The notes beneath the pieces were generated by a model. The model saw nothing but the letters and a program-made list of their open reading frames with translations, was not told the DNA's origin and did no database searches. From Lytechinus variegatus (taxonomy: Eukaryota; Echinodermata; Echinoidea; Temnopleuroida; Toxopneustidae), in contig NC_054741.1 in the NCBI RefSeq assembly GCF_018143015.1, positions 66,657,754 through 66,721,753 on the forward strand: a stretch of DNA of 64,000 nt, in the 5' to 3' direction. This document shows positions 1 through 64,000 of the stretch, piece after piece (the stretch's first letter is position 1; the number at the start of each line of letters is the position of its first letter). The position numbers and the translations under genes were made by a program.

Positions 1-312
1 ATAATGTTAGTGAGCCCCACTAGAAAATGAAACAAAAATATTTCAAGTTTTCCAATTCTGTCATGTTTTAGATAAGTATTATTTGTGAAGTCAGTATCAA
101 AATATTATATGCAATAAAGTTTATTTCTCAGGGCTCGCCGGATATTGTAATGTTGTTGTCTCCATTCAACACTCAACATAAGGAGTGCATTTTCCAGTGG
201 GGTTCACTAACCTTTTAGCATCACTGAATCTTATTATGATAATGATCATAATAATATAACTTATATACGGTTTGCCGTATGTATAATTTGGTGGAAGATA
301 TAAGGATAAAAA
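1..312. repeat. Dispersed repeat copy A, with a TIR element at 6-211
   Basis: Nearly identical to 44836-45147 (same strand), apart from scattered substitutions and short indels. Inside it, gttagtgagccccactag (from 6) is repeated inverted as cagtggggttcactaac (ending 211), so a 206-bp MITE-like core with about 24-bp TIRs is carried within the larger repeat. The left end is cut by the window edge. Confidence 0.75.
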
Positions 313-1721
313 TTTATGTCTTACAGTCATTGATAGTTTAGAGGTCTCCCCCTAACAATAAACACGAAAGAGTAGCTCAAACAGTTCAAAATATATTGAT
401 ATTGCTTGAATAATTAAAAATTACCACAAACAAAAACTAAATTATATGCATAACTTTTCAATTTGATCGTAAAAATCAGCTAACACAAATTGTATTGTTA
501 CAATACATGTGCATGATGGGAGTCAGACTTTGTTATTAGAATGATCGTGATCCGTCCGTTGGAAGCTTGCGTTGTCAAATTTCGAATTATTGGTCTAGAT
601 CCTTTTCTATTTCAGTCGGGAAAATGAGGAGCGGCGTATTATGTTCAGTATTACTATACATTACTATACATTTTCTTTGTACAGGAGTCCAAGATAGCCA
701 AAATGGAGACATTGGGCACACGTTGACAGACAAAGAATGAAATGAGGATGGAACACACGAGACCACCCCATCCCATTCCCCAAGAGATGATCGGGGATTT
801 GATAGGTGGTGCCCGCGCGCCCCCTACACCATCCATTTACTCATCATTTACAGTATGTAATTTTGCAGGGTAGTCGTAACCCCACGGAATTCACTAGTTC
901 TGTTATGAGAACGTTTTCATGTTATACTTATTTTCATATTGTACTACACATTTTTATGATCCACTGCTGACAGAAATTGATCAGCTTATTCGTATTTCCT
1001 TTCATTTATGTTTATAATAACGGTTATTATGTCTGTTTTGTGATAAATTGTAATTTATATGCTGGCAGAATTGTTAATTTTTGCTAAGATAGTAGTTTTT
1101 TTTATGACAGACGTTGGCTCAGTTTGTTGCTTTTGCGAAAGTCCGAGAATATTCTCGAATTCTGACCCGTCGAATATTAGGTTTTCTTTTTGATCCAGAT
1201 AGTTGTTCTTGTTCATATTGCAAAAGTGCAATACAAAATCAGTTTCTGACGAAACAGCACTTATAATCATTTAAATTGATAATATACGTTAAATCTGATT
1301 TAAAATGGCAATGTTCGTTTTAATGATTTCGTGTAGAATAATGCCTCTTTGTGTTTTGTGTTTATTATTTGTAATTATAAAGAAGGTAGTCATGTATCGT
1401 ACATTTTCATTTAATTTCGATAGGCCTGCAAAGGTAAAAAAATCCTAGATAAGTAGGTGCATAACCTATTTTTTTTACTAGTTGAGTTATTAGTACTTGT
1501 ACTATAACCTGGACATACGCACTCACAGGGAAGGTGAAATGATCACGACGTACAACCCGGTTCTATATATACTTTCAAGAGGTGTGATGCTTCATATCAA
1601 TCCAGGATTGTGTGTGCGGGTATGGGTGAGTGATATGTGTTGTGCGGAGGATATTATACAGCAACAAGGCTTAGGCGATTTGGTTTCACGCCCACTTATG
1701 AAAATAAACAGAAATATTGTT
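313..1721. other. No recognised gene
   Basis: AT-rich. A short minus-strand open frame at 1055-1270 (71 codons, charged, Gln-rich) has no recognisable domain and no clear splice context, so I leave it uncalled. Confidence 0.4.
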
Positions 1722-1798
1722 GGTGTGTGTGTGTGTGTGGGTACGTGCGTGTGTGTGTGTGGGTACGTGAGAGAGTGGGTGAGGGTTGATGGGTATGT
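1722..1798 (+). repeat. GT-rich microsatellite
   Basis: Runs of (gt)n broken by gggtacgt units; GT-rich drift continues to about 2275. Confidence 0.8.
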
Positions 1799-1806
1799 TT
1801 AGTGTA

Positions 1807-1880
1807 GGTGACGTGGCCAAGTGGTGTAAGGCGTCGAACTACACAATCAAAAGTCTGGGGTTCGATTCCCGACAAGGCAC
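1807..1880 (+). mobile_element. tRNA-derived SINE head or tRNA pseudogene
   Basis: A pol III A box (tggccaagtgg, 1814-1824) and B box (ggttcgattcc, 1859-1869) are spaced as in a tRNA. The D-arm and T-loop read well, but the acceptor stem does not pair and the T stem has a mismatch, so it is not a working tRNA. Sequence after 1880 may be the SINE body; no poly-A end is clear. Confidence 0.6.
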
Positions 1881-3131
1881 TTTATGCCCTAAGACAAGGC
1901 ATTGTCTACGCGGCTCTTTTTATCTTGAATCAAGCAAATGAGAACGTCTTTCTAGTAAATATGCGTGCATGTGTATGTGGCAGTGACGGGTGTGGGGGGG
2001 GGGAGGGGCGTGTAAGGATAAAGTGAGCATGTGGATATATGAATCTTATTAGCGTATGGGGTGTCTTTTGGGGGATTTGGATGGGTTAGGTGCTTTGGTT
2101 TAGAGCTTCTTTACCGATTGCATCACATACTCCATATCATACAATATGGAGCATTTTCATGATTTGTGTCATTCTGTCATCAATGTATGTGAATACGCAT
2201 GCATGTAAGGGAAAGGGAGAGAGTGGATATTACTTGTATGTGAGAGTGTTTGTTTGTGGGAGGGTGTGTGCATCCTCTCGCTGAGGCAGAGGAGTTCCGA
2301 CACTGGCAAGCAAAACGAACTTTGTACCCCTCCTGCTCTCAACAGCTGATTTTCAAAACTTCAGTTCCACCTCCTCAAAACGTGCTCCCCAATATATACC
2401 ACTTTAGTTCTACTTCCACAGGATCTTAACTGCCTCCCATGCTCAAACCAGCCTACGTCATTGATAATATCAAGTTGCCGTGAACTATTCTCCTCAAAAA
2501 ATGTTTGGAAATCAGAATTTGATCGATAATCACTCCTCAGTTTCAGTAAATATTAATTATATGATTATATGCACCATTCAGTTATCTTTAAAATGATACC
2601 CTACATGATATGATCATGGTTCATATGGAGGTGCAGTGCCTTGAATTGTGGGGCAAGGTCAAAATTAAACAGTTGCAAAATGATACGATATTGAAAGTCA
2701 CTGTTCTTTTTTTCGTGGTGATGAGTGAGTTTCTCAGCGATTTCTTTTATATTCATGGACCTTAACATCAACGTTAACATGTAATCAAACACACCTCTGC
2801 GCAAGCAAACACATAACAAACAAACGTGCATGGGTATTTCCAATCACGACTCAAACCATCTCACAGAACCATCACTACATACACCACAACAAAACATATA
2901 ACAATGAAGAGCAGGGGCTTGATTTCAGTGGATTTTCATCTCTATTGACACGGACAGAATCATGTTCTTCATTGACCCTTCATCGTCCATGACTATTTCT
3001 GCTCGTTTTACAGCTTTTCAATTCGGACCTTATCAAACACTTTTGAATCCTGCTCTTTTCATGATGGAAAGATCATAACAAGCATGGTATCATTATTTTT
3101 CAAGATAATTAAATGATCGTTTGATCGTTTC
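1881..3131. other. No recognised gene
   Basis: GT-rich then AT-rich sequence; nothing coding is recognised. Confidence 0.4.
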
Positions 3132-3916
3132 AATGATATCTAGGCCGGGGGGGGGGCCTCGGAGGCCCCCCCCCCCTCAACGAATCGCGCGATATTTTTG
3201 CCGTGCGAAATTTTTTGACCGCGCCGCTCGCTGACTTTTTGCTTTCAATTCTTGCGCAACTTTTGAGACCAATTTTGCCTCACCCGGGTACGTGATTCTG
3301 AAATTACGTAACATTGAGTAAGTGCATGTCAGACCGAAAATGGCTCAAAAACGTGATTTCGTGTACAAAGTCAATGCAAAATGTGTTTTCAACCAAAATT
3401 CATAAATGTATGATTATTTTTATTTTTGCTAGTCTAAATGTATTCATTTTATGCTTTTTATGATCACAGAAGAGTCCCCAACAAATTTCATTGAAAAAAC
3501 AATGAAAAACAAAAGGTAAAAAAAAACAAAGAAATACATAAGAAATTGCAAAAAACAATATAATACATAAGAAAATGATTTGATATCACAATTTTTTCAT
3601 GTACACTTGCTAAGGACACCGCAAAGAGTTTCTATACCAGAAATTAGTACATTTGGAGCTTTATTTAGGGAGTTAGAGGAAAAAGTATGATTTCGCATAC
3701 TAATTATGCATAAATTAGCATAATCACTTAATAGCGATTCGCATGAAATAAATTACTATACAATCTCGTAGATTATGTCCCAGGCAACCCGCGTGCCAAT
3801 TTTCGGCGCAATTGCGCGGTCGACGGCCGAGATCTTAGGGGGGGGCCTGGGAGGCCCCCCCCCCCCCGGCCATAGGAACTCCCAAAATACCCCGGCCTAG
3901 ATAGGGTTAATGATAT
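3132..3916. mobile_element. Non-autonomous TIR element with G/C-tract ends (element 3140-3908)
   Basis: Starts ctaggccgggg and ends ccccggcctag plus a short agggtta tail. It is flanked by an 8-bp direct repeat aatgatat (3132-3139 and 3909-3916), which fits a hAT-type target duplication. Each end has a G-run facing a C-run. No transposase frame. A diverged relative lies at 34868-35519. Confidence 0.75.
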
Positions 3917-5132
3917 CAAATATGCATTGTGTAAAATTGGGAGTTGGGAGAAATTAGTGGCCAAACTAAGATTTCCAAACTTTTTAAGGGGTTTATTTTA
4001 TAGGCCTTATAATGACCCACCGAGTCGCTGCCGTTTCAGAAATACCTATTTTGTGCGTGGAATTGGATGGGTGGGTGGGAGGGAGGGGTCGGTGATAAGT
4101 GATGATTAGCACGTCATGAAAAACAATGGCACATCGTCAACGTCGTAGAGAAAAGTTTGTTAGCAATATTAGACATTTTAGAGGCGTAATTACTTACAAT
4201 TCCGTCGGTTCCCCCACAATGCCAAAAACATTTAACACGCAAATGAAACACAATACAATGCATGTATCTGTAGCAAGAAAAGAAAGAAAAATAATTGTGT
4301 TTATTGGAAATTATAATAAGATTCTCATGTGAGCCATAATAACGAACTGACATTATCAAAACTCTTACTGCACCAGTGGTTATTGTGCTAATTTTTTGTT
4401 CCTCTCACCTTGGAACAGACAAATAAACGAAACAAAACGAACATATGAATAAACACAATTGTCATTACTTGTAATCATTCAGGGGTAATCAAGCAATAAG
4501 AAAGTTATTCGTATATATCGTCATTATATCACTCTGAAGATTGTATTTTTGTCATATAATTGTCATGTTGCGCGGACCGATCGGAGCCAATTAATTGGCA
4601 TGTTTTCTCATTTCACGCTGTGAAAAGTAGATTTAAATGTAATCGACTAACGACATTTCTGCATTTGATAGTCGCAATGTTTCTCCATGTTTTCACCCAT
4701 TATGATACAGGTACATCATAGAAACCGTCTCAATTCGACACACACAAAAAATACTGTATTACTATTATTACTGAGTAACTATCGGTTTGTTTAAAGTCCT
4801 TTTCGTTCACGTATCTAGTCGTCTTTACCAAATAGTACTTATTATCCTGTCAGATTCACTGCATAACGTCGACTTGATGACTACAGATCAGTAAACGCCT
4901 TGTGACACATCGCACTTCTCTTCTCACCAGATATAAAATTCGTCATAAATTGCAATTTTTCGATTTTTTTTTGTTTTTATAAATTGTAGGACAATAGTTC
5001 TTATGTTTTAGAACAAGATTTTTTTCATTTCCGACGGACGTCCCCGAAAATTCTTGTTTCTGACTTTCTGGTTATGTTCTGTTTACACATATCAGGCAAC
5101 GTCTCCAGCGTCGTGTGGTGACAACTTTCGTT
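3917..5132. other. Upstream region of the SRCR-F5/8C gene
   Basis: No gene recognised. Overlapping small frames on both strands at 4114-4359 have no domain. No convincing TATA box or initiator can be named; the promoter or a 5' non-coding exon may lie here. Confidence 0.35.
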
Positions 5133-5181
5133 ATGTTTGAGATAGTTCTCTTGTTGTCCGTGGTTCTTCTTCAAGAAACAG
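5133..5181 (+). CDS. Exon 1: signal peptide
   Basis: The start ATG is followed by a hydrophobic run (MFEIVLLLSVVLL). The exon ends in phase 1 at a gtaaat donor. Joining to exon 2 creates the residues TALA-AGQ, a typical signal peptidase site around residues 19-20, which supports both the start and the junction. Confidence 0.8.
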
Positions 5182-8100
5182 GTAAATATTCAAGACTATT
5201 CACTGCACTCATTATCCTTTGATAGCCTCGTGTCATGAAAATTAATTGAAAAATACTCCATGTGCTAATCATTTTTCTCGTAACTTCTTCTCGAAACACA
5301 CGACCCCCTTAGAACTGGTCCCGTTTCCAAGTAACGCTCAAACACAAGGGCGAGGATTCCAATGCACCAGAAAATTTCAGAATGATTTCGTTAACCTCTT
5401 GTGTAAGTAAAGTTTTCCATAAAGTATCAGCAAATCGTTTAGTTGACAACTTGACAACAAATAAGTACATTGACCATAATGTACAGAAGGCTTTAACTTA
5501 TGGTATCTATGGTTGCGTGGAGCACAATCAAGTCCTACATGAATAATGTCACATAGTAAAGCCAGGGAACGCACTGTACATGTCACGTTCTTTGACTTAG
5601 CTCATGCTTTTGGTAGTGTATCTCATGAGTAAATTTTCCATTCCCTACGTCGATTTCATGTGCCAAATCAATCCGTCAGTGTACATCGGTAATCTATATG
5701 GTAGATTGCAAGGTCAAAGGCAATAAATGATCATCTGAAACATTTATGTTAAAAAAAGGTGTGTTCCAGGGAAATCCCTTTCCACCTATTATCTTCTTGT
5801 CATGTTTTAATCCCCTCATTGAATACCTCGGTCAAATGAAAAATAGTCTGGGAAGTGACCTGAATGGCACCAGGATCATAATTACCGCGTACGCCGACGA
5901 TTTTACTTCAATAACAAATAACAAAATACAACATCAAAAGATAATCCATAATTTACATTCATACACATCGTCGATAGGACTCAAATTAGAACCTTCCAAA
6001 TGTTGCAGTCTGTCAATCTGTGGAGGTAACCCGAAATAAATCAAGATCTCAATCGGCACAGAATATATTCGTTCAATCAGAGAAAAGCCCTTTGGGGGTC
6101 AAATATCTGTTTCAGTGGCAAACCAGCTGAGGTATATGATTTTGAAATTGCCGATAAAATCCAAAGATTAGACAAATTATCTGTCCGCCCTACCTCCATG
6201 AAAAAAACCACTTATAGATAAACTCGACGTGCTAGCCGATAAATACCTAAAAATTGGTTAGGTATCCTTTCTCGAGGTGCCCACATATCTATGTTCCTCT
6301 TACCTCAAGGTCTCAATATTCCTAGACAATCCGACATTTACAATCAATCCCAATCCACCGCTTTTAGCAGATCGAGAGTTAAAGCGGATTCAGTAGTTAA
6401 CCTAGCGATTGACTCTGCTATGGAAAGAGAGTCACATTGGTCACGTGAACTGTCGTACATTGTAATGAAACCCATCGTAGAGTTGAATCTTGAAAACACT
6501 ACCAGTGTTGAGACTAGTCCATGGCACACTGTGAAGAAAACCGTTAAGGAGATAATAGAGGAAGACCAGTAAAATATTGGTTTGATTAGAGTCTCTCTTG
6601 GTTCAGGGACAAATTGCCTCATTGTTGTTTCTGGAAAACGAGAACCTAAAGGTGGTGTCACACCTTGGCGTTTTAGACAGCGTATGCCCGACGTATCAAA
6701 ATTTCTCTAAAACGTCGGCATACGCTGAACTTTGATTTTTTTTCAACTCTGGGCGTATACTTAGCGTATTCATAACGAGTTGGACGTATACATAACGTAT
6801 TGGTAACTTATATCGAACGCTTCGTTAACTTATAAGTAACGTATTCCAACGAATGCTTAGCGTATTGCTGGCGTACACAACTTATGCCCTACGATAGCCT
6901 AACTTACGCATAGCGCGCGGCAGCGTATCGCTGACGAACACGTGTCGTAGCCTATAAAAAGGCCAATCCATGGTATAATTCACTTCCTTCTCCTCTGCTC
7001 ACCTCTTTTTCTCCTGGCTCTGTTGGCACGCAACTGGTACAGTTTCAAGTCGATGAGGTCATGCTGATATTGGAGGACAGCTAGTAGGTATTCTCGTCTC
7101 AGTCTTTCCGGATCCTCCATCTCTCGAATGGCATGGGCATCTGTTCACTATGAAGTCTTCATCAGGGGCGGATCCAGGATTTTGAAATAGGGGGGGCGCC
7201 AGCGGCGAGGGAGCGAAGCGACCGAGCGGTGGGAGGGGGATACCCCCCTCCCAAGGCAAGGACTTTTTCAAAAAATCATGTCCAAAAGTCGTATTTTGAG
7301 AGCACCTTTAGAAGAAAAATGCACACTTAAATCACTGTAACTTCATGAATAAAAGACACATACTGACTCATTTAGGAGCTGGTTTCCAGTCACACACCGT
7401 ATAAGCGGTCATTCAAAACATACATTTGGCAAAGGCTCTTCACTTGCGTGCATCGTGTGATTGAAACGTCAAATTTAAATGATACGAAACTGAGACTTGT
7501 AATCGATAAGTTCCGAATAATCCATTCTGTTTATTGTCATTTGTGTATTTACATTGTGTGTTTCAAACGAGAATTGTTTAGTCGTATTGCAACATGCATA
7601 AAATTTGGGGTTTTTCCCCAAAATGCATAGTAATAGTTACAAACTACAGAAAAAAACGACATCATCTTCTGGTAATCAACCTTTTCCCTTGTATTATTTT
7701 CAAATCATCTTCAATAATCCAGTCATTCTGCACAACCTCAAAGTAATATAATGCTTCTTAAGGGGATTCTCATCATTTTTATTGTTTACGTTCAAAGTCT
7801 CTCATCGCGTTGCCATCTTAACTTATGACCAGCCAGGATGAAATTGTATTTATATTTATTTTAACATAAGATAATGTCAGCAAACGCGGAGTGGGTCGAC
7901 TGGTGATTGAGAATATACAATTTTGCTCCTTGATAATTCGTTGGAATGATTGCTTCGGCGAAACTTAGTTGGGGCGCCCTGGATAATATGCCTCTGAATC
8001 TACCAGAAAGTGTAAAAGTTAGTTTACATTAAATACAAATATGTCTGACCTATACATTTCAGTGAAAACGTACATGACCAAGGCAGAATGATAATGCTGC

Positions 8101-11100
8101 GCACGTGGCGCCCGATATAGGGCTTCATCTTTGAGTGAAGAATAATCTCGGGGATAGACATTATCATTCGCATCGTTGACACTTTCTCTCGCGATCTGTT
8201 ACTTACAATTTACATGTATTTGCCATAAAGACGGACAAATGCATGTTACAAAAAACACAAAATTTCGGGAAAAAAATATATCCAATCCAACACTTCACAC
8301 TGGTCACTGCACTGCAACTCTGGATTACAAGTGGTGCAACTTTCCAACCAATCGACTTGCGCGCCCTGGAATTCCGGAATTTACATATTGCAATACAGTA
8401 TGACAGAGGTGCATCTGTGCGAACACAAAGGCCATGAGCGTAAGTTATAGTTTTGACTAGATCTAGCCCTTGAAATTGACTACATTGTACCATCCAGTAA
8501 ATATAACCATCAAAAAAAAAAAATCCGGCGAAATAGGGGGGGGGGGCGCGCCCGGGGCGCGCCCGGGGCGCCCCTTCTGGATCCGCCACTGTTCGTGAGT
8601 TCTGATGGGTTCCTCCTGTGAACCCCACCTTTATCTACCAATTCCTATAAACGTTGTCAATACGCCATTATACGGTAGCTGTTAGTTATAAACACGTTCA
8701 GTAAATTTTGTAGAGCACGTCTTCATACGCCTTCATACGCCTTCATACGTCAATATACGTTGGAGTTAAGTTACACATACGTTCAAAGCACGTTACTCAT
8801 AGGTTAGAAGTAAGTTTTAGGGTACGCTGGACATTATCTCGACGTACATCGACTTATGAGTAACTTACGAGTAACGTGTGTCAACGTGTATCAACGATCG
8901 CGTAACTTGCCTACAACTTATGGCCCGCGTATGCGGGACGTATGAGCCATACGCTGGCATACGTCGAAATTTTTTGTGCTTGCACAAAAATTTTCGACGA
9001 CCTCGCCGTATGACGACGTATACCAGCGTGTTTTAGCGTACTCTTAACGTATGCAAAACTTACCCGTAACGTATTCGACGTACGCCAGCGTATTCGCCAA
9101 ATTCCTCATACGTCGGGCATACGCTGTCTAAAACGCCAAGGTGTGACAGCGCCATAACTTGGAAATCAAGTTTGTATAATCTTCCAAAACGAGTTCTAAG
9201 TTTTGTTATTAATGCGTATATTGACTCTTTGCCCTCTTATACAAACTTACATACCTGGGCTAAAGGCCTATATTATAAGTGCTTATTCTGCGCTGGTACA
9301 ACCTCCCAACATTCTCACTCACATCTATGCTCCAAGATTTAGTAATTTTACGGAAAAAAACAGAAAGAGACAATTATGACCTAATGAACAATCGCATTTT
9401 AAACCAACCTTCATAGTGCACACCAAAGGAAAGTATGACTCGATCGTTAGGGACATCAAGGAAAAGTGTCATTCTATGCGATAGAAGCCGGGAAAGGGGC
9501 CTGGTAGACTGGAATGACAAACACCGCCTTAAAGAACACTCCTGAGAATAACAAGCTCAAAAATCCGACCAACGAATACTTCCATACCCTTTCTAAACGC
9601 ACCATACTTTTTCAATATTTTACGCAAGAAAAAACGAACCTTTAATGGGGAGATATGACACTTGGACCCGTAACCATCCCCAACATTATTCACTTAGTCA
9701 GGCTTTTTAGTGTAAACCAAATACACTTTATTATCATTACTTTTCTAACTTTGTAATATCAGAAACTAATTAATTTGATCTGAATACACATTAACATATA
9801 TTGGTCGCGTCCATTTATTCAGCGTCCCATTGTTATACTTCCATATTCGCCCTACATTTTCAATTTATGCAGTAACAAATTAATTTGATTTATTTAGATC
9901 CGATTCTAGTTTAGAAATTTGATTAAGTGTTCTTTTTTCAATATGATATCAATGAGAGCTTTAACTTATTATTCTCCTTCATTTGATGTTACTCTGAATA
10001 ATTTTCTGTTTTGGTATGTGTCACTTTTATTATGTGCCCCATGTATTGACCTGCCATTCGTTTGGAATGAAAAGGTGGACCAAGGCAAGGGCCCGTAACA
10101 CAAAGCTTAACAATGATCGTAGAACATTTTTCTACGATTGATTACATTAACTGCAATGTACAATCAATCGTAAAAAATCAAGCGTACCATTAATCGCTAA
10201 CCTTTGTGCCTTTTTTATGTAAATTTTATACCATTGTCTTTCGGACTTGAATAAAGTCATGATGAAACAACAAAATAATATAGCCTAATCAGGCGCGGAT
10301 CCAGGGGGGGGGCGTGCCGAGGCGGCCCCGCCCTATCTATTATTCCATGAAGGATGTTCCTTTTCCTAGATATTATGCTGATAGTCTTTTTTCATAAACC
10401 ACTATAAACCCCACAGCTCTTGCTGCTGGTCAAATTTGCCCAGAGATCGTTAAGTGTCCACCAAAGATGTTGGCAAGTGGAGACATTGTACAATTAGAAT
10501 TAATGGAAGTTAAAACTTCGGCCATACCAAGTGGGTTCAATTTTCCTCCTGTTCAATCAAAAGGATTCTACTGTGCAGGTAAGAACATGATAACTGACAA
10601 CTTATTATACCCTTGATAAGTAATGTGGGAAAAAATATCAATTTTGAGGTGATCTTGAGAATGTCCAAGTACTCTGTAAATGCAAAGGAACTAATCTGGT
10701 CCCTAATCACGCTCCTCTCAGAGTGAATGAGGGATTAGTCGTAATAAAGTGAGATTTCCGTCTTTCAAGAGTGAACTTTCACCTCTTTCGGAGTGAAATT
10801 ATGAAAAATTGCACACTTTCACTCCAAAAAAAAAGGTGAAAACCTACTCTTGAGCGACCAAAATCTCACTCCATCAGGACTGGTCCGTCAGATTATATCT
10901 ACTTTGCATTGAGAGTGTATATTCATGTGTACTGCATATTGTCAATGTACTTATTAGGACTCCCGTGGATGGACCTCCCAACTCCCTGACTCCCTCGTAT
11001 GTCATATTCCTCGGAGGAAGCGTCCCCCTCCAGAGGACGAGTTTCCTGGAGGATATAGCTCTCCTGATCATATCCCCAAGATGACAACTTACACCCAAGA

Positions 11101-14100
11101 ATATAACTCATACCGAGTACAACTCCGACATCTCCCCATGTAATGATGATAAGTATAGACGACTGGAAGATAAATTAATCTTATGACTGCGGCCGACGCG
11201 TGTACAATTCGCTTTCTCTCTAAAACCTAGTACGGGGGACTAGTCATCCAAGCATGCCTGCATGGTAAGACATCTTACGGAGTAGTTGTCTTCCAGGAGA
11301 GACAGGGGGAGTTGTCTTCTTGGTGAGATGTCCTAGAACCATATACACTCGGAAAGAATAATTGTGTGTTGAACTTTTGTTTGATTCTGTATTGGAATCC
11401 TTGGAGAATATATTTATTAAAAAAAGAACACCTGAAATGTTCTTTTAGACCAATAACAATTTAAAGACCACTTCACCCACAGAGAGAAAGAGAGGGAGAT
11501 TTTGCAAAGAGATCAGATAACCAAAGTTTATTCACGATTGAATTTACATTACAAATATACTTTGTATGATCAAATGATTATTTAACAATATGTCAACACA
11601 GCAATAAAGGATATATAAAACTTTTAGCGGAGAGATAACCCGTTTCGGGTTAGCTATGAATAACCAACCTGTCCTCTTGGCCATATGCCTGCATTGTGTG
11701 TTATTAATACCTTAAGTGTTTCATCAAAAATATTTGTAAGCACTCACTGTAAAAAATGGTAAATTGCCAATTCGTCTACTGCCATCCCGTCCACTCACCA
11801 CATGGTCTACATTCATTTCGTCTAATGCCATTTCGTCCATCAACATTTCGTCTACCACCCATTTCGTCCAATCACCATTTCGTCTAATAGCCTTTTAATC
11901 TAATAGCCAGTTAGTCTATAGCCAATTCGTCTACAACCATTTCGTCTACCAACCATTTCGTCTAAATCCATTTGGTCTAATGCCAAATCGTCCATTAACC
12001 AGTTCGTCCACCGTTCATTTGGTCCAATAGCCATGTCGGCTAATTTCAGTTGGTCCAATATCCACATCGTCTACTTATCAACTCGTCCAATTGCCATTTC
12101 GTCTAATAGTCATTTCGTCCATCAACCATTAGGTCCAATAATCAGTTCGTCTACCAACCAAATCGTCTACTAACCATTTCGTCCAATTCCCAAATCGTCC
12201 AATAGCCATTTAGTCTAATAGCCATTCGGTCCAATAGCCATTTCGTCTAATACAAATAATTTGCGTTATCCGGGGAGGGGAGCGAAATGACTTTAATACC
12301 TTGAAATTATTGATGATATTAGTTTTAAAAAAAAACTAAAAACTATGATGATAACTACTATCGCAAGGGTCGATTCAGTGGGTACAGCAATTCAGGCACC
12401 CCCACCCCCCCTAAAACGCACACACATACGCACACACACACATATAAAAGGGGGAACTAAGATGGGGAAAATGGTAAAGGGTCCTTTTAATTTAATTTGT
12501 CGCTCAATTTTTATTTAAAAAAAGAAAGGAGAATATTGTATTCCGATATCAAAATACGATAAACAGATGAAAGACAATATAGCCTTTTAAAGAAATATTA
12601 TTGATCAATATACCCCCACCCCCCAAAAAAGAGCTCTTCCCGATCTGTCCTTTCTTCTTTCCCTGTACTATCCTCTCCCTTTTTGTTCGTTTCCCGTCGC
12701 TAGAAGCCCGCCTGCGCCTAAAATAAATGTAGGCCTAGTAGTATTGACAATAACGATGAGTATAATGTTTGTGATTTACTCATGCTGTAGCAATTAATGG
12801 ATATAATAATAAGAATGATAATCATCATAATGATACTAATAAATAATAATAATAATAATAAAATTCACAATAATACTACTACTAATAATAATTATGATGA
12901 TCATATTACTAATATTAACAAAAATGATAATAATAAGGATAATCATAATAGAAATAATATACATAATTAAAATAATTACTACTACGTAGGCGCGGATCCA
13001 GGAGTTTACAGGAGGGGGGGGGGGGTATTGAAATCACTAGAGTAGATTTTTGGTCGCGAGTATATAGGCCTGCCGGGTATAATTATAACACATCCCTTTT
13101 GCGGATCTAGCTTTTGCTAATGGGGGCAGGGGGGGCTGTTGCTCGAAAAATGTTCATTCATTTATATATTCCCCTGTCTGCGGATCGAAGAGGGTTTTTT
13201 CCGTGTTTTTTTTTTTTTTTGCTTGCGCGAGCTGATCTTTTTTTTATAAACATTTTATTTCATGTAGGCCCACTATTATTTTACACATAAAATCGTAAGT
13301 CTTGACACTGTTTGAAATCCTGAACATTTCTCTACATTAATAACTAATGCGAGGATTGCAAGCGCGCAGCGCGAGCTGAGAATATTCCATATACTGACAT
13401 GAAACGGGCGTTTTAAGGACTGCGTTTAGGAATTCTTGAAGATACATATTTTACTTTTGTAAATGCAACATCACAGTGCGAGCTGAAATTTTCCTATATT
13501 CAGACCTCAAAACGGGGCACTTTAATCACTTTTTGTAAATTTGTACATAATACACATCTAAATAAACAATGCGAGCGCGGGTCGAAATTTGTGATATTTT
13601 GACATGAAAAATGACGTTTTAAGGACTGTTTGTAAGCATTCATAAAGTGGATACATAGGCATTTCGAGGAGGGCAAAGCGTCCGCCCCTCCTTATTGACG
13701 GCCCCAAAAAAGAGAAAAGGGTGGGGGAGAAAAAAAGAGAAAAAGGGAAGGAGGGAAAAGAAAACGGGGAATGAGACGAGAAAAAGCTGTAGGAAGGAAT
13801 TAGACATTGACAATCCACGTCACTATATATCCAGTTTAGAAATGAATATACAAACATGTGCACGGCGAGTTAAAAAAATTTGATATTTCAGGACACTTTG
13901 AACACTCCCTGTAATACAGGATACATAATTATCTTAAAATGAACAATTACTGCAATTATTGCCGAAAATGTTGGTTAATTGACATAAAGAAGTAACAGAT
14001 TAAGGATTGTTTGAAGGAATTCAAGAAGAGATGGATGTATCATAAATAAAAATGTGAGCGCGCAGCAAGAGCTGAAGCTGTTTCCCTATTTTCAGATCTC

Positions 14101-17100
14101 AAAAATGGGAGATTTTAATCATTTTTCTTTTGTTATTATGTACAGGATACATATCTCAATAAATTATTAATGCGAGCGCGAAGCATGAGATGTTTCCCTT
14201 TCCTTTTTTCCTTTTCTTTCTCCCTCTTCCCTCTTCCTTTTTTTTCCTTCTCTCTTTCTTCCCCATTTGTTTCTCTTTCTCTTCTTCTTTCCCTCTTTTT
14301 TTCTCTCCCTTTTCTTTTCCTCTCTTTCCTTCCCCTTTTTGGCGCCCCCTTTCCCCCTTTCGCCATCGCCAGTATACCATTCCGTTTTTCCTCGCCCGTA
14401 TCGTGTATGTATAACCTCGATAAGACACACATTGCTTCCCCCTTTGGGTGGAAAACACTTCCATAATGCAAAGTAATCAATGACGAACAACACTAGTCAA
14501 CAGTGATAAAATAAATCAAGAAGTTGAAGAGAATTGGTAATTAATTAGGCCCACAATCGCGAATAGAGTCGACTCGGGTCGTAGAGGGCGATAGTGCAGC
14601 ATAGTAGACCAGTATGCGTATTAGACGAAATGAATATTAGACGAAATGGTGATTAGCCAAAATGGCAATTGGACATATTGGCTATTAGACCAAATGGCAA
14701 TTAGACCAAATGATTGTTAGCCGAAATGAGTTTAGACCAAGTGATAGTAGACCAAATGCAGTTAGACCAAATGGAACATGGACGAAATGAAAGTAGACCA
14801 AGTGGTTATTAGACCATTTGCCTTTAGACCATTTGGCTATTAGACCAAATGGGAATAGACGTAATGATAGTGGACAAAGTGGCTATTGGACCAATTGGCA
14901 AAAAAATACCATTAGACCAAATGGCTATTAGACCAAATGATAATAGACGAAATGGCTATTAGACGAAATGGCTATTAGACGAAATGGTGATTGGACGAAA
15001 TGGTAATTGGACCGTGTGGATAGTGGACCAACTGATGGTAGACGAAATGATATTAGACCATGTGGGTAGTGGACAAAATGGCAGTGGACGAAATGGCAAT
15101 AAACCGTAAAAAATGATGTGCTAATTTAGCACTAACAGTGCTTGTATAGGGACTGCACTACTAGTGCTGATTTTCTAGTTCAAATTTAAACTAGAAAATT
15201 AACACTCGTAGTGCAGTCACTATACAAGCACTGTAAGTGCTAAATTAGCACTTCACTTTTTGCAGTGCTGTTGGTCCTACAAATGATAAGTCAACCATAT
15301 GTGTTCATTCGTGCAAAGTCCCGATTCTTTTTTTACTAAACAACTTGGGGTCTTACGTGCTTCATCAAAAATATTTGTAAGCACTGTTGGTCCTACAAAT
15401 GATAAGTCAACCATATGTTTTCATTCGTGCAAAGTCCCGATTTTTTTTTACTAAACAACTTGGGATCAGAGGTAGAACTCCCTTAATATGTTTCCATTCC
15501 CTTACAAAAGAGCCATTCTTACGGTCTTTAAGACTTGTCGGTGGTAATGAAACTGAAGGAAGATTAGTTGTCACATCTCAAGCTGACCCAACAACCGATA
15601 TGCTCGTTCATCAGGGAGATTGGCCAAAGAATGCATCGCAGTTCGTCTGCAAGTATCTAGGATATGAAGGTAAATGATTACTAGAGTTAACTCCTGAAGG
15701 TCGGTGGATATATACTACTTTTGGGAGAGGGTGGCAAGTACAAACCCCAAACTTTCTAGAAAGATTTTTTCAGCAAATTATGAAGTTTGTTGTTTAACTC
15801 AGGTGATTTCATCGTTGAAATTCTTTAAAATGCCAATGCTGAATTGATCAATTTCGTAATAAAAAGTCGCAAATTCTGCATGTCGCTCAGCTCTCTCGCT
15901 TAAACTTCTCTGAATGATTTTAACGTATTTTGCCCTTGACAAAAATCTCACACATGGCCTCATTACAGTGTATCCACTGCATTACAAGACTTAGAGTAGA
16001 CCCAATTAGTCATTTATGAATTGGATAATGACTATTAAGTATAGAGAGTTGCAAACATATACACAAAATACTTTGTAATTACTCTCCATTTGGCACTTGG
16101 AGACAAAGTACCACGATGATGGGGATCTTGAATTTGTGGGGGGGGGGGATGGGCTGGGTCTTCCCTCTTTGACATCTTTGTTCATTCAGTACATAAAAAC
16201 ATGATTTATTTTCCAATAACGACAGATGGCTTCATGGTACACTTCTACCCCCCTCACATTCAAAACATTTTGCAAAATCCAACTGAAAGGAAGGAATTTT
16301 ATCTGTACGATAGTCCATACCAAATGTTAAAATACATGTAAGGGTAATGGCAGAAGTAACAATAGAGAAGGTTTGAGCGTTATTGAACATTTTACGAGAG
16401 TTGAAGGGTTTATTGACAAAAATGGAAACTTTTTGGACATCGCGATTCGTGAATACACTTCTTCTGATTAACTGGCTGACAAATTCCAGCTACGTATATC
16501 GTACTTAACAATCCCTTGGCTCCTTCCCCATCATCCAAACCCTTTCACTCTTTGCTGTTCTGTGCAACATTTGTAGTGGATGCAGACATCCGCAATCTGG
16601 ATCTATTTGAAGAAGATATTGAAACAATCTAACGCATACCTTGCATTCGTTTAACCACTTGCTTGGGTGATTCTGAAGAGGATTAAAAATACCGCTTAAA
16701 CAAAGAAAAAAAATCAATAAATTGGTGCTTAGTTCCGCATATTAACGCGGAAGTCTTACCACCTATTGGATAGAGTTGGCAGATACAATTTGTTTAAAAG
16801 TTACGAGTAGCTATTAAATAATAATTTTACGTCAAATATCTTATGAAAAGAAACATACTATAATCATGATAATCTAAGGTGAATTACATATAATTCAACC
16901 AAAGGCTTTAACATCACTGGATAAAGTCACTCATGAATATCCATTGCAAATGATGAATGGATCTAAAGTCCATTTCATATTACTTCGTTAAGCAACATAA
17001 GTCACCATTCATCTTGTATTTTCTATTTGTCTCTTAACAGGTGCATATGCTACAGTAGGAGGAGATCTCTTTGAGATACCATCCTCACCAAATAATTCTT

Positions 17101-20100
17101 ATGATGCTGTGTCTCTACGATGTCCAGCTAATATGGATAACGTTACTCGCTGCTGGTATAAACGTATGGATTGGAAGATCCGTTTGGACAAGAGTATTGC
17201 TATTGTTTGTTGTACATGTGAGTATTCAGAATGATGCGATTTTCTTTGAAACACAAATAAATTTCCACAATATGAGTTTAATATAATATCAGACTAAACC
17301 GATTAAGTCAAATAAAACAATTTGCAAAAGATAAAGTACTCTGATAAAGTACTCAAAAAGTTACATAAATCATGACACGGAAGTTCAACAAATTTTAACC
17401 AAATTAAATGTAACGTCATACCTGGCAGGCAAAAGACAACTGGTACATGTAGTTAGCAACGAACGTAGTCTAATAACCTATTCTTCTAGTCAGCTTTTCT
17501 TGTCTTCACCCTAATGAATTTAGACGTTTCAAGATGCACTGATTTTGACTATTCTCTACAGGTCTGTCTTGAAAAATATGAGAGCTTGGAAACAAACTTT
17601 TCCCCCAGGAAGGATGATTTGGATCCTTTCTATTCAGCTTATTTAAAAAGCTAATTTGGTTTTAAAGCATTCAATTTATAGATTCGTACCTTCAGGTCGT
17701 CTTACTAACATAAATGTGTTGGAGTAGATCTCTGCCCAATCTTGTTTGAATTGATCTCAACCACATCTTGAAATGGCTTGATGCCGATAACATGAAGCTC
17801 CGTGCTACCTGTCGCATGCAGGCTGAGGATTAACGATCCAATCTGCTACAAGCCAAAGACAAGAATGAAATCACAACAATACAGCACCAGGGTTCAAGAC
17901 CCTGCCTCGATCTAATCCAAATCCTGATTTGCCCATGCATGTCGGAACACTACAGCATGATGTTGACCCTAAAGCATCCTTGACGGATCAACCTTGATTA
18001 TAGTGACTAAGTCAAGGTGGATCCTTTTCTGAAAGAAAAATTTTTGAGAGTATTTCAAATACCTTAACTTTAAGATCGAGTGGCAAGAGTGTAACGTTGA
18101 ACTAGCCCACGAAGCTCAATATTTGGGCATTGATGTTATTTGTCTCCAAAGCATCGGACAGATCATTCTGTACTAATTGTACAACATAGATTTTGCGAAT
18201 GGTTATATTTGAATTCTTGTTCTGCTTGGAAGAACTCCATATTAGTGCATCTTATGGTGATGTTGATTTTCTAGTCTCACCATGCGCTCTGAAAACATGT
18301 CTTGAAATTCGAAAGCTTGATAATCGTATAATTAAAATCACTTTCAAATCCAGCAACCACTATAGATTACTGTTACAGCCCAGCGAGCCCATATAACATG
18401 CATTATGAGTATTCTGAAGAGGACGTTGCTCAGTTCTTTGATGAACTTTCTTCCGCTATAAAATCTTTGCCTGGACATAATTTGGTGATGAAAGGCGGGG
18501 ATATTAAAGCACAACTTGGGCCCGAAGATGCTGACTGTACTATTTCATAAAAAACCAGTAGGAATGACATGCTTAATTCTCAGTTCTCAAAGATGTATGG
18601 AGCAACAAAATTGCATTAAATGCTACTAGATTCCAACACCGGAATGATAGGCCATGAACTCACAAGTGGCCTAATGGTCAGCTTGCTCAAATTGATTCTA
18701 TCCATGTCAGACGGAAGTAGATCAGGTTAAGAATAGTATAGTATATCGGTCTTTTGAAGGGATTGGGTCTGATCATCATGATCATCATATTGTCTCATGT
18801 AAATGCCATGTATTTACAGGCATTCCATGCAAGAGCTTTCCTCGATAGAAAGTCTTGAGTCGCATATGTATGAACTTAAATACTTAAATAAGCATGGCCC
18901 TTTGCCTTGTCAGTATTGATGCATGTTCATGAGCTTAATGTCATGAATTCTGTCTTTTTCCCGGGGGGGGGGGCACTCGACCAAAAAAGTGGTAGGGGTG
19001 TGCCGCGGGCGAGACAAAAAACGGGAGCCTTGGAGCGGTCTTATTGTAAAAAGGAGGGTCCTCGGAACGGGCTTCGGAACTACAATTTTGTGAAAAACGG
19101 GGGTCCTTGGAACGGATCGCCATTGTGTGAGTACGTGCGTTGCACCCCTATGGAACGGGTATACGTGCATGATGCAGCTAGCGGGGCCTCCGCCGGTTGC
19201 GCTCGCCCAGAGACGATGGTCGGACAGCGCTCGGCGGCCGCTTTTCACCAAAATTGCAGCAGATCAATGCGACCAGAACGGCGTAACGAAAAATATGCGA
19301 AGCTTTGGAGCGGATTTCTTTCTTCTCTTTTCTCGATAAGAACAAAATGCTATGTCTTGGAGCGGCTTTCTTTTTTTTTTTTCAATAAGACAAAAATGCT
19401 ATGCCTTGGAACGGAAAGTTGGGTGTAAAAATGGGGGTCCCCTCCGCGCGCGGCCGCACATACCCACTATGCATTATATACTGAGTGCCCCCCCCCCCCT
19501 TCCGGGGTCTTTTTCGATATTCAAATAGAGGTCAAACTTTGTAGATACATTCTCTCCTGTGAGAAGCAATTCTTGTGCATCCTTCAAAAGAGTAGTTGTC
19601 AATGCCGGGAGTCAATGCTTTATTATCAGCATAATCCAAATGAGTTGAATTTTGTGTTGGTCCCTACTTGTAGACATAGGTTTGATGTTCATTCATTTTA
19701 TTCGTACATGATCTAGTGAATATCTTAGAATGTAATCTAGTACAATTAAAAATAGATTTGGTGCCAAAGTGTAACCCTGAAGAATTCCAGAAGTTGTCAT
19801 AAAACTGTTCAGCAGGTCCATATACACTTTGAATAAAGGAGAGTGGATTTGTATAAATTAGGTCGATTGCTTCTATTACTTTATTTGGGATACCATAATT
19901 TGAAAGAATCTCAATCATATTACAGCGGTTAACGCTATCAAATGCCTTTGAGAAATCAAGGAAATGATAGTACATTGCTCTCTAGAATTCTTAGTTCTTC
20001 AATGATTCGCCTTTTTGAGAGAATATGGGAGGGAGTAGATCTTCCTTTCCTGAAACCATTTTTATTGTTCCTTAATATATATCAACATATGGAATCAAAC

Positions 20101-23100
20101 GATTAAGAAGCATTGTATTATATATAGTTGCAATCGGTGATAATGTTGTACCTCTGTAGTTTGATGGTGATGAAAATTCCACTTTCTTTAGAATGTGTAT
20201 AATGCGTGGCAAAGAGAAAGTTTTAGGTTTATTACCAATTCATTACAGAATTTAAGAAGAGTTTCGTGAAATAAAGGACTCTACCATATAACAGCAGAAA
20301 TGTTATCTGGACCAAATTATTTTGAAACTTGAGCCCTGTTTTATAAAATGGCCCTAATTTATTAGGGAGGAGATCACAAACTTTGTGGTTGAAAAGGGGG
20401 TCTTCTGTATCACTGTTCTAAACTGGTGAGCCTAGGAGGTCCCTGAAATGCCTAGGCCTGTCCTATAACCCTTACTTTTTCAGAAGTGTCACATTTTATC
20501 ATAGTAACTGACCAGTTACTATGATAAAATGTGACACTTTTGAAAAAGAAAGGGTTGTGGAACAGATTTCTTATTTGTTATATCTTTCAGGAGATGTCAA
20601 GCTGCTGCATGTTTCTTATATCATCGTGAAGACTTTCGAACTTTTCAGTTTTGTCTTTAATTTTGTTTTCAAGGGCCATTGTGTAGGAAACATGTGCCGT
20701 TTCAGCAGTTTCCGAAAGATCATTTCGAGTAGGTATTGCGTAATATAGTTGAAGCCTCCTTTATATCCCTGGTGCGAGCTACATTTTCCTCGTTTGAGAC
20801 ACCACTCATTATCTTAGTTTTCTTTGGGAGAGTTTGGAGTACGATCTCTCTATTAGCTTCAATTAGTTTATCGTATACTTCTGATGCCTCACTTCTGTCA
20901 TCTAATTCATTACAAAGTGTACAAAAACCTATTAAACACATCAATAGTACATGTATATTGATCTTTCAACTGATCATTTTGATTTGCCTGGGCCAATCAA
21001 TACTCTTCATGAGGTCTTTGGATTGAGTTTTACAATTTTGATAACCTTTTTTACATTAACATGATACAATTCGATGATCAGACCCAATCCCTCAAAAAAA
21101 CCGATATGCTATATTATTCTTAACCTGAGCCACTTCCTTCTGACTTCACTCTTAACATAGTGGTGCAAAAAAAAACAATTTTTAACCAACCCTGGGCAAC
21201 ACACTGTCCACACAACTATTGGTTAAAATCTACCCAAATTTGGAAATAGAAACCTTGGGTAATAAATTTGCTCGATTGGATAATAATTTGCCCGGAATCT
21301 AAATATAATTATATTCTTTTCTTTTTACCAACATACATTACCCAACACAGTGGACAGTATGTTGCCCAACATTTTAAGTGCGTAAGATAATCGACTGGAG
21401 CGAGCTGACCATTTGGTTGCGTGTGGGTCCATTAAATCAGGGTTTAGATTCTTTGGCTAGTAGAAACCTGGGTCGCCACTGCTCAGCCCCCATGCGACAG
21501 GTAGTACCGACATGACCGAGCTAAAATGTTATCGGTAGCAAGTCATTCCCAGATTGGGCAGATAATCTACCCAAATACATTTATGTTAGGATGGCTGACC
21601 TGATATGAGTATCGTATCTTCATTCTATATGGAGAGATAAAAAATGTCTAAATCCTGAAATGAATACCCTCATTTTATTCAATGTTATTTTTATTTGTAT
21701 AAACTCATTTTTTTGTCATAAGATTCAACAAATATGTGTTATGCACAACGACTGATTCCTTTCATCAAGGAGCAAAACATTGAAGCTAGATTTCTTTGTA
21801 TCAATATGATTCTGTTAAAATCAACTCTGAAATTGTTTCGATTTCTTTACTTAAGGGTTTACTGCGTAATAAATCAGGAACCGGCCAAACACCGTATCAA
21901 ATACCAAGGCTACATGACTTTATATATGTATAGGAGAGTAACCTTTCATAAGAATCATTAAAGGCATTAAAGGCCTGGTCACACCGGCAGAACTTTGCTG
22001 CAGCATTCCTGGAGCGGTGAAAAAAATCATCACCAACGCCCAGCATTCTAGGAGCGGTGAAAAAAAAATCATCACAACGCCGAGATAAAGTTTGGCACCG
22101 CTAGACGCAACTTCGTGGACGCTTAGGTTCACTAGGCCAACGTATAAATCTTGAACGCTATAGACCACCGCTGCTGATCGCAAACTTTGCCCGGGCGGCG
22201 ATTAAATGTTGCACAGACTTTTTGGAGCGGTTGTAAAATAAGCGTTTTACGAGTAGAAACGGGATTGCAGGAACGGTGTCGGGCATTGAAGCAGCGACCC
22301 ATTGCTGTGGTGAACTTTGGTTTGGCGTTAATTGGTATGGAGGTGTCAGAGCGGGACCAGCATTTGACTATAAATACGGGGAGAAATGGACCAGGAGCCC
22401 ATTTGGGATCTATCTGAACTTCTATCAAAGACATCCGTTCAGTTCCGTTGTCAAAACAGTCATGCCGCTTTAAACCACCGCCAAGCCAACGCCCACATGC
22501 GAAGAACGCCGCTCTGTCAACGCTTGCGTCACCGCTAAAGCAACGTCGGCTTCAGCGGTGCACCGCTAAGGCAACAAGCGTTCTCAAAATGCGGCCCCCT
22601 CTCCCTTCCGTTTAAGGAACGCTCCAACAAATATCGGGCGGTGTGACCTGGTCTTAGGTTTGTTTTACTATGTAATCTTGCTCAGTATAGTACTAGTTAG
22701 GAAAGAGAGAGGGGGGGAAGAGGGTTATATGAAAGTAGGTTGATTTTTTTCCTTTTTGTCTACAATCATTATTTACAGCGACAGAGTGAATTTTAATCTC
22801 AATAATGACCGATATGGATTTTCAGTTTCTTTTTTTTTCTACAACTGTTATAGAAAAAAAAGAAACTGAAAATCCATATCGGTCATTACAGTGGTTTTGC
22901 ACATTTAAAGGTCAAGTCCACCTAAAAAAAATGTTGATTTGAATCAATAGAGAAAAATCAGACAAGCACAATGCTGAAAATTTCATCAAAATCGGATGTA
23001 AAATAAGAAAGTTATGACATTTCAAAGTTTCGCTTATTTTCAACAAAATAGTTATATGAACGAGCCAGTTACCTCCAAATGAGACAGTCGATGATGTCAC

Positions 23101-26100
23101 TTCAATACTCACTATTTCTTTTGTTTTTATTGTTTGAATTATACAATATTTCAATTTTTACGAATTTGACAATTAGGACCTCCTTGCCTGAAGCACAAAA
23201 TGTTAAAATAATGGAATTCCACGTGTTTAGGGAGGAATGAAACTTCATTTTACATGACAATGACGAGAAAATCAAAATATTTCATATTTCATATAATAAA
23301 ATACAAAATAAATAGTGAGTGAGTGATGTCATCAACTCTCTCATTTGAATGTAACTGGCTCGTACATATAACTATTTTGTTTAAAATAAGCGAAACTTAA
23401 AATGTCATAACTTTCTTATTTTACATCCGATTTTGATGAAATTTTCAGTGTTGTGCTTGTTGAATTTTCCTCTTTTTATTCAAATCAAGTTTTTGTTGGG
23501 GTGGACTTGTCCTTTAAGTAATTATGGTTATCAGGACCACTTACAATTCTGTTTTCTATACAACAGCGTACATGTGCAATACACCCCGTGGTAGTCCTCT
23601 GGGTCTAGAAAGCGGTAAAATCCATGATGATGCTATTACAGTTTCGAGTGAGTGGGGCGAGACCATTGTGGGCAAAACTAGAGCTCGTCTTAACGGTAAC
23701 TCTGCGTGGCGCCCTAACATCCCCGACGACGCTGACCCCTGGCTGCAGGTTGCCTTCGATTCCGCTTTTATCATCACAACTATTATAACACAAGGCAGAC
23801 CAGTAGCTGGGACACAGTGGACGACCGCATACAAAGTGTCCTACAGTATGGACGGAACGTCATGGACCTTCTACCAAGACACTTCTGCTAATACTGACAA
23901 GGTAAACATCTATATCGCATCTTGTCCTCTTTATCCTATACAAAACAAAGCCTGAAACAACTTGGAACCAAATCTGAGAACAGAGAGGGGGAGATAGCGA
24001 CTAGCGAGCGTAATTAAATGCTGTTTCAATCCCAATAATTGCATTATTATCGGAGAGGTTTAAATGAATACACCCATGGACAAACGCCTGTGTGAACAAA
24101 ACCTCACGATTGTGTCCAAACAAATTTTGGGAATATTTAAATGATATTTACTGGCCTTGAGGGGAACTTCAAATATATGTCGCCAGCAACAGAATCATAT
24201 TGCCCCGAGTCTTTAAACGAAGGCAATGTGGATCTTTTAAGGACGTCCCACAGTTAAAGTGAAATCCATGTCATTTTCACCAAACTGTGCTCGTAGAATA
24301 CTTCTAGCAGCACCCGAATATTCCAAATATGCAAAAATTAACTTGGGTCTATGTGCTTGATTTTGTGCTATAGAACTTCAAAGTTCGCCCAAATTGACGT
24401 TCTTAAGAATTACGCATTCAAAGGAATTTGACATTTTTAGACCTTACGAGATTACTACAATGAGTTTAAACCTCTATTACTCAGTCAAAATCCATGAATA
24501 TTAGATTTCGCAACAAAGTTTCGAAACATAGTTAATAATTGTATTCTTCAAGATGGAAAATCTAGCATTGCTATTTGTATGTTACGTTTACGATCGCCGT
24601 TTTAAACGACGTTTGAAAGCGCTGATTCTGTCCTCGCAATGGAAGCATAAACACAACCTCAGTCTACAGCAGTAAGTCTTAAAGATGACAACAAAAGCCC
24701 AATTTCAAAAATGTGTAATTTCAATACAAATTTGTGAAGTGCAATAAATGCAGCTGCACTAAACTCAAAACCAATGTCATTTAAGTTCACCAAATGTTGC
24801 ATACGTGGAGAAGAAGGTATATATAAAAGGTGTAAACATTGAAAAAAAATAGGGGTTCATGTTTTGTTATGTTTTTAAATTATCAGCACTTTTGTTAGAG
24901 CAAATGTGCTTTTGAAAACTGCATTCTCTGATTACTATTATCATGATGAGTAGGCCTAACCCCCGAAGGGCACTTCCATTGACTAGTGGATACCATGCGC
25001 GACCCCGGGGTCTTGGAAAGCACCCTTAACACGTATTTTCCATATTCTCAAAATGCAGCCCTTAATAAGTATTGGCGTGTGAGACCCTACCCTCAACAAG
25101 TATTGGAAACAAATACTATTGGCAAGTATTCCCAGAACTGAGCCCCTAAACTAGTAGAGTGATGCATTTTCCATGTTCTGAAAATGCACGCCAAACAAAA
25201 CGATACTCTTAGCAAGTATTTCCTGAAATGAACCCATAAACAAGTACGGAGATATTTTATTGTTATGTCACGCGTCCGTCGGTTTTACCATGAGACACCA
25301 TTATTTTTGTTTAGTACGGCCCCACCTTCCACATCTCGCGCAAATCGGACTCTAAACACGTAGTGTTGGGGCAAAAAGGACATCCTTTATAAAAACTTTT
25401 GGATTTTGTTTTATCATCCCCGCATATTTGACCATAAACACGTATATTTTTCCGAGCGAAATAAATACCCTTTTTTCAATATTTTTGTGTTTTTTACACC
25501 CTTATCACGTTACGTACGTAACGTGCCCTATCGTGAAAAGGACATTCTTTTTACGTGTTTTTTGGTCGCGCATGGTATCCACTCGTCAATGTAAGTGCCC
25601 CTCCCCCGGGGGGGGGCCTAACCTTAAAGGGGAATGAAACTTTTGGAATGAGTAGGCTTGTGTCGAAACAGAAAAATCAAAGAAAACAGATCAACGAAAA
25701 TTTGAGAAAAATCTGACAAACTATGAGAAAGTTATGTGCATTTCAATAATGCAAGCACTTATTCTGGAGATCCTCCCATTGGCAATGCGACAAGGATGTG
25801 TGATGTCACATGTGAACAACTTTCCCTTTGATGGACTATAAAATACCCCCAAACTGTCTTGATTCTTATTGGGATACATATTCTTTATCCATGATGTATT
25901 CTTTAAAAATCAGACATGCCCTCCTATAGAAAGAATACATGATCTACTGATAGATGTGATAAAAGAGACAATTTAAGTGAAATATATACTAAAGTAATGG
26001 GGAGAGTTGTTCACCAGCATGACAAGTGACATCGCACATCTTTGTCGCATTGACAATGTGAGGATCTCCATAGCATTAGTGATCGTAATATTCAAATGCT

Positions 26101-29100
26101 CATAACCTCCTCATTATTTATCTGATTTTTTGTCTCACCTGCGAAGCAGAGTGAGACTATAGGCGCCGCTTTTCCGACGGCGGCGGCGACGGCGGCGGCG
26201 GCGGCGGCGTCAACATCAAATCTTAACCTGAGGTTAAGTTTTTGAAATGACATCATAACTTAGAAAGTATATGGACCTAGTTCATGAAACTTGGCCATAA
26301 GGTTAATCAAGTATTACTAAACATCCTATTAAAGTTTCATGTCACATGACCAAGGTCAAAGGTCATTTAGGGTCAATGAACTTAGACCATGTTGGAGGAA
26401 TCAACATTAAAATCTTAACCTGAGGTTAAGTTTTTGAAATGTCATCATAACTTAGAAAATATATGGACCTAGTTCATGAAACTTGGACATAAGGTTAATC
26501 AAGTATCACTGAACATCCTGCATGAGTTTCACGTCACATGACCAAGGTCAAAGGTCATTTAGGGTCAATGAACTTTGGCCGAATTGGGGATATCTGTTGA
26601 ATTCCCATCATAACTTTGAAAGTTTATGGATCTGATTCATGAAACTTGAACATAATAGTAATCAAGCATCACTGAATATTTTGTGCAAGTTTCAGGTCTC
26701 ATGATTAAGGTCAAAGGTCATTTAGGGTCAATGAACTTTGGCCAAATCGGGGGTATCTGTTGAATTACCATCATAACTTTGAAAGTTTATTAGTCTAGTT
26801 CATTAAACTTGGACATATGAGTAATCAAATATCACTGAACATCCTGTGCGCGTTTCAGGTCACATGACCAAGGTCAAAGGTCAATGAACTTTGGCCGAAG
26901 TGGGTGTATCAGTTGAATTACCATCAAAACTTTGAAAGTTTATGGATCTGATTCATGAAACTTGTACATAAGAGTAATCAAGTATCACTGAACATCCTGT
27001 GCGAGTTTCAGGTCACATGATCAAGGTCAAAGGTCATGTAAGGTCAATGAACTTTGGCCATGTTGGGGTTTTTTGTTGAATAACCATCATATCTCTGTAA
27101 GTTTATTGGTCTAGTTCATAAAAAGTGGACATAAGAGTAACCATGTATCACTGAACATCTTGTGCGAGTTAGAGTAGTATTCAAAGTCAGCACTGCTGCT
27201 ATATTGAACCGCGTGATGCAGGTGAGACGGCCAGAGGCATTCCACTTGTCTTAAACTTTCATCGATCTGTTTCTTTGATTTTTCTGTTTTAACACAAGCT
27301 ATCTTGTTCTAAACGGTTTCATTCTCCTTTAATATTTATGGCCTCCTTTAAACAGTAACCGGCATTATGAAAATCGAATCTTCTCATACAGCCATGTTCT
27401 TGCGTTTTCTTCAGGTTTTCTCAGGAAATTACGACGGTTATAGTCAAGTAGAACACAACTTCCTCACACCCATCGTATGTAGATACTTTCGTATCCATCT
27501 GCTAAAGAGCTGGGGTTATATGAGCCTCAGGTTAGAACTCACTGGGTACGGTCCCATCAATGAATTATTAGGTGAGCACAATATCAGTGATCATGATCAG
27601 GCGCGTACGCAAGGGGGGGGGGGTTTCGGGGGTTCAACCCCCCCCCCTTTCGTTTCCTTTTTTTTTTTTTTTTTTTTTTTTTTGCTTGTCTCCCCAGAGG
27701 TCGGTCTGGTCAAGGAGTTATCGGGCAAGAGCCTGATAACTCCTTGGTCTGGTTACGGACAGTTCCCCTACCCAATAATGTATATGACAGCAATAATGAA
27801 CAGAATCTCATGTTTCCGACGAAAAACACAGAAAAAATTTCCACTCGCTTCGCTCGCTCCATTTTATTATATCTTTTATTTCCGCATGTCGCCGACATGA
27901 TCACGGTATCGCCATTAACAAGGCCATACATGATTATCATGATGTATACTTATGAATACAAGTGAACCAAGACAAAGACATACGTTTTCTTACAAAATAT
28001 GTTTTACCAATATGAAAACAAAAATGACGGAAAACGCTAAAATGTCGGTTAGCTCGCTCCGCTCGCTCGTAATAGTTTATGAAATTCCATAAGTATCTAG
28101 TCTCCTGTTCAAGGCCGTATTATGAGTGTTATGAATAGAAGGACATGTAGCATCGACTAATACTTGATTTACTAACAAACTATTGACAAGAAATGTATGT
28201 TTTGACGGGAAAACGCGAAAATTTCGGCTCGCTCACTCCGCTCGCTCGTAATCATTTATGAAATTTCTTAAGTTTCTAGTCTCTTGATCAAGGCCATATC
28301 ATGAGACTTACGAGCAGAAGGACATGTATCATCAACTAATATGTAATCATTACCAACAAGCTATTGAGAAGAATTGTATGTTTTGACGGAAAAACGCAAA
28401 CATTTCGGCTCGCTTGCTCCGCTCGCTCGTAATTATTCATGACATTTCTCAAGTTTCTAGTGTTCTGATCAAGGCCATATCCAGGCGCGTAGCCAGGGGG
28501 GCTGTCGCCCCCCCCCCAAAAAAAAAAAAACGTCCCAAAAAAGAAAAAAAAAGAAGGGAAAAAAGGAGAGGAGAAAAGGAAAAGGGAAGGAAGGAAAGGG
28601 AAGAAAGGTAGCTTTGTGTTTTTTCTATTTATTCTTTATTTTTTTCTCAAAAGAGAAACTCCTTCACTCTTCTTGCTTTAAATTCATATATGAATTTTGC
28701 TTCCGCGCTGCGCGCGGTTAAATGACAATATTGAAGTCCTCCATTGTTCCCCCACCTTTTCTCTAACCCTGTTTTTCCACCTCAGCTATGTGCTTCTTGC
28801 CAGTTACAGTTAAAATTGTATACATTAGGGCATGAATTGGAGTAAGGTTAGGCCGAAGTAAATGTATGAAGTTATCTTTTTTTTCAATTGATCGCGCAAC
28901 TTCTGGTCTGGTCGGCTCCGAGCGGGTAAAATCTTTATATTTTAGTTTCTGCCGTCACCTCCATAAAGTCAGCTTCTCCCGCTTTTCAGCTCATTACTAT
29001 AAACAACCATAATTTGGGGGCAAACAGGTTCCTAATTTAAAAAGTGGAAGGTATGGAATTCGTGTCGTATTAAATAAAAAAGTACAATATTTTTTTTATC

Positions 29101-32100
29101 AAATTGTATTAAACTTCATGTCATTTCCCTGTATACATTCATCTCCTGTCCTGTTTTGCGCCCTCAGTTTGAAATTTTGAATGACACTTAAGTTTCTTTA
29201 TTTTCAAAATGAAGCGCTTCAGGATAAGTCAAAAAAAATAATCATCCTTTATTATATAGATAGATAATTTCAATAAATCACAGAAGTTTCAACTTTATGC
29301 GCACTATTTTCCTTGTAATAAAGTTCAATAATCTTAGAAAATCAATTGAATTAGAGACGATTGGGTATTAGAGATATCTACATTTGATGAAACGTCCGCC
29401 CTTTGAAATTTCAGAGTTTCATTGCTCATCGCGGGGAGGAATATCTTCCTCTACCAATCTTCTCCTCTGTTTTGCGAGTTAAAAATATGCACTGATGCTA
29501 AATTGTTTGTAATCAAATCTGATCTTTCCAAAGAAAGTTTCAATATATCTTTGAGAATACCCTTTTCTCGGGACCCTTTTTATGGCAAGAAAAATTGATG
29601 AATCACTTTAGCTTCCGCGCTTCGCGCGGAGTTATTATCATTTTAATTTCCTCCGTTGTATACCTCTTTTGTGCGTTTACAATCACTTTTGAAAACAAGG
29701 TTCAAAATCGCAATATAGTCAACCGAATTGGAGGTACTAGAGACAAGAGAAACGGCTCCTTTTCATTTTAATTTATGAAACACTAAAAGCTTCGCGCTTC
29801 GCGCGGGAGGGGGAAACTCCCCCTCCCTGCACCCACCCCCTAGGGAGCGCGCTTCGCGCGCTCTGTAAGTGTTGGCACGCTTCGCGTGCATTTACCGCCC
29901 CCTCCAAAATGAAATCCTGGCTACGCGGTTGGCCATACCATGAGTGCTACGATCCGAAGGACATGTAGCATCGACTATGATACCAACAAACTATTGACAA
30001 AAAGGTTATGTTTTCAACGAAAAAAAAAGAAAAAAAAATCATCACCTCCCCCCCCCCCGCTCATCACTTTTTAGAGACTGGGCGGGAGATTTAAAAAAAA
30101 AAAATCAGCTCGAAACCCCCCCCCCCTTTCAAAAATCCTGCGTACGCGCCTGATCATGATGTCAGTGTTTCCGACCGAATTTGGAACTAAGCTAATACGA
30201 AGTTTCGGTATTCAATTAGAACAATTATCGGAAACTATAATTTAAAATAAAATTTAGCTTTATTCACACCAAATATAGAAATTAGATTATTCGATTTCTG
30301 ATAAATGTGTTTAATTCTATTTGTGCGTGAATCGTAATGAAGATCTAATACATTATAACGATTTGACTTATAAGCGGATTTCGAACCAGCCACAAAGTCA
30401 TTTTACAGAAGCAGATGTGGTGAAGCTTGAACACAATCAGAAAAAAAAAATATTATTTAACAAGTAAGGAATTTTTACAAGTTGCAAAAAAAACATTTGT
30501 TCACAATATCCACATGATCAATGGCTAAAATCACGAGGCACTGCCACTTAATTTCTGGACTGATACCCGTGACACCAATTCAGCTGACTTCACAGGTATG
30601 TCTCTGGACAATGCGTAGAAATCCACTGGAAATAATGTAGAGTGCAATGATATCCAAAATTAGATTGAACACCTAAAACTAACAGATTTTCTCCAATCTC
30701 ATTTCATATTCTAATCTTACACTGTCTTAGGAATATCTCGACTGGGGAAGTTCAAGAAGTACAATCTGTTTCTCCTCTTGCTCGGACAGAAGCTGACAGC
30801 CTATAGTTTCATGTCAGCACTCTTGTTGACGCCAACTTCAGAATATTAAAACCTTTTTTTTTTTTTTGGTGGGGGGGTATCTTGATCTATAATCTCTAGG
30901 GATGATTGGTATCAAGTACGGAAAGACTAACGGAAGAAGTAGCCTTAGATAGGCCTGTGGGGCATAAACTTGCCTTGCTATCGATCTCTCAAAGATATTT
31001 CATTTAAATCGTTGTTTCTTCTTAATCATTTTAAATTTAGCTGCTATGAACCAAGAGGAATCTGGATGTTCACATCCCCTGAGAGGAAGTAAAATGGGAG
31101 TGGAAGATGGACGAATCCCAAATTCTAGTCTTACTTCTTCATCGTATCGAATTATCGACGGATTTCCCCTTTCAGCACAAAATGGAAGATTGAACGGCGG
31201 AATAGATTCTAATAGGAACGCTGGCTGGCTAGCCGTTGATGACGGCAAAGACATATGGGTGATGGTGGGTCCGTTATATTTGTATTCGTCTGCACACAGA
31301 AAAGTCTGTGCTTCATAAAAAACATGTCTAAGCCTTATCTATCTACGCATTTGACCGCTAATTTGGAATCGGTTGATGTGTGTTTTAGATTTGAAATTAC
31401 TTATGAGGGATTTTCTCTTTTTTCGTCTTGAAAAAATGTTAAGAGACTGGCAATTGTGCACAGCAAAACAAAAATGAACAAAATATGTAACCTTTTACGA
31501 TTTGGTTTATTATGTGAACTTTGATTTGTTCTTTGTGATTTAAAACGGAGTTTAAACTAATCACTAATCACAAAAAAATGAATGGCAGTAGTTCAAATAA
31601 AATTTTATAGAAAAATTAGTGATTCATTCGACAATTGATATTAAAGGTCTATTCAAACAAAATATAGTGAATCTTTCGGTAATTAATCTAAGAGGTCTAT
31701 TTATAAACAGAATTTAATGGTAGGATGATATTTATTGAAGGAAAATGTGTAAGGTTCCATACCCCAGATACCAATTCTCTTTATTTTAACACAGTGTACG
31801 ATTACTTGTCTAGTGTTCTCAGACACTGCTGCAAGAACTTTGGGGGTAGGGGGTGGGTACTTATTACAAAATAGCTTTTCAAGTTTACTAATATTCTTTG
31901 CGTTAGGCAAGGGATATGGATTTATTTAAGTTTTTTATCCATTTGATTTTTTTTCTGCGAATGTTTTGACTCCTCAGATAGATGTTGGTCAAACCTCTCT
32001 CATCACCGGTATCATTGTACAAGGGCGACACCTGGAACATCAATGGGTAACGTCTTTGAAAGTGTCCTATTCCCTGGATGATTTTAGATGGACATTCGCT

Positions 32101-34811
32101 TTGGAACCACAATGCGAACAAGTAAGTTTGCTTGAACGCAACAATGCAATAATTAAGCATCCAATCTTTTTCGTTTGATATTTTCCTTAACCAAATGGGA
32201 TGTTTCAAAAATATTATCTAGTAATTTTTTTTTTTTGAAATTTTTATCAGGCCTGAAAATAGGACATTTTGGGAACTCTTTTGTGGCCAACGTTACAGTA
32301 TGCGTATCTTATCCTGGAAAATAACGAAAGTTCAACAGCCGACCAGAAATATTTATTTATACATTGGGATAATTTCAATTAACCCTATTGAACAGGCGCG
32401 AGAGATAAAACTATTTTGTGTAAAGTAACATAGGTCCCCGTGCACAAAAAATTTGCAATTTGCGAACTTGCGGTGTATAAAATTGTTATTGTTATTATTA
32501 TTATTAAACGTCAACGAACGTAGAGAGCAGCAACACTGCAGTGTATTACTGCCCTTTACATTCGTTGGTTCCAATCGAATGCAAATTAAAAAAAATCACA
32601 AGTAACTTGATAATCAAAAGCACTCGTTTGGAAATTGCACTTAAAATTTGGGGTTAGGTAGTAAACGCAATTCTTTCGGCAATGGTCCTCTTTTTTTTAT
32701 TTTCATTTTCTTACAATACTTTTCCCCCTCTAATTTTATTCCCATATCTTCCTGCTCCACTCTTTATTCTATTTTATCCATCCATCCATTCTCCTTTTTA
32801 TTTCTTTCCCCGCTGATAGGGAAAGGTGTGTTACAACCGATAATGTCGCACCAACGCATAATGTCGTAGTTTTTCTAACGCATAATGTCGTAGCAAAGTG
32901 TCAACGCATAATGTCACATGTCGCAACGCATAATGTCGCAGTGGTAGTTTCTTCAGGACTCGAGCTACAGATAAGATATAAAATATGCTTTCACTCAGTA
33001 TTTTGAGACACGAGAAAGAGAATAAAGTGATTTGGAAATCATTGGCCCCTTGAAAAAAAAATACAACTAGACTATATGAATGATAATAAACAAAACGACT
33101 ATTAGACCAACTGGCTATAAGACGAGATGGTAATTAGACGAAATGGTTATTGGACTATGTTAATGGTTGACTCACTAATGGTAGACGAAATGATAGCAGA
33201 CCATGCGATAATGGGGAAAAGGGCATTAGACGAAATGGCAATAAACCGATAAATATCCATACAAAGAGTTATCCTGATTTCCAAATCACTTAATTCTCTT
33301 TCTCGTGTCTCAAATACTTAGTGAAAGCATATTTTATATCTTATCTGTAGCTCATGTCCTGAAGAAACTACCGCTGCGACATTATGCGTTGCGACATGTG
33401 ACATTATGCGTTGACACTTTGCTACGACATTATGCGGTGCGACATGTGACATTATGTGTTGACTGCGACATTATGGACCGAATTCACAAAGGTGGACTCT
33501 GCAAAATCCACGGATTTTAGAATCCGTGGATTTTTGAGTCCATGGATTCTGGAAAATCCACGGATATTGCAGTTTGTGATTCACCAACAGTGGACTCAAA
33601 AATACATGGATTCAACCGTGGACTCAACTAAATCCGTGGATTCATCCGTGGATTTTGCAGAATCCACCTTTGTGAATTCGGGCCTATGCGTTGCTGCGAC
33701 ATTATGCGTTGGTGCGATATAATCGGTTGTAACAGGGTGCAGTCGCTTCAGCCCCTGGATATATCTATGCATATAATCAATTTTTTTTTTTTAAAGGATG
33801 TTTTATTATATTCTCTCAAATCAACATACATACTTTGTACAAACTATTTGAAACATAATTATAAATTATACAATAAATCCATTACAATATAATTATACAA
33901 CTTATACATCAAACTTCAAAAATACTAGAAATTAATATACTAATGCGTTTCAGCAATTACAAAATGAAATATTAACAAAATATGACATGATCAGAGAGAA
34001 AAAAAGGATAAAAGAAAAAAAGGATTGATTTTTTTTTCTTTTTTTCTCAGCCCTTGTCATTCCCCCCCCCCCCCCCACCCTCCCTTGAACACCCCATCCC
34101 CTATCCAGTGGAGAACTGGCTCTGGGCTCCAGTATATGGTCTAATATAATTTAAGTTTTCCCATTTACAGAAATGGATTGTAAGAGTCCCCCTCTTTGTT
34201 GCTAATTTCTTTTCTTCTCTTTGATCCCCCCTAATACTATTTTTTATTTCAATCAATGAAGGAGGTTTTTTTAATTCTCGGTTTTTGTAAATAAGATATT
34301 TAACTAAAATCAAGACATGATTAATTAATTGATATTTACCTTTACTTTTCTCCTGCTTCCCGAAAAGAATTTCCTGCCAACTAAATTTATCTATTTCAAA
34401 ATTTAAACTTCTTGCACATAGATCCCAAAGTGATTTTGAAAATTCACATGTATAAAATAGATGTTCATATGTTTCTTCTTCCCTTTCACAAAATGAGCAT
34501 AAATTGGTCGAAATAAGACCAAAACGGAAAAGGTGGTGGTTAGTGTATAAAATATTATGCAAGAGTTTATACTGGAACTCCCTTAATCGACTATTCAGTG
34601 TGCAATATCTTAGTCTTAAAAATATACTTTCTATTGAAAATCTTAATCGATCCCTCTTCATTACCAGGTCTTTCCTGCAAACTACGATAATGACACTCCA
34701 GTGACTATTGTCTTCAACCAGCCACTCACTGCCCGCTACGTCAGAATTCACCCACTCTCATGGTCCAATGTCTGCGGCATGAGGTATGAAGTCCTTGGTA
34801 TACGAGATTAG
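5133..34811 (+). CDS. Secreted SRCR - F5/8C - F5/8C protein, nine exons
   Basis: Exons: 5133-5181, 10417-10578, 15511-15669, 17041-17217, 23567-23901, 27415-27571, 31041-31264, 31978-32121, 34668-34811. Coding length 1551 nt, 516 residues. Every junction has AG/GT borders and matching phases (1,1,1,1,0,1,0,0), and the frame stays open to a TAG at 34809. Order: signal peptide (1-20), a Cys-bearing N-terminal segment (21-71), an SRCR domain (about 77-182) and two discoidin/F5/8 type C domains (about 186-340 and 356-513). There is no transmembrane segment, so the product should be secreted. SRCR and F5/8C domains are extracellular recognition modules that bind glycans, lipids or proteins; a role in immune recognition or adhesion is an inference. 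An extra 5' non-coding exon is possible. No canonical AATAAA lies close after the stop; the first I see is at 35256, inside a repeat. Confidence 0.86.
6656..9148. mobile_element. TIR element with cgtat-rich subterminal arrays
   Basis: Ends tgtcacaccttggcgtttta and its inverse; the inverted match continues for about 40 bp (to ...cccgacgta). Both flanks within the element carry many cgtat/acgta motifs (to about 6950 and from about 8700). It interrupts the LINE. I find no clear target duplication. The centre is taken up by another element (7163-8591). Confidence 0.8.
7163..8591. mobile_element. Nested TIR element of the ggatccgcc family
   Basis: Left end caggggcggatccag, right end ctggatccgccactg (15-bp TIR with one mismatch), each followed inward by long G or GC tracts. 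No transposase frame and no convincing target duplication. Confidence 0.68.
10094..10210. mobile_element. Hairpin MITE in the LINE 3' region
   Basis: acacaaagcttaacaatgat to ttaatcgctaacctttgtgc form imperfect inverted arms, with ctacgattgatt repeated inverted near the centre. Confidence 0.55.
10290..10335 (+). mobile_element. Lone end of a ggatccgcc-family element
   Basis: caggcgcggatccagggggg matches the outer end of the elements at 7163 and 48944, but no matching right end is found before exon 2. Confidence 0.4.
10417..10578 (+). CDS. Exon 2: N-terminal extracellular segment
   Basis: Acceptor ccacag, donor gtaaga, phase 1 to phase 1, 53 full codons with no stop. It has three cysteines (QICPE, VKCPP, FYCA). 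I do not recognise a named domain; it may be a short disulfide-linked cap before the SRCR domain. Confidence 0.8.
10740..10876. mobile_element. Hairpin MITE
   Basis: aaagtgagatttccgtcttt and its imperfect inverse (gagcgaccaaaatctcactc) bracket about 130 bp in intron 2. Confidence 0.5.
12797..12980. repeat. AAT/ATT microsatellite
   Basis: Imperfect (aat)n with gat interruptions, inside the foldback element. Confidence 0.8.
13320..14180 (+). repeat. Degenerate tandem units with aatgcgagcgcg motif
   Basis: Repeating blocks share a gcgagcgcg(c)agc...gagctga core followed by an attttcagacatcaaaacgg-like stretch. Similar units occur at 56240-56480. A pyrimidine-rich tract (14190-14340) follows. 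Confidence 0.5.
15511..15669 (+). CDS. Exon 3: first half of SRCR domain
   Basis: Codes the SRCR start RLVGGNETEGRLVV and the Cys segment FVCKYLGYEG, matching the family's 'RLVGG..EGRVEV' and 'VCRQLGY.GA' blocks. The block that normally reads WGTVCDD has no cysteine. Acceptor cttacaaaag, donor gtaaat, both ends phase 1. The acceptor was chosen because it is the only nearby AG keeping phase 1. Confidence 0.82.
15670..17040. other. Intron 3 of the SRCR gene
   Basis: AT-rich; only a short G-run near 16138. Nothing else recognised. Confidence 0.4.
17041..17217 (+). CDS. Exon 4: second half of SRCR domain
   Basis: Acceptor ctcttaacag, donor gtgagt. It continues the SRCR fold (AYATVGGDLFEI, then LRCPANMDNVTRCWYK and IAIVCC). 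The ending IVCC matches the last SRCR strand. Phase 1 at both ends makes exons 3+4 a symmetric 1-1 module, typical of shuffled extracellular domains. Confidence 0.82.
17760..18905 (+). mobile_element. LINE fragment, RTE-like APE endonuclease region
   Basis: Degenerate frames read ELAHEAQYLGIDVICLQS, then EEDVAQFFDELSSAIKSLPG, GGDIKAQLGP and, in another frame, THKWPNGQLAQIDSIHVRRK followed by EGIGSDHH-like sequence: the endonuclease of RTE-type LINEs. Several stops and frame changes. The end of this copy is closely matched by an opposite-strand copy at 21030-21150. Confidence 0.68.
18953..19515. mobile_element. MITE with CCGGGG ends (element 18961-19507)
   Basis: Begins ccgggggggggg-cactc and ends gagtgccccccc-ttccgggg, flanked by a perfect 8-bp direct repeat tctttttc (18953-18960, 19508-19515). 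Inside are repeats of the form ggtccttggaacgg. Open frames inside are chance products of GC-rich repeat. Confidence 0.82.
20474..20547. repeat. Near-perfect hairpin
   Basis: Arms of about 36 nt (gtgtcacattttatcatagt and its inverse) with a 2-nt loop and two mismatches near the base; probably a small foldback MITE in the LINE copy. Confidence 0.7.
21185..21385. mobile_element. MITE with about 26-bp TIRs
   Basis: ctgggcaacacactgtccac on the left and gtggacagtatgttgcccaa on the right are inverted copies with one mismatch. Confidence 0.7.
21968..22655. mobile_element. MITE with ggtcacacc ends
   Basis: taaaggcctggtcacaccgg is answered by cgggcggtgtgacctggtct. A short internal duplication (cagcattc-t-ggagcggtg) lies near the left end. 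The ends recall those of the 6656-9148 element (tcacacc). Confidence 0.68.
22803..22888. repeat. Perfect 37-bp-arm hairpin
   Basis: taatgaccgatatggatttt... and ...aaaatccatatcggtcatta pair along the arm with a 9-nt loop (caactgtta). Confidence 0.8.
22905..23517. mobile_element. Long-TIR MITE, family 'aaaggacaagtccacc', copy 1
   Basis: tttaaaggtcaagtccacc at the left and ggtggacttgtcctttaa at the right; the inverted match runs for over 150 bp each side (aatcggatgtaaaataagaa and inverse). It ends 50 bp before exon 5. Relatives at 35570-36159 and 55190-55737. Confidence 0.8.
23567..23901 (+). CDS. Exon 5: F5/8C domain 1, N-terminal part
   Basis: Acceptor ctatacaacag, donor gtaaac, phase 1 in and 0 out. 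It carries the discoidin hallmarks PLGLESGKIHDDAITVSS, then ARLN..SAWRP, DPWLQVAFD, ITTIITQGR and KVSYSMDGTSWTFY. It lies 50 bp after the end of a MITE (22905-23517). Confidence 0.9.
23902..24952. other. Start of intron 5
   Basis: AT-rich; a block from about 24238 (aaggacgtcccacagtt) looks repetitive, but its far end is not found. Confidence 0.35.
24953..25622. mobile_element. MITE with CCCCGA/CCCCGG ends (element 24961-25614)
   Basis: TIRs contain attgacKagtggataccatg and inverse. Flanked by ggcctaac (24953-24960, 25615-25622). A second copy in opposite orientation is at 50994-51520. Internal blocks repeat acaagtattggaaa-like units. Confidence 0.8.
25622..27331. mobile_element. MITE with ttaaaggggaatgaaac ends, split by a repeat
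   Basis: ttaaaggggaatgaaac at the left and gtttcattctcctttaa at the right; the arms are partly inverted copies (gatttttctgttt and inverse). The element is interrupted at about 26130-27235 by the nuclear-receptor-motif repeat. Confidence 0.72.
26131..27235. mobile_element. Repeat element with direct-repeat (DR1/DR4) array, copy 1
   Basis: Ends gtctcacctgc and gcaggtgagac plus ggccagaggcattccacttg. The interior is about six degenerate units of 145-165 bp. Five units hold aggtcaaaggtca, a direct repeat of AGGTCA with 1-bp spacing, three of them followed by tttagggtca, which adds a 4-bp-spaced repeat. A trinucleotide tract (cgg)n lies at 26179-26209. Copy 2 is at 52552-53816, inverted. Confidence 0.78.
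27415..27571 (+). CDS. Exon 6: F5/8C domain 1, C-terminal part
   Basis: Acceptor tttcttcag, donor gtgagc, phase 0 in and 1 out. Residues VFSGNYDGYSQVEHNF, TPIVCRYFRIHLL and LRLELTGYG match the end of the discoidin fold. The usual final Cys (LEVLGC) is Tyr here. A 2.5-kb TIR element begins 26 bp after the donor. Confidence 0.88.
28040..28480 (+). repeat. About 178-bp tandem units inside the TIR element
   Basis: Units share tgttttgacgg-aaaacgc, then ctcgctcNctccgctcgctcgtaat and gatcaaggccatatcatgag. Three successive starts near 28052, 28230 and 28409. The last is cut by the nested element and resumes at 29931. Confidence 0.75.
28473..29937. mobile_element. Nested TIR element (28480-29930) with ggccata duplication
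   Basis: ccaggcgcgtagccagg and cctggctacgcgg are inverted. ggccata flanks both sides (28473-28479, 29931-29937); the intact sequence ggccatatcatgag in the preceding tandem unit (about 28292) shows the empty site. The interior has repeated cgcgcttcgcgcgg hairpins. Confidence 0.8.
30161..31040. other. Rest of intron 6
   Basis: AT-rich, with a T-run and G-run at 30858-30880; nothing recognised. Confidence 0.4.
31041..31264 (+). CDS. Exon 7: F5/8C domain 2, first part
   Basis: Acceptor ttaaatttag, donor gtgggt, phase 1 in and 0 out. It contains CSHPLRGSKMGVEDGRIPNS, LTSSSYRI, NGRLNGG and NAGWLAVDDGKDIWVM, the first half of a second discoidin domain. Domain 1 has no intron at the corresponding end point. 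Confidence 0.86.
31978..32121 (+). CDS. Exon 8: F5/8C domain 2, middle part
   Basis: Acceptor gactcctcag, donor gtaagt, phase 0 both sides. Residues IDVGQTSLITGIIVQGR and LKVSYSLDDFRWTF are the central discoidin strands. Confidence 0.88.
32122..32825. other. Part of intron 8
   Basis: AT-rich, a short (att)n at 32487-32505; no gene or element end recognised. Confidence 0.4.
32826..33736. mobile_element. Long-arm inverted element with cgcataatgtcg motifs
   Basis: gttacaaccgataatgtcgc at the left, inverse at the right. Arms of about 250 bp contain several cgcataatgtcg units and a shared tail (gatttggaaatca and inverse). The centre (33090-33243) carries units of the 11758-15105 foldback family, ending ggcaataaacc exactly like that element's terminus. 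The right arm holds a nested MITE. Confidence 0.72.
33472..33688. mobile_element. Nested MITE (33476-33684), tatg duplication
   Basis: gaccgaattcacaaaggtgg and ccacctttgtgaattcgggc are inverted. tatg lies on both sides, splitting an otherwise intact cgacattatgcgttg motif. Internal repeats of aatccacgga/atccgtgga. Confidence 0.75.
33781..34650 (-). mobile_element. 5'-truncated LINE 3' end (RT zinc-finger region)
   Basis: Read on the minus strand: LREFQYKLLHNILYTN, then LCSFCEREEETYEHLFYTC (C-x2-C-x8-H-x4-C finger), LILVKYLIYKNRELKKP and a final HFCKWENLNY, as in the C-terminus of L1/Tx1-type LINEs. A T-run at 33781-33792 is the poly-A tail. The frame is open over about 180 codons, so it is fairly young. 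The 5' break is between about 34640 and exon 9 at 34668. Confidence 0.75.
34668..34811 (+). CDS. Exon 9: F5/8C domain 2, end and stop
   Basis: Acceptor cttcattaccag, phase 0. Residues VFPANYDNDTPVTIVFNQP, ARYVRIHPLSW and MRYEVLGIRD finish the domain and reach TAG. The intron just before this exon ends in antisense LINE sequence (33781 to about 34650). Confidence 0.86.
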   Translation, partial: VFPANYDNDTPVTIVFNQPLTARYVRIHPLSWSNVCGMRYEVLGIRD

Positions 34812-34867
34812 GAAAATTTCAATAGCTGAAACGTTTATGATAAAGGGTCACTTTTCAAGTCTTAACA

Positions 34868-35519
34868 CTGAAATTTTTCAACCGCGCTGCTCACCGACCT
34901 CTTACTTTCGAATCTCGCACAACTTTTGAGACCAAATTTGCGATCCCCGGGTACGCGATTACGAAGTTACGCAATATTATGTAAGTGCATGTCAGACCCA
35001 ATACTGTTCATGTACAAATCCAATGCAAAATTGTGTATTTAGCCAAAATTCATAAATGTATAATTATTTCTACTTTTGCTGATTAAATTTAAATAATTTA
35101 GTCTTGTTTATGATCGAAATTAAGAATGCAGCAATTTCCATAAAAATACAATAAAAAGCAAAAAACAAAGAAATACATAAGAAATACGTAAAACGGATTG
35201 CGATACCATTTTTTTTTGGAAGTACACTTAATCGAGATCCTTCAACGACTCTGTGAATAAAACAAATTAGCAGTTTTGAGGTAGTATAATAGTTGATCAG
35301 AGAAAATTTTTTATTTCATGAATAAATTAGCATAATTAATTTATTTAATGAAAAATCTTATTATTAAAAAAAATACATACAGCCTTGTAGATTATATCGC
35401 ACACTGCCACTGTGCAAATTTTTGCGGCTCTCGCGCGATCGAAAGGCGAGATCTCAGGGGGGGGGGGGCGGAATCCGCCCCTCCCCTGCTGTGAGATAAC
35501 CCGGCTCTTTTAGGGTTAA
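34868..35519. mobile_element. Diverged copy of the 3140-3908 TIR element
   Basis: Shares cgcacaacttttgagacca, gtaagtgcatgtcagacc and a ...gcgagatctcagggggg right end closing with agggtta. It begins 57 bp after the stop of the SRCR gene, so it may lie in its 3' UTR. Confidence 0.68.
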
Positions 35520-35569
35520 TCTTATCTTACTGCATTTCCAGTAGTATTTGACTACGTGTGAAATGTAAC

Positions 35570-36159
35570 TTAAAAGGACAAGTCCACCCCAACAAAAAGT
35601 TGATTTGAGTAACAAGCATAGCACTGAAAATTTCATCAAAATCGGATGTAAAATTAAAAAGTTATGACATTTTAAAGTTTCGCTTAATTTCACAGAACAG
35701 TTATATGCACATCCTGATTGGTATGCGAATGAGGAAACTACATGTATGACGTCATCAACTCACTATTTCTTTTGTATTTTATTATATGAAATATGAAATA
35801 TACTAATTTTCTCCTCATTGTCAAGTGATACAACGATTAATTCCTCCCTGAACATGTGGAATTAGCATTGTTAAATACTACATGGTTAAGTCAAGTTGGT
35901 CCTTATTTGTCAAATCTATAAAGAATGAAATATTGTATAATTCAAACAATAAAAAACAAAAGAAATAGCGAGTGATGGACATCATCGACTGACTCAACTA
36001 GTTGTGCATACCACTGTTCTGTGAAAATAAGCGAAGCTTTAAAATGTTATAACTTTCTTATATGTTACATCCGAGTTTGATGAAATTTTCCTCACTATGC
36101 TAGTTTCTTTTCTCTATTTATTCAAGTCAGCATTTTCCTGGGGTGGACTCGACATTTAA
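35570..36159. mobile_element. Long-TIR MITE, family 'aaaggacaagtccacc', copy 2
   Basis: ttaaaaggacaagtccaccc to ggggtggactcgacatttaa; arms match those of 22905-23517. Confidence 0.78.
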
Positions 36160-36530
36160 ACACTTTTAAAACTACTATCATTACAATTTTTTATTTAAAA
36201 TTTGTACTAATTAATATAATGATCTATTTATCGATTGATTGATTGACTGATTGCTTGACTCAGTGATTGATGAACTGTTTTGAATATCATATAGCCTTTT
36301 GAACAGTGGTCATATATTTTCATGAGTTATTATATTTTAACTTTTACTCATTATACATTGAAGAAGGTGAGATGGGTAAACGATAATTGAATAACAAAAT
36401 CAATTTTATCTAATAAGGTAAGTAATAAATTGATAGGAAATATATAATGAGAAACTTATGGAGCATAAAAAATTACTAGCGTTAAGAGAAATGGTGAACT
36501 TGAGAATAGATGGGATAGGAACAGGGGGTC

Positions 36531-36700
36531 TTTTCATAAAGCTGTTCGCAAGTTAAGAGTGATTTTAAGAAGGACTGGTGATCATTTCTTTTGATAAATG
36601 ATATTCACCATTAAATGTTCATTGGTGATTATTTAGCGCGAAGAAAGATTCACCAGTCATTCTTAAAGTCGCTCTTAACTTACGAATAGGTTTATGAAAT
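36531..36700. mobile_element. Hairpin MITE
   Basis: ttttcataaagctgttcgca and its imperfect inverse (acgaataggtttatgaaa), with gttaagagtgattttaagaa paired inside. Confidence 0.7.
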
Positions 36701-37001
36701 AAACACTAGTTTTGACATACGTTTCCTATAATTAGACATCACCAGTTGGAAACGTTTAAACTGAAGCTATGCTGGGTTAAAGTGTTACCCATACTTTATG
36801 ATATTTACATTCGTAAAAATATAGGGTAAAGGCATTCATTCCTGTACTGAAAATTTCCACAAAAATTACGAAAAGTATGCACGATTTTTTTCAAGTTCAC
36901 TTAAGCCAAGTCCCCGTGGCATTTTACGCTTCTAATTGAACTTGTTTAGAAATTATGTAAGTAATAGATTACAGCATGTAGTGGATGAAACGGAGTTCTG
37001 T

Positions 37002-37268
37002 CAACAGCGTTGGGCGGAAATCCCAGGGGGACAGGGAGACGTGTCCCCCCTACTCAAAATAGTAGGGGGCACAATATCAAATGTCCCCTCTACTATTTCT
37101 GGTCTTTTATGATAGTAAGAAATTCATCATTCAAATAAAAATCAAACATGTATTTTAGGACGAGATGGCCTTACTTTTGGGATAACCTTTTATTTTTTTA
37201 TTTTTTGCTCGTCAAATTTTCTAACCCCTAGTCCCCCTACCTATTGGAAGGAATTTCCACCCCTGTTC
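37002..37268. mobile_element. MITE with gggcggaaatccc ends
   Basis: caacagcgttgggcggaaat and ggaatttccacccctgttc are imperfect inverted ends, with agtccccc-type tracts inside. Confidence 0.6.
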
Positions 37269-37899
37269 AATAGCCTATAAATGTGATATATCATAATCTA
37301 GGAATGTGACGTATCCCAAGGCTCATTTCCACGTTGTTGACTTAGTTTTTTTAGGAATTCTTTAGGTTTTTGAAATAAATTTGCGACTTTTTGCTGACGC
37401 TTACTCTCCCAACACGAAGATATGCATAATACTGTTCTTTTCAAATTGCTTTGTTGTATATGTTTAGTGAATACGACTTGATAAATATATGTTGTATTGA
37501 GGATAAGGGTTCAAGATCCCCGGATGCATTATCAAGAGGTCATAAAAACGACTAAGAACGACGGGAGTCAAAATGTACAATTTCTAGTTGATGATTACTC
37601 ATGAAAATATAAGATTTCGAGAAGTGTTGGTGTGATTAACCGGTCTTTTACACCAACTAACTTTAGTCATTGTTATAAAGTAATAGTTATCCCGCATTTA
37701 ATTTGTAATGATGCTGCATGTGGGGAAACTTATGCGAGACAATTAACCAATCCTTTTAAGGAGAAAAATATAAGACTCACAATAAAAAATATCAAATTAT
37801 TGAAATCCAAGTACCAAAACAGTTGTTTTGGGGGTAATTTCAGATTATGCCTTTTGATGATCTAGAGTAGTCTCCTTGAACTGCTGGATGAATCTGAAG
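37269..37899. other. Between the convergent SRCR and sulfotransferase genes
   Basis: AT-rich, holds the probable 3' UTR of the sulfotransferase-like gene (minus-strand ATTAAA at 37702-37697 is a weak poly-A candidate). Nothing else recognised. Confidence 0.35.
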
Positions 37900-38554
37900 T
37901 TAGACCTTTAGTCTCACTTCGTACATTTCGTCATAATATTTCATAGCCCGATCGGTACATCTGATGACGTCAGGTGTAACCTCATCACGTGACGGCATCT
38001 TGCTTGGGGGCAAAAATTCACAGCTATTGATGGCAGTTTCGAAGAAGTGCCCAAGCTTGTCAACGTAACCATCAGCATGGACCATCCACTTCTTTGTCAC
38101 ATCAATAGACGAATCCCATTTCAAAAGTGACTCGTTATACGGCAGCCCTGCTGCTTGACAGATCTTCGGTAGCATTTCAGAAGGATTAGACAAAAATTCA
38201 TCGCTATCGAAAATTACCGTTTCTTGACCAAGCTCCTCTTGGACAAACTTCCACATATCGTAGAGGTCTTTGAATAGCATCGAACCTGATCCGTTTGCGT
38301 ATTGGTAGTCACGCTCAAAGTCGAATGTTTCTTCGACGGCAGCTTCCCCGGTTAGGAGACCCAGATCTAATTGTTGGTTGAACATCGATTTTCGTGTTGA
38401 GTTGAACACACGGAGCGGGTGACGTATCAAGAAGATATGCTTGAAGCCTTTTGGGATAAACTTTTTCTGCTCTTTAGAAACGGCAAGGGCCATATCTTTG
38501 ACCAAGACGTGGCGACTAGTTGTTTTCTCCAGCTGTCGACCAATGGACGCATAA
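37900..38554 (-). CDS. Sulfotransferase-like gene, exon 2
   Basis: Starts TTATGCG after a cgatag acceptor; the joined frame reads KISYASIGRQLEKTTSRHV. It holds FKHIFLIRHPLRVFNSTRKS, then ELGQETVIFDSDEFLSNP and a C-terminal KKWMVHADGYVDKL segment. The stop TAA is at 37900. Confidence 0.86.
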
Positions 38555-41108
38555 CTATCGATAAATCAAGATATGGAAAAAGAAATAGTTATGTTTAAAA
38601 AGAAAGTTTGATGGTAATAGGACTTCAACAGAAAAAAAAAATAAACGCTACAGGTTTCTTTTAAAAAATCCATTTCAAGGGTAACTAATATCAAATAAAT
38701 CATATAATGACCTTGAACCTTGAAGAGTAATCCCTTTCAGCAGCTTCAAAGCTATCCCGGGATGACGTAATTCTGCACGCAATCACGCGAAATTTAGAAA
38801 AATTTGATTATTTTGATGAGAATGAAATACACTTTATAATTACATACACAAGAAAAGACCTAGCTCTAGCATTGATGAATGTAGGTGTGCGGATGTACAT
38901 GAAGTCTCTTTTGTTAATAGGAATGAGTTGCTTTTATGCACTGTTAAATTTTTAGAAGTGCTTTTAAAATACGGTTGATCCTAGTTTCGCGGCAAGGTAT
39001 ATAAGGAGGTTAATTTCAGTAATTCGAGAAAAACCACTTAAAGCTAGAATAGACCACACATGTTAGTGTAGGCAGTAAAAGTTAAAACTGAGGGACTTCG
39101 TCGGTGACGAGATGACGACCCCAGCTGCCGCCGCACAGTGGGCCAGAATGAGTTGAAGTGCACCAAAATTATGTTCCGTGTTATATTTTTACTTTAACAT
39201 GTTTACTGAGTGTAATTTTGGGCGTAAAAACGACTGAATGTGATTTAAAGCCGGTCTGACGTCACTTTGATACCAAATTTTGATTGGCTACTTAAAACCT
39301 ATCTGTGAAAAAGACAAATTACGCTAAACAATGTGCAATATAGAAACTTTGTGTTATGTGTTACTTTAAGATTGACCAGAGTGAATGTTGGTTTATGCTT
39401 CTCACATGCCTATAAAGTGTGTATGAGATCCTGAAAATAATATTATGGCATCAAATTGATCATTAGATGAAAAGAAATACTTAAAAATCTGAAAAAAATA
39501 TTAACCGTGCTTTATCAAGCGGCGTAGACTTGAGTATAAAACGCAGAGTATATAACACTACGAATGTTTTACTATGAGGAGGGTTTATTGCTGAAATTAT
39601 TCTACAAGTAACATTTATCTCTGGAAGAGGGTGGGTATAGTCCTAATATGCGTTGTCAACCTTAAGTCCGGAATTCATGTCATTTTCATGAAATGGAAGG
39701 GGAATCGTCCTCGCCGTGCAAAAATGAACGGGAATGTTCACCCCACACGGTGCGCTGCCTGCGCGGTATGAAAATGATCGTTTTGGGGTGTTTTGTCAAG
39801 TAAAATCGGCTGTAACATGAAAACGGGCAAAAACGCGCAGCTAAATTTGGTATCGACTTAAAGCTTTGATATCTGGCAAAATGATGATGATAGAATTTAA
39901 ACGGAAATCCAAACGTTTCTTATGTAAATGCAAAAACATGAATAGTCAGCCTATTTCGAGGAATGTTATCCTATAAACCTCCTGCAATGTGTCTTTTATC
40001 TAATTTGAACCCTTTCACAAGGAAAGAGAATATATCAGGATTATGTGGGTGCCATTTCAGATTCCTACATGAAAAACCTGTGAAATGGCTTATTTTTCAA
40101 CTAAGTTGTCATATGCGCGGCATTTCGAAAAATGTCACATTTTACGATTTGAGATAGGAAATTAACAACCTTTATGCAAATTCCCGAATGAAATATTTTG
40201 CTGAAGTATTCTTCAAAGTGTTGTCTTTCAATTGGGCATGACAAAATTTAAAAGTTTGAAATTGCCCAAAATGACTTTTGGCGCACTTTTGTTTCGCGCC
40301 GGCCAACTGTGCGCCGGTTCTCCACCGACACATCATGATTGGTCAAAATTCATGTCATCATTGGGGCTCGATCTCGTTCACTAATTCGTCAAAGCCACAT
40401 CTCTCTGATCTGGGGACTACTCATCAAGGGGTAACACTGCGGAGGCTGGGTCGATTGGAAAAGACACCGCCAGCTGCGGAGGCCACGATCTGGAACGACC
40501 ATCAGTGGGGCATGTCAGGCTAGAAGAGATGATGGGGGCTCGAGTCAACTAATATTGTGAAGTTGATTTTATTAATGTTGTCAGATTCTATACGTGTTTT
40601 CATGTGTAACTCTGTAAAACAACCACCAAAAAAGAGTGGCAGAAAGATTGAAGAGATTTGATTAAATCTTTAATAACTTTATTGATCAGTTTTACGTAAT
40701 CCTCCTTTTGGTGTCAAGCAGCAGAAGCTATTAAATTTTTTAATCACTCCACGTGACAATGATTCACCATCCAAGTTTTTTTTTGCAGATGCCCTCAATA
40801 AATATACATACTTACGATATTTTTTCTGGTTTGGTAATATTACCCACTCCAAATTCTCGAGAACGATCAACGACACGCTTGAATATCTCCTCATTTCCTT
40901 CGTATTTGTTTGGTAGATCCAATCCAAACGTTTGTTTAACATGAACTTGGGTAACTCTGCAGTTGGTAAAAGGTTCAAACCATACTTCTATATCTTTGAT
41001 AAAACTTAGACTCTTGGTAAGAGCAGTAGAAACAGTACGGGGTACACACCAGATAATCGTACGACTTCCAGCGCGAGAACCTTGGGATTCGCTTGAAGAT
41101 GCTGCCAT
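37900..41108 (-). CDS. Sulfotransferase-like P-loop protein, two exons
   Basis: Exon 1 is 41108-40816, exon 2 is 38554-37900, with a 2.26-kb GT-AG intron (donor gtaagt, acceptor tcgatag). Phase 2 joins as TC|T, giving 948 nt and 315 residues. Residues 23-33 (PRTVSTALTKS) occupy the place of the 5'-phosphosulfate-binding loop of the sulfotransferase superfamily, and residues 142-150 (RHPLRVFNS) match the 3'-phosphate-binding motif, both for PAPS. No signal peptide or membrane segment is seen, so it is probably cytosolic. The acceptor substrate cannot be told. Distantly related small proteins of this fold are often annotated only as 'sulfotransferase family' or 'branched-chain aminotransferase-like'. 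Confidence 0.85.
38555..40815 (-). other. Intron of the sulfotransferase-like gene
   Basis: No element with clear ends. A less AT-rich patch at 40270-40530 has a short plus-strand open frame without any recognised domain. Confidence 0.45.
40816..41108 (-). CDS. Sulfotransferase-like gene, exon 1
   Basis: Begins at ATG 41108 (MAASSSESQGS). It contains RTIIWCVPRTVSTALTKS and ends at K-I-S in phase 2 with a strong gtaagt donor; without splicing a TAA follows at once. Confidence 0.84.
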
Positions 41109-44100
41109 ATTTCAGGATTTAGAGACGTCATGAAATGGTACTCGACGTAGCAATGACTTTTATCTTGGATGTTTAGTGGAGAAAATGAAGGAAGCGGGCG
41201 AGGGAGGGGGAGGGTCCTTACAAAGGTAATGCTCCTTGGCCTTTGGACCGACGTTCATTTTCATGTTTTTATGAGTGTGTATTACAACAATTTAAAAAAA
41301 GCTTGGTTCAACAAAAAAAGAACAAGGTGCTACAATCGACCCCATGGATCGGTCTGTACGCCTATACATTCATGTGATTTATGTCGGCCTGGGAAATTTT
41401 TGAGACCTTTCGTTGATATTGTATTGTTGTCTGTAAAACAGGTGTACATCGTTAAACAAAGAGGCAAAATGGAGAAACTTTGATGATGATTGACCTACTC
41501 TGCCCCCCCCCCTAAATTTGAGATGGGTATGACGATCCCCCCTACATTTTTGGTTGATAACTTTTGTTTTGTTTTTGTTTTTTGCTTGTCAAATTTTTTC
41601 CCTGCGTCCCCTCCCCCTAAAATTTTTGGTCGATAATCTTTCTTTTTTTTAGCTTGCTTGTCAAAAAAATTATGGTGGTCCCTCTGAAATTTTTGGCTTC
41701 CGCCGCCAATGATTGCCGCCTCAAACAAATCATACTAGCAATACACTATAGGGTTGCAGACTATAGGTGCATGCAACTTGTACCATTTTTGGAAAGGTGC
41801 GTAAAATGTGCACAAAGGTGCTTATATCTGCATCCTCGTGAGTCAATGTAGTTCTAAATGCAGTGATGAGAAGTTGTCAAGTCGGTCGATGGATCAAAAT
41901 ACAGCTTGTAGGTCCATAGAATGGTATATCTATGAGATATTCTTAAGCGTAACATCGGGGAATATTAACGAAATCAGAGGATTTTCCTCTTATACTTTTC
42001 CAAAAGAATAAGACGCTGTACATGTTGTGTTACGTGCTGCTGGTGTTCCAGGTGATGTGGTGATCCTGTGTGATGATCACGTGGCGATCATGTAGTGTGG
42101 TGGTATCCTTGGTCATGTTGGTGTACTCTAATTATGGTACCGTGTGCCAGTTGCAGTTGTGTGCAGGGGTGTCCCTTTCTTGCAATATCTTTAGCTGTAT
42201 GTAAATTTTATGTTGTACTCAATACCAGTATATGACTTTTTTTTAGAAATAAGTTGGCGGTAAACTCTTAAAACTTTTAAGTTTTATTATGAATATTTAT
42301 TATTTGGTCAAGAAAGTATATGGCCATGCGTTTTATGTTGGGCCCGCAAATAGGTGGTATCGGTACATTTGCACGACAAGCACAGAAATAATTAATGGTA
42401 TAAAACTTGAAATACATGTGCCACATGGGTATATTTGGTATCATATTAAAGGGAATCTTTATACCAATTACTTGAAAGAAAAAAAAAATACTTGAGATTA
42501 CTTCATTTACCAGTAATAAGCAATTATGTTAAATAAATTTTCATTTCATTAAGAAACTAAATGTGTCATCACAGTACCTAAATATGTAATAGTTTTGGGG
42601 CTCACTGGCTTATTCTCCAATCATAAGTGGGTCAAATTTGAGCTTTTAAGTTTAAAGGATACCTTATTAAGCTAATTAGTATAATTAATTGATGTAAATC
42701 ATGAAATTACATGTAACATGATTGAAGTTGTGACTGTCTGATGTATAGGAAATGAGGAAGGATAAAATATAGTGGGTTACACCTTCAATAAAATTTAGAA
42801 ACTGCAAAAATTTCAAAAAGAAAAGCACAAACTTATTTAAAGGCTTCAGAGATAAATCAATTTATTGTTTTAATCATTATGACCTCATGGCTTCAATATT
42901 GACAGCGTAGACTGATAGTGATAACTTTGATGTGTCCGAATCTTCAGATATTCTGGTAACATACATGTAACAGATAGCAAATACACCTTTTATGCAATTT
43001 TAATTAATGAAAACTTGTTTGTTGCAATAAAGCCCTCATCTGATGCTATTTATTTTTTTTCTTAATGTTACATCACACTGCATCTATAAATCAGTAGATG
43101 ACACATATTTGGCTGGCACAAAAGTGTTCAGACTTCAGAGAATATTTTTCCAAATTATAAAAAGAAAATAAACAAAAAACTACTTGAGAATGAAACTGGT
43201 ACAAAGATTAAACTAAACAGAGGTAAATGTACCCATACGTATGTAGAATATGTTCTGTACATTGATATTCAATTGACCCAGTACCAAGAGACCGTGTCCT
43301 GCAGAATGTTGAGCAAGAGGGTATATTTAAAATATAACACTCTAAAATTACATAAAGTATTTTTGCCAGGTGTATGGATTTATTTATAATGATAGTTGTT
43401 TTTGCTCACACTATGTTTAAATAAGCTAAAGCAGTAAACAAAACTTTTCATCGTGCATTTACATTTTCCTATTTTTACATGTACTGTATATGTTAAACCT
43501 GTCTCTCAGTTGTAAACCTGTGGTGTGGTCCACCGGTCTTTGAGCCAAGAGATGACAAATCCCACGATTTGAGTCAAATGAAATCATTTTTTATTCATAA
43601 TAATCACAGTAAATATATTATAGTATACTGGTTAGTGTTTGCAGGTGTATTTATGCAACTAAAGGCAAGACTAATTAATATTTTAGGGGTAAATCAAGCA
43701 TTGATACATATTTACCCGAAAAATTGTGATGTGAAATTTGGTCTTAAAAGATTATTGCGCCCAGTTATTTTGGTAGAGTTATCCCCAACAAGTTATATAT
43801 CACTGGAAAGGTCTCACTCTAAAGAGTTGAAATATGCATGTTATTTCCCTATAGGGTGTAAAGTTTATCTGATTGTCAGATTTATTGGGAAATATGTTTT
43901 TTTCACAGTTTTCCACATATTTTGACCTTTAACTTTTTATGGCATTACCCTATGCCTTTTCTGATTTCATTTTTGAATTTCTCAGACAATTTCCTTTCAG
44001 AATATATACTTTTATGGGTATAGGATGTCAAACAAGAAAAAATTATAATTTTATAAAATGGTACGATTTTGGAGCAAAATTTAAGTTGTAACGGAAATGG

Positions 44101-44835
44101 GCCCAACTCAAAACGCATGGCCATATATATTGCCTGTACATCAACATCAATCTTTATAACAATAGCACGCAATTCAGAAGGCTTTAATAATGTTGAATAA
44201 ATGGATATCGGAAATCAAAATTCAAACTCTGTTCATGTTTCAAATCATTCACTCTTTCGTTTTTAGATTATCTCCGTGCACAATAATGAGTAAACCTTGA
44301 TATTGATTAGTGATCCACGATTGTTGATAATTCTGATTCTGAGGATGAAGATCTGTGTATAGGATGATCATTTCGACTTGGTGATTAATTGGGTAGTAAC
44401 GATTGGCCGCTAAGTTGACTAGAATGAAACCCATATTTCTGAAAGCCAAAATCCTAAATGAAAAAAAGAATATGTGTCCTTTTCAGAGGTACGTGGTTAT
44501 TAACAGCTAGATATTTTATATGATTTACTCGTTTGGTTTATTAAAAACATATACTAATTCCTTTACATCTAAGCATAAAAACTTTATTTTCAACCAATCA
44601 ATATCCTAATTGAATCTATCCCATCATATATCACTAAATTATATATTTTATTGTACATTTGACCGCATCCACAGAACTTTGCTCTGCTCTTTTGCACTTT
44701 TCTATTTCACGTTCATTTCTATGCAAGTAATGTAAATAGCTTTTCTACAATTTAAGCAATTTTATCTCACTTGTATCTTACCATATATTTTTTTCTTTAG
44801 TACATATTTGATAACAGTGTCTATACAGTGCTACT
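41109..44835. other. Upstream of the sulfotransferase-like gene; repetitive but unresolved
   Basis: 41500-41730 repeats ccccctaaatttttggt-like blocks. A short inverted pair (atatggccatgcgtttt at 42317, inverse near 44110-44128) hints at an old element spanning 42317-44128. Open frames at 42289-42495 and 43569-43925 show no domain. No promoter can be named. Confidence 0.35.
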
Positions 44836-45147
44836 ATAATGTTAGTGAGCCCACTAGAAAATGAAAAAGAAATATTTCAAGTGTTCCAATTCTGTAATGT
44901 TTTAGATAAGTATTTAGTTGTGAAGTCAGTATTGAAATATTACATTCAATAAAGTTTATATCTCAGGGCTCGCCGGATATTGTAATGTTGTTGTCTCCAT
45001 TCAACACTCAACATAAAGGAGTGCATTTTCCAGTGGGGTTCACTAACCTTTTAGCATCACTGAATCTTATTATGATAATGATCATAATAATATAACTTAT
45101 GTACGGTTTTCCGTATGTATAATTTGGTGGAAAATATAAGGATAAAA
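44836..45147. repeat. Dispersed repeat copy B, with TIR core 44841-45047
   Basis: Same orientation and ends as 1-312; the core is gttagtgagcccactag ... ccagtggggttcactaac. Confidence 0.78.
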
Positions 45148-45487
45148 AATGAAAGATGAAATAAGATACAGGTCAATTTGTAACCGCTACTGCTCACCTC
45201 ACAATATATTGGATATCATATTCTGAGAGGGTGAGTTTAAACATTTATTACGATATTTGAATATTCAAAACAATATTTTGCCACGCTTCGAGCAATTTGT
45301 TCAGGGTTCTTTCTATGCATGGACATAAGAAATATTGATGGATATGTCTATATTTTGCAATTATCTCCATCACCTTATGTTCAAACTACCTCTTCATCCA
45401 TATATTCTTTCCAAAAATTTTCTTTCAAACTGCTACTGCATGGACATGATAAAAATACTTAATTTGTGCTCTTAGACTGCGTTTGAT

Positions 45488-45635
45488 ACCTTAATCACAT
45501 TTGCTCTACGGCGAGTCGAAAACAGCCGTTATAACATTTTTTGTACCAACTACATAGAGGTGGTTTGAATAAAATTAATAAAACGGTTGTTTTCGACTCG
45601 CCGTAAGGCCGCCGTAGAGCAAATGTGACCAAGGT
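45488..45635. mobile_element. Hairpin MITE
   Basis: cacatttgctctacggcgag on the left and gccgtagagcaaatgtgacc on the right; ggcgagtcgaaaacagccgt is also paired inside. Confidence 0.75.
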
Positions 45636-46161
45636 GTAATTCTCATGTCTCTCTGGAAACGGGAAGAAACCACGCGTTGTTGAGATAACCAAGGGAACCC
45701 TGCTCGATAGGACACTGGCTCTGGATGAAAAGAAAAGACACAAAATCTGGGTAATAAATGTAATGACTGTATAGTTGCATTTTTGCCTTATTAATAGTTT
45801 GATAAGTAAAAGTTTTGAAGATGGTCTAGTTATAACATCTGACTATGAAAGCGTTGAGTGACGAGGCTTTTAGAGAACTGGGGCTAGTAGCTGAAAAAGT
45901 TTCGTTTGAACACAACTCAAAGAATCAGGCGCAAATCCCAAGTAGACGCTTTTGATTTAGTGAATTTATACGTTTTTCTTTTTATTTAAACTTAATTATG
46001 TATTTATTTTATTTTTGTTTGGGTTTTTCTTAATAAAACGCAGGGTAGTCCCATTAAAGCAAGAGGACTGCTTTACAAAGGAGCCTTGCTGTCATTCACA
46101 TTTCGAACATTATACAATCATAATTATAACATACGCAATTAAAACACACAACTAATACAAA

Positions 46162-46162
46162 A

Positions 46163-46193
<31 letters not shown>

Positions 46194-46200
46194 TACATAT
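46162..46200. repeat. AT microsatellite
   Basis: An A-run followed by (at)n near the LINE 3' end. Confidence 0.85.
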
Positions 46201-46869
46201 TAAACAAAAAACAGGGGGATTGGGGTCTATACATATTATGACATAAACAGTAGAAAATTAATTAGCTTGCTTAGAATTCACGGACGTACTTTTCGTTTAA
46301 AGTAAAGTGAAGCAGAGCACTTAGAGATCAGAGGCGTAGTTTGAAATAAAAATCCGGGAGCAAGACCGCTTAGAGTTTTATACATAAGTACTTGGTAATT
46401 GTAATCCGCTCTATTTTTAATCTCAGAGAGTACATTATACTCTGGACTGGGATATAGTAGTCTATCATCTAATATCAAACGACAGTATCTTTTTTTACAC
46501 TTTTGTTGTTGCTGCATTTTTTTTCACTTTTAATGATTCCCAAACAGTTGAACAGTAGTCGATATGAGGAAGGATTGAGGAAAAATACAAAGGGAGCGGG
46601 TACGTCTTGTCAGACAGTGCTTAATTCTCCGCATGCATATTATAGAATTGACGATCTTTATAATGAATGGCATTGCATGACGTTAAAAGGTCAGTCCAAA
46701 ATATGATTACTGAAAGGTGATACCCTGTTATTTAAATTAAGTTACATTTTCTATGGATTTACCCTCCATGTATACACGTAGCTTGACTAGGTACACCTAC
46801 CTCCGACTTTGAAATAACATGACTTTTGTGTTATCTGTATCGACAACTAGACCATTTTCTTAAAACATA

Positions 46870-47039
46870 CACTCTAAAAAATGAAGTGCTAATTCAGCTC
46901 TTAGAGAGCGTGTAGAGTGACTGCACTTCGGAGTGCAGATTTTTCTCGTTCAAATTTGAACTAGACAAATCAGCGCTCCGAAGTGCAGTCACTATACACG
47001 CTCTTTAAGAGCTGAATTAGCACTTCATTTTTTAGAGTG
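46870..47039. mobile_element. Palindromic MITE, sister of the one at 11745-15267
   Basis: cactctaaaaaatgaagtgc and its inverse, with cggagtgcagatttttctcg paired near the centre. It interrupts the LINE at 46020-47490. Confidence 0.78.
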
Positions 47040-47490
47040 TATATTATGTCACTTAGTAACTGTGTTTGAACAGCTTTAACCCCCTATCCAGAAGAGAATA
47101 TTGCAGTATCATCTGCATACACAGAAATATTAGTATGAAAATACAACGGTTAAGTTATTAACGTTATTAATGCACATACAAAACAGTAGAGGGCCCAAAC
47201 TTGATCCCTGCGGTACGCCGGAATAAACGGACAGAAAATCACAAGTAGAGCTCTTTTAAGACACACATATTTTGTATGCCAAAATGATAAGATTTTTTAT
47301 AAGAATATCGTGGGGGATAATATCAAAAGCTTTTCTTAAGTCCGAAGAAAGAGCACCTGTTACTCGGCATTTGTCAAGGTTATCGTATAACATATCAGAA
47401 ATATCTGTTTAGCACGTCGAGGTGGAATAGTTACTTCTGAAACTTGATTGCCGTGGCAAACCTTGCATGGCAATTAAAGTTAGTAAGTCA

Positions 47491-48575
47491 ATTTAAACCA
47501 CAGAAATTTAAAGAGAATCTTGCTTTCATGGGGGGGGGTCAAGAAGTATGAATTTTTGAAGAAGGGCTTTTGTATGAAAATCCGAGCTGATTGTGAGAAG
47601 AGAGGGAAAGACGTGAAAGGCATGGGAATGGTGCTCATGCAAAAAAGGATTGAAATATTGGCAAAGCATGATAGCCAAAGGTGTGTCACCTTAGTAAAAC
47701 AGATCAGCATTTCAGGCAGAATGCATCATCGTCATCAACATAATCATCATCCGGATCTGACTAATAAATGAGAATAACATTCATTTATCGTATTCAAACG
47801 AGAAAGCTATGAACCATTGTACTCCACCTTTTTTATCCGAGATAGCCTTGGTTTCCGTCTGAGTAACGTCTTGCCCTGCTTAACAAAGAGAAATGGAATG
47901 ATTAATATCAAAACAATTATAAAATGTTGGAGTCGTAGAATTATTTAAAAAAGGATGATTTTTTAATAAGATTTTCTTTCGGCACATAAGGGAGGCGGTT
48001 TCATTATTGTATAAGTCAATTATTATATCACTATTATTAGTATTATTATCATTATTATTATCATCAGTATCATCAATATCATAATTATTATCATCATTAT
48101 AGTTATAATTTTACTATCATTATTTATTATCATTATTAAAATCATTATCATTTTTATTTAACAATGGTCAGTACTTTTCACTGAAAATGTAATAAGCTAC
48201 CAAAATCCTTGCATTTAAATGGCACAGAACAAATTTTTCATGGAAATCACTAACAAGGTCATGATCAATTAGCTGCAAAGATGCATGGTATTTTGCATAC
48301 TTTCCATCTATTTTTCGTTAGTTACATTTCGTGATTTTTGTTTCAATTCAGCTTCAAACCCGATCGCCTCCTGAAAATGTTAATACTGAATTTAAAGAAA
48401 GAAAAGCAACTGCAGAGCTAGATAACAAAAATTTTTAGTAAAACTTATTCAAATTATTAATGAGCTCTGTTTTTTTTTATAACAAACGACTCTTCTCTTC
48501 GTGTAACCCATATGAATTTTAAGGGATTATGAATAAAAACGATTGAAAATTATTATAGGAATTCCATTTGCATGC
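47491..48575. other. No recognised gene; ATT microsatellite at 48025-48160
   Basis: AT-rich with (att)n and (atc)n runs; an open frame at 47520-47771 has no domain. Confidence 0.45.
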
Positions 48576-48581
48576 TTTATT
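48576..48581 (-). terminator. Polyadenylation signal AATAAA of the DsbA-like gene
   Basis: AATAAA on the minus strand, 38 nt after the predicted stop codon; the position suits a short 3' UTR and supports exon 4 as terminal. Confidence 0.45.
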
Positions 48582-48618
48582 ATGAAAAGTGCGAAGAACT
48601 CTTTGCTTGGATAACAGA

Positions 48619-48791
48619 TTAGAATGGCAAATGATAAACAGCTGCATAAAATACGGTTGTCATTAAAATGTAATACCTGTTTCTTGACAGAAGGGGATCA
48701 ATAATGTTTCGCCAGTCATCTAAGGTCCATTTTGGATCGGAATATACTAAGGCACCATTCACGTATGTCTGGGGTGTCCCGAACACTCCAC
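48619..48791 (-). CDS. DsbA-like gene, exon 4
   Basis: Acceptor tcaatatag, then GVFGTPQTYVNGALVYSDP and WRNIIDPLLSRN. The frame runs on through a hydrophobic tail (YYILMTTVFYAAVYHLPF) to the stop. A possible donor (AACAG|gtatta) precedes the tail, so the last 18 residues are less sure than the rest. Confidence 0.78.
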
Positions 48792-51700
48792 CTATATTGA
48801 TATTCAATTTATTTACACAAAAGTGAAAAAAAGAGATAATCAATCACAAGTAACGAATGCTTCATCATCTTTAATAATCATGAGAGTCTCCGTAAAACGA
48901 AGGATTTCGATCAACGAATTCTAATTTGTTACTGCCAATGGCACAGGCGGATCCAGGGGGGGGGCAGCGGGCCCGTGCCCCCCCCCCCCCTTGAGAAGCA
49001 AAATAAAAGTGTGTACTGTGAAAATGCCATCAAAACAAAAGTGTGCCCCCCCCCCTTGAAAGTAGAGACCTTTTTTTCTTTTTTGTGGAGTTTGTTTGTC
49101 AAATTTTTCCTCGGAAGAATGTGCCCCTCCCCTTTTGGAAAATCCTGGATCCGCCCCTGGCCAATGGCAAGGATTGGAATAAGGTCTTCCTCACAATCGG
49201 CCACTGGAATACCCTTGTGTTGTGGGGCCCACATTACACTAAATGTATGTTTCTAAATATTATATTTTACATCCATAATATTTTTTATCAAGCATAGCCT
49301 AAAGGTTTTATCCAATGTCAGATGGACAAAATGTTTCTGAAATCAAATCGGCAAAAATCAATACAAGTTGTTCCAGCTTATTTAAAATCGGGATAGAACA
49401 ATGTATAAATGGTATGCCGATTTGATTCCAGGAACATTTACATTTGTTCAGAATACATACGAGTTCCACCATACTTGAACTGGACTCTTGCCAACCATTG
49501 GGTCGCATCAGACCGCGCGAGACGAGAAGCAAATTCTGTTCGGTCATACCCAACTTCTCCAGCCCATGCTGCTAGTGTCCTAAAAGATAAAAAGACGATG
49601 GTGTCATTACTTATATTATCAAAATGATATAAGTAATGAAAAAAAATATCAAAATACTTTTGCTATCAAAATAACTTCTAATTACTTTTTTTTCAAGGCA
49701 TCCAATATTACACTCTCTTCAAATATGTTCATTCTTTTGAATAATAACTGCGTACATGCCCACCTTCCAGTGCTCATCGTGCTTCAAATGAGAAGAATAT
49801 GCACATAAACAATTGATATAGAATAGAAATATATGCTATTCTATTCTAATGCTATTGATTAAAATATCCATGAGAGGAGCAAGTGAGTTTTTTAATGTTC
49901 TCTTGATGAAAGTTCACTTACTTTGGTTTATTTTCGGATTTGATTCCGTAGGTTTGATCCTAAAACTGAAAACTGGTCATGAAAAAAAAAATGTAAACCA
50001 ATTTATACGTATAGGACCTGTTGGGAAAACACGAATAATGCAAGAATATAGCAATAATCTTTTACAAGCTTTTAATCATAAACATTTTTCCAATTTCATC
50101 TAGGTGTGTCGTAGTGCAAAAATTGCAAGTGCAAAAGGTCAAAGATCGTTTGCCTATATCTTGGTGTAACGAGAAAGATACAAATTAATATACCTGCCAA
50201 TAAAAGGACTTAAAGTATGCTTTTAAAAACATAAGATGATACTTGCTCTACAACATATGTCTGTGTACGGTTGAAGATAGAATCGTCTGAAAGGGCTGGT
50301 TGCTTTGAGAAGGCATTATCGAAAAATGGATATGTCCTCTCTGGGTTAAGTTCATCGGCGACAAATGCGGCCTGCAAAGCATGGCATGTGAAATAAAAAA
50401 AAAATGAATAAGATTGAATGCATATATTACATACGTAGCACATTATGGTTTGAGCAAAACTCAGGATTTTTATCCTGTCAAAAGAACTTTCAATTGGCAT
50501 TGTATGCAATTTCAAATAAAAACAATTGATAAAAGGTTAAATCAAACATCTCGTCAAATAGATTTTTATCTGCATGTCTATCTATGATATAATATTTCTG
50601 ATTATACTGGGAATGACACAGATGGGTGTCTCTAAAAGTAATTTATGCTTGCCGTATTCTAGAAAAAAAATGTTTCAGTGCAACTTTACATTCGGCCTAC
50701 TGAAATAAAAAAAAAAAGAGACACCACGACAGTGACAGTAGTGGGTGGTGATCATCATACACAGTAGAAAAAAGAAAGCACGTTGTTCTAGCCCGTATCA
50801 TAGACCTTATTAAGCCATTCACACTAACAATAAAACATTGTTTGAACTTTTAGAAACAGCTTAAACTTTTTAACAAAATTTTTAAAACATATTTTTAAAC
50901 AACTTTTTCAAAATTGTAAACTAAAGCTAAAGTGCCTGGCTGAAACAACTCGCTTAAAATTTTAAACAGCGTTTTTACAGTGTAGATATAGTACCCGGGG
51001 GTCACTTACATTGACGAGTGGATACCATGCGCGACCCAAAAAACACGTAAAAGAGGATCAGTGTCTTAATTAAGATAGGGCACGTTACGTACGTAACGTG
51101 ATAAGAGTGTCAAAAACACAAAAATAGTGAAAAAGTGTATCTATTTCGGTAGGAAAGCTACGCATTTAGGGTCAAATTTGCGGGGATGATAAAACAAAAT
51201 TAAAATGTTTTATAAAGGATATCCTTTTTGCCCCAACACTACTTGTTTAGAGTCCGATTTGGTGTGTAAATGTAAAACAAACGACCAACCGACATATCAA
51301 CAATAAAATATCGCTGTACTTGTTTAGGGGTCCATTTCAGGGAATACTTGCCAAGAATATAATTTTGTTTCCAATACTTGTTAAGAGTACGGTTTCACAC
51401 GCCAATACTTGTTAAGGGGTGCATTTTCAGAATATGGAAAATACGTGTTTAGGGTGCTTTTTGAGACCCTATGGTCGCGCATGGTATCCACTCGTCAATG
51501 GAAGTGCCCTCCCCCCGGGGTATAGTAGTTGAATGTTAAAGCAATATAACAGATACCTGTGCAGCCATCATGGCAGCCCGGTGATAAGGAAGCGGGAACA
51601 GAAGAGCAGAGAACCTGAGCTTCCTCGGTCCATAGAAATCCGCCACCTTCTGATAGGTAAGCCAAGCATCCTTAGAATCGGGGCAGACAAGGTCTACCCA

Positions 51701-51844
51701 TGCCTCCAGTATGACGGGAGCCGCCGCATTCTCAGGGGAGGGTTTGTATATGAAGCCTGGTGGTCGGTCGGGTATGGGTGCCTGAGCAGTCACGTATTCA
51801 ATCATCAGATTGCCGACAAGAATCACTGCCAGCCAAAGACGCAT
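48619..51844 (-). CDS. Secreted DsbA/thioredoxin-fold protein, four exons
   Basis: Exons 51844-51557, 50371-50247, 49579-49461 and 48791-48619 give 705 nt and 234 residues. A signal peptide (MRLWLAVILVGNL..YVTA, cut near residue 20) fixes the start; two upstream in-frame ATGs would hide it. The DsbA-like fold is shown by VILEAWVDLVCPDSKDAW (active-site position CPDS, 54-57, so only the first Cys of CxxC), the helical insert, and the cis-proline loop GVFGTPQTYVNG (Pro184). Loss of the second Cys argues against a standard dithiol oxidase; a binding or isomerase-like role is inferred. Intron 2 works only as GC-AG. A minus-strand AATAAA at 48581-48576 lies 38 nt after the stop. Confidence 0.82.
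48934..49169. mobile_element. MITE of the ggatccgcc family (48944-49159)
   Basis: caggcggatccagggg and tcctggatccgcccctg are inverted, with C/G tracts inside. A 10-bp direct repeat gccaatggca flanks it (48934-48943, 49160-49169). It lies in intron 3 of the DsbA-like gene. Confidence 0.85.
49461..49579 (-). CDS. DsbA-like gene, exon 3
   Basis: Acceptor ttatcttttag, phase 2. Codes TLAAWAGEVGYDRTEFASRL and TQWLARVQFKYGGT, ending in phase 1 at a gtatgt donor. This is the typical helix before the DsbA cis-proline loop. Confidence 0.82.
49580..50246 (-). other. GC-AG intron of the DsbA-like gene
   Basis: Begins gcaagt (minus strand, 50246) and ends cttttag. No alternative exon of the right phase was found inside. 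Confidence 0.6.
50247..50371 (-). CDS. DsbA-like gene, exon 2
   Basis: Acceptor gctttgcag, then AAFVADELNPERTYPFFDNA and SIFNRTQTYVVE. The first GT donor (CAA|gtatca) leaves phase 0, which does not fit exon 3. The GC donor four bases earlier (AGA|gcaagt) leaves phase 2 and joins in frame as VVE-TLAAWAGEVG. Confidence 0.8.
50987..51527. mobile_element. MITE with CCCGGG ends (50994-51520), sister of 24961-25614
   Basis: cccgggggtcacttac ... gtgccctccccccgggg, with acgagtggataccatgcg inverted at both ends. Flanked by tatagta (50987-50993, 51521-51527). In intron 1 of the DsbA-like gene, about 30 bp from the donor of its exon 1. Confidence 0.8.
51557..51844 (-). CDS. DsbA-like gene, exon 1
   Basis: Signal peptide and the first beta strand with CPDS. 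It ends MMAAQ at a gtatct donor, phase 0. The open frame runs upstream to 51964, but the hydrophobic leader starts at 51844. Confidence 0.83.
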
Positions 51845-52551
51845 ATCGGATATATTGCAGTACATTTGCATTGATATTATTTTATCTTGTGAAGTTCTTC
51901 TTCGGGTCTTGTGGTTGCCTTTACGTCGTGTAAAATCTGGTTTCGTGTGAGGCAATGACCCCAATGACCGTCCATGAATATAAAGGCATTTTGCCTTTTA
52001 TTCGTTCCAAAGTTCATTACCTATTTTGCTGCATCATGTACATCGTAGGAGCACCTATTTATTCATTCCAATGAAGCAACCAGAGATGCAAATGCTTCTG
52101 CTACATTGATTGCAAAACGTATTTGATATAGTCACATGGTAATTTTTTTTAAAGGAATTGATGCCCGTTCGGTTATATTATGTAGCTTCTTGATTTTTAT
52201 CTCCAAAGTCTCTGCACAACAAATCCAATCCAAACTTTCAAAACTTGCAGGGAACTTGATTGTGATGACGTTGGACATGTTAAAAATGGTAATCGCAATC
52301 ATAGTATTTGGGAATTATAAAGTCGGTTAGTACGTTGATTAAGCAGCTGTCAAATTATGCCAAATTACATGTTTTTCTTAGTTTATAAAAAAAATTTAAT
52401 GCTTTTGAAAGTCAATGTGTCAGTAAAATACCCGATATATACGGTTCTGTTTTATGCAGAAAATTACGTTGTTATGAATTAGACTTTTGCGTTGTAAAAT
52501 GAACATGATGTGTGGAAAATTTACTACAAATCTAAAAAAAAACAAGTGGAA
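51845..52551. other. Upstream of the DsbA-like gene
   Basis: AT-rich; presumed promoter and 5' UTR, but no element can be named. Confidence 0.35.
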
Positions 52552-53816
52552 TGCCTCTGGCCGTCTCACCTGCATCACGCGGTTCAATATAGCAGCAGTG
52601 CTGACTTTGCATACTACTCTAACTCGCACAAGATGTTCAGTGATACATGGTTACTCTTATGTCCTCTTTTTATGAACTAGACCAATAAACTTACAGAGAT
52701 ATGATGGTTATTCAACAAAAAAACCCAACATGGCCAAAGTTCATTGACCTTACATGACCTTTGACCTTGATCATGTGACCTGAAACTGGAACAGGATGTT
52801 CAGTGATACTTGATTACTCTTATGTACAAGTTTCATGAATCAGATCCATAAACTTTCAAAGTTATGATGGTAATTCAACAGATACACCCAATTCGGCTAA
52901 AGTTCATTGACCTTTGACCTTGGACATGTGACCTGAAACACGCACAGGATGTTCAGTGATACTTGATTACTCTAATGTCCAAGTTTAACGAACTAGACCA
53001 ATAAACTTTCAAAGTTATGATGGTAATTCAACAGATACCCCCAATTCATCCAAAGTTCATTGACCCTAAATGACCTTTGACCTTGGTCATGTGACGTGAA
53101 ACTCATGCAGGATGTTCATTGATACTTGATTACTATTATGTCCAAGTTTCATGAATCAGATCCATAAACTTTCAAAGTTATGATGGGAATTCAACAGATA
53201 TCCCCAATTCGGCCAAAGTTCGTTGACCCTAAATGACCTTTGACCTTGATCATGTGACCTGAAACTTGCACAAAATGTTCAGTGATGCTTGATTACTATT
53301 ATGTCCAAGTTTCATGAATCAGATCCATAAACTTTCAAAGTTATGATGGGAATTCAACAGATATCCCCAATTCATCCAAAGTTCATTGACCCTAAATGAC
53401 CTTTGACCTTGGTCATGTGACGTGAAACTCATGCAGGATGTTCATTGATACTTGATTAACCTTATGTCCAAGTTTCATGAACTAGGTCCATATATTTTCT
53501 AAGTTATGATGACATTTCAAAAACTTAACCTCAGGTTAAGATTTCGATGTTGATTCCTCCAACATGGTCTAAGTTCATTGACCCTAAATGACCTTTGACC
53601 TTGGTCATGTGACATGAAACTCTGATAGGATGTTCAGTAATACTTGATTAACCTTATGGCCAAGTTTTATTAACTAGGTCCATATACTTTCTAAGTTATG
53701 ATGTCATTTCAAAAACTTAACCTCAGGTTAAGATTTGATGTTGACGCCGCCGCCGCCGCCGTCGTCGCCGTCGGAAAAGCGGCGCCTATAGTCTCACTTT
53801 GCTTCGCAGGTGAGAC
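52552..53816. mobile_element. Repeat element with DR1/DR4 array, copy 2 (inverted)
   Basis: Begins acaagtggaatgcctctggc, then gtctcacctgc, and ends gcaggtgagac. Six units carry tgacctttgacctt on the plus strand (AGGTCAAAGGTCA on the minus). Ends and (ccg)n tract (53745-53765) match copy 1. Confidence 0.8.
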
Positions 53817-55189
53817 AAAAACCACCCCCCAAAACAGCAACTCTGTTGATGTAGATAAGATAGGACAATCGGTCCTTGTTTTGAAAGCATACTCTATAGG
53901 CCTACCAACTATACGGATAATTTAATGATTATAGCTCAGATGGTGCTCAATATGTATTTTTCCACTTCAGTGCTAAAGGTTGAAGTTATTCCGGACCGTT
54001 CGCATTTCCGAGGAGGAAACTCTCTACAACGATTTTCATTGGGGCTATTTTGTATTTTTTAAAGTGAAATTGAAGGACTACATGCACACATTTGGTGATA
54101 GTTTAAAAAATATTTTCAGCAAAAAATGTATTTTTTTTTCAAATCTTCTGGGGGACAAATGCATCCCCCCTCCCGTGCGTACGGTCATGAAAGGTTATGG
54201 TTTGGAAGACATGAATCCTATTGTCAATGGGACATTGTTTCCTTGAACGATGTAAATTGTGTTCTTGATAGGACAATATTAATTCTAACAGGAAATGTGT
54301 CTTTCAAAGGCACCATAACATTTGTTGCACACAATAGATTACAAGCTCTCACATTTATAATGCTCATCCCCTTACTTGGGGGACTTTTTTTGTTACTTAT
54401 GAAGTTTTTTTTAGCATATTCAATGATAAGAGACAACATATAGAAGACCAACAACTAAGCAATTCAAGCAGATAAATAGTTTTGTAAATGAATTTTCACA
54501 GCATAATTCTAAGTATATGGCAAAGATAATGAAAAGGTTAGGAGTAGGTTTGCTGATCAGCAATGAAGAAGTTGGTTGATCAATATTTTGTGTTCGTTAA
54601 TGCATGAACGAAGCTTATTTTTAATGGCATCTATTAACATCAAAATATAGACATCATAATTTTAAAAAATAGACTTGTCAAAACTGTTCATTTTTTATAC
54701 GCACTGTAGAAAGGGCAGTCGAACTGTAAATTCTAGATAATGTAATTTGACATTCACCCAATCTGTTTTTTTACTCAGTTGACATAAAATGTGAGGTATA
54801 TGCTGCGTCGGTTGATTAAAAAAAAACACTCCAAACCGTAATTGTGACATTCTTAAAAAAATCAATTGAATTGATTTTTTTCAAAAAGAATAATTAATTA
54901 GGAATTTGAGCTAAATATACTTATGTTTCCAATGCTACATGTCAGACAGTGCTTACTAATTCCAAACTGTCCCGCGAACCAGTTGGTTGTTTGGTGTGTC
55001 TTTTTAAGAAATCTCTATTGACAATTTATCAAAAATTCGATGTCTGATTCTTCACAGAAAACAAAACATATCTCAGATTAATACAATAGGTGTGATTGCA
55101 TAAAAATTCAAATACTATCAACTAAAAGAAAAGAAAATTTCTTTGATTAGAATGAAAGACGAAATTCAAACGGGGGCTGGGTGATCAAA
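53817..55189. other. No recognised gene
   Basis: AT-rich; overlapping open frames at 53980-54443 lack recognisable domains. Confidence 0.4.
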
Positions 55190-55737
55190 ATCGGATGTAA
55201 AATAAGAAAGTTATTACATTTCTAAGTTTCACTTTATTTAAAAAAAACAGTTATATATGCACATCTTGGTCTTTATGCAAATGAGGGGACTGGTGACATC
55301 ACTCACTATTTCTTTTGTATTCTATTATGTGGAATATGAAATATTCCCATTTTCTCCTCATTGTCCTTTGAAATTAAGTGTCATTCCTCCCTGTACAGGT
55401 GGAATTACATTGCCTTAACATTTTATGGTTCAGTCAAGTTGGTCCTTATTGTCAAATCTGTAAAAAATAAAACATTGTATATTTCAAACAAAAAACAAAT
55501 GAAATAGTAAGGGACATCATCGACTCTCATTTGCATGTCACTGACTCGTGCATATTTTAATTTCAATTTCAAATATTAACTGTTTTGTGAAAACTAAGCG
55601 AAACTTTAAAATGCCATAACTTTCTTATTTCATATACGATTTTGATGAAATTTTCAATGTTATGCTTGTTTGATTTTTCACTTTTGATTCAAGTCAACAC
55701 TTTTCCGGGGTTGACTTGACCTTCATTAAATTCCGTT
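55190..55737. mobile_element. Long-TIR MITE, family 'aaaggacaagtccacc', copy 3, left end lost
   Basis: Starts inside the left arm (aatcggatgtaaaataagaa) and ends ggggttgacttgaccttcat. More diverged than copies 1 and 2. Confidence 0.68.
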
Positions 55738-56057
55738 GTTATACCAAATGAGGCGGAAATAAAATCACCAAGGTAAGAAATATAATTTCTTGTTTGTGTA
55801 AAAAAAGGAACATAATCATATTAAATCACCAATCAAATGTGTTTTCTTTTATTCAGGAATAGGAAAAGTGCAAACCGCTTAAATCTATAATTACCATTTA
55901 CCATATTCAATTCACTAATTTATTTCATTTACTCATTTCGGTATGAAAGAACACTGCACCTTGGAGCCTTTCGACTGAATTGCGTACAATATGCAATTAA
56001 TTATGAGTGATGCAATAGCACGAAATGACATGCAATAACATTTAGGAGCATTCATAT

Positions 56058-56823
56058 CAGTGGCGACACAAGGATTTCTTAACTAAGGTGGCAATCGAGG
56101 GCTACACGAACATTTGTTTTGTGGGGGACACAATTTTTGCCAAATCGAGCCTGAAACGGGAGCTTTTCTATAAATAAGCTATAGTGACTTGAAAAGGGAC
56201 CTGTCAAGGACTGTTTGCAGTGACTCGTAAAGACGATATCTCACCAAATGAATAATGCGAGCGCGAATCGCAAGCTAAAAATGTTAACATCTTGAGACGA
56301 AAACTGAACGCTGTAAGCCCTTTCTATAACCATGAATAAGGTGTTTATCTTGCTAAAAATAAAAATTATACAAGCACGTAGCGTGAGATGAAAAGCTATG
56401 ATATTCAGCATTTTTTTTGTAATCTAAGAATATGCGAGGATGCCTATCTCGCTAAAACGAATAATAAAAACTTGAATAAAATGAAGAATAAGTTGTGCAT
56501 ATTGATTTGAACACTTAATTCTTTTTTTTAGCTCCATGTTATCCTGTTATCCTAATTATGAATTTTATATGATAAATGACCTGGAAGATTTATGTCAGTA
56601 GATAACAGTAAATATTGCTGGGTTCTAACAGTGACTGTGTAGGAAATTTTCAAAATTTGAAGAGTGGCAAATGCTGTTTTGGAACATTTCACAGCTTGAA
56701 TAGGATGAATATGACAGAATTTACTACACATTTTCTATATATATTTTAGACTTTAAATTGCAAGGGAGGAAATGGGAGCAACGATCCTGTCTGAAGGCCC
56801 CCATGCCCCCTTGGCTGCCACTT
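56058..56823. mobile_element. Element with cagtggcgacacaagga ends
   Basis: The right end, ccccttggctgccactt, is an imperfect inverse. Flanks attcatat and attgaaat may be a decayed 8-bp duplication. It holds aatgcgagcgcg units like those at 13320-14180. Confidence 0.5.
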
Positions 56824-56984
56824 ATTGAAATAGTACATACATAGATTTAATGAATATTGGTAATTTAAAAAAGATATTCAAACAAAATTGTTATGATATA
56901 ATGTAATCAAATTTTCTAAGGTGTACATGTTTTATAATTTTGGTGGCATATACTTCATTCAAACGTATCAATCACCTCTGCTGC

Positions 56985-58010
56985 AATCATATTCTTTACA
57001 CAGCCGAGGTGACTTATATGACTTGCCTCCGGCACTTAATTATATGTTCATAAAAAACAACCAGTTGCATGACTATCCAACACGCCAAGCATTTTCATTC
57101 CATCTTCCAAAAACCAGAACAAAATTTGCCCACAATACTATTATTCATTCAGGTCCCAAATATTGGAATTCACTCAATATCGATATAAAAAGATCTGTTA
57201 GCTTAACTGCATTTAAAAGAAAATTGAAAACGTCTCTTTTGAGAAAAGATTACTCCTCGTAGAACCCAACTGTAAGCTTTAAATACACAATATATATTTA
57301 TCTATTTGTACTCAATTGCGTATTACTTTTAAGACGGTCAGAGAGTGGATTGGGCACCTGGTAGCCAGGGAAACTCTTTAAAACCACATAGCTCTTCTAA
57401 GTTTTGCTTCGGTCCTTTGATACTTTTTCTCTCCTAGCAACTATCAAGTTTTTTTTTCTTTTCCCCGTCTGCCAGGTGCTCTATCCCCTCACTATGTCCG
57501 TATGTTTACCATTGTAATGAATTACATGTATTCATATTTACAGCTGCAGATACCCTTACAAAGGACCCGTCTACTATTCCACTGGCATACGATCAATTCT
57601 GTCAAAATATTTTACGTCATGCTTTAACGACGCAATCATGAACAGCAATATAATAGACGGGTCTTCTTTCCTTCTTTCTTTCTTTTATGTCTTGTTTTGT
57701 CCTCCTTGTCTTGTCTAGTAACCTGTGTGCCCCTGTTCTTTGTAACGTTCTCTGTTTTCGTCCTTGTCCAGTTTCTGTAACTTTCTCCGAGCTCAGCTCT
57801 ATTTTTTCTATAATTATTTGTAGCTATCAATGATTACACATAAATTATTTGTTAAGGCCTATCCACAACAAGCTTTTGCTTTACTTTAGGTCCATCCACT
57901 TAGAATCTGCTTTTATATTGTAATTATGCATACTATTTCGGAATGAGTTGTATGTTTTTCTTTGTATTTTGATTGATTTGTGGAAAATAAATGAAATGAA
58001 ATGAAATGAA
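56985..58010 (+). mobile_element. LINE 3' end (CR1/L2-like)
   Basis: Residues LYDLPPALNYMF, then HLPKTRTKFAHNTIIHSGPK, YWNSLNIDIKRSVSLTAFK and RKLKTSLL form the typical C-terminus of this LINE group, ending at 57262. A 3' UTR follows, closing with (aaatg)n at about 57988-58010, the short-repeat tail of such LINEs. 5' truncated. Confidence 0.7.
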
Positions 58011-58556
58011 AATGACTAACTTGCCTGGATGAATCATGTGAATTAAGCTACATGTATTGTTCGGTATAGGTATATGAAGGAAACAGAATTTTGTGGTATA
58101 GAATTCATGCAATATGAGTGATAAACGAAATAAAGGTATTATGCTTATAAGTACTGACAAATCATTATAAATCACACTGACGAACAAGATAATGATTAAC
58201 GAAATATGCAAAAAAGTATATAGGTGTAACAGAACATGTACATGTTGTGTCAAAGTACGATTAGATTTTTTTTCATTTAAACATAATTATATCACGTCTA
58301 ACGGCACTATTAAGTTATCATTTATAGGTATTTCAGTACTGTCAGGTAAACATAATTAAGATAATCCATCCAATATAATAATGTTATTACATAACTATGC
58401 TGTGATCTTATTTGTGGTAAAAAAAACTCCATTCTATCGTCTGACCGATAAAAGCGACTCATTTTCATCCTGCATGGAGGCCAGTAGCGTACCTAGGATT
58501 TTCCGCAGGGGGGGGGGCAAAACCTTCCGCCGAAAAATTTGCCCAAAAAAAAATCT

Positions 58557-61500
58557 TTAATCATAAAGGATTTCGTAGCAGGAAAAAAAGACCTTCATTG
58601 AAAAGGTCTTCAATCATAAAAAAAAGGATTTCGTACCAGGAATAAAAAACAAAAAAGACCTTCAATGAAAAAGGTCTTCAATCATAAATAAAGGATTTCG
58701 TACCAGGAATAAAAAACAAAAAAGACCTTCAATGAAAAAGGTCTTCAATCATAAATAAAGGATTTCGTACCAGGAAAAAAAAAAAAAAAGACCTTCAATG
58801 AAAAAGGTCTTCAATCATAAATAAAGGATTTCGTACCAGGAATAAAAAACAAAAAAGACCTTCAATGAAAAAGGTCTTCAATCATAAATAAAGGATTTCG
58901 TACCAGGAAAAAAAAACAAAAAAGACCTTCAATGAAAAAGGTCTTCAATCATAAATAAAGGATTTCGTACCAGGAATAAAAAACAAAAAAGACCTTCAAT
59001 GAAAAAGGTCTTCAATCATAAATAAAGGATTTCGTACCAGGAATAAAAAACAAAAAAGACCTTCAATGAAAAAGGTCTTCAATCATAAATAAAGGATTTC
59101 GTACCAGGAAAAAAAAAAAAAAAAGACCTTCAATGAAAAAGGTCTTCAATCATAAATAAAGGATTTCGTACCAGGAATAAAAAACAAAAAAGACCTTCAA
59201 TGAAAAAGGTCTTCAATCATAAATAAAGGATTTCGTACCAGGAAAAAAAACAAAAAAGACCTTCAATGAAAAAGGTCTTCAATCATAAATAAAGGATTTC
59301 GTACCAGGAATAAAAAACAAAAAAGACCTTCAATAAAAAAGGTCTTCAATCATAAATAAAGGATTTCGTACCAGGAATAAAAAACAAAAAAGACCTTCAA
59401 TGAAAAAGGTCTTCAATCATAAATAAAGGATTTCGTACCAGGAATAAAAAACAAAAAAGACCTTCAATGAAAAAGGTCTTCAATCATAAATAAAGGATTT
59501 CGTACCAGGAAAAAAAAACAAAAAAGACCTTCAATGAAAAAGGTCTTCAATCATAAATAAAGGATTTCGTACCAGGAAAAAAAAACAAAAAAGACCTTCA
59601 ATGAAAAAGGTCTTCAATCATAAATAAAGGATTTCGTACCAGGAAAAAAAAACAAAAAAGACCTTCAATGAAAAAGGTCTTCAATCATAAATAAAGGATT
59701 TCGTACCAGGAATAAAAAACAAAAAAGACCTTCAATGAAAAAGGTCTTCAATCATAAATAAAGGATTTCGTACCAGGAAAAAAAAACAAAAAAGACCTTC
59801 AATGAAAAAGGTCTTCAATCATAAATAAAGGATTTCGTACCAGGAATAAAAAACAAAAAAGACCTTCAATGAAAAAGGTCTTCAATCATAAATAAAGGAT
59901 TTCGTACCAGGAATAAAAAACAAAAAAGACCTTCAATGAAAAAGGTCTTCAATCATAAATAAAGGATTTCGTACCAGGAATAAAAAACAAAAAAGACCTT
60001 CAATGAAAAAGGTCTTCAATCATAAATAAAGGATTTCGTACCAGGAATAAAAAACAAAAAAGACCTTCAATGACAAAGGTCTTCAATCATAAATAAAGGA
60101 TTTCGTACCAGGAATAAAAAACAAAAAAGACCTTCAATGAAAAAGGTCTTCAATCATAAATAAAGGATTTCGTACCAGGAAAAAAAAACAAAAAAGACCT
60201 TCAATGAAAAAGGTCTTCAATCATAAATAAAGGATTTCGTACCAGGAATAAAAAACAAAAAAGACCTTCAATGAAAAAGGTCTTCAATCATAAATAAAGG
60301 ATTTCGTACCAGGAAAAAAAAAAAAAAGACCTTCAATGAAAAAGGTCTTCAATCATAAATAAAGGATTTCGTACCAGGAAAAAAAAACAAAAAAGACCTT
60401 CAATGAAAAAGGTCTTCAATCATAAATAAAGGATTTCGTACCAGGAATAAAAAACAAAAAAGACCTTCAATGAAAAAGGTCTTCAATCATAAATAAAGGA
60501 TTTCGTACCAGGAAAAAAAAACAAAAAAGACCTTCAATGAAAAAGGTCTTCAATCATAAATAAAGGATTTCGTACCAGGAATAAAAAACAAAAAAGACCT
60601 TCAATGAAAAAGGTCTTCAATCATAAATAAAGGATTTCGTACCAGGAAAAAAAAACAAAAAAGACCTTCAATGAAAAAGGTCTTCAATCATAAATAAAGG
60701 ATTTCGTACCAGGAATAAAAAACAAAAAAGACCTTCAATGAAAAAGGTCTTCAATCATAAATAAAGGATTTCGTACCAGGAAAAAAAAACAAAAAAGACC
60801 TTCAATGAAAAAGGTCTTCAATCATAAATAAAGGATTTCGTACCAGGAATAAAAAACAAAAAAAACCTTCAATGAAAAAGGTCTTCAATCATAAATAAAG
60901 GATTTCGTACCAGGAAAAAAAAACAAAAAAGACCTTCAATGAAAAAGGTCTTCAATCATAAATAAAGGATTTCGTACCAGGAATAAAAAACAAAAAAGAC
61001 CTTCAATGAAAAAGGTCTTCAATCATAAATAAAGGATTTCGTACCAGGAATAAAAAACAAAAAAGACCTTCAATGAAAAAGGTCTTCAATCATAAATAAA
61101 GGATTTCGTACCAGGAAAAAAAAAACAAAAAAGACCTTCAATGAAAAAGGTCTTCAATCATAAATAAAGGATTTCGTAGCAGGAATAAAAAAACAAAAAA
61201 GACCTTCAATGAAAAAGGTCTTCAATCATAAATAAAGGATTTCGTACCAGGAAAAAAAAACAAAAAAGACCTTCAATGAAAAAGGTCTTCAATCATAAAT
61301 AAAGGATTTCGTACCAGGAAAAAAAAACAAAAAAGACCTTCAATGAAAAAGGTCTTCAATCATAAATAAAGGATTTCGTACCAGGAAAAAAAAACAAAAA
61401 AGACCTTCAATGAAAAAGGTCTTCAATCATAAATAAAGGATTTCGTAGCAGGAAAAAAAAACAAAAAAGACCTTCAATGAAAAAGGTCTTCAATCATAAA

Positions 61501-62436
61501 TAAAGGATTTCGTACCAGGAATAAAAAACAAAAAAGACCTTCAATGAAAAAGGTCTTCAATCATAAATAAAGGATTTCGTACCAGGAAAAAAAAACAAAA
61601 AAGACCTTCAATGAAAAAGGTCTTCAATCATAAATAAAGGATTTCGTACCAGGAAAAAAAAAAAAAAAAGACCTTCAATGAAAAAGGTCTTCAATCATAA
61701 ATAAAGGATTTCGTAGCAGGAAAAAAAAACAACAAAGACCTTCAATGAAAAAGGTCTTCAATCATAAATAAAGGATTTCGTACCAGGAAAAAAAAAACAA
61801 AAAAGACCTTCAATGAAAAAGGTCTTCAATCATAAATAAAGGATTTCGTAGCAGGAAAAAAAACAAAAAAGACCTTCAATGAAAAAGGTCTTCAATCATA
61901 AATAAAGGATTTCGTACCAGGAAAAAAAAAAAAAAGACCTTCAATGAAAAAGGTCTTCAATCATAAATAAAGGATTTCGTACCAGGAATAAAAAAACAAA
62001 AAAGACCTTCAATGAAAAAGGTCTTCAATCATAAATAAAGGATTTCGTACCAGGAAAAAAAACAAAAAAGACCTTCAATGAAAAAGGTCTTCAATAATAA
62101 ATAAAGGATTTCGTACCAGGAATAAAAAAACAAAAAAGACCTTCAATGAAAAAGGTCTTCAATCATAAATAAAGGATTTCGTACCAGGAATAAAAAACAA
62201 AAAAGACCTTCAATGAAAAAGGTCTTCAATCATAAATAAAGGATTTCGTACCAGGAAAAAAAAACAAAAAAGACCTTCAATGAAAAAGGTCTTCAATCAT
62301 AAATAAAGGATTTCGTACCAGGAATAAAAAACAAAAAAGACCTTCAATGAAAAAGGTCTTCAATCATAAATAAAGGATTTCGTACCAGGAATAAAAAACA
62401 AAAAAGACCTTCAATGAAAAAGGTCTTCAATCGTAC
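58557..62436 (+). repeat. 67-bp satellite array, about 58 copies
   Basis: Monomer contains agacctt-caatgaaa-aaggtct (a 7-bp-stem hairpin), then caatcataaataaaggattt and cgtaccagg. Two main variants, ggaataaaaaaca and ggaaaaaaaaaca, are mixed along the array. Copies are almost identical, apart from A-run length and rare changes such as cgtagcagg. Confidence 0.95.
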
Positions 62437-62472
62437 CAGAAATAAATTTGACAAGCAAGCAAAAAAAAAAAA

Positions 62473-62632
62473 AATTCAAGCTCGTCAGGGGGGGGAATAG
62501 GTATTCAAGCTCGTCAGGGGGGTGCAAAATAGGTATTCAAGCTCGTCAGGGGGGGGCAAATAAAAGGTTTTCAAGCTCGTCAGCGGGGGCAGGGATACGT
62601 CCTTTGCATGGGTTGTGACTCGTCAGGGGCAG
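62473..62632 (+). repeat. Short minisatellite caagctcgtcagggg
   Basis: About five units of roughly 33 bp with ttcaagctcgtcaggggggg, between the satellite and the right TIR. Confidence 0.8.
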
Positions 62633-62674
62633 ACTGCCCCCCCCCCCACCCGTAGGTACGCTAGTGATGGAGGC

Positions 62675-64000
62675 CTACATGCTATTAGTCCTGAATCGGA
62701 TATTTTAGGACCACGTGATTTCTCTTTATTTGATTTTGTCGAATCTATAGGCTGAATGAGAACATACTGAACACAATAATTTCATGAACTAAAAAAAAAC
62801 ATGCTAATAACTGAAATATCTGCAAGTATTCAGTGAGTACTACTACGACATGGGTACCGATACAGATTTTATCAGAGTAGTCATCAAAATATATTACAAT
62901 CAATTGGCTGACATTACGCCTGGTATTCAAAAGATCATTACCAAATCAAATTAAATGAACATTAAATTTTCGAAAAATTACACTTTCTTCCGATAACCTA
63001 TACAAGACAAACCCTTTCAAAACATTAGTTTACTCAAATGCATTTTTACGTCCTAGTTAATACCAACCAAGCTAATTACAGCATTCACGATAACTAGATA
63101 GTTAGAAGCAAAGTTTTCGAATTTAAAATGATGTACTAACAAAAATGAGTACATTGAAGCAAAATAAAAACAAACACACACACCCACACAATCACGCACA
63201 AACTTCTTTTTGTCATTTGATAATAGGAAAATCACTTATCAGTAATTGTGAACGTGAGGATTTTGTGTTTGCAGTCTCGTATATTGATTATACCGGGCTC
63301 ATTTTTGACATGCATTGGTGGGTTTGTGTGTGTGTGTATTTTTTTAAATACAAACCATGAGTTTACAAGGCTTATATGAAACGTTTTGAAATGAGATGGG
63401 GACTTAATTGGCGTGATGGGAACGTCCCGGGTTGTAGACCCGGAAGGTCAGGAAGGTCATGTACAAACTCACATATCAACATATCCCACCCTACTCCATA
63501 CCCACAAAGTTACTAAAGTTAGCTCGGTAAAAAGAAATGTAACTTGGAAATCACACCATCACTCCTCGAAACCTTTTCTTTACGATGGGTGATCATCAAC
63601 TATGACTCAAAAAATACTTCAAATTTCCGCTGCTGTTGATCTGATTACATTCTTATGCGTCCATGATAAAAAAAAATATCAGGGATTCTTGCCTGTTGCG
63701 ACAAAACTATTTGAATGAAATAAGTCTATACATATCTTTGTGTTGTGAGAGTGAGCAAGTATCATCAGCAAAAAGTGGAGGAATTATTTTTAAATAACTT
63801 TGATGAATTTCAAAAACATTAGTCATACATTGTGATATAACTCCGTTAAACACTGCATATTTTATATATTATGTACATATTTCAAAAACAAGTTCAATAC
63901 TATCCCTCGAACGTATTGATTTATCAAATGGTATCATAGTCGAGTATCGAATATAAACGCACAAAGACAAAACTCTTCATAATAGTATTTACTGAGTTGA
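62675..64000. other. No recognised gene
   Basis: AT-rich; short (ca)n at 63173-63190 and (gt)n at 63324-63336. Small open frames carry no domain. Confidence 0.4.

Follow-up and report, generated by a model that had tools for sequence, protein, structure and literature searches.

A tandem-duplicated SRCR–F5/8C–F5/8C gene family in Lytechinus variegatus: a possible set of secreted bridging recognition proteins

The window, by which we mean the whole 64,000-nucleotide stretch of Lytechinus variegatus DNA that was analysed (C2:66657754-66721753 in the coordinates of the 869.6-Mb genome), contains at 5133-34811, on the + strand, a gene whose nine exons join in frame to encode 516 residues. All eight introns are bounded by GT and AG, with phases 1,1,1,1,0,1,0,0, and the nine phase-consistent exons put forward in the sequence-only reading are base-exact. 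Exon 1 (5133..5181, + as are all that follow) provides the start codon and most of a signal peptide; exon 2 (10417..10578) completes the signal peptide and continues for about 50 residues with three cysteines; exons 3 (15511..15669) and 4 (17041..17217) encode the first and second halves of an SRCR domain. The main part of a first F5/8C domain is carried by exon 5 (23567..23901) and its end, with Arg333, by exon 6 (27415..27571), and a second F5/8C domain starts in exon 7 (31041..31264), runs through exon 8 (31978..32121) and ends in exon 9 (34668..34811), which also holds Arg508 and the TAG stop codon (34809-34811). Candidate polyadenylation signals at 35082..35261 (+) are consensus matches only, in AT-rich DNA; the first three of seven hexamers are ATTAAA at 35082, AATAAA at 35150 and AATAAA at 35256. 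An Rfam scan of the window gave no match, and a tRNA search of it found none. Bindin, an echinoderm family, has matches at two loci of this genome (best E 4e-66), which supports an echinoderm origin.

Two details of this gene model were settled between competing versions. Exon 2 was located by a scan for an in-phase exon of 162 bases, which returned five candidates, two of the others overlapping exons 3 and 4; seven of the eight genome-wide matches of the chosen exon (window copy counted) fall in the gene cluster described below, all of them free of internal stops. The nine-exon model thus superseded one of eight exons and 462 residues, exon 2 being a recurrent feature of the cluster copies; the genome search and the solved-structure search were run with the 462-residue form, and exon 2 was searched separately. 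For exon 7, a donor six bases earlier, after the Trp codon, was dropped in favour of the later donor because the W-V-M-I-D-V-G that the latter yields aligns with W-L-Q-V-D-F of factor VIII C2.

The window also holds repeats and further open frames. Within introns of the nine-exon gene there are retroelement fragments, namely an RVT_1 match in intron 1 (5731-6039, +; 1.7e-10), a weak RVT_1 fragment in intron 4 (19664-19981, -; 0.011, below the cut-off) and a zf-RVT fragment in intron 8 (about 34425-34592, -; 6.3e-11). Similar-looking arrays of 192- and 163-base units, apparently in opposite orientation, occupy 26210-27170, in intron 5, and 52621-53744, and a 67-base tandem array at 58584-62432 (57.5 copies, 97% matches) shows a strong AT skew of 0.34 and 0.44 in its two 2-kb windows. 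Downstream of the gene, an open frame at 37900-38565 (-) matches Sulfotransfer_5 (34.0 bits, cut-off 23.2) and is likely to belong, as an exon, to an unrelated gene situated between copies of the cluster. Additionally, frames at 50210-50536 and 51536-51997 (-), which have no Pfam match above the cut-off, resemble on visual inspection the exons of a protein that is secreted and thioredoxin-fold-like.

The nine-exon gene has close relatives on either side. A search of the genome with the 462-residue query yielded 93 matches with E no higher than 1, and six copies, G1 to G6, were modelled from fetched DNA. Beside the window gene (G2), four more complete nine-exon copies lie on both strands within about 240 kb: G1 (C2:66633412-66647997, +), G3 (C2:66750860-66722659, -), G4 (C2:66774362-66758215, -) and G6 (C2:66819920-66871574, +). 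The remaining modelled copy, G5 (within C2:66781694-66806000, -), is partial and damaged, and exon hits and two search loci are all that represents a seventh copy, near 66.906-66.920 Mb. In each of the five complete copies (of six), window copy included, the nine exons follow the same order on one strand and encode 515-517 residues; each of the other four shares 78-89% identity with G2. Exon lengths in the five are 49, 162, 159, 177, 326-335, 157, 224, 144-147 and 144-153 bases, so exons 1, 2, 3, 4, 6 and 7 are equal in length throughout and the length differences in exons 5, 8 and 9 are all divisible by three; the in-frame joining is partly by construction, since the splice-site search was limited to the expected phase, and the equal exon lengths are independent support for it. 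Exon 1 with its donor was found in five of the six fetched copies. It is damaged in G5, where a deletion of ~257 bases has also taken most of exon 3 and its acceptor, and G5 is probably a pseudogene; its 97.6% identity to G4 over 10.9 kb marks it as either a recent duplicate or an assembly duplicate. The repetition of one exon and domain order across the copies is the best evidence that a single gene is present, and a split into an SRCR gene and an F5/8C gene was judged unlikely, given that this order recurs in five complete copies; the spacing from exon 4 to exon 5 is ~1.6-1.9 kb in G1, G4 and G6.

Is the combination confined to this cluster? SRCR and F5/8C hits lie on the same strand and less than 10 kb apart at C2:79.72, C3:71.49, C17:3.09 and C17:10.49-10.52 Mb, so the link between the two domain types extends beyond it. 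SRCR domains themselves are abundant in this genome (at least 150 profile matches over the cut-off, 150 of 1224 candidates having been scored), and at some other loci the domain occupies a single exon, with the cluster copies dividing it over two. The first description of the gene had called its domain order uncommon, a claim weakened by the several such genes in the same genome and further by the 36 F5/8 type C domains counted among the partner domains of SRCR genes in Strongylocentrotus purpuratus, according to passages of PMC10855680.

The proposed succession of signal peptide, SRCR, F5/8C and F5/8C in one gene is supported by Pfam together with the repeated order in the copies, although with unequal clarity: in the joined protein the F5/8C family matches twice and clearly (PF00754; two stretches, E 1.3e-51, 174.5 bits against a cut-off of 28.2), whereas the SRCR match is weak (PF00530; 21.9 bits against a cut-off of 26.1). 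By inspection, the signal peptide is divided between exons 1 and 2 as MFEIVLLLSVVLLQET/ALAA. The segment of ~50 residues that follows in exon 2, with its three cysteines, has no Pfam match; this segment, the loss of two SRCR cysteines and the tandem cluster all go beyond what the sequence-only reading had described.

The weak SRCR score calls for a closer look at this domain. As an isolated domain it scores 26.1 bits, equal to the cut-off, and the SRCR of copy G3 reaches 23.3 bits in its whole protein; related single-exon SRCRs score 36.3 bits (L051, on contig C3) and 29.4 bits (L052, on contig C17). Because these two score higher and have the same cysteine plan, we accept the window domain as an SRCR which, judged by its sequence, is genuine but degenerate, or reduced. 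Among solved SRCR structures CD5L matches best (whole-chain E 1.7e-5), although the independent E of its best single stretch is only 0.18. Alignment with CD5L places cysteines 117, 151 and 161 at C3, C5 and C6 of the usual SRCR cysteine numbering. By position, C8 would be one of cysteines 180/181, the other being an adjacent extra cysteine, which brings the cysteines inside the domain to five. Cysteines C2 and C7 are absent in all seven full SRCR domains that were read (those of the five complete cluster copies, L051 and L052). In SRCR domains, C2 and C7 form a disulfide pair, and the loss of both partners of one pair fits a genuine yet reduced SRCR. A first-half SRCR domain on contig C17 (L053) is likewise without C2. 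A second-half SRCR exon near 79.7 Mb of contig C2 (L024, 2730-2948, -) keeps the CC pair and has lost C7 and the C5/C6 positions, a pattern suggestive of the loss of a second disulfide pair at that locus. The window SRCR, without C2 and C7, departs from the group A pattern of six conserved cysteines and three disulfides as given in passages of PMC10855680, and its five cysteines also differ from the eight conserved ones of group B.

The F5/8C domains are far less ambiguous. Their solved-structure relatives, among the best 60 of 65-66 matches, are factor V/VIII C domains, neuropilin b domains, lactadherin and retinoschisin; exon 5 alone gave a predicted structure with a mean pLDDT of 37.3, which was set aside. 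Arg333 in domain 1 and Arg508 in domain 2 occupy the position of factor VIII R2163/R2320, which is described along with the factor VIII membrane spikes in parts of PMC9643838. Both arginines are unchanged in all five complete copies; the phosphatidylserine-contact arginine of factor VIII is thus kept in both domains, which by itself does not establish lipid binding. Nor does the fold imply a lipid ligand, since F5/8C domains bind other ligands too, collagen, glycans and growth factors among them. Of the spike tryptophans, domain 2 retains W501 (the W2313 spike), and W327 of domain 1 is W in the window copy and L, L, L and I in the others. Cysteines 186 and 356 stand near the starts of the two domains and no cysteine follows the last strand of either, so the terminal cysteine of factor VIII C domains is missing; a cysteine at both ends is common in F5/8C domains, not required.

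How have the copies diverged? Pooled over the ten pairs of complete copies, dN is 0.108 and dS 0.177, for a dN/dS of 0.61. In each of the six pairs tested (of ten) pN is below pS, at P < 0.01 in five and at P 0.19 for G4-G6; the window copy shows this against G1, G3 and G6. Exon divergence is about half of non-exon divergence in two of five comparisons, slightly lower in two, and slightly above it for G3-G4 (0.102 vs 0.092). Between regions, dS ranges from 0.08 in the SRCR to 0.27 in the first F5/8C domain, differences that gene conversion could have produced. Variable sites number 22/110 in the SRCR, the least variable part, 63/155 in the first F5/8C domain and 45/158 in the second. The window copy has six N-glycosylation sequons and 13 cysteines, each of the latter unchanged across the five complete copies. 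Cysteine totals in the five are 13, 13, 14, 15 and 15, oddness being lost in G3.

Within the F5/8C domains, variation is concentrated at the predicted spikes, above all those of the first domain. The spikes were mapped from factor VIII by phmmer alignments, with the V2223 loop added to the set. Taking windows of about three residues around the published spike residues, a width picked after the alignment was viewed (as was also true of an earlier loop set), 25/29 sites vary in domain 1 against 38/126 in the rest of that domain, and 20/30 against 25/128 in domain 2. When equal segments were placed at random, 0/20000 trials for each domain attained the observed count, and circular shifts did so in 0/154 (domain 1) and 2/157 (domain 2). 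The pattern is suggestive only, since loops are more variable than strands in most families and the trend recurs in the second F5/8C domain. Positive selection on the spikes is not shown, with a dN/dS of 0.97 in domain 1 and 0.75 in domain 2 and with dS raised in the same windows (0.555 and 0.315, vs 0.220 and 0.165 elsewhere in domains 1 and 2); the high dN/dS fits relaxed constraint equally well as diversification.

What might such a protein do? We infer a function in recognition or adhesion, and with it secretion in vivo, ligands, bridging, tissue and an immune role, the last of these resting on the SRCR family and not on the window gene itself. Tentatively, we lean towards a soluble secreted protein that bridges and recognises, at work in the coelomic fluid or at the surface of epithelia; the gene belongs to a tandem-duplicated family whose members differ mostly in the spikes. 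The F5/8C pair would dock on a phosphatidylserine- or glycan-bearing surface via the spikes around the conserved arginine, docking on membranes or glycans being suggested by the tandem pair and its conserved arginines, and the SRCR or N-terminal part would bind a second partner: a microbe, a cell or another copy. The closest functional analogue is MFG-E8, a bridging opsonin, and the window protein may act as a secreted opsonin in the same manner, with spike differences between copies that could alter what each binds. Distinctly improbable, in our judgement, is that the copies form a diversified soluble recognition family in which the SRCR core, the lipid-type arginines and most of the second F5/8C domain would stay constant as a frame and the spikes of the first F5/8C domain would be remodelled by substitution and small indels, each copy recognising a different surface in a CDR-like way.

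Three other explanations compete with the secreted bridging protein. One is a non-immune protein of the matrix or of cell adhesion, comparable to retinoschisin or Del-1, in which the F5/8C pair anchors to matrix or cell surface and the SRCR self-associates. Neuropilin, retinoschisin and lactadherin F5/8C domains among the solved relatives listed are in keeping with such a role, and the six sequons, together with a cysteine count that is odd (13), would permit covalent assembly, but the oddness is not kept in G3 and tandem copies with loop variation are less expected of a structural matrix gene; we regard this explanation as somewhat unlikely. Slightly less probable still is a soluble pattern-recognition protein that acts mainly through its SRCR and whose F5/8C pair, in a lectin-like or lipid-binding supporting role, is aimed at microbes and not at self membranes. 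The strong expansion of SRCR genes in the sea urchin (passages of PMC10855680) and in this genome speaks for it; the SRCR, however, lacks two canonical cysteines and varies least, so the copies do not diversify there. Finally, might the gene be a decaying or unexpressed copy, its frame open merely because duplication is young? The dN/dS of 0.61 overall, 0.97 in the domain-1 spikes and 0.88 over the exon 2 segment would be compatible with decay, as would the damage to neighbouring G5, but in five copies the nine exons persist with splice sites and frames intact at a whole-gene dS of 0.06 to 0.23, and pN is below pS in the window copy's three comparisons; we consider this explanation very unlikely.

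Sea urchins have very large SRCR gene sets, few members of which have known ligands. A small secreted member with an F5/8C pair of the factor-VIII/MFG-E8 type suggests ligands that can be tested for, phosphatidylserine or glycans, and the cluster provides both a natural series of closely similar copies with differences in the loops predicted to make contact and an SRCR subtype without two canonical cysteines. The general picture is unchanged, as the combination of SRCR and F5/8C has already been reported, from sea urchin and from starfish.

Comparison with known systems places the gene more precisely. In the sea-urchin SRCR superfamily, as presented in passages of PMC10855680, S. purpuratus has 359 SRCR genes, 253 of them in tandem, and the window gene resembles this set in joining SRCR to F5/8C in an echinoid gene set with tandem clusters; in Table 1 of that paper, F5/8 type C is also entered for a starfish, A. 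planci. According to its discussion, each sea-urchin SRCR domain corresponds to one exon, a result that concerns one scaffold and has one exception, whereas the window SRCR is split over two. A secreted DMBT1-like protein of the crown-of-thorns starfish, described in part of PMC10448888, likewise combines F5/8C and SRCR in a secreted echinoderm protein, but, unlike the window protein, it adds calcium-binding EGF-like domains and repeats its domains throughout. In the portions of PMC11959729 consulted, SRCR and FA58C are mentioned in separate contexts. The exact order SRCR-F5/8C-F5/8C is absent from the main-text passages of PMC10855680, and neither that order, nor the loss of C2 and C7, nor spike-centred variation was found in the literature searched, which covered few subscription papers. 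The C1-C2 domains of coagulation factor V/VIII are among the best solved matches listed for both F5/8C domains and have the R2163/R2320 arginine in common with them; the window protein differs in having neither A domains nor the terminal cysteines, and spike 1 of factor VIII C2 is four residues longer than that of window domain 1. MFG-E8/lactadherin and Del-1 (EDIL3) are small secreted proteins that end in a tandem F5/8C pair preceded by EGF repeats, one with RGD. Where these have EGF repeats, the window protein has an SRCR and a cysteine segment in its N-terminal part; because it has no EGF-family match at E up to 1 (Pfam) and RGD is found in none of the five complete copies, it falls outside the MFG-E8 family. 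It shares with MFG-E8/lactadherin and Del-1 the F5/8C pair at its end, and lactadherin chains are among the solved matches listed.
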